The translations under genes and the position numbers were made by a program. A DNA stretch of 64,000 bases from Edaphochlamys debaryana (Eukaryota; Chlorophyta; Chlorophyceae; Chlamydomonadales): the NCBI GenBank assembly GCA_016858145.1, contig JAEHOE010000016.1:1178001-1242000 (forward strand), read 5' to 3'. The notes under the pieces are model-generated. The model searched no databases. It had not been told where the DNA came from and saw nothing but the letters and a program-made list of their open reading frames with translations. This document shows, piece by piece, positions 1-64,000 of this stretch. Every line of letters starts with the position of its first letter. Position 1 is the first letter of the stretch.

Positions 1-1295
1 TTCAGACAGTTCGATGAACGGGGCTCAGCAACGCAGGAGGTAGGCGGCAAGGCAGCAGGCGCGCTTGAGTGCATGCCAGGAGGCGGCAGGGCGTCCGTAA
101 GCGGGGAAGACATGGTCGCCTCGCGCGGGCCCCGTGGCTCCCCCCGACTGACCTTTGCTGTGACCGTCGTCTTCCTTACCGTGATGCGTCCCCACGGCTG
201 ACGCTCGCCATTGCCGCGCCCAGCCCAGTCACACTGCCTCTCCCTCCCCCGTCCATCCGTGCGCCGCAGGCCGACCCCCTCACCCCCAGCTCAGACCCGG
301 CCTCCCCCGGCCCCAGTACGGCATTGGAGCCGGTGTCGTACGCCGCACTGCCGTACAGCGACCGCGTGCTGTTCGAGGCGAGCATGGAGGACCTCCTCGC
401 CCACAACCTCGTCGACTGGACGCCGGAGCAGCTGGCGGAGGCGACGGAGCAGCGGCGGCGGCGCGGGCGCAGCGTCAGCGCCTGCGGCGCGCCGCCGGGC
501 AGCGCCGTCAACGGCGGCTTGTGCGGTGGACCCGGAGGGGGCCCTTTAGGGGTTCTGGGGCTAGACGGCAGGCTCGGAGGCGGGCTTGGAGGGGGCCTAG
601 CAGGGGGCCTCGGAGGGGGCTTGGGGCAGGGGAGCGAGCGCGGCGCGCCGCTGGAGCTGGGCCTGGCGCTGCAGCGGCTGGCGGAGCGGGACGACGAGGT
701 GGCGAGGCTGCGGGCGCAGGTGGAGCAGCTGTCGCACCAGCTGCAGCTCGGCGGCAGCCCCTGCGGCCACCTGCAGCTGGCAACCGCCACTGCAGCGGGC
801 GGCGGTGGCGGTGGTGGCAGCGCCCGCGGGCAGGGCGTGGGCGTGCCACCGGCGGCGTCGCAGGGGCGTGCCGGGTCCTCCGGGATGCCCTTCGTCAACC
901 TGTACGGCGGCCTCAGGCTGGGCGTTGGCGTTGGCACGGGCGCGGGCGTCGCATTGGGAGGCGCGGGCCCGAGGGCGGCCCGTGGCAGCTGCAGCGGCGC
1001 AGCGGGCTACCTGGCGGGAACGCAGAGCTCGGTCCGCCGTGCTCGTGCCTCGGAGCCTGGGTACTGCAGCACCGGTATCTTTGGTCGCACCACCGGCGGA
1101 GGCGGCAGCATGGCGGGGTTGGGGAACGGGACGGGGACGGGACCTCGCTCGCTGGCGTTTAGGTCGCCAAGGTCGCCGGGGAGGGCGCTGGTGGTGGCGG
1201 CGCCCAGCCGCGGCGGGGCAGGGGCCGGGGATGGGGAGCAGGGGGCGTCGCCGTGCAGGGTCCTGGCGGCGGCGAAGGGGCCGTGGAAGTATTGA
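1..1295 (+). CDS. 3' end of an unidentified coiled-coil protein (5' part outside window)
   Basis: Two exons can be supported: 1..39 (13 codons up to a gtaggc donor) and 270..1295 (acceptor gccgcag, TGA at 1293-1295). Both are phase 0. The second exon begins with a Pro/Ser-rich stretch, then a compact block with VLFEASMEDLLAHNLVDW followed by TPEQLAEATEQ and an Arg run. Next comes a Gly-rich linker, a predicted coiled coil (LAERDDEVARLRAQVEQL, about 50 residues of heptad-like Leu spacing), and a long Gly/Ala/Arg-rich low-complexity tail. I do not recognise a catalytic domain and assign no function. Codon use is GC-rich like its neighbours. The exact 5' structure is uncertain because the gene enters from the left edge. 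The alternative, a single exon starting at base 69, is less likely because that start would read through the intron. Confidence 0.6.
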
Positions 1296-1756
1296 GCGGG
1301 TCGGGAAGGGTGTTCGTTGAAGTGGGGCCGGAGTCTTGAGCGTGTCAAGCTGAGGCAAGCGCTGTGAACGGAAGCCGTCTCTTGCGACCCCCCGCCTGCC
1401 CCGTGACGTGGGCGCGAGGACCCAGCGACCTGCTAATCGCATTCAGGGCCGCTGCATGTCCGCAGCCGACGCACGACTTGCGACAGGGACTTGTACAGCA
1501 AAAGTGGACCGTGCGTATATAACTGGGTCTGCTGCAAAGCTTGCTGAAGCTAAACTTGCGCCGTGGCAGCAGCAGCACGATCCCTGCATCGACGCGGTCT
1601 TCGACGGACGACAGCTCATCGCACAGCGGTCAAAGCAGCCCTGACGACACGGAGGTGGTATACACAATAGGTCTCAACACCGAGGCCATCCTTACAGCGA
1701 ACTCACACAGGAAGAAGCACATTGCACGCTAGCGATCCGTCTTGACCAGGCCAAAA
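1296..1756 (+). other. 3' UTR of the left-edge gene and promoter/5' UTR of the ankyrin-WW gene
   Basis: No coding sequence is supported here. The only clear element is a TATA-like TATATAA at 1516-1522. I see no TGTAA signal for the left-hand gene before the next start. Confidence 0.5.
1516..1522 (+). promoter_or_regulatory. TATA-like box of the ankyrin-WW gene
   Basis: TATATAA lies 235 bp upstream of the ATG at 1757. If used, it implies a 5' UTR of about 200 nt. This rests on motif and position only. Confidence 0.4.
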
Positions 1757-4568
1757 ATGGCCGCCAGCCGCGCGCTGTGCGCGTGCCTGGCGATGGCGCT
1801 TCTCGCCGTCGCCATGGCTAAGGTCAGCCCGACGCTCACGGACAAGCTGGTTGATCTCATCAAGAAGGTGGGTCGCCACGGCCTGTGTAACAGCGCCGGG
1901 GCCACCAGAGCGCCCGTAGAAGACACCTGCGGATGGCAGAAGGCTGGGGGGCGATCTTCTGCTTCGCAACACGTCACGGAGGGAGTTGCGTCTGGACATG
2001 CCGACTCCCGACGTTCGCCTGTGCGCTACGCAGCGCCTCACTAGCTCAGCCTGGCCTGGGCGAATAGACCTTGTGAAGCAGCACAGTTTCAGGGGCACTA
2101 TGACGCCGGACGCGCAAGGCACGCAGGGTTCGCTTTCAGCCGACACGCTGTCCTCCCAGACCTCCTGGGTCAAACTTTGCCCCCACGCCTGCACCTGAGC
2201 CCCTGCCTTTCCGCGTGCCACGGCCTCATGAACCTCGCAGAAGGAGCTGTCTAAGTTTGTGGAGGAGCTGCAGCTGAAGGACATGGACGTGAATCAGCCC
2301 GACTCCAAGGGCACCCTGCCCCTCATCGAGGCTGTGCGCGGCAAGGACTTCAAGTTCGTTGACGCCCTGCTGCAGTACGGCGCCCTGGCCAAGTCCAAGG
2401 ACCCGGCCACCGGCACCACCCCCCTTCACGTTGCCTTCCAGACCAACAACCCCCAGGTGCGTCTCCGTCCTGGGCCCACCTGCTCACCGTTCTCCTAGCC
2501 TCGTCCAGCTCCTATCCCGTCTGACCCGGTGCTCTGTCACGCTCCCTGCTCCGGCTGATTGTATCGATTCTCTGACAGTCAACATGCACCTGACGGCAGA
2601 CTCCGGACCCTTCCCTTGCCGACCCAGATTGCCCGCTTCCTGCTGTCGTTCGGTGCTGACCCGAACGCCACTGACAAGGCCGGCAAGAAGGCCCGCGAGA
2701 TCTCTCCTTCCAAGGAGATTGCCGACCTGATTGCCACCTGGGACAAGGAGGGCGCCATGGCCTTCGAGGACCCCCCGGGCACCTGGGCCAAGAAGTCTGA
2801 GAAGTCGAGTGAGTCAGAGGAAGAGCGAACGAGGGTGACCTGAAGCTGGGCCCTCTTCCCGCCATCCGACAGCGGTTGACGTGCGGCTCACACCCGGGCT
2901 GGGCCTGGGGCACATCAGCTGAACGTAACCTGGACAGTGGGCACGGGTTGACCGGGCGCACAGAGTGGGGTAACCAAAGGTGCCGTCGGCATGCGTACTC
3001 CACAGGCCACGGCATTCAAGGGAAGCAGTTCGCCCAGAGGGGGGCCCGAGATGCTAACCCAGCCGTCCACCCACCCTGCAGGCGAGGAGTACTGGTTCAA
3101 CGTGAAGACCGGCGAGAGCCGCTGGACCGCCCCCCCGTCCGCCGCCTGGCAGCGCATTGACATGCAGGGCCAGCCCATCAAGTACACCAACTACATCACT
3201 GGCCAGACCGTTGCCAAGTGCCCGCCGGTAGGGCCGTGCACCTCAGCAGAGCGTTGGGGGGCTTGAACACGGGCCGCTGGCTGGGCGCGTTTGGGGGCTT
3301 GATACAGGGACCGATGGCTAGGTGCCAGAGCAAGGGCGTCCAGAAAGCCAGCGATGGTAGTGCAGAAGAACCATATGCTCAGCCGCCCAGGGCGGCTCAG
3401 GGCGTAGACTTGTCCTCGGCCAGGCGGGGCGTGCAGAGCCGCAGTGGACCCCCAGGGGAGGGGAAGCTCAGCGGGCAAAAGGTTGGCTGCGGTGGGTACC
3501 TATCGGTTGCCGAGTGCCTGCCTACGTCCTTTCCGCGCCTCGCAGCCGCTGGCCTGGGTCAAGGTCCGCGCTGACGGCAAGGAGATGTTCTACAACTGGA
3601 AGATCAACTTCACCCAGGTGCGGGGATCTGACAGCTGCAGCTTGGCATGATGTTGGGAGCGCTGCCCACGGCAGCATTTCGCAAGGGCATCTGCTCTGGC
3701 TTGCCTTTTGATCGTCTCTGCAGGTGGAGAAGCCCGAGGAGGTGCCCAAGGAGCTGCTGGAGGACATCGAGAAGAACGTGAACCAGCGCTGGTGGGTGTT
3801 ACCAGGGCGGTTTCGCGTCTGGGAACGGACAAAGCCTGGACGGATGATGCGGCCTGGACATCAAGGAGCAGGCACAGTAGGGCTTCGCGTCACTGCAGTG
3901 CCGTATTAGGCTGCTGACGCCTCGCCGCGTGCCCACTGTCCGCATAGGCTGAACCAGAAGACCCTGGAGTGGTCCTGGTCTGACCCCACCTTCAACACCC
4001 CCTGGCGCGAGCTGCACGATGCTGGTGAGGCCCTGAGCGTGGCCTTGCCTTCGGGGACGCAAACCGTGCGGCAGCAGGTTGACAGGGGTCTCATATGTGG
4101 TGTGGAACGGCATGCTCGAATGAGCCAACTCTGCTGCCTGCCACCTGCCCCCCACTCACTGTCCCTCGTGTCTCCGCCTTCAGAGCACGACAAGGACTAC
4201 TGGTACAACGTGGAGACCGGCGAGTCGGTGTGGGAGATCCCCGAGGCCATGGCCTGGACCAAGCTCAAGGACGACGAGTCTGGGTCAGTCCGGGCGGGTG
4301 TATAAGGCGGGCCCAGCGGCAACAGTCTGATGCACAGAAGAAGGAATGGTTTGCGGCAGGGCTGAACCATACCGGTGCATTGTGGCGTGCACGAGACCGT
4401 CTCAACTAACCCTTGACGGTCAGCGCTTCTGACACTTCTGCGCCTCTCTGTCCCTCTGCCTTGTGCCCGTCCCGCAGCGGCCACTTCTTCCACAACCGCC
4501 TCACCCAGGACAGCAGCTGGGAGGCGCCCGAGCACCTGGACTGGGTGCGCCACGACTCCGACCTGTAG
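1757..4568 (+). CDS. Ankyrin-repeat and multi-WW-domain protein with N-terminal signal peptide
   Basis: Nine exons: 1757..1867, 2241..2456, 2628..2808, 3082..3227, 3546..3617, 3724..3791, 3948..4024, 4184..4283, 4478..4568. All have GT-AG borders, phases agree throughout, and the product is 353 aa. Residues 1-21 look like a secretory signal peptide (hydrophobic core LAMALLAVAMA with an A-x-A cleavage site). Residues about 50-135 form roughly three ankyrin repeats (GTLPLIEAVRGKDFKFVDAL, GTTPLHVAFQ, IARFLLSFGADPN). From about residue 160 there are tandem WW-like units. Clear ones are YWFNVKTGESRW and YWYNVETGESVW; weaker ones are FYNWKINFTQ, WSDPTFNTPW and FFHNRLTQDSSW. WW domains bind Pro-rich peptides and ankyrin repeats bind proteins, so a scaffold role is inferred. 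The signal peptide is odd for domains that are normally cytosolic. The start has a good context (aaaaATGG). Confidence 0.85.
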
Positions 4569-5255
4569 AGGCCTCGTCTGAACATGGACATATAGTTGGG
4601 CGAGCGAGGCAGGTTCTGCGCATTGACGCCGACCGCCTGAGAAGGAGGACGGGTTCCAGCTGGGGCCCGGGGGAAGGGTTTAGTGTTTTGCGTTGTCATT
4701 GTGGAGTGGACTGCGCACATGGGCGCGATAGTGTTCGGTAGAGTGACTCGGTTAGGACGCGCGTGCCGAATGCCTGTGCATGGTTGGGAAGGAGTGCGTG
4801 TGGTGGACATGTGTAACCGACATATGAGCCGCTGCGAGTCCTCTGGCCTTCCTGGATGCCCATACTGCCCCAAACTGCATCGCGGAGTGGCGACACGTCG
4901 GGGCCCGTGTTAGTGCGGCGCGAAACGCTCGGGGAAAGTGGCGTAGATTCGGCTCGGGCGGTTGGCACGTGCGACCGATCATACGGCTCTCTAATTAAGC
5001 GCGCTTATCAGCCATTCGCAAGCGCACAGGAGCTGGCTGAGAGCGACCGGGTGTGGCGTCACCTACATCAAATCGCATACCATCGGCGTCACCACTCCTG
5101 CAGGTCCAGTTCCCGCGCTGAGCCCCGCCCGCTCCAGTGCGCTTAAACTCCTTTTGTTTATCACACTGGGCCGCGCACAGTGAGCCTGCGCCACGCATTA
5201 CGGAGGCTTCGCGGCGTTTGGACTCTGGTTACACGCGGAATTGTGCTGGGTAGAG
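4569..5255 (+). other. 3' UTR of ankyrin-WW gene and upstream region of F-box copy A
   Basis: No gene is seen. It holds a TGTAA signal at 4812-4816. Sequence from about 5000 to 5255 is presumably promoter and 5' UTR of the next gene, without an obvious TATA box. Confidence 0.45.
4812..4816 (+). terminator. TGTAA polyadenylation signal of the ankyrin-WW gene
   Basis: The green-algal TGTAA hexamer-like signal lies 244 nt after the TAG stop, a normal 3' UTR length for Chlamydomonas-type genes. Confidence 0.5.
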
Positions 5256-7779
5256 ATGCGCTCGCTCTTCCGCGGCTCCTCCGACGGCCTAGCCAGCGAC
5301 CGTTGGACCAGCTGGGCCAGCGGGCTGCGCTCCCGCGACACCACGGTCCATGGAAGCAATTCGGCGTCGACGACGAGTTTCACCGCTCTTCCAGCTGACT
5401 GCCTGGAGAGGGTGCTCAGCTTTCTGCCTGCTGTGGACGTCATGTCCGTGGCCCGCGTGTGCCGACAGACTCGCCATGTCGCGGCGCGGCCTCGCGTCTG
5501 GTCGCATTTGATCACCAGGACCTTCCTGCCTGAGGAACTGCCGCAAGGTACGTCGTGTGCTCGGTCAAGCGCGGGGGAATGTACCACTTCAGCCCGTTCC
5601 TTCCGGCAGCGAGCGGCCGGCGACTGTGTCGCTCGTTGCCTCCGGCCTGCGCAGCAATATGCCCATCTCAGGGCTTCAAGTTACGTAGCGCAAGCGGATG
5701 CCTTGATCGCCTCAGCGACCGAGCTCGCCAGCTCCCTCCCTCCGCCCTTGTCCCCCAGACGTCTCCTTCCTGGACGCGTGCACCACCCCGCAGCTGCGCG
5801 CGGCCTTCCGCAAACTGCAGCTGCAGAGACCGGCCTTCTTGTCTGATGCACCACGCACGTCGGACATTCTCGAGGACGAGGGGGCCCGTTTCCGCCGGGT
5901 GAGCGGGCTGGCAGTCCAGCGGCTCACGGCCGTGTCACGACGTCTGCACGGTGTCCGCCCCAACAGGGTGCCCCTTCCCTTTGCGCCGGCCTCAACCCCG
6001 CCATTCGCTACGACAAATGCACGCCGTCAAAATGTCGCGCCTCGCGTAGTCCTTTCGGCTTGCGTCCTTTCACAGCGCTTTCGGCCCCCCACCTACCATA
6101 CCCCTCCCACCCCCTCCCAGGTCCTGCACATTGACGGCCGCCGCGACCTCAACTTCACCACCTGCTTCACCGACGTGCCCCCGGGCGACTACGCCGTACT
6201 CGTACGGCTGCAGCTGCAGCCTGGCTACGTACGGGGTTACTGCAACTTCCGCGCCGTATTCGGCCGCCCCTCCTCCAGCCTCGCCGCCAAGTCCACGCGC
6301 AAGCTAGCGGCTAGGCGCCAGGCGCAGGCCCGAGCCGCCGCCAAGGCGGCGGCTCTGGGACAACCGACGACGACGGAGGCGGCGACCAGCCCCCGGCGGC
6401 CGCTGGGGTGGCGGGTGGCGGCTCTGCTGGCGGCGGCGGCGGCGGGCAAGGGCAAGGGCCTGGGCCTGGGCCTGAAGCGGAACGGGGCCCAGGGCGACCG
6501 CGAGGGGGAGCTGAGGGCAGAGGCCCTCGAGCGGAGCGTGCGCGGGGGCGTGCCGCGGGAGCTTCGAGCTGACCTGGAGGCGAACGCAATGGGCCCCGGC
6601 CTCGGGCCGGCCGAGCTCGCGCCCGTCCTGCCGGTCTTTCCGGAGGCGGGAGCCGCTGAGCAGCAGCAGCAGCCGCAGGGGCAGCCGGCCGCGGCGGCGG
6701 CGGCAGGAGCGGCGGCGTTCCCCGAGATTGAAGCCGTGTCCGGCCCGCTGCCGCAAGACATCCCCGCCGCGGCGCAGCCTCCACCTCCGCCGCCGCCGCA
6801 CGCGCCGCACGCGGATCACGCGGACGCGGTCCAGATCCAGATCCAGGACGACGCCGTGCCACGTCAGCAGATCCAGCAGGCCATGGGCGTGGGATTCCGG
6901 ACCCTGGCACACGCCTCCGTGAAGCGCGACGCCGCTTACGGCGCCTCCGCCAGCGGCCCCCGCTACGTTTCCCGCTGGCTGCGGCCGCTGTGGGGCTCTC
7001 ACGACTGCGCATGGCACCAGCTGGACCCCCGGGGGCCGCTGGGGGAGGGCGCATGGAGGACCCTGGAGATGGGATCCGTCACCGTACGGCGCCTGGCGGA
7101 CGTGCACCTGCACCAGGTGGGTGGCCGTTGGCGGTTGGCGGTTAGTGGCTTGCACAGGGATGCTCGACTAGCGGCTGGCGCATGGGGCCATGGGCAACCA
7201 CCGTTGGGGGCTTGGAAGGATGCTGCTGGTGTGATTACCGGTCTGGTCTGGATGGCATTCCCTGGACAGATTCCCCCATAAGGTGTGTTGCCGCATGTCC
7301 AATCCCTTCCTTCCTCACAATGGGCCGGGGGCAAGCCTGATGGCTGTACGCTGTGGGGCCGTTACGTCGCACATCCGGCCTGCTCCTCCTCATCCGCTAC
7401 CGCCTCCTCTTTACCTTGCCCCTCGCCTAGGTCATGGTGCAGCTGAGGCCCGCGGGCGCCGCCCAGGCCGCCGCCGCCATGCCGCCCGGGGAGACTCGGT
7501 GGCGGGGCGTGCTGGTGGACTACGTGGAGCTGGTGGGTGGCGGGGTGTGTGTGGCGGGGGAGGGTGCCACGAGCGTCGCGTGTGTTTTGACACGCTCTCA
7601 AACGGTCCCTTCTTGATACTGAATACTTCCTCGTCCCCCGGCCCCAGGTTCCCGTGAAGCAGTGTGGCCTGCTGGAGGGGCTGCTGCCTCGCTGCCTGGC
7701 GCCCCGGGCCCTGGCGGTGCCCCCCGCGGCCGCGGGGCAGGCGCCGGGGGCGGCGGTGGTGCACGTGCCCACGCTGTGA
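5256..7779 (+). CDS. F-box protein with split PP2-like domain, tandem copy A
   Basis: Five exons: 5256..5547, 5759..5898, 6121..7116, 7431..7532, 7648..7779; 553 aa. Residues 41-85 are an F-box (SFTALPADCLERVLSFLP, then ARVCRQTRHVAARPRVW). This motif normally docks to SKP1 in SCF ubiquitin ligases. The C-terminal part resembles the plant phloem-protein-2 (PP2) fold in two blocks. The first is VLHIDGRRDLNFTTCFTDV through YAVLVRLQLQPGY. The second is AWRTLEMGSVTV and RWRGVLVDYVELVPV, comparable to the PP2 WMEIELGEF and WKGGLIVQGIEIRP motifs. A linker of over 200 residues, rich in Ala, Gln and Pro, separates the blocks. The PP2 assignment is my inference from motif order; F-box-PP2 proteins in plants bind glycans. 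This is the most 5'-diverged of three adjacent paralogues. An alternative non-ATG start just upstream (5241) is not favoured. Confidence 0.82.
7578..7595 (+). repeat. Hairpin motif in intron 4 of F-box copy A
   Basis: GCGTGT, loop GTTTTG, then ACACGC, forming a perfect 6-bp stem. The same hairpin is present at the equivalent intron site in copies B and C. Confidence 0.5.
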
Positions 7780-9618
7780 GGGGGCGGGGGGATGGTGGCA
7801 GGCGGGGGTCGGGCAGGGTGTGTGGAGCGATACCGGAGGGGCACGAGGCGCCAGTCGGAGGGCGCTGACGCCACAGCACCGGAAGCGCCGAAACCCGTGG
7901 GGGTCATGATGGATGAGTCCGAAGTGCTGAGATCAAAGCTACGGGAGCGGCGAGAAGTTTACTACGCGTACGGCAAGTCCATGGAACCAGCGGGTCGACG
8001 GCCTGTGGTGCGAACAGGATGCGGTGTGATGAGTTCCGACATTAAGGCTACGAAAGAAACTGTAGAGGGTGGGCTGCGATGAGTTTGTTTAGCCTGTGCT
8101 TGGTTGTAGATATGTAGATGCTCTGCCGCTAGCGGTACGATACACGAGATTGACTCGCCTCCCGTTTTGAGGGATGGAAAGTGGCATTGGTCTGTATGGA
8201 TTGGCCTGGCGAAGACGGGCCGGTTTTGCAAGCATGCGACGACGATGGGTTTGTTGGTTGGACAGTCATTGCAGTGGGGCCATGGATAGGCGGCGGAGAA
8301 GCTCCCAGCGCAATGGAGGTACTCTGACTTATTGTTTCACTTCTTTTGGGGTGCAGGGGCAGGCTTACCGTTACCATGCAATTTGAGGAAGACGTGTTGA
8401 CAGAAAGAAGGAGCCAGGGCAGAAGTGTTACTCGAGCTGCTTGGCCTGAAGTCGAGCACAGGGGCATGGCGTTTGGGGCACCTTGGGTGCTTCATCCTCG
8501 CTAGCTGCTGGGCATGAAGTTTGGGGGGTTCAGCATTTGACTCTGTTGTCTGAGGGTGAACGGTAGGCCTGGCGCTGCAGGGCCAGTCGCCGCTTTGCCT
8601 GCGGTGGACTGCGGGACGATGCTCGGGTTTCGGTCAGGGGAACATGCAGAATTGTAGCATGTATATGTGTTGAGCGTAAGGTTAGGGAGAGTGAAGGGAC
8701 GCGCTGCATCCCGGACTCTCTGACGAACGGTAGCATGCTAATACAGCGCATCAGCTTATACAATCTTTCGTTGTCTTCTTTTCCACCCGGGGAGTGGCTC
8801 CTCAGACGCGTCCCATGACGCATGCACGCGTTGTGAGGCGCCTTTCGTTGGTTGGATATTCTTACTACTGCTAATACTTGCTGATATGAGCCAAGTTGGT
8901 TGCCAGAGCTGGCACCGCATGAGTTGTGTTGGAGGCCCGGCATAACAACGCACTGTAATAGCAATACGCGGACCCGCTGGTCCCCGGCGCTCCACACGCC
9001 AGCGCGGAGGGCCTCGGTGCCGCGTTCCCCTTTACGTCCTGACGGGGTTAGAAGACATCAACGTAGCGCAGGCTGTGGGCGTAGGACGTGGGTCGCAAAC
9101 TGCGCAGACCTGTGGGCACCTTACGGAGTGCCTGTACATCCAACCGTTCAAGCACGTCACCCTCCCCGCTAGCTGCACGTTGCCTTGACCCTCCCTGTGT
9201 TGATGCACACCCGTGCCTGATTAGGCCGGGGGCCCGCCAAGGCAAGTGGGTCTGGGTGCACTTATAAGTGTACGCCCCCGGCGCTGAAGGTAGGAAGCAA
9301 GGCGCGGGGGGTCGCACCTACCTACCTGGCTGCGATCTTAGGGCCAGCGCAGGGCTTGTGCATGAGAAACGCAATTGGACGAGTCGTGTACGGGCACACA
9401 TGAGCTCATGTGGGGCCACCTGCTCAACCGCAGGTCCTGCAGGATTGCGGCTGTATCCCGATACACATATTTGCTCGTGTCGTAGCGCCAGTCACTTTGG
9501 CGTCACCGCTGGGCGCTTCAGCAGCAACTGGCTCATGTCACGGCGGCATCGCGTCGGTTCAGCGGCCAGCTATCCCGGTTTATGCGCGAGCGACCAGCCT
9601 GCAACTGTGCTCATTGAG
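7780..9618 (+). other. 3' flank of copy A and 5' flank of copy B
   Basis: No ORF here looks like protein. About 8160-8960 is homologous to 13085-13790 downstream of copy B: a shared block around GGCCTGGCGAAGACGGGCC, a shared block around TTGTTTCACTTCTT, and a shared end. The block ends in a TGTAA at 8954-8958, suggesting a long conserved 3' UTR. From about 9490 to 9618 the sequence is homologous to the region just upstream of copy C (shared CGCTGGGCGCTTCAGCAGC), so the promoter/5' UTR was duplicated with the gene. TATAAG at 9263 is a possible TATA element, 350 bp from the ATG. Confidence 0.5.
8954..8958 (+). terminator. Putative TGTAA polyadenylation signal, copy A
   Basis: TGTAA within a block conserved with copy B (13785-13789). 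It is about 1.2 kb after the copy A stop, so the 3' UTR would be unusually long. Confidence 0.3.
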
Positions 9619-11810
9619 ATGCACGGTGTCAAGAATCGCCAGGTCTCCAAGAGCGGGGCCGGCGGCCAGCGCCTCGACGACGACAGTACATGTCCCCATG
9701 GTAGCGGCGCTGCCGCGACGGGCTTCGGCTCGCTACCTGTAGACTGCCTGGAAAAGGTGTTCAGCTCGCTACCCGCGGCCGACCTGATGTCGGCCGCTCG
9801 GGTGTGCCGGTCCACATCTTGTGTGGCGAACCGCCCGCGGGTTTGGTCCGAGCTGATCTCCAGGACCTTTGCATCTGAGGAGATGCCGCAGGGTGAGTCG
9901 TGTTGCTCCTGGGTGCGTTTCTGTGGTGCCCGTGCCTCTGGGCCCGTCGACGTCAGCATGGCCGCTCGCGCCCGGCGGAGCGCGTACACGCGAGCCCAGT
10001 TTGGAGTGATACAGGTTACCTGTTATTGACGTCAGGCGGCTTGGGTCGCTCAGCTTGCTACATCAACTGACGTGCACGCTGTTCGACGTCCCTCCCCCAG
10101 ACATGTCCTTCCTAGAGACGGGCACCGCCCCGCAGCTGCGGGCGGCTTTCCGCAAGCTGCAGCTGCAGAGGCCGGCCCTCCTGTCCGATGCGCCACGGAC
10201 GTCAGACATTCTGGAGGAGCCGGGGTCCCGTTTCCGCCGGGTGAGAAGCTGGCATCCGCGCTGCCCGTGGCCATGTTACGACATCCGCGCGCCATCAAAG
10301 GAGCCCGGTCTCCTCCGCTATGCGGTCCGCTATGCGGTCCGCTATGCGGTCGGCCTGAACTCGTCTGCCCAAGTGGCATCGGTGTCTGCTTCGGCCTGCC
10401 CCGAAAGTTCCTTTTGCTGCCCTCAATTTTCTCACCTGTTTGTCACACTTACCGGTACCCGACCCTCCTCCCGCCCATTCCACCCATCCCACCCTCACCT
10501 CCCCAGGTGCTGCACATCGACGGCCGCCGCGACCTCAACTTCACCACCTGCTTCACCGACGTGCCCCCGGGCGACTACGCCGTACTCGTACGGCTGCAGC
10601 TGCAGCCTGGCTACGTACGCAGGTACTGCAACTTCCGCGCCGTATTCGGCCGCCCCTCCTCCAGCCTCGCCGCCAAGTCCACCCGCAAGCTAGCGGCAAG
10701 GCGCTCGGAGGCAATCAGCACCCGGATAACGCTGGCAGGGAGGCTGGCAGCGCTGAGGTCGGCAATGGGCAAGAGCAAGGGGGAGGACAAGCGCGGCTCT
10801 GCCGGCGGGGTCGACGAGGCCGCCAGCGGCCGGGGGGGCCAGCGGTTCGGCGCGGGCGGCTTGGGCGTGGGCCCCCAGCCACAGAACCTCATCGTGGGCC
10901 GCAACAAACCGCAACAGCAGGGCCAGGGGGAGGAGCGGGAGGCGCAAGCGGCGGCCGCGGCCGCGGCGTCGGGAGCTGTGGCGACGGCGGCTTTTCCAGA
11001 GATCGAGCCCGCCACCGCCCCGCCGCAACCGCCGCCGCCGATGCCGGAGCAACACGCTCCGCAGCGTGCTCCGACGGACACCGCCGCGCCCAAGCGCGAC
11101 CGTGCCTCCGCCAGCGGCCCCCGCTACGTGTCCCGCTGGCTGCGGCCGCTGTGGGGCTCCCACGACTGCGCATGGCACCAGCTGGACCCCCGGGGGCCGC
11201 TGGGGGAGGGCGCATGGAGGACCCTGGAGATGGGATCCGTCACCGTACGGCGCCTGGCGGACGTGCACCTGCACCAGGTGGGTGGCCGTTGGCGGTTAGT
11301 GGCTGGCGCTGGATATTCGGTTGGCGGCTGGCGCATGGGCAACCACCAGTGGGGGCTGTGAGGGGTGCTGCTGGTGTGATTCCCTCAGAGCGGCATCCCA
11401 AGGCGGTTCCTCAAGCCAATTCTGCCGCATGCCCGCTTCCCTTCGTTCTTCCGCCCTCCCCTCAGGTGATGTCCCAACTGCCTCCCGTGGGCGCCGCCCA
11501 GGCCGCCGCCGCCATGCCGCCCGGGGAGACGCGGTGGCGGGGCGTGCTGGTGGACTACGTGGAGCTGGTGGGTGGCGGGGTGTGTGTGGCGGGGGAGGGT
11601 GGGAGAGGAGTTGCGTGTGTTTTGACACGCACCCGACGTCCCCTTGCTGATTTTCATGTTTCCCCCCTCCCCCTTCAGGTCCCCGTGAAGCAGTGTGGTC
11701 TTCTGGAGGGGCTGCTGCCTCGCTGCCTGGCGCCCCGGGCCCTGGCGGTGCCCCCCGCGGCCGCGGGGCAGGCGCCGGGGGCGGCGGTGGTGCACGTGCC
11801 CACGCTGTGA
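9619..11810 (+). CDS. F-box protein with split PP2-like domain, tandem copy B
   Basis: Five exons: 9619..9892, 10101..10240, 10507..11277, 11466..11567, 11679..11810; 472 aa. Exon number, phases and splice borders match copies A and C exactly. The F-box begins at GFGSLPVDCLEKVFSSLP. The PP2-like halves are nearly identical to copy A (GRRDLNFTTCFTDVPPGDY and SRWLRPLWGSHDCAWHQL). The linker is shorter, with a different Ala/Gln/Pro composition. The N-terminus (GQRLDDDST) matches copy C, so B and C are the closer pair. The start at 9619 was chosen because the frame upstream has no similarity to copy C. The role, an SCF substrate adaptor, is inferred from the F-box. No frameshift is seen, so it is presumably functional. 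Confidence 0.82.
10315..10350 (+). repeat. 12-bp tandem repeat, three units, in intron 2 of copy B
   Basis: The unit CCGCTATGCGGT occurs three times in a row. The homologous intron of copy C has a single degenerate unit, so the expansion is specific to B. Confidence 0.8.
11613..11630 (+). repeat. Hairpin motif in intron 4 of F-box copy B
   Basis: GCGTGT, loop GTTTTG, then ACACGC, identical to copy A, between exons 4 and 5. Confidence 0.5.
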
Positions 11811-14800
11811 GGGGGGGGGCCAGGGAAGGGGGATCAAAGGCATGACCTCTGGGCGGAAAGGGGTGAATGAGGCTGTGTGAGGATACGTGGGACACCTTCA
11901 GGTGGCGCGAGGGCAAACTGAAGGAGGCACTTCGGAGACCGGGGAGCCAAAGGGGGAGGAGAAAGTGGCGGAAGGGGTGTGGGTTTGTCCTGTGTAGAGG
12001 ATGCGTGCATGCAGGCTTATCATAAGCTATGGCAGCGGGCAGAGGCTGACCTTGGCGCGCTGGCGGAACGCAAGGGCCATACTTTCATGTGTCCTCGCTT
12101 AACGATTTCCTTGTTATCGTCTTCCTATCGTGATTCCTGGCATCACGCATTCTTAACTCATTAGTCGCGGCCTTTTACCGTACGTTGGCGACGGGGCCTC
12201 GGTGGACGGGACATGCATAAAGGGAACGGCCAGGGACCGGTATATCTCCATGCGGTGTTGCTCGTTTTGAGTATCTGGTTACCTTTGCACGAGGCATGCC
12301 TGCCGCTAGCCCATTCGGACCTACGATAAAGGGGCTCAGCGGAAGGGTTGATATATAAGGCGTACGGCTGCTTGTCGTGCTCGTGGCAGGGGCTTATGCA
12401 ATGCCCGAAATGCAGTTTTGGTTCGTTCTGGTTGACGAATGGAGGTGGCCAGGGCACCTCTTGGGTAGACTCCTTCTGGACGTCGGGGTATAAGGATGAA
12501 CCAAGGTGGCAAGGACGGAGGACGTAGGGGCAAGCAGTGCCCCCTTGGCAGTGGCCAGGATATCCCCTGGGCGGATCCTGGGCGGATCCTCTGGATCACA
12601 TGGCGGGAGCGCCCCGGGGACCCCCACAACACCAGCCGATTCGCCTGCAAACTGAAACAGTTCTACCTGTCGAGTCACCTGCCTTTACGGCGCTCTCGTC
12701 TCTTTGTTTGCTATCATGTTCAGGATGTTGTCTTACTACGTATTTGCTTTCCAGTACTGCCTCTGCTGTTCTAACTGAGCTCCTCGTACCAGGCCTTGTG
12801 TTGTACTGCTGCCAGTGTGCGTACGACACCTGGCTCGTAGCATATTTACTGGAGTACGGTCGACCCTTGCTGTTGCGATCCTGCTGTTGGCATGTGTACG
12901 CTGGCAGAGGAGGTGCGTGTTTGTGTGCGACAGGACCTCTGGGAGAAACACGCACATCAGAAGAGGATGATTGTACTGAATCTCAGGCCTCTTTGCTTGC
13001 GCGCAGATGGCTGTCGACTAGGCTGAGTGACAGGGGACAGCTCTGCACACAGGGGGCTCGCTAGCCGTAAGACACATGAGGAATGGTTGGCCTCCCGTTC
13101 AAAAGGATGGAGTGGCGCGGCACTGCTGGCTTGATTGGGCTGGCCTGGCGAAGACGGGCCAGGTCGGGTCAGGCGTTCTTTAAGCATGCGACAGACCTAG
13201 GACAGACGATGGCTGGGGTTCATTTGCTGGTTGGACAGGAGTGCAGTGCGTGGGGGCATGGACGTGGAGTGGAGGACCTCCCAGCGCAAGGCGGATACTG
13301 TGACAATTGTTTCACTTCTTCGGGGGCGCAGGGCCATCGGTCAGGGGCTTTACCATGCATTCTGAGAAGGCCTGTTGACAGATGGGGCCGCACGGCACAT
13401 GGGGCGGGGCGGCACAGTTGCAAGTTGAAGCGCAGCTTGAAGGTGGTGCTTGTTGACCGCAGGGGCCTAGCCTCTGCATGTGTGCGCGTGCCGTTATTGA
13501 CGGGGGACATGCGCGAGGTGTTGCGCATTCAGTGGATTGCTGAGCTGGAAGGGACGCGGGTGGGTGCATGGGCTATCACGCATATCTTTCGTTTCCTTCT
13601 TTCTGGATCCTGGATCACAGGATGGGTTGAGGACGGAGGGCCGGGCCTGGGCATAGGGTCCGCCGGGGTAAGAGGGGGGGCGGCGGCTTGGTCCGCGTTA
13701 TCCGCGTTGTCAACCTCCACCTGTTGGGTTAAAGTTCCTCCACATGACTTGTGTGGTTAGCTGGGGCGGGGCATACTAACGCATTGTAAGTAGCAATACA
13801 GCTCTCCTCTCTCCCGGTACCCTGCGATCCATTCTCTGCCACCGTGGACAGTGCTGTGCCGCCGCTGCCGCCCCACTCCACAAGACCGTGACGGGCGGGC
13901 CGCCCGTGACGGGTGGCCCTGGGGCTGTCGCGTGTGGGGAAGGGGAACTGGCAGACGCGAAAAGCAGGCCAGCAAAGTGCAGACCCAGGTTCCTTTCCGA
14001 ACAATCGGGGACTGGTAGGTCGCGTGTGGGGGCCTCGCGTCGCAGAAAGCTGGGTGCAGGCGTGTGTGCACGATGCAAGGGCACGCCAGCAAGCGGGGCT
14101 AGCTGGCGATGTGAGCTGCTGGCGAGCGCGGGGCCCACTCCCCGCCGGCATGCGTCAGTGCCCCTCCGATCCCGAGCCTGAGTGTCCCAGATGGGGCGTG
14201 TGCGCTGCCCGCCATCCGACGGTCTCGTTAACGTGGGAGTTATGTGGGACCGGGTGTGGGCACACTCCTGAGGTGGGCTCACCCACGTCATCCCAGGGCA
14301 ACCCCCTGCGCCATCCTTGTCTGCCTGTCTGGCTTCCTGTGGGATACGGCCTCGCGCTTCTGCCCAATGCCCACGTGTCGCCGTGCTGTGCCCTCGGCCA
14401 GCGGGCCCCCCTTGGACGGCACCGCGCGCCACGGCGCCCGGCCGCAGACACCGTCACATCCCTCCACGTCCAGGCACCGGCCCGCCTCGCTCGAGCTCTC
14501 GCGCACGCCGCCCCCCAGGGCCCATCGTACCCGCCCGGTAGTTGATGCCCGGGCCGCGACCCCGGAAGCGCACATGTCTTGCAGGGCGGGGGGCCTCAAG
14601 GGCCAGGTGAACGCAAACCGGCGGGCGGGGGGCGGTCAGACACGCACGACGTTTCTTGCGATTGGATGAATCGTACAGGTCCCGCGGGCGCGGGCGATGG
14701 CATCAACTGCTCGTGCAGGACCGTCTGCGAGACAGTGCTCATCCTCAGCTGTTTCGCAGCGCCGCACACTTGACGTTACCGCTGGGCGCTTCAGCAGCAG

Positions 14801-14911
14801 CTTTCAGCACCGCCTTGCGCAGTGTTACGACGGCATCGTGCCGGCGACTCAGTGGCCAGCTGTTCTGTGGGTTCATGCGCGAGCGGCCAGCCTGCAGGGT
14901 TGCTAGTAAAC
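11811..14911 (+). other. Intergenic region between F-box copies B and C
   Basis: No supported gene in 3.1 kb. About 12100-12400 is homologous to 17630-17870 downstream of copy C (shared TATCGTGATTCCTGGC and GTGTTGCTCGTTT). About 13085-13790 is homologous to the 3' flank of copy A and ends in TGTAA at 13785-13789. About 14770-14911 matches the 5' flank of copy B. The rest (roughly 12500-13080 and 13800-14700) shows only short, poorly coded ORFs. Confidence 0.5.
13785..13789 (+). terminator. Putative TGTAA polyadenylation signal, copy B flank
   Basis: TGTAA in the block shared with copy A, but almost 2 kb after the copy B stop. Its use by copy B is uncertain. Confidence 0.25.
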
Positions 14912-17321
14912 ATGCGTTGTGCTGAAGATACCGGGTGGTCGGAGCCTCGGACCGGCGGCCAGCGCCTCGACGACGACAGTACGATTTCCCATGGCGGTCC
15001 CAAGACCGGCTTCGCCTCGCTACCTACAGACTGCCTGGAGCTAGTGCTGGGCTCGCTACCCGCGACAGATCTAGTACGCGCGGTGCGCGTGTGCCGGTCG
15101 ACGAAAGAAGCGGCGAACCGGCCGCGCGTTTGGTCTGAGCTGATCACCAGGACCTTTGCACCGGAGGAGATGCCACAGGGTGAGTCGTCTCGCTCCTGGG
15201 TGCGTTTCCCAGGGTGCCCGTGCCTCTGGGCCCGTCGACGTCAGCATGGCCGCTCGCGCCCGGCGGAGCGCGTACACGCAAGCCCAGTTCAGACTGATAC
15301 ACGTCACCTGTAATTGGCGTCAGGCGGCTTGGGTCGCTCAGCTTGCTACATCAACTGACGTGCACGCTGTTCGACGTCCGTCCCCAGACATGTCCTTCCT
15401 AGAGACGGGCACCACCCCGCAGCTGCGGGCGGCTTTCCGCAAGCTGCAGCTGCAGAGGCCGGCCTTCCTGTCCGATGCGCCACGCACGTCGGACATTCTG
15501 GAGGAGCCGGGGTCCCGTTTCCGCCGGGTGAGAAGCTGGCATCCGCGCTGCCCGTGGCCATGTTACGACATCCGCGCGCCATCAAAGGAGCCCCCGGTCT
15601 CCTCCGCTATACGTTCGGCCTGGACTTGTCTGCCCAAGTGGCATCGGTGTCTGCTTCGGCCTGCCCCGAAAGTTCCTACTGCTGCCCTCAATCTCCTGTT
15701 TGTCACTTCTTACCCGGCCCTCCTCACACCAAATCCCACCCTCACCTCCCCAGGTCCTGCACGTTGACGGCCGCCGCGACCTCAACTTCACCACCTGCTT
15801 CACCGACGTGCCCCCGGGCGACTACGCCGTACTCGTACGGCTGCAGCTGCAGCCCGGCTACGTACGCGGGTACTGCAACTTCCGCGCCGTATTTGGCCGC
15901 CCCGCCTCCAGCCTCGCCGCCAAGTCCACCCGCAAGCTAGCAGCAAGGCGACAGGCGCAGGCACAGGGGCAGCAGGGACCGGAGCCCAAGGGGCCCCGGC
16001 AGACGCTCTCCCGGACGCTAGCAGATCTGCTGACATTGGCGAGCCAGGCTAAGGGCAAGGGCCTGGACAACGGCAGGGGCAGGGGCAAGGGGGAGGAGCA
16101 GCAGTGTGGCCCGGCCGCCGCCGGCGTGGGCGAGACGTTCAGCGGCCCGGAGGGCCATCAGGTTGGCGGCGGCCGCCCCGGCCCGGGCTCAGAAGCCAAC
16201 GTCGTCCCTCACCGGTCGCAAGAAGGGGCGCCGGAGGCCGAGCACGAGCGGGAGCAAACGGCGGCGGCGGCGGCAGGGGTGGCGGCGGCGTTCCCCGAGA
16301 TCGAGGTCACCAATGCTCCGCTACCGCCGCTGCCGCCACCGATGCCAGTGTTGGCCCCTGCTCCGCTGCCCTCGCCAGCGGGCCACGCCTCCTTGAAGCG
16401 CGACGCCGCTTACGGCGCCTCCGCCAGCGGCCCCCCCTACGTGTCCCGCTGGCTGCGGCCGCTGTGGGGCTCCCACGACTGCGCATGGCACCAGCTGGAC
16501 CCCCGGGGGCCGCTGGGGGAGGGTGCATGGCGGACCCTGGACATGCGATCCGTCACCGTACGGCGCCTGGCGGACGTGCACCTGCACCAGGTGGGCGGCT
16601 GTTGGCGGTTTATGATTGGTGGTTGGAGGTTGGCGGGTGGTGGCTGAATGCGCTGGGCGGGATAAACGGTTGGCGGCTGGCGCTGGAGCAACCACCAGTG
16701 GGCGCTTTGAGGGGTGCTGCTGGTGTGATTCCCTCTGGGTGGCATCCCAAGGCGGTTCCTCAAGCCGGTTCTGCCGCATGCCCGCTTCCCTTCGTTCTTC
16801 CGCCCTCCCCTCAGGTGATGTCCCAACTGCCGCCCGTGGGCGCCGCCCAGGCCGCCGCCGCCATGCCGCCCGGGGAGACGCGGTGGCGGGGCGTGCTGGT
16901 GGATTACGTGGAGCTGGTGGGTGGCGGGGGAGGGTCCAGGGGGGGACAGACACTGTCTGGCAGACAGACAGATGTTACAGGTGTTGACCCAACCCGCACA
17001 CTCCGTTAGGGCCAGAGTCGGGGCACACCAAGGACTCAGATACGACTAGCTCACAGCTGCAAGACACAATGGAATTGCTGCCAAAGGGAACCCACATCAC
17101 CTCCGGGAAGGGTGGGAGGAGCGTGCGTGTAATGACACGCTTCATAACGGTCCCTTGCTGATTCTCATGTTCCCCCCCTCCCCCTCCAGGTCCCCGTGAA
17201 GCAGTGTGGCCTGCTGGAGGGGCTGCTGCCTCGCTGCCTGGCGCCCCGGGCCCTGGCGGTGCCCCCCGCGGCCGCGGGGCAGGCGCCGGGGGCGGCGGTG
17301 GTGCACGTGCCCACGCTGTGA
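14912..17321 (+). CDS. F-box protein with split PP2-like domain, tandem copy C
   Basis: Five exons: 14912..15179, 15388..15527, 15754..16590, 16815..16916, 17190..17321; 492 aa. The F-box starts at GFASLPTDCLELVLGSLP, followed by VRVCRSTKEAANRPRVW. Exon 2 and the PP2-like blocks are almost identical to copies A and B. The linker differs, with Lys/Gly- and Gln-rich segments. Intron 4 is 273 bp here, against 111 bp in B and 115 bp in A, because of a 178-bp insertion (see 16936-17113). All splice phases are conserved and no stop interrupts the reading frame. The function is inferred as for the other copies. Confidence 0.82.
16936..17113 (+). mobile_element. 178-bp insertion in intron 4 of copy C, flanked by AGGGT
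   Basis: Relative to copies A and B, the intron carries an extra block bordered by AGGGT at 16931-16935 and 17109-17113, consistent with a 5-bp target duplication. The insert contains a CAGACA/TGTCTG inverted repeat near its left end and shows no coding capacity. I see no clear terminal inverted repeats, so calling it a small non-autonomous element is inference. Confidence 0.4.
17125..17140 (+). repeat. Hairpin motif in intron 4 of F-box copy C
   Basis: GCGTGT, loop AATG, then ACACGC. The stem is the same as in copies A and B but the loop has changed, which suggests the stem is what is maintained. Confidence 0.5.
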
Positions 17322-18224
17322 GGGGGAGCCAGGGGGCTGGTGGCAGGCGGGATGTCATGGGAGGGACAGGCTGGAGGGGGAGGGATGAGGGATGCGGCAC
17401 TGTGAGGGACACGCAGGATGTCGTGGGGTGGCGTCGGGGAGTCATAGAAGGAGGTTGAAGTGGCGGGAGGGGTGTGGGATCTTCTGCGGTTGGGCGCATG
17501 TTGAACTGCTTTCAGCCACGGCAGCTGGCAGCTGGCAGAGGCTGCCGTTTGCACCCTGACGGGACGCAAGGGCCATACCGGTACGCTGCTGACTGGGTTG
17601 TACTATCTCCTTTCTATCGTGATTCCTGGCTCCTGATTTGTAGCATCACGCATTATTCTTGAACCTTTATCAATGGCCTGCTGGCGTTCACAATCGGCGT
17701 CGGGGCCTCAGTGGGCGGGGCCTGCACAAAGGGAATGTCCAGGCACAGGTTCGTCTCCATGTGGTGTTGCTCGTTTAGATATCTGCTTACTCTGGCATGA
17801 GGCATGCCTACCGTCGTCTCATTCGGACTATGGATGAAGGGACGCAGCGGCAGGAGTAATGAAGCATACTGTGGCATGTTGTGCTCGCCGCGTGGGCTTC
17901 TGCAATGCCTGCACTGCAGTTTTGGATCAATTTGGTTGAGGACGGAGGTCTTGGTACCCTGGACGGATTCCCTGTGGATGTCGGCGGGCGGGGGCTCCTC
18001 GCCTCCTCTGGGGCTCCTTCGGGGCCCCTACAGCTCACACACACGATTGGGGGCCGGAGTGCCCGTCAAGCCGGTTGCATTCACGGCGCAATGCGTTGCT
18101 TTCGTCGAGTTCAAAATGTTTGACTTGGTGGCTGCCCCTGTATGTGCTGGCGAGGATGTATGGCATTCTGTATACCGTTGAGGACTGACACTTGCTGTTG
18201 CTATAACATGGCATGCAAGAGGAG

Positions 18225-18229
18225 TGTAA
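18225..18229 (+). terminator. Putative TGTAA polyadenylation signal, copy C
   Basis: TGTAA about 900 nt after the copy C stop. This is motif evidence only. Confidence 0.3.
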
Positions 18230-18764
18230 AATTGAACCCACGCTTCCTTGCGCACCATGATATACATAACAGCCCCGGGCCCCGCCATGCATGCGCAACG
18301 CAGTAGGCCCCGTTGCGAGCATACCCCCGCCTGAAAGCACTGTCATGCGCCCTTACGTTGTCCGTGAGACTTCAGGAGAGCGCCCAAAGCCCCGGTGGGC
18401 CCCAGTCCCACAACTCCCGTCCGAGCCCCCAAATCTGGCCGCACAGCCTGGGTTACCCCCCGGCGGCAGCCGACGGGAAACCAATCGATGAAGCTCCCTG
18501 CGCAACCGCCGCACTCCACCCCGCTCCCCTCCCCTCCACACCACTCCACTGCCCTGCACTGCGCTCCCCTCCACGCCTCTGAGCAACTCCGCCACCTGAG
18601 CTGCGGTCCCCTTGACAAGCTCCCGCCATCCCACCACCCGGCCCCCGAGGGCCGTGCCCTTGTGCCCTCGCTTGCGAATCTCGTCTGCTCTGAATCCTGC
18701 CCGACAGAGGCCAAGGCAGCCGCACGCGGCGGGACTGGCAGTGGCCTCGGGGCCTCGCGTGGGG

Positions 18765-18875
18765 GCCGGAGCGGCCGCGGGCCGGAGGGGCCGAGGGCCG
18801 GAGGGGCCGAGGGCCAGAGGGCCGAGGGCCAGAGGGGCCGAGAGCTGGAACGGCCAAGGGCCGGAGCGGCCGGTG
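18765..18875. repeat. GC-rich minisatellite, unit about 18 bp
   Basis: Degenerate repeats of GGCCGGAGGGGCCGAGG, about six units, immediately 3' of the CAP stop codon (minus strand), so within its 3' UTR. Confidence 0.7.
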
Positions 18876-18888
18876 AGGGGCGCTCCGC

Positions 18889-21800
18889 TCATGCGCCGCT
18901 GTGGGCCGCCGCAACCTGGGGGCGCCAGACACAGGCGAACCGTAAGATAGGGTGTGCTGAGGTTCTCAAACCCTTGCTTCGCTCGCTTCACCTTCGCTTC
19001 CTCCACCCGTTGCTATTCCCTCCGCCCGTTTCCCGACGCACTGCTCCCTTCAGCCTCCAGTCCCCGCCTTACCGTGGCCTCTTGCCCCCTTCCTCCTCCC
19101 TCTTCACCTCCCAGCTCCCACCCGTCCCTCAGCGTGGCCAGCCTGCCCCCTAGAGGGGGGAAGGGTGAACTGCTCCCTGCACCCTGCAAGTTCCACCCTG
19201 GCCTCCTCCCTCTCCCCCTCCCTCCCTGTTGCCCCTCCCTGTTCCTTCCTCCTCTCCCACACTTCACCGTAATCCGCATATGCTCTCCCCCCTTTCCTGC
19301 CCCTTGACCTCTCTCCCAACCCTCACCGTGATCAGCTTGCCCCCCCTTGAAAGCCCCCTGACAGGCTCGTCCCCCGCCCTCTTCCCTCTTCTTCCCCCGC
19401 CCTCTTCCCTCTTCTTCCCCCAGCCCACTTACCGTGACCAGCTTACCCCCCTGGAAGGTGGAGATGAACTGCTCCGGCACGGCGTGCTCCACCGGGTCCT
19501 CGGGCTCGGCACCCCCCGCCGCCCCCTCGGGGTCGGGGATGACCACCACATTGACCGCCGAGCACTTGGCCGTGACCACCTGTGTACGGCAGCCGTACGG
19601 CAGTTGGATTAAGGCAGTTGGCGTACGGCCGTGCCGCCGCTGCAGCTGCAAAGGGATCGAAACTCCACCCCGGACCCGCGCCTCCCTAACCGCGCACGAC
19701 CTAAGGCCCCCACCGCACCGCGCCGATCAACCTCCAGCTGGGAGCCCCCCCTGCCCCAGGACCCCGCAAGAAAGCAGACGACCCCCCACCCCACCCCACC
19801 CCACCCCAGCCCAGCCCGCCCCACCCCAGCCCACCTGGAAGTTTGGGTCGGCCGCGCACTGCAGAGCGGGGGCGAGGGGAGGTGTCAGAGCGTGTGGGTC
19901 GGGGCCAGGCGGTGGGGGATGAGGGTGAACAAGCCACGGGGCCAAGCGCTGCGCCCTGCGCCCCCTGGCCTGTGTCCGCCCCTGTGTTTCCCGCGCCGCC
20001 GTACGCCGTACGCCGTACGCGTCTGGGTCGGGGCGAGTCCGTGGGGGTCAGGCGTGCGCTGTGCCCTCCCCGTGGGCTGCCCTCGCCCCATGCCTACCGT
20101 GTGCCGCATCCCGCATTGCACCTGCCAGCACCGAAGCCTGTGCCGGCATCCCTACAGCCCCACATCAAATGTCCGCCACGTGCAGGTACGGCGCATTCAC
20201 TGCCGTACGCACCTTCTTGCTGACGTACAGCTGTGCGCCGTCCGTCTTCTCCACGCTCAAGGTGGGTACGGAGCCGGTCACCTGCGGAGTTCACGCCGTA
20301 CGACAGTCAGCGGGGCGCACGTCCGTACATGCACATGTCCAAATCCATCTGGCATCTGTCGCCACGCTGGAGCGCGGACCGCGCGCTGCATGGCTCCCCG
20401 AGCTTTGCCTCCGAGAACTTCCAGATCTTCTAAGATGTGACCCTTCGTGTCCGCATTACTCATCCTGAGTCACCTGCAGCTGGATGCTGTTGCAGTTGAC
20501 CGCCTCGACCACGGAGATGACGTCACCGAACACCACACCGACCTAAGGGAGGGGAGCAACCGTTGGATTGGGGCATCATGGAGCGGTTGCTTGCGGATCT
20601 GACCACCACCGGACATTCACAGGACAGAACCCGACGAGGCCAGGGTGCTGGTACAAGGAGCCGTACGCCCTGTACGGCAGCATACGGCAGTCCCACCTTG
20701 ACGCACTTGTCCAGCGAGATGGCGTTGACCTTGCCCTCTACCTGGAGGGCGGGACGTGTGGGTATCGTGCGTGTGGGTGGTGGAACGGCGGAGCGGGCGC
20801 GTGCGCATAGCCTCGTCGCACATCAGGGTGGGTGGGTGGGTGAGTGAATGTTGTTGATGTAATAAGTCTGATTCTGTCGGCACCAATTACGGTGTCGCAC
20901 ATCACGCACGCGCCCGACCGTGCCTCGTGCGCGGAGGGCTGTTCGCATTTGTTGGCGGCTGTGTCGACGAATCGCCGGGCCCAGGGCAACACCAGCCGGG
21001 CCCAACCGCCACGTGCCTGCAGTACGCTGTCCCGGCAGCCGTACACGTAGATGCTGTTCTTGGGCGCGTCGTTCTCGATCACGAGGTCCGATCTGCCCAC
21101 GTGGTTCTCAACCACCCACTTGGCGCCCTGCAGCTCCAGCCTGGGGGCAGGGGGGCGGAGGGGAGAAGGGGGAAGGTCAAGGAGGACAGCAAGGGTTCGG
21201 ACAGCTCGCTGCGGCAGATGCCGGCCAGATTCACAGCCCACACACAGGATTCCAGATTCCAGGTTCCGTATCTAAGGCCAGCCGGCTAATCACCGCGCCT
21301 ACGCTTTTCTCGGCCTTTACACGAGCAGCCCTGAATACAGAATTCCAGAACTCTCTGCCGCCCGCTACATCCCTTGAGGCAGGAGGCTTACTTGGGCGGC
21401 CCCACCGGCGCTGCCTTGGCCGGCCCTCCCGCCGCCGCCCCCGCCGCCGCCGCCCCGCTGCCGCTGCCCCCCGGCACCGCCCCCGTGCGGTCGGGTCGGT
21501 TCTTTGCCTTCATGTCGTCCGTGACCTTGCGCAGCCCCGAGGTGATGCCCTCGCCCTGTCAGGGGGGGAGGGGGGGGGGGCAGACATAGGAAGGTGAGGA
21601 CAGGGGGGCTTATGAGGGCTCGGGTAAAACCCACATCCCCGCTGCCGTTGCCCGGTACTCCAACGCCGCCCACACCACGCAGGGCCCCTCCCAATCCTCC
21701 TCGTCCCGCATCCGCACCTTGGACAGCTCGGCGAAGAGCTTAGACACGTCCCCCCCGCCCGCCTTGGCCCCCGCCCCCCCGCCCGCCTTGGAGAGCTCCT

Positions 21801-23943
21801 CGGGGCTCAGGGGCTTGGGCGGGGGCCCGGGGGGTGGCGGCGGCGGAGGCCCGGGCTTGCGTGCAGGTGCGGGGGCGGGCGCCGGCGCCGACGCGGCGGG
21901 TGCGGGCGCGGAGGTCGAGGGAGCGCCCGCCAGCGCGGCGGCAAGCGGTTTTCCGTTGGGATCAAACCGCAGGCCGGTTGGGCAGTTGCGTACGACAAAC
22001 TGCTCCAGCTGCTGCATGAAGGCCTGAGGGGGGGTGGGAGTGGGCCATGGGAAGGGGGACCCCAGAAAGGGGTACGTGAGTGGTCCCGAACACCTTATCC
22101 ATCCCAGGCGTGGGGGGTGGAGAGAGATGGGAAGGGGCGCCAGAGTGGCCCGGAACTTCATCCCTTCATCCTGAGCTGACCTACTGCGCTCCCCACAGCC
22201 TTCCATGGCTGCCTGCAGCCCCGCAACCCCAACAACGCGATGGCTCTTCAACTTTCCGCCGCCTGGGCCATCGGCGCTTCACAACCGCCACCAACGGTCG
22301 CGTGTACGGCGCAGCCCTGCCGTACGCCGCACGCACCTTGAGCGCCTTGGCCCACTCGACCTGGCTGTCATCCTTGCCCCTGAACTCCATCATGAGCTTG
22401 TTGGAGTAGAACTCGGCCGACTGCCAGGCGTCCGCCACCAGCTGCCGGGGGGGCGGCATGCCTGTGTGTGTGCGAGGGGGAGGGCGGGAGGCAGGCAAGA
22501 GGGGGAGGCAAGAGGGGAAGGGGAGTGAGAGGTAGAGGGAAGGTGGGGTAGCGCGCGAGGATTCGGGCCTGCGGACCGGGCGGTCCGTGGAGGCAGCGGG
22601 AACGCAGCCGAGGAGACGGCAAGTGCTTGTGTTCACAACTTCCGAATCGACTCCTTACACCGAGGCCCCAACCTCCGGGCCCAGCCCGGGCCCAGCCTCA
22701 CCCGCCCCGGGCCCCGTGTAGGCCAGGAAGCCCAGCCCCGCCACCGCCTCCGCCAGCACCCTCAGGTGGTTGACGCACGTGACTCGGCGCGCCTCGGCCG
22801 CCGCCGCCACCGCCCCCATGGCCTCAGCCACAGGTGCCAGCAGCGCCTGCAGCTCCGAGGGGCCCTCGGGCTTCTGCGTTGGGAGGGAGGGCGTGAGCAG
22901 GTGGCGGGGGGATGGGACGGGGGTGGAGGGCGAGCAGGGCAGGTGAGGCGACCGCATAGCAAGCGGGGATAAAGAGGCAGCGGGGCGCAACCCTAACAGT
23001 TTCCTCTGGAGCCTTTCCTGGCGCCTGCCGCAGCGGACTCCCTCCCCTTTCCTTGCCTTAAGCATGAAACGGACCCCCTCCCCTCCCCTCCCCACCTTGG
23101 CCACCGCTGACACCTCAATCACACGCCGGCAGGCCTGCAGCGCAGCAAGCCGATACACGAGGTTGGGGCACTGAGCCACAGCAAGTGGAGTGGCGGAGGA
23201 AATGAAGGCTCAAACAACTGGATTTGTCCATAGCCGTGGGCTCACCTGGAGCGCACGGGTGAAGGCCTGGAGGCTCTGCTGGGCCTGCGGGGGGAGGGGA
23301 GGGGTGGAGCAGTGGGAGGTTAAGAAAAGGCGGTTGGGGAACTGCCTCTACACCCTCGCCCCAACACTTGGCATTCCTTGGGTCCAGGCCCCATGGGAGG
23401 GTGGTCGGAAGGCCTGTCGGGGACCTGGCCCTTGGGTCCTGGCCCCACGAATGTGTAGCCCCATGACGATTGATCATCGATGGATGTGGGCCAACCTTGG
23501 ACCACGCGCTAGCAGGGCCCGGCTGAGCCCGGCTCCACACTGTTCGGACTGCTCTCCCCCCCGTCACAGGAGCCCCATTCCTTGGTGGCCCCCAGAGCCT
23601 TCCCCGAACCTCGGCGCCCCGTCGCACTTCTGCCGGCAGTTTCGGGGCCAGTGCGTTGACCGGCCCCAGGTGCTCGGAGACCAAGTGGTCCCATTCGGCC
23701 AGGGCCGAGGCGGCATTCGCTCCACCGCCCGAGGGCGCGGGAGCGGCAGCGGTCGCCGCGGGCGCCGACCCAGACGCGACCACGCGTGCTGCAGGGCCAA
23801 CCTGACCGCGACGGTGTGCGAAGAGGTGTAAGCTGGGCGACGAACGCATGCAACTCGCGCCAGATCAGCAAGCTGCAACGCACCTCCAATTTCTCCAGTC
23901 GTTCCACGGCCTTCTCGAGCCGCGCAATTAGCGCGGCCTCCAT
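18889..23943 (-). CDS. CAP1: Adenylyl cyclase-associated protein (CAP/Srv2 family)
   Basis: Fifteen exons on the minus strand: 23884..23943, 23628..23801, 23246..23284, 23096..23170, 22702..22873, 22337..22461, 21718..22023, 21392..21555, 21017..21140, 20697..20741, 20474..20542, 20213..20281, 19835..19858, 19433..19579, 18889..18915; 539 aa, a normal length. CAP recycles actin: the N-terminal helical domain acts with cofilin and the C-terminal beta-helix (CARP) domain exchanges nucleotide on G-actin. The N-terminus has ALIARLEKAVERLEKLE. Residues about 216-317 hold the poly-Pro segment. The CARP domain starts at LELQGAKWVVENH and ends VPEQFISTFQGGKLVT then VAAAHSGA and the stop. Unusual features are a 24-nt microexon (CAADPNFQ), a 9-codon terminal exon, and a likely GC donor after exon 9. 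The terminal intron carries decayed copies of the exon 14 end. It is divergent from the receptor kinase. Confidence 0.9.
19066..19365 (-). repeat. Decayed tandem copies of the CAP exon 14 3' junction
   Basis: The end of exon 14 plus its donor reads (minus) GAGCAGTTCA...GGGGGGTAAGCTGGTCACG then gtaagt. Similar blocks recur in the following intron at about 19322-19365 (GGGGCAAGCTGATCACG then gtgag), 19255-19290, 19133-19180 (GAGCAGTTCACCCTTCC) and 19066-19093 (GGCCACGGTAAGG). They are out of the reading frame and are not used in my model. Confidence 0.6.
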
Positions 23944-24824
23944 GGTCGCCAGGCGTTGAAGACTAACTTTGCTCGAGGTCCCTTCGATTCTGTGCACGAG
24001 GTCGGCTCGTGTCTATGCCTGCCCTCCTAAGCCGCGCAAGCTATATTCAACGCTCCTATGCAAGCTGAAGTATGCGCCCTGCCCGGGTAAGTCGGGGTTC
24101 GTGCCGCAATCGGCCCTTCCCCAGTGCCTCCCCCCCGGGCGCCCCCCGCCCCCAACCCCCGCCCAGCACTTCGCCGCGTTCTCCGTTCTCCAGCCCTCCG
24201 CCCCCACGCATGCAGCTGCTTGGGAGTCCTCCGCACAGACATCCTGCTACCGCACAACCTTCCCACTGTTTCCGGGTCGGAAGGAACCTGCGATGTTTTA
24301 TGGCGGCACGGCGGCAGTGATGGGACGCAGGCCGTCTGTAGGCGTCTGTCGTGCCTTGGTATGCAAAAGCCACTACCGACCGCGCACAAGCCGAGGCGCC
24401 TTCGAGGCCCACGACCAGCCGCAGTTGGGCTTCTGTGTCCGACTTTCATCAAACACACCGTTTCTGTCTGATAAGGGCTACGCAACGACCCAGACCCCTC
24501 AGCCACGAAGCGTTTCTGCTGAATCGAAATACCGGGCCGGCCACCGGGGGCCGGGGGCAACGATGGGTTCGTGCCGGTCACGGCCTGAAGTCGGACCGCG
24601 TGCGGACCCAGTCCTGCAGCGGCTGGCCCCTTTGCGTTTTGCGGCTCAAGACTGCAAGCACTCGAGGTCTGCAACTGCAGACGCTGGAGCAAAAGCTGCG
24701 GCTTAACAGCACACGCTGGTCCATGGCTCTTGACTATAAAGAGACTCTGGACACGCCATACGAAGCACTATGCTGGCCTTAGCATAGGATTCAATCGGGG
24801 GCAGCGCCGTGCGGCTGTCGAACC
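23944..24824. promoter_or_regulatory. Divergent promoter region of CAP (-) and receptor kinase (+)
   Basis: 881 bp separate the two ATGs. TATAAA at 24735-24740 lies 85 bp before the kinase start. A weaker AT-rich stretch near 24040 (minus strand ATATAG) lies about 95 bp before the CAP start. A 245-codon open frame here has no family resemblance and is treated as chance. Confidence 0.55.
24735..24740 (+). promoter_or_regulatory. TATA box of the receptor-like kinase gene
   Basis: TATAAA, 85 bp upstream of the ATG at 24825. Confidence 0.5.
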
Positions 24825-27800
24825 ATGAAACCAAGCGGCAAGGTGCTTGCGGTGTTGCTCCTTCCCAGCCTGCTAGCTTACACGCTAGCCATCACGACAA
24901 AGCGTGTGTACAGCGGGCGCGAGCTGGCGTCCGCCATCAGTTCTGGGGAAAATGTTTCGGGTGAGGCAAAAGCGCAGCTCGGTGCAGCTCGTTAGCGGCA
25001 GGGCGACACCTTTGCCTCTCTGAGAGGCTACTTGGGGATGCCTTCCGCACTCTTCACCCTCCGCACTGCCACTCCCTCCCTCCTCCCTCGTGCCAATTCT
25101 GCGTCCCTGGGCCCCCGTCCCTCCCCAGTCGTCTACATCGGCGTCCCCTTCCTCAACCTCACCGACTCCGACTGGGAGGGCGTCCAGCCGCTGCCGGTGC
25201 CCCTCAGCCGCAACCTGACGCTCACGGGCGCTCCGGAGCTGCCCGAGTGGCCGCTGCTGGTGCTGTGGAGCACACGGAAGGTGAGACTTGCAGGGGGATG
25301 TTACGTGCCGAGGGGGCCCGAGTGGTCCGCTTGTCCCTCCGTGTGAAGGGTTCCAGTCCTAGAGAAGGCCCGAGGTGATTGCGTGCTAGAGCGATGTCCA
25401 ATGTCCAGTACTGAAACCGGCGCCGTGGGGACGGCCAACCTCTCGCGCCAACTGTACCGGTATAACTCTCCTACCTGGCCCCTCACTGCCTCACTCCCTG
25501 CAGCTGATACTTACGGGCGGCGGAGTCTTTACGCTACAGAACCTGCTGCTGTACCGCTATCGGTGGGGGCGAGCAAGGGCTGCCGAAGCCGGGGGCTTGG
25601 GCTGCCGGGCTGCGCCTCCTTAAAGCCCATTGGTCCACGACCCCTTCTGCAAGCAAGACCGCCTGACCTTGTAGCCAACAAGCCAAGACAGTGCTCTGCA
25701 ACCGGCCTCCGGGGCAACAGGGAGTATCCTCAGGGTGACGCTCCCCGGTCCCACACGCCGCCCCATTGCCGCGACGCAGGCACGAGAACGGCAACCGGCC
25801 TCCGGGGCTCGACATCCTGGCCATGAGCCCGCGGGGGCCCAATGGGGGCAGCCTCGTACTCCAGGGCACGATTAACGTGCTGGGTGCGTAGTTCTTTGCG
25901 CGGCAGGGGTCCAGGGGCGCCGGGGTTCAACGGACAAACGGGCTCGGGGGCGAGGGGGGTGTCAGGGACGAGGGCGACCGAGGGCTCTGGGCTCGGAGCG
26001 GCAATGCCCCCCTCCCTGCTTTGCGCGGCAGGGGTCCAGGGGCGCCGGGGTTTAACGTAAAGCCCGGCCCAGCCCAGGGGCTGACAAGCCACTGGGGGTC
26101 ACGCGGTGGGAATTGGAGGTGCTCCGCGCGCGCACTCCCACTCCTCCCACTCCGTATCCCGTGCCCACTTTGGCACGCACCCCCTGCCGTACGTACGGTT
26201 ACTCCCCGTAGATTTCTGCGAGAACCCCGTCGCGCTCGCCGCGATCTACGGCATCGTACTGCGGCCTGCCGTATTCCCGGGTCGCCAGCACGTGGACGTT
26301 GCCGTACCGCAGCCGGGCTGTAGCAACACGTCGGCGCTGTTCCGCCAGGTGTGTCCCGGGGGGGGGGGCGGGCCATGCGGAAGAGACTCCTCGAAGCCCT
26401 GAGCCAGAACCCAGTGGGAAGGGGGCGGACGGAAGGCGGGAGGGCCCCGGTGGGGTGAGCGCGCCGGGGCCAGGGGCAGGGGCAGGGGCAGGGAGGGGAG
26501 TCAGGGGACAAGGCACAGCCTGGCAGGGAGCAGGGGCAGGAAGGGAGCTGCGGGCCTCACGCTCCCAGGTAGCGCTAGCGAACCCACGGCGCTGATCTAT
26601 CAGCGTTCCCAGCCGGGGGCCGGGGCAGCTGGGGGCCGGGCCGAGGAGGCTCCTCGATGGACGCCCTGCACCCCCAACCCTCCCTGCATCGGGCTCGCTG
26701 GCTGCCGCCATACCATCTGGGCTCTCCAAACTCGTCAAATATCACCCCCTGCTTCCCCCACAGCGCTGCTGCGACAACGTTGACCACGCGGTCGACCTCT
26801 CCATGGACGCAGGCGACTTCGACGCGTCAGGTGCGGGCGGGCGGCGTGGGGGAGCATGCGCAGCACGCACACCCCGCACACTCCGCACACCCTCCTGCTG
26901 CAAACCGGTCGGGTCTTCGACGCGTCAGGGGCGGGCGGGCGGCGTGGGGGATGCCGCCAGCTGCCAGCACAGGCTGTGGGAGGGTGGAAAGGTTGGGGGC
27001 AGAGGCCGGTGCTGGCGCAGTGTGAGGGACGCAGGTGCGGCGGGCGGCGTGGGGCCCGGGGGAAAATTGCCGCACACCGTGCCCGCACGCCCCCGCACGT
27101 CTTCATGCTGCACAGCCGGGGGCCTGGGGTCAGAGGCGGCATTGGCACACAGCGTGAGGACTCTGAGGAGTGGTGCTGGCCGCGTGGGCTTGCCGACTTG
27201 CCGGCACCCAGCTGCACTTGTCCCGCCACCCAGGACCCGGCACCCGGCGGCCCACCACGTCCTCCGCCGCCGCCAGCTCCTGCACCCACCACACCCAGAT
27301 ATACCCCGCACAGTGTCCGCACCATGCCATATCCTGCACCACCCCACCCTCACCCCTCCACCACCCCTCCACCAACCCGCTCCTCCTCCGCAGGCTTCGC
27401 CTCCGCCAACTACTACTACCGCGCCCTGGACGTGCGCACGTGCTGCCTGCTGGTGCTGCCACCCGAGTGCCGTCGGGACTACAGCGACCTGGGTACGGGG
27501 GTGGGCGGGGAAACAAGGCGTGTGTGTGTTTTGGGCACGGGCACGTGCTGCCTGCTGGTGCTGCCACCCGAGTGCCGTCGGGACTACAGCGACCTGGGTA
27601 CGGGGGTGGGCGGGGAAACAAGGCGTGTGTGTGTTTTGGGCACGGGCACGTGCTGCCTGCTGCTGCTGCCACCCGAGTGCCGCCGGGACTACAGCGACCT
27701 GGGTACGGGCTGGGGGGAGCGGGGGCGGGGGCGTGCGGTGCTCTCGTAACTACAGTGGCGGGGTCAGGCATCCCTAGCAGGAGCGAGGGCGCGCCCCGGT

Positions 27801-30800
27801 GCCGGGATCTGGATCTGGATTCGGCACAGCGGTTGTAGCTGAAGGACCAAAAGCAGGACCCAGTGGTGCGGCGCTACCCTGACCGGCCTTGCGCCGCAGC
27901 CGCAGTCGAAGACACAACCGCAGCCGCGACAAGCGTCATTGCGCATCCACCTTTCCTCCTTTGCACGGCGGCCGGCGGGTTGAGGGGGTGCCTAGGTGCC
28001 ATCTAGTGTCAGGGTCTACTGGAGGTGTCGCGACACTTCTCTTCCATGACCTGCATGGCCTCTTGTGCTGGTTGCAGGGTGCTGGGCGCACGTCCTGTCC
28101 CTCCGCGGCAACAACAGCGACGACCGCAATCTGTACTACATGCACGGGGACCTCTTCCCGGCGTGGGCGGCGGACGCCGGAGGTCTGGTCAACGCATCCA
28201 CGCAGCCGCTGCCGCCGATGGGGCAAGGCGGCGGCGGCGGTAGCGGCAGTGATGGCTCGACAACCGCGATGGCGGTTGGCGTGGGCGTGGGCGTGGGAGG
28301 TGAGGCGCTGGGTTGCTGAGAAACCTCTTGCCAGCTTAACAACGTGCGGGCAGGATCAAGGTGCTCGGGTTATCCTTGCCATGACTAGTCGACTGGTGTG
28401 CAGATGGGGAGGTGGCCTTGGCCGTCACCCACGCATGGAGACTTGCCGGGACATTATTCATTCGCTCCTAGGAGCCCAGCCGTCATTTTCTTCTGCCTTG
28501 ATCCTCATCTGAGGCAGCGCTGCGTTGAGGTGGCATGGACATTGACCAGACCCACCCCCGCCCGCGCCTCTCCATCCCGCCTGCAGGGGCTGCCCTTGTT
28601 GCGGCGGCCGCGCTGCTGGCGGCCGCATGGGCCCGGCGGCGCGGGGGCACCGGAAACATGTGAGTGGGTGCAAGAGGCGGAGGAGGAGGTCTTGGTGAAT
28701 GTGTGGGGCGGGGACGGGGCAGGCCCATAGGTCAGGGCCTGGGCGCCAGAGCTATGCAGTGCCCGCACGAATCGGTGCAGAGGCGACGGGCGCGTTTGAC
28801 GCACGATATTGCCAACCTGAAAGAGGGGGTTTGCGCACAGCGCCGGGAGCCGGCGCTAATGCTGCCAGCCGTGCAGGGCAGGCCTCTCTCGGCAGCAAAT
28901 TCCGACCTGACCTACGCATCTAGCCCTCTGCCACCGTCCCAATGTCCGCAGGCCGCCCGACACCGCCGCCGCCAAAGCCGGCGACGACGGCGGCGGTGGA
29001 GGCGCCCCGCTGCCCCCGGGCGACTCCTCCAGTGATACCCTGGAGCGAGCCGCCGCCCACATCACCGCCGCCCACACCAGCTCCCTTACAGACCCGGGCC
29101 CAGGCCCAGGCCCAGGCCCGGGCCCGGAGCAAAGGTCGCTTGCCGATGGCGAGGCGGGGCCGGGGGCGCTGCTGCAGTCTGGGCCGCAGCAGCGCTGCCG
29201 GCGCTCGGACGGCCCCTCGCCCATGTCCACCTGCAGCGTGTCACGTGAGCGAGCAGCAGCGAGGGAGGGCAGGAGGGCTTGGAGGGAAGTTTTTGGGGGG
29301 AAGGGGCAGCACGGTGGGGATCAGGGGGGAAGATGAGATGGGGCCCCTCGCCCATGTCCACCTCCAGCGCTTCGCGCGAGCGGGCAGCAACAAAGGCGGG
29401 AGGTGGGGGGCTTGGGGACCGTCACACCTTCAGGGAGGGGGTCGGGCGGGGATGCGGCAGGGTTTGGGCGGGGAAGGGCCATCGAGTTCCAGGTTGCTAG
29501 CTGATCGTCCTCCGGTTTTCCTCGCTGGCCGCGTGCAGTGGCTTCCTCGCTGCCCGTCACGCACCACACGCCCTTCACGGCCGGCCTAGACACCCACGCC
29601 TCCCTAGCCGATCCAGAGGCCGTGGCGGCGGCGGTGGCGGCATCAGAGGCGGGGCTGGTGGACTTCGGCGGCTTCGGCGGCGGCGGCTGCAGCGGCAGCA
29701 GCGGCGGCTGCAGAGCCGCCGCCGGCGGTAGCAGCGGCAGTGCCGGTGGCGGCGTCGGGCCTGGTCCGCAGCCCGCCGCCAGCCAGGCCCCGTCTGAGCC
29801 CGGCTCCGGGCCCAACGATGACGCTGTGCGACTCATCCCAGGGCAGCTGCTGGGGAAGGGCGGGTTCGCCACAGTGCACGCGGGTGTGTTGGTTGTGGGG
29901 TGGAAGGGCGGGTCGGCGGGCCTGCCACCGGTAACTCGGGTCGTGCGACAAAGCGTGTGCCAGCGTGGGTTAGCCCCTGGCTATCGATGCCCTTCAACCG
30001 TCAACCGTCAACCATTTTAACTAACCGCCGTGCGCGCAGGAACCTACCGGGGCATGACCGTTGCCGTCAAGATCCTTCGGTCTGGGGAGGCCGGCGGGTC
30101 CGACGGAAGCAGCGTGGCATCGCGAGAGACGCTAAATCAGGTGCGGTGCACAGGCGTGCGATACCAGTATGTGTTTGGTGCAGGCGCGGTGTGTAACACG
30201 CCCTCAGCCATGAGGACAATGGACGAAACGTTTATCGCTGTTGTGCTCAAGGCCTGACGTAAGCTGCAACCGTCCCAACGGTCCGCGCCCAGGAGCTGGA
30301 GATCCTGGCGCGGTGCCGCCACCCCAACGTGGTGCGCCTCCTGGCGGCGTGCCTCGACCTGCCGCGGCCCTTTATGTGAGAGAGAGGGAAATGGCCGGGG
30401 TAGAGCCGATGGCGAGTCTCAGCTGCCCTGACGTGCCGTGCTCCGCCCCCTCCCCCAGGGTGCTAGAGAAGATGGAGACGTCCCTGGATAAGCTTCTGTA
30501 CGGCAAGGGCCCAGGGGAGCTGCTGCCGCTCGGCCTGGTCAGTCGGCACATGGTCTGAGCGCACCTCGGAACTTAGGTGCCCCCTAGGCGCTTGCTGATT
30601 AAGGCTTCTTGTGTGTTGTTTTTGCAGGTGCTAATGATAGCGAGCGAGATCGCGTGTGGTCTGGACTACCTGGTGAGCGCTGCCGCCCTGGGGTGGGGGA
30701 GGGGTAAATCGGGTGAAAGAGCCTTTGCAGGTCAAGAGCTGAGCTGAAACCTCTGTCTCGGTCGTGGGGGCAAGGTGGAAAGGGGGTTGCTTGAAGGGCG

Positions 30801-32330
30801 ACGATACGTCAGAATCGGACTCGGCGCTCAGTATGACCCAGTTCCGCGCTTGGCCCCTGTGCGCCCCGCACTCCTCCTTGCAGCACCCGACCATTCTGCA
30901 CAGGGACCTCAAGCCGGCAAACGTGCTCATCAGCGACCCCTGGGGATTCAAGCCCGTGGTCAAGCTCTCGGTGAGCGGGGCGCGATGGTGTGGCGGGTAT
31001 TACGGAGGCGCAAGAGGGCCGCAGCGACCGTGCGGCTAGGGGGCCATTGTCCGGGCAGTTCCAAGCGTTACTCCCGTTCCTTGCACCCCACGCCCCAGGA
31101 CTTTGGCCTCTCGCGGCTGCGAGCTACTGTGGTCCACACAGTCAACCCCGAAGCGGGAACGGCATGTTACCTGGCGCCGGAATGCTTCGACTTAGACAGC
31201 CAGATCATCACGTACAAAGCGGTAAGCTCTGACCCATTGTGTACGGCATGCCTCGCGTACGGCACACGTCCTTGGTTGCGACGTACGCCCTCGAATGTTC
31301 GACGCGTGCAGGACATGTGGAGCTTTGGCACTTTGCTGTGGGAGTGCCTGGCGGGCGCGCAGCCCTGGAAGGGCTTCACGCCCGTCCAAATCGCGTTCCA
31401 GGTTGGTTGGGTCGGTTGGGTCGGTTGGGTCGGTTGGGGCGTGTGGCAGGTTGGTTGTGTTGAGCGCTGGCTGTCCCGGACTGCGTGGTTTCGGCACACG
31501 CGTAATAACAACTGGGGTGCCAGTGCAGTGCAGTGCCCCCCCTGCCCTGCCGATGCCAGCCTCCGTCTAGCCCTTACGTGCGCGCTTCCCCGTAGACCAG
31601 CACGCACAGCAGATGGAGGCCTTTTTTATCCTGCCGTACACCCTCGACGCCGTACACCCGCAGATCAACCTCAAGGGCCTGCGCCTGCCCGTTCCGCCCC
31701 TCAACACGCCCGGCGGCGCCGACCCGTGCCGCTGGCCGCCGCGGCTGGTGCGGCTGGTGGGGGAGTGCCTGGACACTGACCCCCAGCGGCGGCCGGCGGC
31801 GGCGGAGGTGGCCAAGTGGCTGGCGGTCGTGGCTGAGGTGCGTGCGGAGCGTGCGGAGCGACGTGGTCGTGCGGCGTGCGGCGTGTGGGGCATGGCGGGG
31901 CCGGTTTAGGGGCTGTCTTGAAACGCAGAGTCGTGGAAGAGCTTCGCGGCCTGCCTCGCTCTCAGCCACTGCTGCCTCACCCCACCTCCCACCCCGCTCC
32001 TGCTCACGGCCACGACCCATCCGCAGGGCCTCCGCACGCCCAGCGCGACGGAGGTTCCCACAGACAGCGCGAAGCAGCCTTGCGGTCTGCGTCCCTAACC
32101 AAGCTCCCTCCCCCATCCCCCCTCTCCCCTCTCCCCTCCCCACGCCCCGCCTCCAGGGCCTCCGCACGCCCAGCGCGAGGGAGCTCGCCAGCCAGCGGCC
32201 GCAGACTGCGGACGGTCCGCCCCGCGTGCTCCGCAGCTCCGTGGACCTCCAGCAGGCCCCCGGCGCACAGCACCAGCCCGCCGCCGGCGGCATCGCTCCT
32301 CAGGAACCCAGTACAGGTCTGGAGACCTAG
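24825..32330 (+). CDS. Single-pass receptor-like protein kinase (TKL-like)
   Basis: Twenty exons: 24825..24960, 25129..25280, 25504..25562, 25780..25883, 26212..26348, 26764..26830, 27394..27492, 28078..28299, 28587..28659, 28952..29244, 29539..29883, 30040..30140, 30293..30375, 30459..30537, 30628..30672, 30884..30970, 31099..31221, 31312..31405, 31596..31837, 32157..32330; about 904 aa. It has a signal peptide (VLAVLLLPSLLAYTLA). The Cys-containing ectodomain (about 24-325) has N-glycosylation sequons and the repeated motif NLTLTGAPELPEWPLLVLW then LILTGGGVFTLQNLLLY. A transmembrane helix (about 326-345, AALVAAAALLAAAWARRR) and a disordered linker follow. The kinase has GKGGFATVHAG, VAVKIL, HRDLKPANVL, DFGLSR, CYLAPECF, DMWSFG and CLDTDPQRRP, so all catalytic residues are present. 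It probably signals from the plasma membrane; the ligand is unknown. The exon 18/19 border is uncertain: 31401/31601 also keeps frame. Confidence 0.85.
25892..26057 (+). repeat. Direct repeat inside RLK intron 4
   Basis: A block of about 40 bp beginning TTTGCGCGGCAGGGGTCCAG occurs at about 25892 and again at about 26018, 126 bp apart. Confidence 0.6.
26818..27060 (+). repeat. Duplicated exon 6/intron 6 junction in the RLK gene
   Basis: The end of exon 6 with its donor (TTCGACGCGTCAG then gtgcgggcgggcggcg) is repeated 99 bp downstream at about 26917, where the donor GT has become GG. A more diverged copy lies at about 27026. Confidence 0.65.
27437..27712 (+). repeat. 105-bp tandem repeat covering exon 7 end and donor of the RLK
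   Basis: Two full units (27437-27541, 27542-27646) and a partial third. Each starts CACGTGCTGCCTGCTG and contains the coding segment LPPECRRDYSDLG plus the gtacgg donor. The unit is exactly 35 codons and open throughout, so using the third donor instead of the first would add 70 residues. Confidence 0.85.
29214..29385 (+). repeat. Duplicated exon 10/intron 10 junction in the RLK gene
   Basis: GCCCCTCGCCCATGTCCACC with its following donor region (cacgtgagcgagcagcagc) at about 29216-29262 recurs at about 29343-29390, where the donor reads gcgcgagcggg and is no longer a GT site. Confidence 0.6.
32027..32185 (+). repeat. Duplicated last-exon start in the RLK gene
   Basis: GGCCTCCGCACGCCCAGCGC preceded by a functional-looking cag acceptor occurs at 32027 and again at 32157. 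The second copy is used in my model because it stays open to a TAG in phase. The first would be a short alternative exon with a weak gtctgc donor in a different phase. Confidence 0.7.
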
Positions 32331-33194
32331 CGCAACACGCGGGCCGGCAGCTTGCCCCTTGCTTGAGCCACGGGTGGCTCACGCGAGCGTGTCCAGGCAC
32401 TGCCCTTGGGATGGAGTTGGACGAGCAGCTTCACGGAGCCGCTGTCCGCGGTGAAGATCAGCACATGAAGTAGTACGATTCAAGGCCGCGGCACGATGTC
32501 TACTGTGATCGCGAGCACTAGATGGGGTTCTTATCTGTGGTTATGCCGTACGGATTGTACGGCGGGATTTCGTCGATGGATGATCTTTGGCGATTGATGT
32601 GTTGATGGTCCTGACGCCGGCGTGCACGTCATCGTCATGTGCGGCTATGAAGCGACGAGGTTGCGGACAAGTAACGCATGCTGCATGTATGGTTAATGGC
32701 GCGCGCTGCGGTGCGTGGCGCGCGTTCCAGTGGTGTCTCTGCTACTCAGCTGACCATGCGAAATTATGTGATCTTCTGCCATCGATACTAGCTTGAGCAT
32801 TCGGTGAGGCCAATGCCGTGCAGGCCGTTTGGGTTGCGTAGACTGATTGCGTTCACGGTTTGCATTCCCACTGGTGCGCGGAGGCGCAAACCGATTTGTC
32901 GGTATGGGGGCAAGGGGGGGTTGGGCAGCACGCATGGATGAACCCGACGAGTGCATAGGCCCCACATGCTCCCCACGTGCATGTAGACCGGGGTGCGCTG
33001 GCAACTAACTGCATGTTGTATGGCACGCGACTGGCAATGCATGCGCTGTCCGGGTCCGTCCCGAATCTTGTCCATTCGCATGACATGACGATGTGCTTTC
33101 CTTTGCTTGCCGCATGCATTGGCAACAGATGCAGATGTCGACGCTAGCCCCTTTGTGTGCGAAGCGGGCGTGCGAGACGTGTCACATGTGGTAG
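32331..33194 (+). other. 3' flank of the receptor kinase gene
   Basis: No gene is seen. I find no TGTAA on the + strand in this stretch, so the RLK 3' end is undefined. Confidence 0.4.
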
Positions 33195-33467
33195 ATGGCC
33201 GAGGGCACTGAGGCCTGTGCCTGTGCGCGTGCCGCGTGCCCGGTGCCCCGCTGCCCCCGCCCCATGCAGCCGTGCGAGCGGGGCCCTCCCCTGAGTACGT
33301 GCAACGTTGTCTGCTCCACCTGCCAGAAGTATTGCATCGATGCTCAGGGTGAGGTCACGGGCAGGAAGGGCAAGCCGATGCCCCCGGGGCTCCCATGCAA
33401 GGCACCGAAGATTGTGGAGGCCGCGCGCAAGAGGCTGCAGGAGCGCATGCAGAAGGAGGGCTGCTGA
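33195..33467 (+). CDS. Small Cys-rich protein of unknown function (90 aa)
   Basis: An intronless ORF from ATG 33195 to TGA 33465-33467. The first half is Cys-rich (ACACARAACPVPRC, then CNVVCSTCQKYC) with closely spaced CxxC-like pairs that could bind metal or form disulfides. The second half is basic and helical (KIVEAARKRLQERMQKEGC). A TGTAA signal follows 56 nt after the stop, which favours a real transcript. I do not recognise a family. It could instead be the last exon of a gene with an upstream exon in 32331-33194. There is no signal peptide. Confidence 0.5.
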   Translation: MAEGTEACACARAACPVPRCPRPMQPCERGPPLSTCNVVCSTCQKYCIDAQGEVTGRKGKPMPPGLPCKAPKIVEAARKRLQERMQKEGC

Positions 33468-33522
33468 GGGTGGGGTGTGAGGCAGAGTTGAGTTGAGTTG
33501 AGCTGAGCTGACGGCGGATCTA

Positions 33523-33527
33523 TGTAA
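33523..33527 (+). terminator. TGTAA polyadenylation signal of the Cys-rich ORF
   Basis: TGTAA 56 nt after the stop codon. Just before it is a short GAGTT/GAGCT repeat tract. Confidence 0.4.
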
Positions 33528-33708
33528 GCCCTGATGGAATGCGGTCTTCTGTCGCGTCCACTTGTACGCTGAGATGCGATGTATGGGCTAGCTCACAAAC
33601 AAGGCTGCAGGGGCATAAGGAGCCACCCAACGGTGGGATCTGAAGTGGATGCAGACAGGCCGCAAGCCCACAAGGCACGACAAGGCACGATGTAGCTCTG
33701 CTTTGCCT

Positions 33709-33713
33709 TTACA
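33709..33713 (-). terminator. TGTAA polyadenylation signal of the ferredoxin gene
   Basis: TTACA on the + strand, that is TGTAA on the coding strand, about 540 nt after the ferredoxin stop. Confidence 0.4.
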
Positions 33714-34254
33714 GCTCCAGCGCCTGATTAGCCGCATCGGAGATATGCCACCAGGTGCACGCAATCCAATGCAACCGCCACCTCGGCGCCTGCTGTGTGC
33801 CTCGTGCCTCCGTCACTACCTCCGCGAGTCGTGCAATGCACACGCCCGCAGCAGCGTCAGCTACCCAGCACCCAAACGTCTTGGGCCTGACCATTATGTG
33901 GGGTCAAAACTTAGTCCTGGCATCCAGTCAAAGGAGGGCCTTTGCACCCCACCCCCACTGGGGGGGCCTCACGTATCTACCTGCCGTTCGCTCCCCCCCC
34001 ATCTACCCGGCCGCTTGTCTCTTGCGGCAACTGGCATTGCCTCCCGCCCATTAATGTTGTCCTAGCTCTAAGCGTCAGCGGTCCCCATTCAGTCTCCTGG
34101 CTACCTTGCCACAGTGCTTATGCCACATCACACTTCCATCCTGCTGAGTCAATCGGGGTCGATACTCGTCACTTGCTCTTCTCCGTCCTCCGCGGTGGCT
34201 TGACCGGGCTTGCGCCGCAGGCCGTACACCGCCAAGTGCTCCATTAGTAATCGC

Positions 34255-35341
34255 TTAGTGGGTGGCCTCCTTGGTGCCGTACGCGCACGTGTGCAGGCGC
34301 TCCTCCTGGTGGGTGAGGATGACGCAGTCGCTGGTGGGGTAGGACGAGCACTGCGGGTGGAGGGGGCGAGGGGAGGTGGGGGAGAGGGGCCAGGGTCAGG
34401 AAGGATGCGAGGGAGGAGGTGCCGGCACAGACTCTTCTCCGCAGATCAGGACTTCTTCCAGGCCCACCCATCCCAAGCTCGAGCATTCCCAGGCAACCCC
34501 GCACCCGTGCCCCTGCCCTAGCACCCAGGCAACCCTCAAGCCCTGAAGCCCCCCCCCCGCTCCCAAGTCCCCGAGGGCCCAAGCCCCCAAGCCATGAAGC
34601 GCTCAAGTAGCTCAAAGCCCCCCTAAGCACCCCCAAGGGCAGCCTCCGTAGCCCCTCACCATGAGCACGAAGCCGGCGGCCACCTGCTCGGGGGACAGGA
34701 TGTGCTGCCCCTTCTGGGCCACGGTGCCGGTCTGCAGGCGGCCGGCGCAGGTGCCGCAGGTGCCTGGGGGGAGGGCGGGCCGGAGGGGAAACACGGCGGG
34801 TTAGGTTGGCGGGCACAGAGGGCTAGGAAGGCTGAGACGAGGAGGTTGATGCAGGGAACCCGGGAGGTGAGGGGGGTGGTGGTGCGATTGCAGGAGGGCA
34901 GGAGGCGCGGGAGGCTAGCGGGGGGCTCACCGGTGCGGCACAGGTAGGGGAGGTCGATGTCGTGGCGCTCGATGGCATCGAAAAGGGCCTCATCGGCGTT
35001 GACGTCCATGGTCTTGGTCTTGCCCGAAGGCATGCGCAGCGTCACCTGGAAGGCCGAGACCTGCAAGCAATGCGCCAATCGTCGGGTCGCGGTTGTCAGC
35101 GACCGGGCGCGATAACTTTCTTCACCGCACTGCTGATGTAAATGTCCTTATAGGACTTGCTGGGAGGCTTATCGGGCCCGTCCGGGTGTTGCTGAGCGTT
35201 CGCGACGTTTAACGCGACTCATCATTGGAGGCGCGGTCGCAGTTCTATGACATAGTCGCTCCTCACCTTGACGGTGGAGCGCGAGGCCTTGGTGGGGCGG
35301 ACAGCCTTGGGGGCAGCGACGGAAGCGCGCAGAGCCATCAT
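34255..35341 (-). CDS. Plastid plant-type [2Fe-2S] ferredoxin
   Basis: Four exons: 35267..35341, 34931..35060, 34660..34763, 34255..34350; 134 aa. Residues 1 to about 25-30 are a typical algal transit peptide (MALRASVAAPKAVRPTKAS, rich in Ala/Arg/Ser/Lys). The mature protein has the ferredoxin beta-grasp. Cluster ligands are Cys66, Cys71, Cys74 and Cys104, in the classic C-x4-C-x2-C-x29-C spacing (PYLCRTGTCGTCAG and FVLMCSSYPTSDC). It carries single electrons from photosystem I or other donors to plastid enzymes. Compared with the major photosynthetic form, the loop is CRTGTCGTC rather than CRAGACSSC. The C-terminus also runs about a dozen residues further (HTCAYGTKEATH) with an extra Cys. 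This suggests a minor isoform with a specialised partner (inference). There are two adjacent ATGs at the start; a TATA box lies 104 bp upstream. Confidence 0.92.
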
Positions 35342-37041
35342 CCTTGGTTTTGGGGTTGGGAGCCGGAGGGCTTTGTTCGAGGGTGGTGCTTGGCGCTGCT
35401 GTGGTCGCTGAAGACTGCTGTGACTTTGCTGGCACGAGCGTTTGCTTATATAGTTGCCCCGTCCGGCAATCAGTTGGCGATCAGTACCCGAGGAGGTACC
35501 GGGGGGGCGCCGGACAGGCACGCGGTACCGGACCGAGCTCGGACGGCGGAGACCTCGCGTACCCTGTACCTGATGGCGTAACCCGCGCTTCTTGCATATC
35601 GTTACATTCACTGCATGCGGCAAACGACGATACGCAGCCCGGAGCGACCGAATGCACCCGAGCGTTTTTACGCGCGCTTTTTGTTACGCTACCGCAGCGT
35701 CAACCTTGGTACCTGCTGCTTTAGGTGTGTGTGTGCGCTTGGTCTTCGTTACACGCGACGGACGTTTACCTAGGAAGCAAAGGCCCTACCTCTGGCCCCA
35801 CTGCGCAAGCGCTATACTTGTCTCCACAGCACGGACGTGAGTATTGACATTATTTGCATGAGTCAGAGGAGCGTTCCTGGAAGAGGCGAGCCGCTCAACC
35901 ATGGATGCTTGCAGCCGAACCTTCTCGACACCAAGCAGGTCTTGACTCCCAGTCAGCGCGGACGCGCCTTACGACCTAGGTAGATGGCTTGATATGCACT
36001 CAGCGACCAGCTGCGGGCCGTGGACTGCAGCCACTTGGTGACAGGGCCCATGTTCCGGAACTTGCTGCTGGGTCACACGGTGGCCGCAGTCGCGCTGATG
36101 CCAGGCTTCCTACAACGTAGCTTGTCCCTCTTCGTGATCATGGCAAGATCTGCAGCTCCGCACCCGTGCCCCAGGGCCCGGCCGGCGCGTTCTGTATGCA
36201 AAGAGGAGGGGGCTGGCTGGGGGGCTGGGGGGGCCTTCGCCAGGTTGACCGTTCAGGCGGCCCCGGCGGCCTCGGTGCCCGCCTGCAACGCACGCAACAA
36301 CAATGCCAGTACCCACAGCTGAGGGGGACAGCAAAGGGCTCCGCCTTCACGTTGGCCGGTGGTCCTGCGGTGGCACACAGTCACAGTCTCACAGACCGTC
36401 CCACTTCCTACCTTCGTGCTTCGCCCTTGGGTCAGGAGGGGTCAGGTCCAGATATGACACATCTGGGGCCCCGTGGTCGCCCGGCCCCTTAAAGAGTGTA
36501 CGTCGCCTGCCTTCATCAGTCCTCGACCGCTCTCACTAGCCCGCTTGAGAGCCAGTCCATCCGCACTCGCCCTCAGTCGACCAACCCACATCAGCATCGG
36601 GCGAACGCTTCATGCCACTCCCCCCGGGCTTCTTGTCTATGATCTCTCTCGCCCTGTCTCATGGGCTTCCATCAGATTAGGCTGACGGGCGCTCGGCATT
36701 CGCGCCATTCACTCGCGCTCCTGCCCGTACCAGGGGTTCCGGTCCGAAGGGACCGCAGACCGCACTCAGCATCAACCACTCCTCTCATAGCTTCATCACA
36801 CGTCACCTGCATAAGAATACAACTCACTGCCACAGCGCTCCACTATGAATGTGAGCACCAGGTCAACGCCATGCGCCAATGCTTCGCACACAAATGATGG
36901 TGGTACTCCAACAGCGCCTGCTCTCTCTCTCCTTCATTCTTCCTGGTGGATGCTGCCCACTGTCGCCGCCTTGCCTGCACCCCCCTGCCCCCTCCTGCAC
37001 CCCCCGTGATCCCCCCTGCATCCTGCCGTACGCCGTACGCC
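35342..37041. other. Ferredoxin promoter and SOUL-gene 3' flank
   Basis: The ferredoxin TATA box is at 35445-35452 (minus). TTACA on the + strand at 35602-35606 and 35749-35753 gives minus-strand TGTAA, far from the SOUL stop. No additional gene is supported in this 1.7 kb. Confidence 0.4.
35445..35452 (-). promoter_or_regulatory. TATA box of the ferredoxin gene
   Basis: TATATAAG on the minus strand, 104 bp upstream of the first ATG. Confidence 0.55.
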
Positions 37042-40000
37042 TCACTGCCAAATGTCGAAGCCCTCGAGCGGCACGAGCACCTCGTTGCGGCGGAAGGGCC
37101 CGGGGGTGGAGGGGTCGTTGTATCGTGCCAGGGTGTAGCCCGAGGGGGAGGCCGCGCGCACTCCATCCCGTGCGAGCGAGTCCCTGTCAGGAATGTGACG
37201 GAGGATGGGACAGACATCGTGTTGGGAGAAGGCTAAGAGCAGGTTTTGATAAGTGTGGGTTTCGTTGAGACTTGGGGAGCACGCAGAGCACCTGTTGTGC
37301 CGGAAAAGCCCCAGCCGCCGACCCCAAGGGAGCCCTTGCTTGTTCCCCTTAATTACGCCCTCCGAGCAGACGTGAGCAGGTGCCCTGCTTGCACATTCGC
37401 TGCTTTAGCCCTCTGGGCAGGGGGGCCGCACGGACCGCACCTGAGCGCCTTGGCCTCGCGGCTGGCGTCCTCCTCCTGTGCCACACCCGGGAACAGGCGC
37501 ACCGCGAACACGCCCCCCTCCTGGCGGCCTAGGGTGACGGCGGGGGAGTTGGGCGCGGGCAGCTGGGGCAGGGCCTGGGGTAGGGGGAGGGGTGGAGGGA
37601 GGGGTGGGACGGGGGAGGTGAGGCGTGTGTCCGGGCCGTCTACCCTACCCTACGAAGGGCCTCCCATCCAGCGCCCTAACCCTCCCTCCAGTTCTGCAAC
37701 CCCACACCGCCTCCCTCCCGGCCCGGCGTCAAAACTTCTGTGCGACAGTACGGCACAGCCAATTGTATGTGCACATGTCGTACACGTGCCGTACGGCAGT
37801 ACGCACCTGCAGAGCCGACTGCCCGATCACGAAGCGCATGCTGCCGGCCGTGTCTGAGAACACGGGCGTGGTCATGGCCATTTTGGTGCGCGCGGCGTTG
37901 TCGCCAAAGATGTACTTTGCGAGCGAGCCGAACGCGCGCTGGCCGGGGCCGGCGGGGTTGACCTGGACCTGGGAGGAGAGGAGGGGCCCGAGGGGGTGAG
38001 GGGGTGAGGGGGTGAGGGGGTGAGGGGGTGAGGGGGTGAGGGGGTGAGGGGGTGAGGGGGTGAGGGGGTGAGGGGGTGAGGGGGTGAGGGGGTGAGGGGG
38101 AGCAGTCAGGCAGGGTGGGAGCAGGGTGGGGCCAGGGTAGGGTTGTTGTGTGCAGTTGCTAAATTAAAACGGGGAAGCGTGTGTGTGTTTTAGGGGGTTA
38201 GGGCAGACGGGATGGGGCGGGGGCTGGGGCGGGCGAAGGGAAGGTAGGAGCAGGTTGGGGGCAGGATTGGGGTACAGGATGGGGAGCGTGGTGCGGGCGC
38301 CTGAGCCTAACTTCCTTCCGGGTCAAGGGCAGAGGCCCCACCGCCAGGAGGTTAACATGACTTACAGCCCCCCTTCCGCCCTCGCTTGTGTGACCACACA
38401 AGCCCGCTAACCGCCGGTAGCGGCCGCCACCCACCTGCCCGGCCTTGAGCACCTCACGGTTCAGCTGCCCCGCCGCATCCATGGCAGTCTCCGCCACGAC
38501 GTACGGCTCGTACCGCCGTACCTCGTAGTCTAGTGCGCGCCTGTGTGGGACAGCGGGAAGAGGGTTGCATGTTGGGGAGGAGGTTACGGCAGCGTACGGC
38601 AGGGTGCTGGCACACGACGGGTTCTGGTCCCAGATCGGTACGGCAGAGTTGCGCTTGCGCAAGGTAGCGAGTGCGCGCCCCGGCGGAAGTTTAAAGGGAC
38701 ATCAAAGGGTACGGTACGGTATGTTCCAAGAGGGGCCGTGCGGGCCGCTCCCATCAAGCCGCGGAAGTGGGCTTGAATTTCCGCAATCCTCCGCCAGCAG
38801 GGCCCGTAGTTCTGCTCCCATCCCTAACCAAGATTTACGACATCACCCGCCCGCTGGCCGCACCGTAGGATGGTGTACTCTGGCGTCTCGATCTTGGGGG
38901 TGGTGTAGAACGACAGCAGCTGCTTGAAGAAGTCGACAAAGCCCTCGACCGAGAAGAACTCCTGCGGGGCAACACAACAGACGAGGCGTGGTTACGGGGT
39001 TACAAACGGGCCGACGGGAGGGGGGATGCAGAGGGGCGCAGGGAAGGGGAGGTGAGGCAAGTCCGTCACTTTGAGTGCGGGCGGCCCCGATCGGTCTCCA
39101 AATTGCAATTGCATTACAAAGACTCCGCAATGACTCGTTGGAGCGTGCAGTGGAGCAGGCGCGTGGGAGGGACCCCACGCCTTGGCCGTTTGCTGGCACG
39201 TGCTTCACCCCACCCCACTCCCCAGTCTCCCCCACCTGGTTGCGGATGCTGTCCCACATGTCGATGTGGCGGTAGATCTTGCCCGAGTCGGGGTTGAAGA
39301 CGTAGGTGGAGGTGCCTGGGGGGGGGGGAAGGGGAAGGGGGGGAGGGGAGAGAACGGCTTGGAAAGCGGCAGAGAGGAGTTCCACATGTGGGGGACCCTG
39401 GGGCACCCTGGATAATGGCAAACAAGACACCGCCTTCCCCCTCTTGCCTGCCTGCCTCCCCCCCAACCCCCTGCCCCCCCCCCCGTGACCTTGTCCCTCC
39501 CCTTTCCCCGACGCCTTCCCCCTTCCTCCTACCCGTGAAGGTGATGACTGGGTCCCAGTACTTGCGGGTGGGCAGCGCCCCGGCGGGCGTGAAGCGCATG
39601 CTCATGGTCCACCTGAGGGGGGGGGGGCGGAGGGGAGGGGGAAGGGAGGGGGGTGTTGATCTCTGACAGTGTGAAGCGCATGCTCATCGTCCACCTGGGG
39701 GGGGGCGGAGGGGAGGGGGAAGGGAGGGGGGTGTTGATCTCTGACAGTGTGAAGCGCATGCTCATCGTCCACCTGAGGGGGGGGGGGCGGAGGGGAGGGG
39801 GAAGGGAGGGGGGTGTTGATCTCTGACAGTGTGAAGCGCATGCTCATCGTCCACCTGGGGGGGGGGGCGGAGGGGAGGGGGAAGGGAGGGGGGTGTTGAT
39901 CTTTGACAGTGTGAAGCGCATGCTCATCGTCCACCTGGGGGGGGCCGGGGGGCGGGGGGCGGAAGGCAAGGGGGGAGAGGGTAGGCAAGGCGTGAGGGGT

Positions 40001-42014
40001 AGGGGAGGGTGGTGGCAGGAAGGGGGGCGGGCATGCTCATGGTCCACGTGGGGGAGGGGAAGAGGGGGGGGCGATGGGCAGGGGGGGAGGATGGGGGACA
40101 GGGGCGAGACCACCACACATGGGGAGGAGGGCAAGCTCCGACTTCGTGCACCCCCGCCCCGCCCTTCGCTGTCGTACTGCCTTACCGTGTGGTGATGTCG
40201 TACGGCCCCGTGAGGCGCATGTCGTGCAGAATGAACTTGGGGTCGAAGGCCTGGCGCACAGAGGGAGGGTGGGGGGTTCGGGTGGACATTGGAAAGTGGG
40301 ACAGAGTTCGACCGAAGTCGGCGATGTCGCATACATAGCTGTTCGAGCTTCGCGTTCGTCCTTATCGCCCCACTTCTGCCCGGTACAGCTCCGGCCCGGT
40401 TGGGTACCCGCCAAACGTCGGCCCTTGTTCCTCAGCCCGTGAGTGCCCCACCCAAGGCGCCTTTACACGTCCGCTCTTGGTCCCCCCCCGAGGGCCCTCC
40501 CTGTGCTCCCATGCTACCAAGGCCTCTCCTGTGGAGCCTGTGTGTGGAGCCCTCGCCCCAGTCGCCAGGAGGCCCCCCCTCCCCCGTGCGCCCCGCCCGG
40601 TGGGCGCTCGTGGCTCGTCAAGTGCTCGTCCCACCTTGCGCAAGAATGCGATGTTGAAGAGGTACCCCTTGAGCGAGTCGTACTTAGTAATGGGGTCCTT
40701 GAAGTCAACCACCTCCTCGTAGCTGCGGCGGGCAGGTTTTGAAGGGGTTGGGACAGTCGGGGTTGGGATTAAGGACGCCAATCGGCGACAGGTTTTCATG
40801 AACAAGAGCCGGCAAAGCCGCCCAGAGGATGGGGGGCCAGGCGCCCATGCGCAGTGCCCTCTGTTGCTGCCAGCCGGCTTCCGCCACGCAGGGAGGTGAG
40901 GTCGGGAAGGGAGGGGGCAGGGCGGAGCGCTGCCAGCACCGGCGCATGCTTTGCCCGCCAGCCCCGGAATGAGCAGCAGCCCTCTGCACCGCACTGCCGA
41001 CCACATGCCACACCTCGCCACTGCCCTGCCCTGCCCTGCCCTACCCTGCTCCGCCACTGCCTTAGATTGGCATGCCCTGCCCTGCCCTGCAATGGCAGGC
41101 AACACCCGAGCGCAGCCGCCGACTCCCCAAGCCCATGCAGATCCCCGCGCCGTTACTTGTTCACGCACTTCCCCCCACCTGTGGGCCCTTTACCTGTTGC
41201 TCCTTTTCCCGTGCTTCCATCTGTGCTCCATGCCCTGCCCCTTCCAACACCCCTCTGGCAACCTTGGCCATCCCCCATGTTACCCACACACCAGCGGCAT
41301 CCATGATGGATCATCATCCATGCCCGCCCCTTTCCCCCTCCCCGCTTCCCCCTTCCCTCCCCCTTCCCCTTCCCTCCCCCCCTTCAACCCCCCCCCCCCC
41401 CCCACCTGGTGGCATCGATCCCCTGGTCATCAAACAGGTGGCCCAGGTCCTCCCGCAGGAAGTCCATCTTGGCCTGAGGGCAGGGGAGTGCAGCGGTGTT
41501 GAGGGGCGGAGAAAGTTGCTGGCATGCGTGGGCGTAGAGCTTGCGACTTGAGCGACGTGGGGGTATGCCGCGGGCGGGGGCGTGCAGGGTTGGGGGCTGG
41601 GGACTGGGCGCGGGTAGGAGGCTGGGCATGCGTGTGGCATCTAGACGCGTGCCTTGAGCCCCGGAGGGCCGAAAGTACAGAGAGAGCGCTGATGCAAGCC
41701 CATGGCGTGCTTTGTGCGCAGGACGCGGACGGGACCTTTCCCCGCCACTCGCGAGTGGCTGGCTGGAGATGCCCGCCCCATGGCCTCACCTGCATGTCAA
41801 GCTTTGACTCCACATCTGTAATAGTAGTTGTCTTTGTAGTAGGTGCGCTCGCTGCGACAGTCGAGCAGCCCCGGCGCAGCTCCGCGGAGGAAACACATCC
41901 TCTGCTGGGCACCGACGAGCGCGCTGCCGCCTGATGGACTGACGCTGGTAGTGCTGCAGCCCCGCGCCTGCTCGCGTGGCTGCTAACGCGGGTGGGGCCT
42001 GGTTGCAGCTGCAT
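37042..42014 (-). CDS. Plastid DUF2358-SOUL haem-binding family protein
   Basis: Eleven exons: 41790..42014, 41406..41473, 40635..40722, 40186..40250, 39533..39612, 39236..39315, 38864..38961, 38435..38540, 37807..37968, 37441..37574, 37042..37183; 415 aa, all phases consistent. The N-terminus (HASRRGAAALPASVHQAAAR) is a chloroplast transit peptide. Residues about 76-222 are DUF2358 (FLREDLGHLFDDQGIDATR, VVDFKDPITKYDSLKGY, YRHIDMWDSIRNQ). Residues about 223-411 are the SOUL/HBP fold (IETPEYTILRRALDYEVRRY, KMAMTTPVFSD, GYTLARYNDP, RRNEVLVPL). This two-domain order is known from plant plastid SOUL proteins thought to bind or carry tetrapyrroles; haem binding is inferred. Intron 4 holds an array of duplicated exon 5 acceptors and intron 8 an 8-bp minisatellite. 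Confidence 0.88.
37990..38100. repeat. 8-bp minisatellite (GTGAGGGG)n in SOUL intron 8
   Basis: About 13 perfect units of GTGAGGGG on the + strand. On the coding (minus) strand this is a C-rich tract starting about 20 nt before the exon 9 acceptor, so it may supply the polypyrimidine tract. The G-rich strand could form quadruplexes. Confidence 0.9.
39591..40050 (-). repeat. Array of duplicated exon 5 acceptor junctions in SOUL intron 4
   Basis: The true exon 5 start (minus: ccctcag then GTGGACCATGAGCATGCGC) is followed upstream in the intron by four close copies and one partial. The copies are marked on the + strand by gaagcgcatgctcat at about 39591, 39673, 39751, 39833 and 39913, plus a fragment near 40028; spacing is 78-82 bp. 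Each copy keeps a C-rich tract and a cag acceptor but carries GACGATGAG instead of GACCATGAG. Each then runs into a short shared non-exonic tail. Confidence 0.85.
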
Positions 42015-42551
42015 GTTGCGTTTGGCCCAACAAACAGTAATAGTAGAGCGAATGGGCAACTGCAAACAACTGTCTGTTTTCTACTTTACAGGAAAACGCA
42101 TTGGGAACTGAGCGCCCAAAGCCACATTGCCGACGGAGACACACGCCCCGACCGAAACACGTCATCTCCCCCCCATCAGACACAAGCCCCCGCAATCACC
42201 ACGTATCGCCTCCCTCGCTAGCTAAGTAGTCTGCGACAGCCCAGAACGCGCAACAGATGCACCCATGGACGAAGAAGTCAAACTCCTCTGCACAAGGCTT
42301 CCACCGTTGCTGCGCTGCGCCTCGCGCCGCTCACCCGCCCTTCCGCACATCGTCCACGCGGAAGCCGCTCAAACTGCCTCAAGAGCCTGTCCTCTAACTG
42401 CTGCTTGGTTGATAAGCTGCACGGCCAGAGGCTTCCGTAGCGGCGGACAGTCCGCCGCCACGCAAAGCCATCCCGGCCGTTCGGGCACGCCGGGCATGCT
42501 CCCAGCGACCCTCTGGCGAAGGGCCCTCCAAGGAAGGCCGCGACCCGCTGT
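42015..42551 (-). other. COX6b 3' flank and SOUL-gene promoter
   Basis: 537 bp between the COX6b stop and the SOUL start, both on the minus strand. Minus-strand TGTAA at 42086-42090 lies about 460 nt after the COX6b stop and 72 bp before the SOUL ATG. No TATA box is evident. Confidence 0.45.
42086..42090 (-). terminator. Putative TGTAA polyadenylation signal of COX6b
   Basis: TTACA on the + strand. Its closeness to the SOUL start means the two transcription units abut or overlap. Confidence 0.35.
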
Positions 42552-44085
42552 TCAGTACTTGCCGGTCCACAGGCCCTTCTCGCGGAGCTCCTGCCACGAC
42601 TCAACCTGCGGCCAGGGCGTGGGAAAAGGGGAGGGGAGTCAGCGGTCGAGACCCAAGCAACCAGTGAAGCAGAGCTGCACCCCGAGTGAGCCGGGCTGCA
42701 TACTCACCCACTCCGAGGGGCACAGGGACATGTAGGCGTTGTGGTAGAACTTGCAGCGGGGGTGCTCCTCACCGCGCTCGTAGATGCACCTACAGAGGCA
42801 AGTGGGACCAGTTGAGTGCCAAACTAGCCCCCAAAAAATTTATGAGCAGTAATAGCAATTTATACCATAACAAGATGCAACAGGGCGCCTCCCTCGCGAG
42901 CGCCGGTAGGCCGCAGCGCACACGCGCGCCGCCGAAGCCCGTTTACAAGCCGCCGACCGCGCTCAAGGACTGGTCGCAACAGCGCCGAGCGGAGATGCGA
43001 GCGGCCAGCCTTGCGCGCTTCGCGGAGTGCTACAACGCCAGTCACACGGCCTTCAGGGTCCACGAATGGCCGCTGGAGGTGAGGCGCCGCCGCGGCGCAG
43101 ATCCCTGCGACGCCACAGCCCGCTGCTAAACATGGCCCGCCAATAACAGCGTTTTCTAGCGTTGGGGATAGGCTCTATACGAACGCGGCGGTGCAGGCGG
43201 CTGAGACGGAGGCTGAGACGGGACAAGCCATATATATTACTTGACACCTTGCCGTATTTGCAAAGACACACATAACCTTCATGCAGCCTACATACGCAGC
43301 GGCGGGCGCGTATAAGTAGCGGAGTTATGCGAGAGACTTCGCGCGAGTGCAGCGACGCGAGCAACTTGGCGGAAAGCCGTCCGGGCGGAACGGGACGGGG
43401 GCAGGCACGATGGCCTGATGCGACGCAGCCCCCCCCTCCCCGCACACGGTTTTGGCCCCCCCCCGACCGTCGCCCCCTCCGCACTTGTAGTACTCGTTGA
43501 AGCGCACAAAGCAGTGACGCGCTTGGTTGCGGTTCGGGAAGCGCGGGTCGTAGGGCGCGGTAATCAGCTGCGAGACATGCCCGGAAACGGAGTCAGGGTC
43601 TGCTGAGCATGCGAGCCGCTGCATGGCCTGCATGCCAATAGTTTCTTACCTCGGGCTCCAGCAGGCCCTCCAGCTTCTCGCCGTTCTGCGAGGCGAGGCA
43701 GGTCGCGTTGATGGCGTACCGACATACCGTCCCCCGGCGCCCAGCCAACCCACCTCGCCCGCGACCTTCTCCACGAGCTCCGCAACGACCTCATTCTTCA
43801 GCTCCTCCAGCTCCGCGGGGGAAAGCGCCTGCAGCCGGCAGCGCGACCGGAATCAGCTATGTCGCGCAAGGCTCCAGCCCACGCTAACTACTCCATTACT
43901 CACATCCAGCGACTTCTTGCCACTGGACTTCTTCGGGGGCGGGGGCGGGGGGGCGGCCTCCTCCTGCACACCGTGCGGCACCAGTGTTCAGCGCCATGGA
44001 CTAGTGCCGACACAAGCCAGCCCAGGCCGTGTCGCACCTGGACCTCTGCGTCAGCGCGAACCGAGAAGATGCTGAAGAGCGTCAT
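42552..44085 (-). CDS. COX6B: Cytochrome c oxidase subunit 6b (COX6B/Cox12)
   Basis: Seven exons: 44038..44085, 43904..43963, 43754..43828, 43650..43685, 43485..43567, 42708..42789, 42552..42605; 145 aa. COX6b sits on the intermembrane-space face of complex IV and stabilises the dimer near the cytochrome c site. The C-terminal domain has the family signature: TAPYDPRFPNRNQARHC, then Cys92-x9-Cys102 and Cys113-x10-Cys124. It ends with LCPSEW, VESWQELREKG and GKY. The paired Cys are oxidised by the MIA pathway for import, so no cleaved presequence is expected. The N-terminal extension (Pro/Lys block EEAAPPPPPPKKSSGKKSLD and an acidic helix) resembles the longer plant-type COX6b. It shares a 371-bp divergent promoter with the proteasome gene. 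Confidence 0.92.
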
Positions 44086-44456
44086 GGTTGCGGCAGAGGC
44101 TACACACGGTGCTAAAGTCTCGGAGACGCGCTGATTGAGCAGCTGCGACTCTCCCCAGCTAACCAGACGTGCACCTATCAACGAGAAGCAGCAGCTAGTT
44201 TCGTCGGTGGCCACCTGCGAGCCATGCTGCCTCTCCCGACTCCTTCTCAACTCAATGCAGTACGGGCAATGCTGCCCGAGTTTGCCCGCGAGAGCAGCTC
44301 GGCCAGTGTGTCCCGCCAAGCAACTCCATTTGCTCTACCCTCTAACCCACGGTTGTCTCGCACGGGGCACGACACAAGCGCGCGACACTCTAGATCCCCA
44401 GCCCTCTCAGCTCTCGTTGCAGGCGCGCCCAAGCGCGCCTCTAGGACCACCTAGCC
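44086..44456. promoter_or_regulatory. Divergent promoter of COX6b (-) and proteasome alpha (+)
   Basis: 371 bp between the two start codons. No TATA box is obvious on either side, as is common for housekeeping pairs. Confidence 0.5.
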
Positions 44457-47400
44457 ATGTTTAGGAACCAGGTGCGGCCGGGGCAGGCCGTGTAGCTCTG
44501 ATCTGGCGCCAGTCGGAGCCCATGCCTGACGCTTGGGCTTACACGATGGCGCCCTCGCGCTCCCGCTGCAGTATGACACCGATGTCACGACGTGGAGCCC
44601 GCAAGGGCGACTCTTCCAAGTGGAGTATGCGATGGAGGCGGTGAAGCAGGGCGGCTGCGCTGTGGGGCTCAAGGTGAGCTCGAACTGGCTTGCCCGCACA
44701 CGGTCGGGCCTCCGCGTGTTGGGCCTCCCTTCTCCTCCCGATATGCCGCGGTCTCCGCACGGACAAGACCTACTCTGGGTCCTAGTCAGTGTGGACATGA
44801 AGGCTCACGCAAATGCGCCGGCCGGCAAGGGTGGTGGACGGCGCTGAGGCAGGGCCTCGGGTGGTCTCCGCCATTCTGGGGTGGCGTCAGGGGCCGGTAC
44901 CGATCAGGTTTGGTCCGCCAAGGCAGGCTGATGCGGGGTCAAAGATCAGATGTCGAACTCCCAGGTGTACACCTAGGTCTACAGACTAGGGGGACCTGGC
45001 CACCAGTGCCAGCGGGCTCGGCCTGGCCCGGGCGAGGGGGGGCGCAGGGTCCAGCGGTGGATGCAGGGCGTGGAGGTGGGAGCGAAGGAAACCGGGAGGG
45101 AGCCCTTGGGCCGGGACCAACAGGGCCGTGGCCATCTGGGTTGGGTTGCATGCGCACCGATGCCGGGGACCGCCTGCGTCTGCGCCTGGCCTCCCGTGCT
45201 CCCCCTCCATGGTCAGCACCTGCCCGGTCCCAGGCCCTCAGCCCCCCCCGGGGCCCCGGCCGTAGCAGCAAGGGCGCAGCTCCACGGGCCTGAGCCTGAG
45301 GCTGAGCCAGCCCATGCTCGGGCCGGGCCCTGCCCCTGCCACAGCCGCCCCCACCGCACCCGGCGCTCACCCCTGCTCCCTCCTTCCTCGACCTAAACCC
45401 CTCTCCCCCCTATCCCCCCTCTTTCCCCCCTCTTGCCTCCCTCCCCCCCAGTCTGAGACCCACGTGGTCCTGGCCACCCTCAAGCGCTCCCAGTCGGAGC
45501 TCTCGTCCTTCCAGGTGGGGGGTGGGGGGAAGGGGATGCGGGGAGGTGGGGTGTGGCGCGCTTCGGAGGGACCGAGCTCTTGAGGAGGGGCCGCAGCTCC
45601 CTTCAGTACCTCTCCCAAGCCCCCCTCCTTCGCCTCCCTCCCTTCCCTCTCCTCCCCGCTTATCGAGCGCGCCGGGCTAGCTGGCCGCTCAAATTGATAA
45701 CCCTCCCCGCTCCCAGCAACAAATACCCCGCCCCCCTCCCCTCCCTCCCCTCTTCCCCGCAGCGCAAGGTGTTCAAGATCGACGACCACATGGGCATCGC
45801 CATTGCGGGGCTCAACGGCGACGGCCGCTCGCTGTGCAAGTACATGCGCAACGAGTGCATCAACCACCGGTGGGGGGAAGGGGGGGGCTGTGGGGGGGCC
45901 CTGTCAGGGAAGATGCTGGCCGGGGGCTCGGACAGGAAGAGGGGGACACGGAGCCCCGTGTGTATGAGCGGGGCGTGGTGGCTGCTGTTGGGCTTTGCTC
46001 TTGACATCTCCGCGTCCGCCCCGCCTTTCGCGTGCCCCTCCCCTCGACAGCTACGTGTACGAGAGCGCCATGCCGGTCGGGCGGTTGGTACGGCAGATCG
46101 CGGACAAGAGCCAGGTGGGCCCGGGCTGGGCTGGGCCGGGCCTGAGGGAACGGAGTTGAAGCCAGGTGCAGGGATGCGGGGCCAGAACGCGGGAAGGCAG
46201 GGTCAAGGCCGTGGTCACGTCAGCAACCGGGGACCGAAGGTGCACCAACCCGCTCTCGGCTCCCTAGCGCCTGTTAGTCGCAGCTGCTCCCCAACCGTGG
46301 GCTTTCTTCGCCTGCCCCTCCTTCCGGACTCCCCCGCTCACCCCGCTGGGCCCCCTCCGTACACCTTCCTCGCCCCCTCCCTTCATTCCTCCCTGACCCA
46401 CGCCTCTGTTTCTCAGCACCCATGCCCGTCCCGATTCTCTCCCACGCCCGCCACCCCCCCCTGCCCCGTCCCCCCCCCCAGGTGTGCACGCAGCGGTCTT
46501 GGAAGCGGCCGTACGGCGTGGGCCTGCTGGTGGCCGGGGTGGACCGGCAGGGGCCCCACCTCTTCAACACCTGCCCCAGGTGAGGGCGGCCTAGGGGCGC
46601 GTGCCTAGGGGGCGGGGGGGTAGGGGGCGGAGGCGCGGACGCCAGAGGCTGACACGGTCCTTCTTCTGTCCTTTGTACCGGGGCCGCGCACGCAGCCCCG
46701 CCGGCCCCCCGAGTCCCTGCGTGCTTCAGCACAGGAGAGCTTGTCGGGCGGGCCACGGGTTCGCGGAGAGCGTCCCAGGGGAAACCACGTGTCCTCAAAA
46801 CACACACGCTTTACCCCTGGATTCTCCCCCCTCCCCCGCCCCCCCAGCGGCAACTACTACGAGTACAAGGCCATGGCCATTGGGGCGCGATCGCAGGTGC
46901 GGGGGGAGCTATGGTGTGTGGCGGTGTGCATGACGTGCTCGTCGGAAGCAGGGCGTTTGGGGCTGTGGGAAGGGCTGTGGGCACGCCGCGCCCCCCGAAA
47001 CCCGTCCGAGCGCCGCACAGGCCCCGCCCATCCCCCTCCCCCCGATCGCCCCGCCCGCACACTCGCTCACCCCTCCTGCTCATCCCGACACCATGTCATT
47101 CAACCCCAACTCACCAACCCCAACTCACCAACCTCCTACGTGTCAGCGAAACACACACGCTCTCCCCCCTCGCCCCCCGCCCCCTAAAGGCCGCCAAGAC
47201 GTACCTGGAGAAGCACTTTGAGTCCTTCCCCGCCGCCGACATGGACGAGCTCATCAGGCACGGGCTCAAGGCGCTGCAGGTGGGGTCGGGGTCGGGGGGA
47301 GGCGGGGGGCGGAGAGCATGCGTGTTTTGCCGACACATCAGCTCGGGCGATGAGGCTCTGGTCAGCATGGGGAGCAGGGGAGGCCGGTGGAGATGGGGTT

Positions 47401-48066
47401 CTGGGGGAGGGGAAGGACGGGGGGGGGAGTGGGCTCGTCAGGCTTGGCATGAAACGCGCATACAACCGTTCATCGGCATGATGTCTTAAATTGTATTACC
47501 CAAGGATACCCTGGCGATTCCCTGGCGTCGGCGCGATCCCGCTCAGCAACATACACCCCCCTCCGCCCCTTAGGCCTCCCTGGCCGAGGGCGAGCTGACC
47601 GCCGCCAACTGCTCGGTGGCAATCGTGGGGAAGGGCTTCGCCTTCACGCTGCTCGAGGACGCCGCCGTACAGCCGTACGTGGACGCGCTCAAGGAGGACG
47701 AGCCCATGCAGGCAGGATCTGGGATTGGGATCTGGAACCGGGGTTTTCAGGGGGGGCTTACGGTCTTGAAGAAGGGAGAAGGCAGGGGACCGCCAGCCGA
47801 AGAGATAGGGCACTGGTAAACGCTTGACCTCCAGGATTGTCTGCGCAGCGTGCACCGACTTAGGCTCTGGCCCATAGCCGTCGCTTTGCGCCGCCTTTGA
47901 CCGCTGCCCCCTCCACATCCTTTCCCCTGTGCACTCTCAGGCCGAGGAGGCCGCGGCGGGCGAGGCCCCTGCCGCCGCCGAGGCGCCGGATGAGCCAGCG
48001 GGCGGCGAGGCGGCGGCGGCGGCGGCCGAGGCGGATGGCGGGCCGGCGCCCATGGAGGCTGACTAA
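44457..48066 (+). CDS. PAF1: 20S proteasome alpha subunit, PAF1/PSMA1 type
   Basis: Ten exons: 44457..44471, 44572..44673, 45452..45514, 45763..45869, 46051..46114, 46482..46579, 46848..46896, 47190..47279, 47574..47711, 47941..48066; 283 aa. The product is part of the alpha ring that gates the 20S core. The five-codon first exon MFRNQ joins [19 protein letters not shown], the proteasome alpha signature, followed by [15 protein letters not shown]. Other conserved blocks are [61 protein letters not shown] and [13 protein letters not shown]. These fit the PAF1/PSMA1 (alpha6) subtype rather than other alpha subunits. The C-terminal tail is long and Ala/Glu-rich, ending PAPMEAD. The donor after exon 9 appears to be GC (CAG then gcagga). 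No TGTAA is found nearby. Confidence 0.93.
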
Positions 48067-50872
48067 GCGGCGGCGGCGGACGCAGACGTGGTGGCCTCAG
48101 ACTAGTTGTGGGCGTCTGGTGGCGGTTGGCGGAACAGGTGGGGTCGTGAAGGGGTGAGTGGACGGGGCTGAGGCGGACGGGTGCCGAGCCAGGGCCAGGG
48201 GGGTTGTGTGGGGCACTCTGGTCCGGGTGGGGTGGGGTTGTGCGGGGCCGGGTTGCGGCACAGTCGGCTGGGGAGCCGGGGCTGGCGAGGTGGCAGAACG
48301 GCAGGTATAACCTCCCCGCGGCCGTGGGTTAGAGGGCTAGCGGGGGAAGAGAGGGGTGCAGGCGCAGCTATGTATGTGGGGGGTGGGGCACGGGTGAAGG
48401 CGCGAGCAGGCGTCTGATCTGCAGAGAGCTGCAGGGCTGTAGGCGAGTTGGGTAGGCCGGGGCCGGCTGCGTATACAAGGCTGGTCAAAGTGCAAGTCTG
48501 GAAGCAGGTGCACCCTACGGCGCGTGCGGCAGACTCCCCCACGGCTCCTATGGCGCCAGAACCTTGCCACACGGGGGGGCCGCACAGGCCATGGCTCTAG
48601 GGAGAGCCTACGTGAGGGATAGGGAGAGGAGCCAGGCCCGGGGTGCCGTGTAGCATGAGGCCGTTCTGATGGCGAGGTGGTGGGGAGATGCAGCCCAGCG
48701 AAGAAGCGCTGTCTTGTCCTGTGGGAGGGAACAGCGGGGCAAGAGCGGGCGGCATGATGGTGTGGCCTCCTGTCGTTTATCTCCTGTATCTGGCGAGCGA
48801 TGCAGGCCGGCGGCCCCGGGCAGACGGATTGGGTGCCGGGCCTGCAGGCCTCAGGGCGTGTCGTGCGCTGATGTCTCACGACAGGTCGAGGGCGGGAGGC
48901 GAAGGGCCGTGGAGCGGGGGTTAGCGCGCCCGGAGGCCAGAGGGCAGGTGCCCGGAAGCCGCCGTTCGGGTTGCTGGCATCGTCATGGGGGACACACGGC
49001 CCGCGTGCTTGCCCCTGCGCCGGTGCAGTACAATCTTCCAGGTGTTCAGGCCCCCGCCGTACGACCTGTGTCGTACTCTGGCGTGGAGCAGTTGGTGTTG
49101 TGTGTGGCGCTGCCCCTGGCGTCGGGGACGTTGTTCTCGTCAAACCCTGGCGTCGGGGCCACTGCGCCCAAGCTTCTGGACAGCAGGACACAAACGGCCG
49201 TGAGCTCGAGGGGTCACCGGAAAGACGAAGGACCTCTTCAAGACCGACCAAGTGCATGGGCGGAGGGGGCGACGGGCGAGCCGGGGAGGGGAGAAGCTTG
49301 GCTCCCAAACCGCCGTCCCTTGTGGTGCTGCAGTCAGACGTCCGAACGCCGAGCGGAGGCCTGACGCGGAAGGGTGTGTGACGAATGAGGGACGCCGAGG
49401 TAAAAAGGCTGTGTGATCCAAGGCGACGCGGGCGATGGTCCCAGCTCCCGCAGCAAGACGCAGCGAGGCTTTGAGAGGCAAGGGTAGGCAGGAGACCTCC
49501 TCTTGCCGCAGTTCGTGACGTTGGCCGCAGTTCGTGACGTTGGGCCCCTGTCGGCCCTCCCTCCTGCATTAAAACGAAGACAGGAGCCGCCTTTTGTGGA
49601 CTCGGTGTGACATCTGCAAAGTACTGGAAGTTGGAACCCCTTATAGCAGGTCAGCGACGGGCGGGGCAGGGCCGCCGGGTATCGGCGGCGGCGGCGTGGA
49701 AGGGGCGTCCTTGAGGACGAGTGCGGCAAAGACGCCCCCCCCGCACAGACGCGTGCAGGCTGTGGCCGGAGTAACAACGAGCCACTCCTTTCACGCGTGG
49801 TTGCAAGTCGCAGCTGCACGCTTGGGCGGTGGGGCGGGCGCTTTGAGACAGCCGATGGCCGAAATGTGCCGCGAGGATACGGACCTACGCAGTCCCGAGA
49901 AGAAGCATCGGGCTACCCAGCAGACTTATGCAATTGCTGTCGCGCGTGTGTTGCAGTCGAAAGGGTTGGAGGGCTTAAAGCGCCTCCGGAAAGTCGTCTC
50001 GGGCGAACCCGACGAACCATTCCCGCTATTGGCGGGCGGGCGGGCTCGCTCGATCCAGAACGCCCGGTGGTGCATCCGCCCGAGACCGAGCACAACACCG
50101 TGGAGATTGACAGCCTAGACCGCGATTTAACCTTGCCTCCCCGTGTGGCACTAGGGTAGAGCGCTCGCACGAGACTTGGGTAAGCGCGCCCTGGCGAGGC
50201 GAGCATCCCTAGCCCAAGAATGATTGCAACGATACAGAAACTACTGTTCCTGCCAGCAACGAGGCTAGTTGTCCGCAAAAACAACAAAAACTTGTCTTGC
50301 GCCGGCCCTTGCAGTTAAGCCGGGCTTTGCACCCTAATCCTTGTCAACACGGATGCTCCGTCAAAGTGCACTGATGGCATAGGTAAGGCGTGCATAGCGG
50401 GCTTGGGCCTCGTCTTGGCAAAAGGCGCGTCCTCAATGCGCCACATGAGCCCGCCTTGGTGCAGCGCTTAGTTTCGATGTGTGTCCTGCCCCAGGCCGCT
50501 TTGCAGCCGAGTAAGGCGCAATTCACACGGCGGCTTCGGGTCTCGGCCCAACACTGCAGCCCTGACTGTTCGGATTTGGCGCGCTGCGAAGTGGTGTGAG
50601 GGCCGAGGAAGCCTGTACGCTGCCACATCTAGCGATCGAGCTGCACTAGAGCCGATCAGCGGTCGTAGCATGGCCGCTGCTGCTGCTCTGGCACCCCGCC
50701 TGCCCACCAGCGCAGGGCAGCGGGGCGGTGCAGTGCCGGGTTGTGAGCAGCCGACACGCGCAGCTCACATCGGCGCTTACGAGCAACAACCAGGCGAGCA
50801 ACTTTGTGCAATCTGGTGCTTCTGAGCATCTAGCTCCGGGTCTGCTGCCGGTGGCAGAGCCGGTTTCTGCCC
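48067..50872. other. Proteasome-gene 3' flank and upstream region of the VARL-like gene
   Basis: 2.8 kb without a confident gene. Long open frames on both strands (for example minus 48337-49569) are compositional: rich in Arg/Pro/Ser, without domains. The best protein-like segment is at 49855-50118 (listed separately). Confidence 0.4.
49855..50118 (+). CDS. Possible small ORF or exon of unknown function (87 aa)
   Basis: ATG 49855 to TAG 50116-50118. The first 60 residues have a balanced, helical composition unlike the chance ORFs around it (CREDTDLRSPEKKHRATQQ, then TYAIAVARVLQSKGLEGLKR and LRKVVSGEPDEPF). The last part degenerates into an Arg/Pro-rich run. It may be an exon that splices before the tail, for instance at a GT after LRKVV, or a remnant of an older gene. 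No family is recognised. Confidence 0.25.
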   Translation: MAEMCREDTDLRSPEKKHRATQQTYAIAVARVLQSKGLEGLKRLRKVVSGEPDEPFPLLAGGRARSIQNARWCIRPRPSTTPWRLTA

Positions 50873-53800
50873 ATGACTCGGGGTGAGCGCACAGCAGCGC
50901 GGGGCGGCAGGGCTGACCGGCGACGAGCCGCCACCGCCGGCGGCGGCGGCAGGGGCGGCGGCAGCAATGTGGATGATCCTGACGGCGGCCAAATCGCCAA
51001 TCCCGACCCCGGCCGGGCGTCGCTGTCGCCGCTGCTTGCGATGGCCACGTTGGCGGAGGCGGAGCTGGCGGGGGCGGGCGTCGTCGACGGCGCCACCGGC
51101 GCTGCCGCGAGCGCTGCCGCCGATGACGACCGCGACGCCGACCGCCAGCCACCCGGTGCAACGCCAGCAGCGCCGCAGCTGACACTGCCGATGCAGTTCG
51201 AGGCCTCAGGATCGGCGCTGGAGCAAGGCGGTGCACAACGTTTGGCCCAGGATTCCTTTGGGAGAATTGCTGGGCGAGAGGAGCGACCGCAGGCAGGCAG
51301 CATTCCGCCTTCGGCAGATGCGCTGCCGACGGCCAGGAGGGTGGGCGGCAGCGCTGGCGGCGGCGGCAGCGGCGGCGGCAGTCGCGCCGGGAGCACTGGC
51401 GGCGCCTCAGCAGCTCGGGGCAGCGGCGGCGGGGCCAGCGTCCGCGGCAGCAGCGGAGGCGGCGCGGCCAGCTCGGCGATTGGCGGCGGCAGCGGAGGCG
51501 GTGAAATCGACCGGGACCGGTCGAGCGTTGGCGGCGCCTGGCCAGCGGCCGACATCCCAACTGCCGCCGCCGCCAGCCCTGCCGCCGCCAGTGGCGGCCC
51601 TGCCTCGGACGACGAGGGCCGGCGGCCTCGTCCGCAGAGGCTACCGCCGCCACCGCCCCTTTTCGCGGCGAACCCGCTGCTGACTGGGCCGCCAAGCTTA
51701 AATGGCACGGCATCTACCACACTGTCCTCGCCACTCGCCGAACTGGCCCTGGGGAGCAGGGAGAGCGGCTCAGTGCAGTTCCCCTGGTCTGACAGCCTCG
51801 TCATCGGCTCCCTCGCAGCCTCTTTCACCGCCGCCGACCTAAGGAGTCGTCCGAACTCTGGGACGTCCGCAGGCAGCGGCGGCGGCGGGCAGCAGGGCGC
51901 TGCTTACAGCGGAGGTAGCTTTGTGAGCGGCGCCGCGCCGCCAGCGCGCGTCGCGCCCAGGGTGTCAGACATGCCGGCGACGCCAATGTCGTCGGGACCG
52001 CCGTCGGCGCTGACGGCTGCCCTGATGCCGCCGCCGCCGCCCCAGCGGCAGATGGGCAGCGGTGTCGAGCTGGCGGCGGCACCCCAGCGGACGGCGGCGG
52101 CCCATGCCGCCGCCGCGTCGACAGTTGACAGCTCGGCCGACGGAGGCGATCCTGGCGGCGCCGCCGACGAGACCCCGTTTGGGGCGGGGCTGCCGGCGGC
52201 GGTGCTGCAGAGCCTGGGCCTGGGCCTGGGCCCCGCGCCGCCTGGGCTCGCGCAGCCCACCCCGCCTCCGTCGCTGGCAGCATCGGCGGCAGCGTTGGCA
52301 GCTGCATCAGCAGCGGCGGTTGCGACGTCGGCAGCAGACGCCGGACCGCAGCGCCCACGGCCCAGACACGCGTTCGTGCCGTACTCGGCCCGACCGCTGA
52401 CGCCAGGTCTCCCGGGCGTGTCTGCTCCCGCCGCAGCCCCTGCGCCCGACCTTGCGTCCGGCCCCTTCACCTCCGCCGCCGCTGTAGCCGCCCCGTTCGC
52501 AACCGATGCCGCCAGCTTGGGTAGCGCAGGTGGCGGCCCTTCGCTGACGTCACGTGCCTCGGGCGGCGCCGGAGGCGGCGGCGCCGCGGCCACCTCCGTT
52601 GAGGAGCGCCTCCGGGCGGCGGAGGCGGCGCTCGCGCTCGGCCTGGCGGAGGCGACGACAGCGGCGGCGGCGGCGGTCGCGGCCCAGCAGGCCCCGGTGG
52701 CGGCGGTGGCGCCCGCGAGACGGCAGCGGGGGAGACGGCTGGAAGACGACGAGACGCTCTGGTCTCCACTGCTCATTCCTAGGCACTCGTCGGGAGCTCC
52801 GTCGACGTCTGGCGGCGAGGGGGAAGCGGAAGGGGATGCTGACGCCGCGAGCGCCGCTGCCACCTCAGCACTGGCTGCAGCAGCCCCGGCGGCGGCCTGT
52901 ACAGTGCCAGTGGCGGTGGCGGCGGCAGCGGCATCTGAGTCGCCGGAGGAGGATCTCATGGAGCTCGCCGCCGCCGCCGCGGGGTTGGCGGCTCTGGCCG
53001 CCTCGCCGCCATCACACGCCGGCGCCGCCGCCACCACTGCCGCTGGCCCCTCGTCCGCACCTGCGCCCGGGCCCTCCGTACCGCCGCCGACCCTGGTCAT
53101 CCATAAGCGCCCGCCCGGGGCGGCCGGGCCTTTCCCGCACCTTCCGCTGGCTTCCTCGCTAGTGGCGTCGCCGTCAGGCCATCCAGGATCTGATCTGGTG
53201 GCGGCGGGGGCAGGACACGGCCCTCCACTGCCAGTACAGGGGTCGGGACAACACCGTACGGCTGCACCACCTTCACAGGGACACCACACCCAGCGTGTGA
53301 AAGAGGAGTCTGCAGCGCCAGTCCCCCAGCCGGAAAGCGAGGAGGTCCCGGGCCCAGGCCCAGGTCCAGGCCTTGTCCCGGTCCCAGGCGGGCCCGAGGG
53401 GCTGGCGGCGCTGCCACAGCGTCAATGGCGCCGGCAGCCCGCGCGTACGGCAGCAGCCACGTCAGCGCCGGCTCTCGAGCATCTGCACGAGCGGCTAGCG
53501 GGCACGTCTGACTCAGATCCAGGGTACGGCACCGAGGACGCGGCCCTGTCGGACCACGACCGCGATCACGGCCTCTCCCGGCGGACGACGAGATCAGATC
53601 CGGAGGCCGTACTGAATCTAGACAAGCTGCCGCCGCCGGTGCTCGTCACGGTGGCCGCGTCAGGGCCAGGATCCAAACGATCCCGTGGCCCGTCCAAACT
53701 CGGCATCGCATCCCCCGGCGCCGCTGCCTCGATTGAAGCGCAGGGCACGGAAGGTACGGCATCCCCAGCCTCGACGGAGCTCGGCGGGCCGGCGCTGGCC

Positions 53801-56212
53801 GCGTCGCTGTCGGGCGGATCTCCAGATCGTGCGGCAGGTGGTGCGCTCGGAGGATCAGTCGCACAGGCGCGCGGTGACGTGGCGTGCAAGGTGCTGGGCC
53901 TATTCCATGCCGCTCGCTACATGGAGGGACGCGACTGTGTTGAGATGCCCCCCGGCTCGGGGACCTTCATCTCCCGGAGCCACTTCGAGAAGGTGGGGCA
54001 ACGTGCTTGCTGTTAACGCTTTGCTTTCGCGGGAGCACCGTGAGCGCACCGTAGTTGAAATTGCCGCATGTTGCCGAGCTCAAACCGGCCGTCATGCCGT
54101 GTCACGCCCATACTCACCTGGCACCCCTGCTCCCGCCCCTCCTCCCCACGCGCAGGTCGGCGGCGCCGCCACCGCCAAGTGGTACCGCTCCATCCGCGTG
54201 CTGCCCTCCCTGGAGCACCTGGGCTCGTGGCTGGGGCGACACGGCATGCCGGTAGGCGGGCGCCTGGGCACCGACCGCATTCACGAAACGTACTGAGGGC
54301 ACTGAGGATGGGGGGGCGGCCTGGGTACCGTAGCGCAGGCCCCCCGGGCCAGGGGCAGGGGCAGGGGCAGCGCCGCGTGGGAGGGACGAGGTACCGCACT
54401 GGGTGCCTCGCTAGAACCACGACCAGAGGCGGGCTTGCGTCGCTAATATTGCCACGATGCGGGGGTTCTAGTGTGTGGTGGCGGGTGGGATGTGGTCTCT
54501 GAGCCGGTCGCGCCCCCGCACAGGTGAACAAGGGCCGAAGGGGTGGGGTGGAGTCACCTCTTGTCTCCAAGCCGGTCGTACTGGAGATGTGGCACATGTT
54601 TAGAGGGCCAAGGGGGATGGGGTGGAGCCACCTGGAGATGCAGTACGGTACGTGGTTCAATGGTTGCTTCGCTCACCCCGCACAGGTCTTCAAGGGCCAG
54701 GTGCGGCGGCGAGCGGGGGCCGCCGGCGCCGGCCGCGGCTCCTGCAGCAGCGGGGCAGCCCCCGCCAGGCTGGAGCCCTCCGCCGCCGCCTTCGGTGGCG
54801 CCGCCGCCGCCACCTCTAGGCTGGCCGCCGCCACGGGTCTCGGCCGTGGCCTGGCGGAAGCCCTCGGCGGCGCCGCCGGCCCCGCGGCTGCCGCCGTCGG
54901 GGCCGAGACAACTCTAGGGCCGCCGCCCGGGGCGCTGGGGAGGGGCAGGGAGGTGCCGGAGGGGTCCCGCCGCGGCGCCACGGAAGAGGCGAGGGGCCAC
55001 GGGTCAGAGCGTCCGACCGGTCGGGGCCCGCCTGGGCCTGGAGCGGAGCCGGGTGGGCCCGGGCGGGCCTGGGGTCGCCGGCAGGTTCCGCCGGCGCACG
55101 CAGGTTGGCTAGACGACCCTAGGGCCGCCGACGGGCACGATCGAGCTGAGGGGCCCGGGAGGGGCCCCGGATGGGCCTGGCAGGGCCCGCCTGGGCCTCG
55201 GTACGACGGGCCGCCGGGGGCGCCACCTGCGCGCCGCCGTCAGCCGTACTGGCCGCCTCCGTACCACGACTGGGGCCCGCCAGCGCCGGGGCCCACGCCA
55301 GGCCCTCGCCTGGCTAGGACGGGGGCTGGCGGCGGCGACAGCCCGGCGGCAGGGGAGTCGGAGGATCACCCCAGCACAAGCGATGCTGACGAGGCAGCCG
55401 CCGCCGCCGCCAAGGGACCCACCGCCGGCGCCGTCAGGCGCCGCGGCGATGGCGACGGCGGCGGCGGGGGCGGCGGCGGCGGCGGCGGCACCGGCGGCGC
55501 CGTCAGGGGCAGGGGCAGGGGCAGGGGCAGGGGGCGGACGCCGAGCTCCGGTGGCTCCTCGCCGCGGGAGAGCAGCCCCGCCGGGACAACGGGCGGCAGC
55601 GGGGGCGAGGGCTCTGCGGGAGTCGGCGGCGGCGGCGCCGGCGGCGGTGTCGGGGAGACGGCCGGCGGCGGCAACCGCGGGGCCGGCGGCGGCGGCGCCC
55701 GCAACCGCCGGCCGCTGGCTGCATGGAGCCCGTACATGTACGGCCCGCCGCCGCCGTACCAGCCGCGGCCTGGCCTCGGGCCGGGGCCGTACGGCGCTCC
55801 GCCCCCGTACGGACATGGGTTCTTTGCTGGGCCGTACGGTGCATGGCCACCAGCGCCGTACGGAACGCCGTACGGAGCGCTGCCTGCACAATGGCCACTT
55901 CAGCCGCGATCTCGCGCTGGGGGCCGGGGCGTAGCATCAACACGCCCCAGTCCCAGGCCCCCCCTCCCTGAGGGAGAGGAAGGCACAGGCGACGGCCGCG
56001 GCGGCGGCGCCGACAGCGCTAGCGGCAGGGCCGGCGGCGCCCTGAGTGGAAGCGACGCAGAGGCAGCGGCGGCGGCGGGGCCGGAGCGTGCGGGCCGGTG
56101 GTTGGGGCCGCCTGGCGGCGGCGCTGGCGGCAGCGGCGGCGGCAGTGCAGGACCCTCGAGCGCCGGCGGAGAGGCGGCCCAGCTGCGGCCCCACAGCGCG
56201 CCCACTGCAGGA

Positions 56213-56252
<40 letters not shown>

Positions 56253-57175
56253 AACCGCATCTTGCCTGGGCGCCGGCGGTACCGCACCCCCACCCACGTG
56301 GCCCCGGCGCTATTCCCGGCAGGCGGCCCCGCTTGCCCCACCCTCCCCATCCTGCGTACGGCATAGTCCCGCCGCCGGTACGACCACACATGGCTGGGGT
56401 GCCGTACGACTTGGGACCAGCAGGGCAACCGCCCCGGAGCGCCGCTAGAGGCGGTGCCGGCCCGCCTCCTGAGGCGGCAGCGGGCGGCGGCAGCGGCGGC
56501 AGCGGCCCAAGCGACGGAAGTGACGGCGCCGGCGGCGGCCCTGGCCCGGCCGCCGCTGCGGTGGCGGCGGCTGGAGCTCGGCCGCCGCCGCCGCTGCACA
56601 GGTCGCAATCGCACCCGGCAAGCCGTGCCGTCCCCCCTGGCTACGTGCCGCCTCGGTATCCCTACCCCTATCCGTACCCCTACCCGCACCCAACCGCCCA
56701 TCCGCACCTGAGCTACCCGCCAGGGGAGCTCCCGCCCGCCCACCTCCAGGGCCGGCCCCCGCCGGCCCACTACTGGTCCCTGTCAAGGCATCTTTCCCCG
56801 CTCCACCCCTCCCACCACCCGTCCCACCCAGCGCCCCTCCACCCCGCCCACCGCCCATCGCCGCTCCACCCGACCGGCGGAGAGCGCTCGAGCGCATCAG
56901 CCCGCGCTCGTGTGGATCGTGCGCAGCAGGATCGGGATCCCGATCCAGGTCTGGATCCGGATCAGGGCCATGGCGATCGGGGCGGTGGGGAGCGAGGGGC
57001 AACGAGGGCTCAAGCGGGGCTGGCCCCAGGGGCCGGTCTAGCGGGGCGCAAGCGGAAGGCGAGCGGCAGTGGCGGAGGCCGTGAACGTGACGATGGCGGA
57101 GGCGGGGGTGGCGATGGTGGTGGTGAGGGCGGGGATGGGCCCGCCCCTGGCGTTCCGGGGGGCGCTGCGGGTTGA
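50873..57175 (+). CDS. SAND-domain (VARL/RegA-like) putative transcriptional regulator
   Basis: Three exons: 50873..53992, 54156..54251, 54686..57175; about 1901 aa. The only folded domain I see spans the exon 1/2 junction, residues about 1002-1072. It runs DVACKVLGLFHAARYMEG, DCVEMPPGSGTFISRSHFEK, KWYRSIRVLPSLEHLG and SWLGRHGMP. This matches the SAND plan (acidic/Cys start, then KWxxSIRV and a closing helix) and resembles the VARL domain of volvocine RegA and RLS proteins. SAND domains bind DNA through KDWK-like surfaces; here the motif is AKWY. The rest is low complexity: Ala/Gly/Ser-rich exon 1 and Gly/Pro/Tyr/His-rich exon 3. Basic clusters that could be nuclear signals are GSKRSRGPSK and GRKRKASG. 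A regulatory role is inferred. The start is uncertain; a 5' exon may be missing. Intron 2 carries a junction duplication. Confidence 0.75.
54516..54700 (+). repeat. Duplicated exon 3 acceptor region in the VARL-like gene
   Basis: The true acceptor reads cgcacag then GTCTTCAAGGGCCAGG (54686). A similar cgcacag then GTGAACAAGGGCCGAAGG lies at about 54519. Between them is a further repeat of AGGGCCRAGGGGG followed by a GGGGTGGAG-CACCT block, at about 54530 and 54606. Only the 54686 site joins in phase to the long open frame. Confidence 0.55.
56219..56250 (+). repeat. (CCG)n run encoding a poly-Pro tract in the VARL-like gene
   Basis: An uninterrupted GCC/CCG trinucleotide run encodes 11 consecutive Pro residues in exon 3. 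It is a likely length polymorphism. Confidence 0.8.
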
Positions 57176-60026
57176 GGCTGGAGACGGCGTTGGGAGGATG
57201 GCAGTGCTGACGGGTGTGACCTGCTGATCTCCCCTGGGGGCGGCGGCACATGGGGCTGGGCAGGATGCGGAGTGAGGCAGTATGGTGTGGCTGCTCGTGT
57301 GCGTGCCGGTGCGGCAGTGCGGCAGCAGGTACGGCATGGCTTGGGGGGCTGGCGGTGGCGCGGGTGTGACAGGGATAATATGGGACTAGTTCGCTGTCGC
57401 TTTTGGGTGGCAAGCTCACCCGCGCTTTCTGTGCGTGTTGGGCGTGGCGGTACGCTGCAAACATTCTTAACAGCAGGTGGGTCAAGTAGGGCTCTGGGAC
57501 GCAGACGCCCTGGTGCTACGTTTCGTTTTAGTCCTATGCATTAGAAGGCAGGCAGGCAGGCAGACACAGTTTGCATGGCTTGAACCGGACTCTGAGGAGG
57601 TTGTTCCGAGTCGAAACAACACTTAGGTAGGCCTATGCTAGGTTTACGATAGCCACGATTGCTAGCGCTCGCGGCATGCCACACACGGCTGCCGGTTGGT
57701 CTTCCCAAGACGTCCCTGTAGCTCTGATGCAAGCCCATAACATTGGTTGTGGCCGGCTTACGTAGTGGTGTGATCCGATTTACCTCTACCTGGAAGGCGG
57801 CACAGCGTCTAGAATGTATGATGCGTGTGATACATGGTGGTACCACTTGCTTTTGCGCTGAGGCAGTCCCGTAGTGGGATTTCTAGTGCCGTGTACCGGA
57901 AGGTACGGGCGTTGTGGTTGCATGCAAGATGCGCCGAATGCTGTTGGCACCAGGCAGGGCTTGCAACTCCGTCAACTCAAGTCCGGGAGGGCTCTTCAAA
58001 GGCCATCCCCATAGCCTCGCGCAGGGCGTGGGAACGGCATGTGTGGTACGGCATGTGCAACGTACGGCGCCACGCCTGGAGGGCAAGATTCCCTGGGGGA
58101 CCAGGGCACTGGGGATGTCAAGAGCAGCAAGGCTGCCCGCTGCCGCCTTCCGCCTTAGACAAGCTCTTGCGCGATGCAAGAAGCAAGCTGTGCCGAGCCG
58201 GTTGGTCGCCGTGTCGGTCGGCATGCTCCCCCTGGCCTCGTTGCTTGTGTGCTACGCGGGGGCTATGCCCGCGTGCCCCTGGCCGCCTCCACACTGCTCC
58301 CTGACCTCCCACCCGTCACAACTCCCGTTTGTGGCCAGCGACAACTAACATGCTGAGGGCGCCGGAGACCACTGTGCTGTGCAGCAGTCGCCTGCAGTCG
58401 GCAGCAGGGCTTTTGCGTAACTAGTTTTCTGTGATCTACCGCTCGGCCCTCAAAGAGTGCCCTGCCCTGCGGCTGCATCCCTTCGGCAGTACCTGCAGTT
58501 GCTAGCGGGGTGAAGCGACGGGCGAAGTCACCAAGGAGGTAGTGGTCGTACGTTCCACGGGCGAATCGCGACACTGCGGCGACGGCCGCGCGAGGCCGAG
58601 CGAAACTCTAGGGTCGCAACGTGTCGCAAGGTGGGCCACCAGTCCGGGCTCCGGACTCCGGACTAAGGATTCTTGCGAAGCCAAGGCGCTCGCGTTATCA
58701 CCGGTACGCCGCGCGCAGGCTCTGCGTTAGGAATGACGCATTACAGGGTTGCGGCCAGCGGGCAGCAAGCTGCCGGCCCCGCACAAGGGGGAGAGAGTCA
58801 ACTTCCCCCGACCCCAGGCGTACCCTAAGGGAATGTCCAACACCGAGGCAGCCACCTACTCCAACCCATACAGCGACAGTCTCAGCCCGAGAGGGCTAGC
58901 CTCTGCGTTAGCTCCCTAGGTAGAACCCACGTGCGTTTGCCAGGGGGCTCTGAGTTAAGCTGGGGTCCCACGACGACCGACCGACCCGTACAGTGTACGA
59001 CACTGCCGTAGAAGGCCTGTACGTAATCCATTCTATGCCTTTCGCGTTTCGCTGGACTGCTGGCCGTGTGCTCTATCCATGGGCGCGCACACCACTCCCG
59101 GTGGCCCACGTTGGTCGGGTACCATCGACCATGCCACGGACCCCGACCCGTCAATTGACCAACGGCTCAGCAACAAAGGGCGGTATCAGGGCTGTGAATT
59201 GCAAGTATTGTGCGGTCTGGGGCGCGGGAGTGGAAGGCGGGCTTCCGGGAGCACCTGCGAGACGCCTTTGGGTGGTCGCGTGTGTTCCCGGGGCCCGGCA
59301 TGCCGACGTGTCCCACCGGTCCCGACTCCCTGACACCGCTGGACGGGTACCAGTGACTTGCCAGCATAAGTTCGTGCCTTGCTGCATGATCAGGGCGTGT
59401 GGTATGATGCTGGGCGCTGCTCTACGCTGCGGTGACAAAGTTCCGCCACACAACCTCCCAAAGTCCCCCGACCCCCCCCCGACCGACGACCGACCGAGAA
59501 CTTTGGGCCCCCATAACTTTGCAATTAAACCTCCGTTTTTGGCCTTTCATTTGCGGAGCGACGGGCGGCGCGGAGGCATCCCGCAGGGGGGCCGCGGCGC
59601 AGGCCGTTGGGACGGAAATGGAAAGCCCTGCGGTACGTACTACGTACTTACTACTTTACTACTATACAGCAACAGAGACATGCCGGCGCGAGCCCTCGGC
59701 TTGCCGCCCAGGCTACTGTACACCTCTAAGATTATTCATGGTTTCTGCAAGGAGGCCTGAATCGAAGAGGGGCGGCGGAAGGTCCGAAGTCGGTGCTGGG
59801 CTTCGTGCCAAACCCATCGCGAGGGCACAGCGGTCGGCCAGGTCACGCACACTCCCGGGCTTTTGATAATGATACACATGAATACGAAGAACACCTTGGG
59901 GCTTCCAGGCTGTCCAGGGCTCAGCGCGGCGATGATGGCGGTAATCGCAAGCCGGTTAGCGCGCAAAGGCTTCCATATCGCGACTGCTAGGCCAAAAGGC
60001 TCGTGTGGCTCGCTCTATGTCTTCTC
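57176..60026. other. Intergenic region downstream of the VARL-like gene
   Basis: 2.85 kb with no supported gene. Open frames at 57834-58304 and 58993-59760 lack domain-like sequence. A (GGCA)n run occurs at about 57547-57562. No + strand TGTAA is seen near the VARL-like stop. Confidence 0.4.
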
Positions 60027-62205
60027 CATGATGATGATGATGATTGTTACACAGCTTCATGGCTGTGAGGTCCAAACGAGCCAAAAGGCTTCATAGACCT
60101 CAGCAACAGCAGCTATCATTTGCAGCTATCATCAAGAATGTTCTTGGTCTGACCATTTTACGCGTATTCTACCAGCCTCAAAAAGCGCGCGTGTCTCAAC
60201 TCGGCGATTACCCGCGCCAACCCCCCCTGGTCCGGTCCTGCCATAACCTCCAGCATAGTGCTTCCCGGCGTGACCCCTAGGGCCCACAAACCTTGTCTAG
60301 CTTCAGCCAAAGCAGGGCACTCCAGCAAGAAATGCCGCTCATCTTCTACCGCCCCGTGGTCTCGGCAAGCTCTGCACCACCGCTCATGCCGCGGCCTACC
60401 CCCAGGCCGATTCACCTCCAGCGCAAAAGTGCATAGTCGAAACCTCATAAGCACCCGATGCTGCCAACGCGGGAAATAACACCTTCTGTGCTTTGCTGGC
60501 CCCATCCAATGCATCCAGCGGCACATCTTCACCCGTGGAGGAGTGCCATCCGTCTGAAACAACTCAGGGCGTGTCTGTAACCTGTCGCTGCACCAATCGT
60601 CATCAAATCTCAGCCGCAGTTGCTCAAGAATCCTGTCCGCGGGAACCATGGATCGGGTGATCCGCTCAACCCGTTCTTCAATGCCTAGCGAACTGGGCTC
60701 TCCTTCAAGTGGGTCAAAACGCATCAGGCGCAGGAAACGAAGCATTTGGGCCCCCCATCCCCGCGTCCTACCCCTGAGTGCCAGTCGAATCTCCTCCCTG
60801 AACACACGAACGTAAACCTCCGGTGCCTTAACCAAACGGTTCCAGAATCCCAAGACCAGATGCGCCCAGAAAACATGCAAGGGCCACTGTCCCAACTCCC
60901 TATACAAAACCCGATCTGGCGACAGAGTAATACCTGCTACCCGTCGTAGGAAAGTACGTTGTACCCGCACCGCTGGGTCCTTCAGGGCCAGCTCAAAGTA
61001 GCCTGACCTGCCCGCCTGCGCCTCCGGTTGTTGCCCATACCCCCCCTCCAAAACCTTCAACAAGACCCCCGGCGCCCACACTTCCGCCCCGTAAGACAGG
61101 ATGGCTCGCACCTGGGTGTCGAAACAACCCGTAGCAATATGGGGCGTAAGCAAACCTTGCCGTTCCAGCTTACTCAGAAGCGCATGCATAGCCCGTCTCC
61201 CACAGTCATTCAATTCCTCCCTGCAGGACTCAAAGGGCGAGTCGGGACCAAAATGGAGCCCCAGATACCGGGACCTTCGCTTCCATGGCACAGCCTTCTC
61301 AGTCGCAACCCCTTGTTCCAACCGCGTCATCTTCACGCACCCCGCCTCCCCCCGTTCGTACTGGGCTGCGCGAGTCGTTCCATCGGGGTGAAAGAAAAGG
61401 CATTCACACTTGTCCACATTAGCGCTCATCCCAAACGCCGCACACCATTCATCCAGGCATCGCAGCACGTGATCCACCCGCCTCTGGCCATGGGCAAACA
61501 GTGCTAAATCATCCGTGTACAGCTTCAACGGTACCGGTCTTCCATCTGCCCTAGGGCACTCATCCCCAAACGACTGCACCATGCTACTTCTGTCCTTCGC
61601 CTCCACATAATCGGCATACGATTCGCCGTAAAAGCCATACAATGCGGGGCTGCTCGGATCTCCTTGCTTGACTCCCTGTGTTGACAGAAACGGCGGGCCC
61701 AACTCCCCATTCCCCTTAACCCGCAGCTCCACCCTATTGTAGCAAGCCTTAAGTGCGGCGAGCATCTCCCCGTGCACCCCCCTCTCTTCCAGCCTTCGCC
61801 AGAGCAACTCTCTGGGTACCCTGTCGAAAGCCTTCTCGAAATCGATGAGCAAAACAAATAGCGGCTTGCGGTCCGTGGTGCCAGCGCGGCCCGGCCGTTG
61901 CCGATCCGTCAGGTGCCTCAGAACAAACAGACAGTGGACCGTGCTCTGCCCTTCAATAAACCCCCCCTGCAGGGGGTTACGCGCAGGCTTGCCATGTTCT
62001 TGACAGACTTTGGCCCACCTGGCTAGCCTCCTCACCAAAAAAAGTCTTCTCCAAGTAATTTGGCGCAACAACGCTGCATCGACACACAAACCCGGGCCCT
62101 CCGACCCCCCGCGCGCGCCTAGCTGCCTCCCCGCGCCATGTGTGGCCACGTGTCCCCCAAGAATCGGAGCCAAATGAAAGGCCACAAGATCCGTTCGGTC
62201 TAGTT
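60027..62205 (-). mobile_element. 5'-truncated LINE (non-LTR) retrotransposon
   Basis: The element is on the minus strand. Its 3' end is a microsatellite tail, (ATG)n on the + strand at 60027-60044, about 115 bp after the RT stop codon. The left (5') limit is taken near 62205, where an in-frame TAA precedes the reverse-transcriptase frame. The endonuclease and first ORF of a full element are missing, which fits 5' truncation during target-primed reverse transcription. I could not identify a convincing target-site duplication. Codon use is less GC-biased than the neighbouring genes. Confidence 0.8.
60158..62185 (-). pseudogene. LINE reverse transcriptase, intact 3' portion of ORF2
   Basis: The open frame from about 62203 to the stop at 60158-60160 covers some 675-680 residues without interruption. 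Reverse-transcriptase motifs appear in order. RT0/1 is LQGGFIEGQSTVHCLFVLRH. Motif A is VLLIDFEKAFDRVPREL, motif B is STQGVKQGDPSSPALYG, motif C is LYTDDLALFA (YTDD in place of the commoner YADD/FADD), and the thumb region follows. The C-terminus has the zinc-knuckle-like CRACRDHGAVEDERHFLLEC found in many L1-type ORF2 proteins. The endonuclease domain is absent upstream, so the copy is probably unable to move alone. The lack of any stop or frameshift indicates a recent insertion. Confidence 0.85.
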
Positions 62206-64000
62206 ATTTCTGAAAGTGGATTCGGGATCCTCACGGCAAGCTCTGTTGGGATGAGGCATGATGTATGTCTGGGGAGGACCTACCCCCCCCCCCCTGATCC
62301 AGGGGCCAGGACCGGTCCTGGTACCAGGGTCTGATGAACAGTGTGCATAGTGCATAATATAAGGGGCGTTGGCCCTCAACAATAATGCAGCACCGGTATG
62401 GCGGGGCCAACTATCGGTAGGAGCACATTGACGTACGTGTGCGGGGCTTTTTGTGCCGACACATGGTCGGGAGAAGGCCCGTCCCTACTTCCGAGGCGGC
62501 AAAACCCTCAGGAAGGGTGAGGGTGAGGTGACGACTGACGTGTTGCCTTTTGCCTGCAGACGTGTGCCATCAGAGTGCGTGTGCAAGGGGTTCTCAGGGG
62601 CTCTCCCCACAGGCCCGGGCTGGCACGGCTGCAGGCCCGCAGCACGCCTGCATGCGCGCTCCCCCCTGCGGCCCCGGGCCCCATGGCTGAGGGAAGGGAT
62701 TGAGTGGGCATTGCCAGCTTCTGATGATCTTGGGATTCTTGGCCCTTCCGTCTGGGGCCAACCCCTCATCCCCCCCCCCGAGCATTATGGACTTTGAGCA
62801 GAAACATTGAATTGGTTTCTCGTCCCAACTGTGGGGCCTGCAAGAGTGCCGGCGATCCGTGCCGTGTCCCCGCCGCGCCTCCGTCTGCGCGACTACAGGG
62901 CCCCGCCCGCCCGCCCGTCTGAGGTAGGGCCGGCGCGATCGCGGCAGCGCTGCGACGAGGACGTCGCGTCCTGACGGGGCGCACACTTCCCCACACTTGG
63001 CGACGCTTCAGCTCGAGTCGCTGCGGGCCGCAGCGACTTGGGCTGCCGCGTGCGCGACGGTGCCTCTCAGACCTCAGAGCATCGCGCAGCGCGCTCAGCC
63101 GCGCCCGTGACCGGGGAAATGTGCAAACACACATTCTCCGCGACGGCAGAATGTCCGCCCTCGCAAGTTCGTGCACATCTGGCCTTCGATGAGTTGTCTT
63201 TACGTTGAGCTAAGCGTCGGCTACGGTGGCTAGAGACTGCTGGAGACTAGAGTCGGCGAGTCGGCATGTCGTCGGGCGAAGACATGCGAAGCTACAGCGA
63301 CCCACCCGCCCTCCCCCACCTCCGCCATCGAAAGCGGGTGGAACCACGCCTCTAACATCTGCCGTGGATGCCTCTCCCGTTTCTCATCCCGCGCACCAAG
63401 CCATGTTGCGGCCAGCAGCATTGTGAACTTTGGGCAAAAACTTTGATTCCGTTTCTTGTCCCACACGTCCCCGCCCTCGTTTGCGGATGCGACAGAGGAC
63501 CCACCCGCCCTCCCCAACCTCCCCGTTGTTGAGGCCCGCTGCACTACGCCCCGTTGTCTTACAAGCCCTGCCCCCCTTCTGCCTCTCTCCTCGACACGCT
63601 CACCCTCGCGCACCCCCAACTCTTCTCCCTCACTTAAAGCCTCTGTCTCCTAACAAACCCCAAAGCCCGAAGGGCCTGACCGCTTCTTGCCGAGGGGGGG
63701 GGGGGATTTACCTATGCTGAAACACTAAGCCTATGTCATTACTATGGAAGGGGCAGAGGATATGCTCGTCGTAAGCAGTGGAGTTCTTACTTACGCTCGG
63801 TCGGCGGATGGCCCCTGCCTTCGAGGGTCGACCGTGGGGGCAGGCCGCCCGCCCCGAGGGGGGCGACACCCACACGTGACGGCTTCATACCCGGCAACCC
63901 CTCCCCCGCCTGAAGTGACCAGACTATCAGCGTCAAGGACTGAGCTTTCAAGGGCCAAAACGGCGGGACGTATTCGGACGGATTCGGATGCCAGCGGCTG
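62206..64000. other. Right-edge intergenic region with a diverged direct repeat
   Basis: No supported gene. A 60-bp block near 62778 (AGCATTATGGACTTTGAGCA, then a TTGAATTGGTTTCTCGTCCC segment) recurs in diverged form near 63415 (AGCATTGTGAACTTTGGGCA, then a TTGATTCCGTTTCTTGTCCC segment). Homopolymer G runs occur at about 62284-62294 (as C) and 63693-63705. Confidence 0.45.

Follow-up and report, generated by a model that had tools for sequence, protein, structure and literature searches.

Exon-edge copies around short inserts in introns of Edaphochlamys debaryana as possible target duplications

Results

In Edaphochlamys debaryana, copies of exon edges flank short inserts within introns at many loci. 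Some of these inserts share a dispersed motif, the copied splice sites have been lost in a neutral-looking manner, and the annotation splices at the exon-proximal site. We assign a probability of about 0.5 to the interpretation that the copies are long target duplications of short insertions into exon-adjacent G tracts, followed by neutral decay.

Exon-edge copies in the window

Coordinates are those of the window, the whole stretch of 64,000 nucleotides in which the copies were noticed. Gene models were made with our own self-trained gene finder for 314 kb of E. debaryana (538 introns, 446 on C16 and 92 on C1), and their median intron was 198.5 nt (published value, 198). The SOUL gene model was identical to the annotated protein, whereas the kinase model departed from its annotated protein by one false exon (27234-27314) and by an incorrectly placed exon start near 31601. 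Pfam matches above cut-off were obtained for the CAP, Pkinase and SOUL domains of the window genes; the SAND match in the VARL-like gene fell below it (E 0.077). When the first 318 residues of HYH03_005076, a paralog of the kinase, were compared with all sample stretches, they matched a single gene, the window's kinase.

The initial annotation had described extra copies of an exon edge and its splice site in seven introns of four genes, ranging from identical to decayed and lying on both the donor and the acceptor side. Self-BLAST of the window, together with aligning each exon edge against its own intron, recovered copies in all seven introns, the VARL-like copy being weak and both sides being represented. 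In the last intron of the CAP gene (minus strand, 18916..19432), the upstream exon end and its donor recur in decayed form at 19322-19351, 19128-19176 and 19068-19089 (scores 18.5, 23 and 13.5; the next best among 82 introns of at least 350 nt scored 12).

In the receptor kinase gene (plus strand), self-BLAST revealed an intron-only pair of 39 nt and 97% identity (25894-25932/26019-26057) around an unrelated spacer of 86 nt. A 37-nt repeat takes in the exon end and donor at 26817..26853 (junction 26830/26831, a donor used in the annotated protein), and its intronic copy at 26915..26951 (97%) follows an unrelated 61-nt spacer and has GG in place of the donor GT. A 105-nt array at 27436..27709 (2.6 copies, 98% matches) holds three copies of an exon end and donor and two motif-bearing inserts (motif matches at 27498-27556 and 27603-27661); the annotated protein uses the donor at 27492/27493. 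Further downstream, the exon end and donor at 29211-29277 recur at 29342-29407 (82%) after a spacer of 64 nt, the copied donor being GC. Acceptor-side copies at 31936-32053 and 32071-32183 were 73% identical; the intronic AG copy aligns at 32010-32068 and the used acceptor is 32156/32157.

In the SOUL gene (minus strand), five copies of the acceptor and exon start alternate with four short inserts at 39589..39975, and the annotated protein uses the exon-proximal acceptor, 39612/39613. Self-BLAST and edge alignment placed a decayed sixth copy in the same intron at 40031..40059. The acceptor-side copy of the VARL-like gene (plus strand, 54514..54553; used acceptor 54685/54686 in our own model) is graded weak because its score of 18.5 compares with 15.5 for the next best of the 82 long introns.

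Frequency and position of the copies

Exon-edge copies were found in 43 of the 538 introns (about 8%), some of which lie within two arrays that the models break up into mini-exons. On C16, looser counting yielded 48/446. The statement that such copies are too many for coincidence was borne out. Scores of at least 14 were reached in the edge's own intron by 40/524 donors and 17/529 acceptors, against 90/10,498 for introns of other genes (Fisher, 3e-22 and 1e-5), and in a second control the intron across the exon's other side reached this score at 11 of 964 edges. The copies had also been proposed as a general genome feature. They do extend beyond the window, and the same structure occurs on other contigs, but their distribution is uneven (43/446 introns on C16 and 0/92 on C1).

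The copies peaked at exon edges. On C16, copies were found for 6.0% of the complex 24-mers centred within the 15 nt preceding donors and for 2.9% of those at acceptors, against 0.13% between genes. Exon conservation accounts for part of this peak, copies derived from intron sequence decaying on either side. The expectation that junction repeats exceed intronic repeats had a mixed outcome, the two rates per 30-mer being roughly equal. In confident models, 1.7% of junction and 2.2% of intron 30-mers were repeated, compared with 3.1% and 2.2% in all models, the intron class itself including intronic copies.

Introns with copies were longer than those without (median 355.5 versus 195). Intron composition was polarized, with 51% G at 6-30 nt after donors and, over the corresponding stretch ahead of acceptors, 59% C. 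Of the introns with donor-side copies, 28 of 31 had a G run of at least 5 in their first 80 nt, as opposed to 188 of 472 other introns; acceptor-side copies showed no significant link to C runs (8/11 versus 271/492). The G/C tract beside exons thus probably draws the events to junctions. At scores of at least 15, donors outnumbered acceptors (31 versus 11, p 0.003), and intron-internal repeats had a G skew (26 positive and 10 negative of 42, p 1e-4; among the ten most complex, 4 versus 3, p 0.65). This donor excess and skew suggested a transcription-linked (R-loop) origin, which was dropped as the main account because motif loci occur at both donor (9) and acceptor (6) ends. For the motif, we do not argue from the lack of intergenic events that the process is specific to genes, because 85% of the G/C runs of at least 6 outside exons are intronic.

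Copies and inserts

Among 24 junction or exon-edge pairs of at least 80% identity, seven rows represented two arrays that the gene finder had split into mini-exons. An unrelated spacer of 39-139 nt separated the copies in 16 of the 17 remaining filtered pairs, and in six of the seven pairs at 94% identity or more. In arrays, as read from the sequence, exon copies usually exceeded inserts by one: three copies to two inserts at 27436-27709 and at -110208 and -109426 on C16, and five to four in the SOUL gene. Altogether the C16 sample contained seven head-to-tail arrays (-115085, -110208, -109426, -59570, -5709, 27436 and 39589), most of which were left out of the spacer tally by the complexity filter or as split rows. 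In several older pairs, weak similarity persisted along the unit. Of 14 motif loci that could be assessed, 11 had no motif following the final exon copy; a decayed motif followed the last copy at L037 and -122841, and one was visible by eye at -107919. The description of the copies as tandem duplications therefore applies in part, and plain tandem duplication, with whole units adjoining, fits poorly because 16/17 pairs have an unrelated spacer and array copies usually exceed inserts by one.

Some inserts contained a recurring 24-base motif, AARGCGTGTGTGTWTTGGCACG. Its core had 178 genome matches within one mismatch, arrays included (22 of the listed matches form one array on C32), and the reversed control had none. 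A clear motif was present in only one of the seven window introns, and most junction events had no clear motif. Exon-edge repeats, 42-102 nt long, flanked 18 of 34 motif loci compared with 16 of 300 control intron ends; this tally scores L036 as without a repeat although an array is plain there. At single motif places on other contigs the flanking repeat was present in 5/13 (p 8e-4). The 20 additional motif places were chosen from 85 for contig spread, arrays included, and exon edges there were judged by eye.

All 19 profile matches at E<=0.05 were intronic, but most were seeds (14 seeds and 4 array mates of seeds). The seeds had been chosen by eye from 77 regex matches with preference for exon-adjacent ones, and the position statistic rests largely on them. 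By our own count, the motif loci among these rows comprised the nine donor and six acceptor loci mentioned above, in DNA-mirror orientation. Likeness between motif loci was restricted to about 24 nt inside the intron end; the motif has a constant G-side end, and its far end varies. A flanking repeat was absent from about half of these loci. Two motifs with no visible exon copy lie in a proteasome-subunit gene of the window (minus strand), one at 46783..46828 (E 7e-4; no repeat flanks it), located 42 nt inside an acceptor end, and one at 47139..47178, 31 nt inside the next acceptor end (E 0.012).

No parent element or longer copy of the motif was seen. A reverse-transcriptase element ending in the motif is disfavoured, as no reverse-transcriptase match lay within 13 kb of 70 motif places among the 150 listed matches of 712 candidates. 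Green-algal Penelope-like elements, which reportedly insert at CA repeats, may be a further lead.

Fate of the copied splice sites

The initial annotation had offered either a junction-favouring process or selection for decoy splice sites, and the peak at exon edges agrees with the former. Selection maintaining decoys, for example for regulated alternative splicing, could draw on the strong sites kept in some copies, such as all four extra SOUL acceptors. Among the rows at score 14 or more, 35 of 57 had alignments spanning both bases, and GT or AG was retained in 27 of these, with 26.6 expected from identity (GT 22/28, expected 21.9; AG 5/7, expected 4.7). Retention at the neutral expectation gives no sign of decoy selection. 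Annotated proteins, furthermore, used the exon-proximal site at all five junctions checked. We therefore rejected decoy selection, which we regard as very improbable.

Discussion

The interpretation that we favour can be put as a series of steps. A short DNA piece would insert into the G-rich tract (mirrored, C-rich) just inside most intron ends and would duplicate about 40-100 nt of its target, in keeping with the measured repeats. Since this tract borders directly on the exon, the splice site and the edge of the exon would usually fall within the duplicated target. If the exon-proximal site stays in use for splicing, the protein is unchanged, and the intron would gain about 76-140 nt per event. 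The intronic copy would then decay neutrally, and some pairs may expand into arrays by unequal exchange. Inserts that carry the recurring motif would accordingly belong to one dispersed family. On this view the inserted piece would be the new arrival, and the repeat would be the target that it duplicated. The machinery may have been reverse transcription from a G run paired with a C-tailed RNA, or end joining at a staggered break with templated filler.

The alternative to which we give most weight, while considering it doubtful, is tandem duplication of the ordinary, local kind where G tracts are unstable, with later decay or partial conversion erasing the similarity inside the unit. Random tandem duplication would often include a junction because units are about 100 nt, introns about 200 nt and exons about 110 nt long, and this purely geometrical account was favoured first; it was weakened by the exon-edge peak, the spacers and the missing terminal motif, and is kept as a rival. 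Head-to-tail arrays, similar repeat rates for junction and intron 30-mers, and the weak similarity along the unit in several older pairs all suit local duplication, but near-identical exon copies lie around unrelated spacers (six of seven at 94% or more), the last copy usually lacks the motif (11/14), and the inserts contain a dispersed sequence family. Less probable again is that the motif was already present at intron ends and is a hotspot of breakage or recombination, behind which the upstream exon edge and G tract were copied in after a break. A (GT) run beside a G tract could form unusual DNA, and motifs without a copy do lie equally far from exons (L042, L044, L046-L048, L052, L053, 46783 and 47139), yet the arrival of a conserved 24-nt sequence at many unrelated intron ends in mirror orientation would be left unexplained.

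Intron gain by tandem genomic duplication, with the copies marking the birth of the intron, also duplicates exon sequence, and two C16 arrays resemble repeated mini-exons and short introns in our own models. In the seven window introns, however, the copy lies inside an intron that extends well past one repeat unit, and we consider this origin highly unlikely. An artefact of the assembly or gene models is the least credible explanation. The assembly is a long-read one and our home-made models include at least one false exon (that of the kinase gene), but the copies diverge to all degrees (70-100%) on many contigs, and the checked junctions match annotated proteins.

Several known systems resemble parts of this pattern. 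Non-LTR retroposons truncated at the 5' end have one fixed and one variable end and target duplications of variable length. The G-side end of the motif is fixed and its far end varies, and the repeats, if they are target duplications, vary in length (42-102 nt); the inserts here, in contrast, are tiny, and no reverse-transcriptase copy was near the motif among the matches listed. Introners, as described by Gozashti et al. (2022, PMC9860276), also form dispersed families largely confined to introns, and their target duplications can carry splice sites. An introner, however, makes up the whole intron and has target duplications of 3-9 bp or inverted repeats, whereas the E. debaryana loci share a core of about 24 nt within the intron end and have the far longer repeats given above. 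Neither Edaphochlamys nor Chlamydomonas is named in the main text of that article.

Staggered-break insertion as proposed for intron gain in Daphnia (PMC3443670) likewise places an insert between direct target repeats. The repeats in that proposal are short and the introns new, whereas here the repeats are long, the introns already existed and a motif recurs among inserts. Direct repeats do flank our inserts, as break repair with filler would have it if a former break is assumed; the motif is common to some of the inserts, and none was seen in many. Tandem genomic duplication as an intron source (PMC3443670; see also PMC4974935) duplicates exon sequence and a splice signal as here; in E. debaryana the copy lies within a larger intron, with an insert that is not copied between the two copies. 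The small tandem duplications that form where breaks have protruding ends (43 bp in the assay of PMC8355091) are similarly local, but the mechanism presented there has no fixed insert sequence, in contrast to the recurring motif. We found no description of this copy-insert structure in Edaphochlamys or Chlamydomonas in the open-licence papers searched.

Tentatively, we propose that E. debaryana may harbour a miniature mobile sequence of about 25-45 nt with a conserved core, copied into exon-adjacent G/C tracts, perhaps by reverse transcription that starts where a C-tailed RNA pairs with a G run. Each insertion would duplicate 40-100 nt including the splice junction, lengthening introns at their ends and creating none. 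Annotated core-Reinhardtinia species are described as without the usual short-intron peak, a feature whose cause is left unexplained in that account (Craig et al. 2021, PMC8226300). If our proposal is true, such a mobile sequence could help to explain the unusually long introns of this group. The process is a concrete one whose events can be counted; each would add about 76-140 nt to an intron, with the protein unaffected at the checked junctions. It allows the places of decoy splice sites and of annotation errors to be predicted, and the motif can be looked for in relatives. The composition of these introns, G-rich in the 5' part and C-rich in the 3' part, would then be a testable cause or consequence of it.

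Exon edges recur in the adjoining introns

The initial annotation had described intronic copies of a neighbouring exon edge, together with its splice site, in seven introns of four genes of the window. Copies in the receptor kinase and SOUL genes were recovered by self-BLAST and decayed ones in the CAP gene by direct alignment, which weakly supported the copy in the VARL-like gene. The predicted SOUL protein was identical to HYH03_005072 of Edaphochlamys debaryana, and the kinase matched HYH03_005070. The kinase gene (24825-32330) has a paralog, HYH03_005076 (52% identical), whose protein shares the exon join found where the 105-nt array lies but lacks the repeat. Three tandem paralogous genes at 5256-17321 have a common five-exon layout (our own gene models; two by self-BLAST), and a SOUL-gene intron carries a perfect 8-base array, GAGGGGGT, of 13.9 copies at 37990-38100.

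A small gene finder of our own was trained on 314 kb, comprising positions 978,001-1,242,000 of contig C16 (1,353,924 bases; the window is 1,178,001-1,242,000) and 300,001-350,000 of contig C1. It gave 50 genes and 538 introns with a median length of 198.5, and the published description gives 9.31 introns per gene with a median of 198 bp (PMC8226300). Alignments of exon edges (up to 45 nt) to the adjoining intron scored at least 14 for 40/524 donors and 17/529 acceptors. Controls reached that score in 90 of 10,498 cases when edges were paired with length-matched introns from other genes, and in 11/964 when paired with the intron on the exon's other side. Junction-spanning repeats touched 43 of the 538 introns, all on C16 (43/446, or 48/446 by a looser count; C1 0/92), and the reversed-sequence control yielded 3 loci vs 154 real ones on C16 and 0 vs 11 on C1. 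The copies are thus common but unevenly spread and are not confined to the window, which bears out part of the suggestion of a general genome feature; the rates derive from 0.2% of the genome plus pattern counts. Donor-near G runs were as frequent in the C1 stretch (L029-L033) as on C16 (0.435 vs 0.410 of introns).

Unrelated spacers lie between most filtered pairs of copies

A filtered search retained one best pair for each of 31 introns, and 24 of these pairs involved an exon edge at ≥80% identity; seven of these rows, belonging to two arrays that our gene finder had split into mini-exons, were dropped. An unrelated spacer of 39-139 nt lay between the copies in 16 of the remaining 17 pairs, and the other (27436-27709) was head to tail. 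The complexity filter removed several head-to-tail arrays from this tally, and the unfiltered list held seven such plain arrays, SOUL included. Such arrays speak for the earlier description as tandem duplication, which many of the pairs do not fit. In the arrays read, exon copies and inserts numbered 3 and 2 at 27436, 5 and 4 in SOUL, and 3 and 2 at both -110208 and -109426 (negative positions on C16 precede the first base of the window). Simple tandem duplication thus fits the structure poorly: a spacer separates the copies in most of the filtered pairs, and exon copies exceed inserts by one in the arrays read.

Copy-to-copy distances clustered at 76-140 nt and dropped above 140. On C16, a profile of copies around junctions had its maximum within the final 15 nt of exons (donors 6.0%, 39 introns; acceptors 2.9%, 18 introns; 0.13% between genes). 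Some of this peak must reflect exon conservation, set against the decay of intron-derived copies to either side. This peak supports the proposed preference for splice junctions; similar per-30-mer rates for the junction and intron classes speak against it, although the intron class contains the intronic copies themselves. Introns were G-rich 3' of donors and C-rich 5' of acceptors. Donor-side events strongly preferred a G run near the donor (28/31 vs 188/472 introns), whereas acceptor-side events were not significantly linked to C runs (8/11 vs 271/492).

A motif marks part of the inserts

In ten repeat loci read, a similar sequence often ended the spacer, directly before the second exon copy. 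Alignment of 18 seeds, chosen by eye out of 77 regex hits, gave a motif approximating GGGGAAACAAGGCGTGTGTGTATTGGCACGGGCACG in the direction leading away from the exon; a short CGTG/CACG stem can form within it, a hint at best. A profile search of the sample scored 19 hits at E≤0.05, none of them outside introns, and 17 had an exon on their G side at a distance of 27-69 nt; this position statistic is partly circular, the hits being 14 seeds, 4 array mates and 1 new locus. Across the genome searched (141.9 Mb, 502 contigs; PMC8226300 gives 142.14 Mb and 527 contigs for the published assembly), a 19-nt core had 178 matches with ≤1 mismatch and a 23-nt form had 85 with ≤3, and neither reversed form had any. 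Many matches lay in arrays with a period of ~100-134 nt, one of which, on contig C32, accounted for 22 of 100 core places listed.

Twenty motif places on 19 contigs were retrieved, and showed, in order, exon edge, splice site, G tract and motif; the exon edge followed again clearly at 10 and marginally at 2, and at one further place (L040) its repeat was found on the other strand. By one fixed test, flanking repeats were present at 18/34 motif loci vs 16/300 control intron ends, and at 5/13 single motif places on other contigs (P = 8e-4). In clean events, motif-bearing inserts of 23-76 nt were bracketed by repeats 42-102 nt long. Not every event carries the motif: just one of the seven window introns (27493-28077) had a clear one. 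Roughly half of the motif loci had no flanking repeat.

Order of events and possible machinery

Motifs usually numbered one fewer than exon copies, and of the 14 loci that could be assessed, 11 had no motif past the last exon copy. At L037 and -122841 the last copy was followed by a decayed motif carrying 5 errors, and one visible by eye at -107919 scored within background (11/120 random introns held a motif with ≤5 errors). These counts fit insertion with target duplication, sometimes followed by array growth, and go against duplication of a unit already holding the motif. They are also compatible with an exon edge having been copied to a position behind an older motif.

For the insertion itself, a C-tailed RNA could have been primed on the G run and reverse-transcribed into the intron end, or a staggered break could have been joined with templated filler. 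The fixed G-side end, variable far end, long variable repeats and landing at G runs would fit either. At least 150 reverse-transcriptase matches among 712 candidates genome-wide, many in long open frames, make retroelement activity plausible in this genome; of 70 motif places, none had any of the 150 listed matches closer than 13 kb.

The alternative of selection for decoy splice sites left no sign: GT was retained in 22/28 donor copies and AG in 5/7 acceptor copies, with 21.9 and 4.7 expected from the identity of each copy. Annotated proteins used the exon-proximal site at all five junctions checked by reading (26830, 27492, 29244, 32156 and the SOUL acceptor), in an annotation described as made with RNA-seq (PMC8226300).

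As characterized in PMC9860276, introners are whole introns with target duplications of 3-9 bp, and both features fail here. PMC3443670 considers tandem genomic duplication, and insertion between direct repeats at staggered breaks, as ways in which introns arise; in E. debaryana existing introns are lengthened. The phenomenon is therefore classed as insertion with target duplication, sited at intron ends. Short insertion in an exon-adjacent G/C tract, long target duplication and neutral decay of the intronic copy explain it best, at roughly even odds (about 0.5). That a miniature mobile sequence is copied into G/C tracts beside exons, lengthening introns, is a tentative and rather doubtful extension. 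Both estimates were lowered because of the partly circular position statistic and the underrepresentation of arrays in the spacer tally.

An array at ~380-940 of stretch L023 (C16 near 1,118,400-1,118,940; -59,620 to -59,060) consists of five 33-nt exon-like units and short motif-bearing introns, and our gene finder read the units as in-frame mini-exons of 11 codons each. Arrays of this type might add coding repeats.
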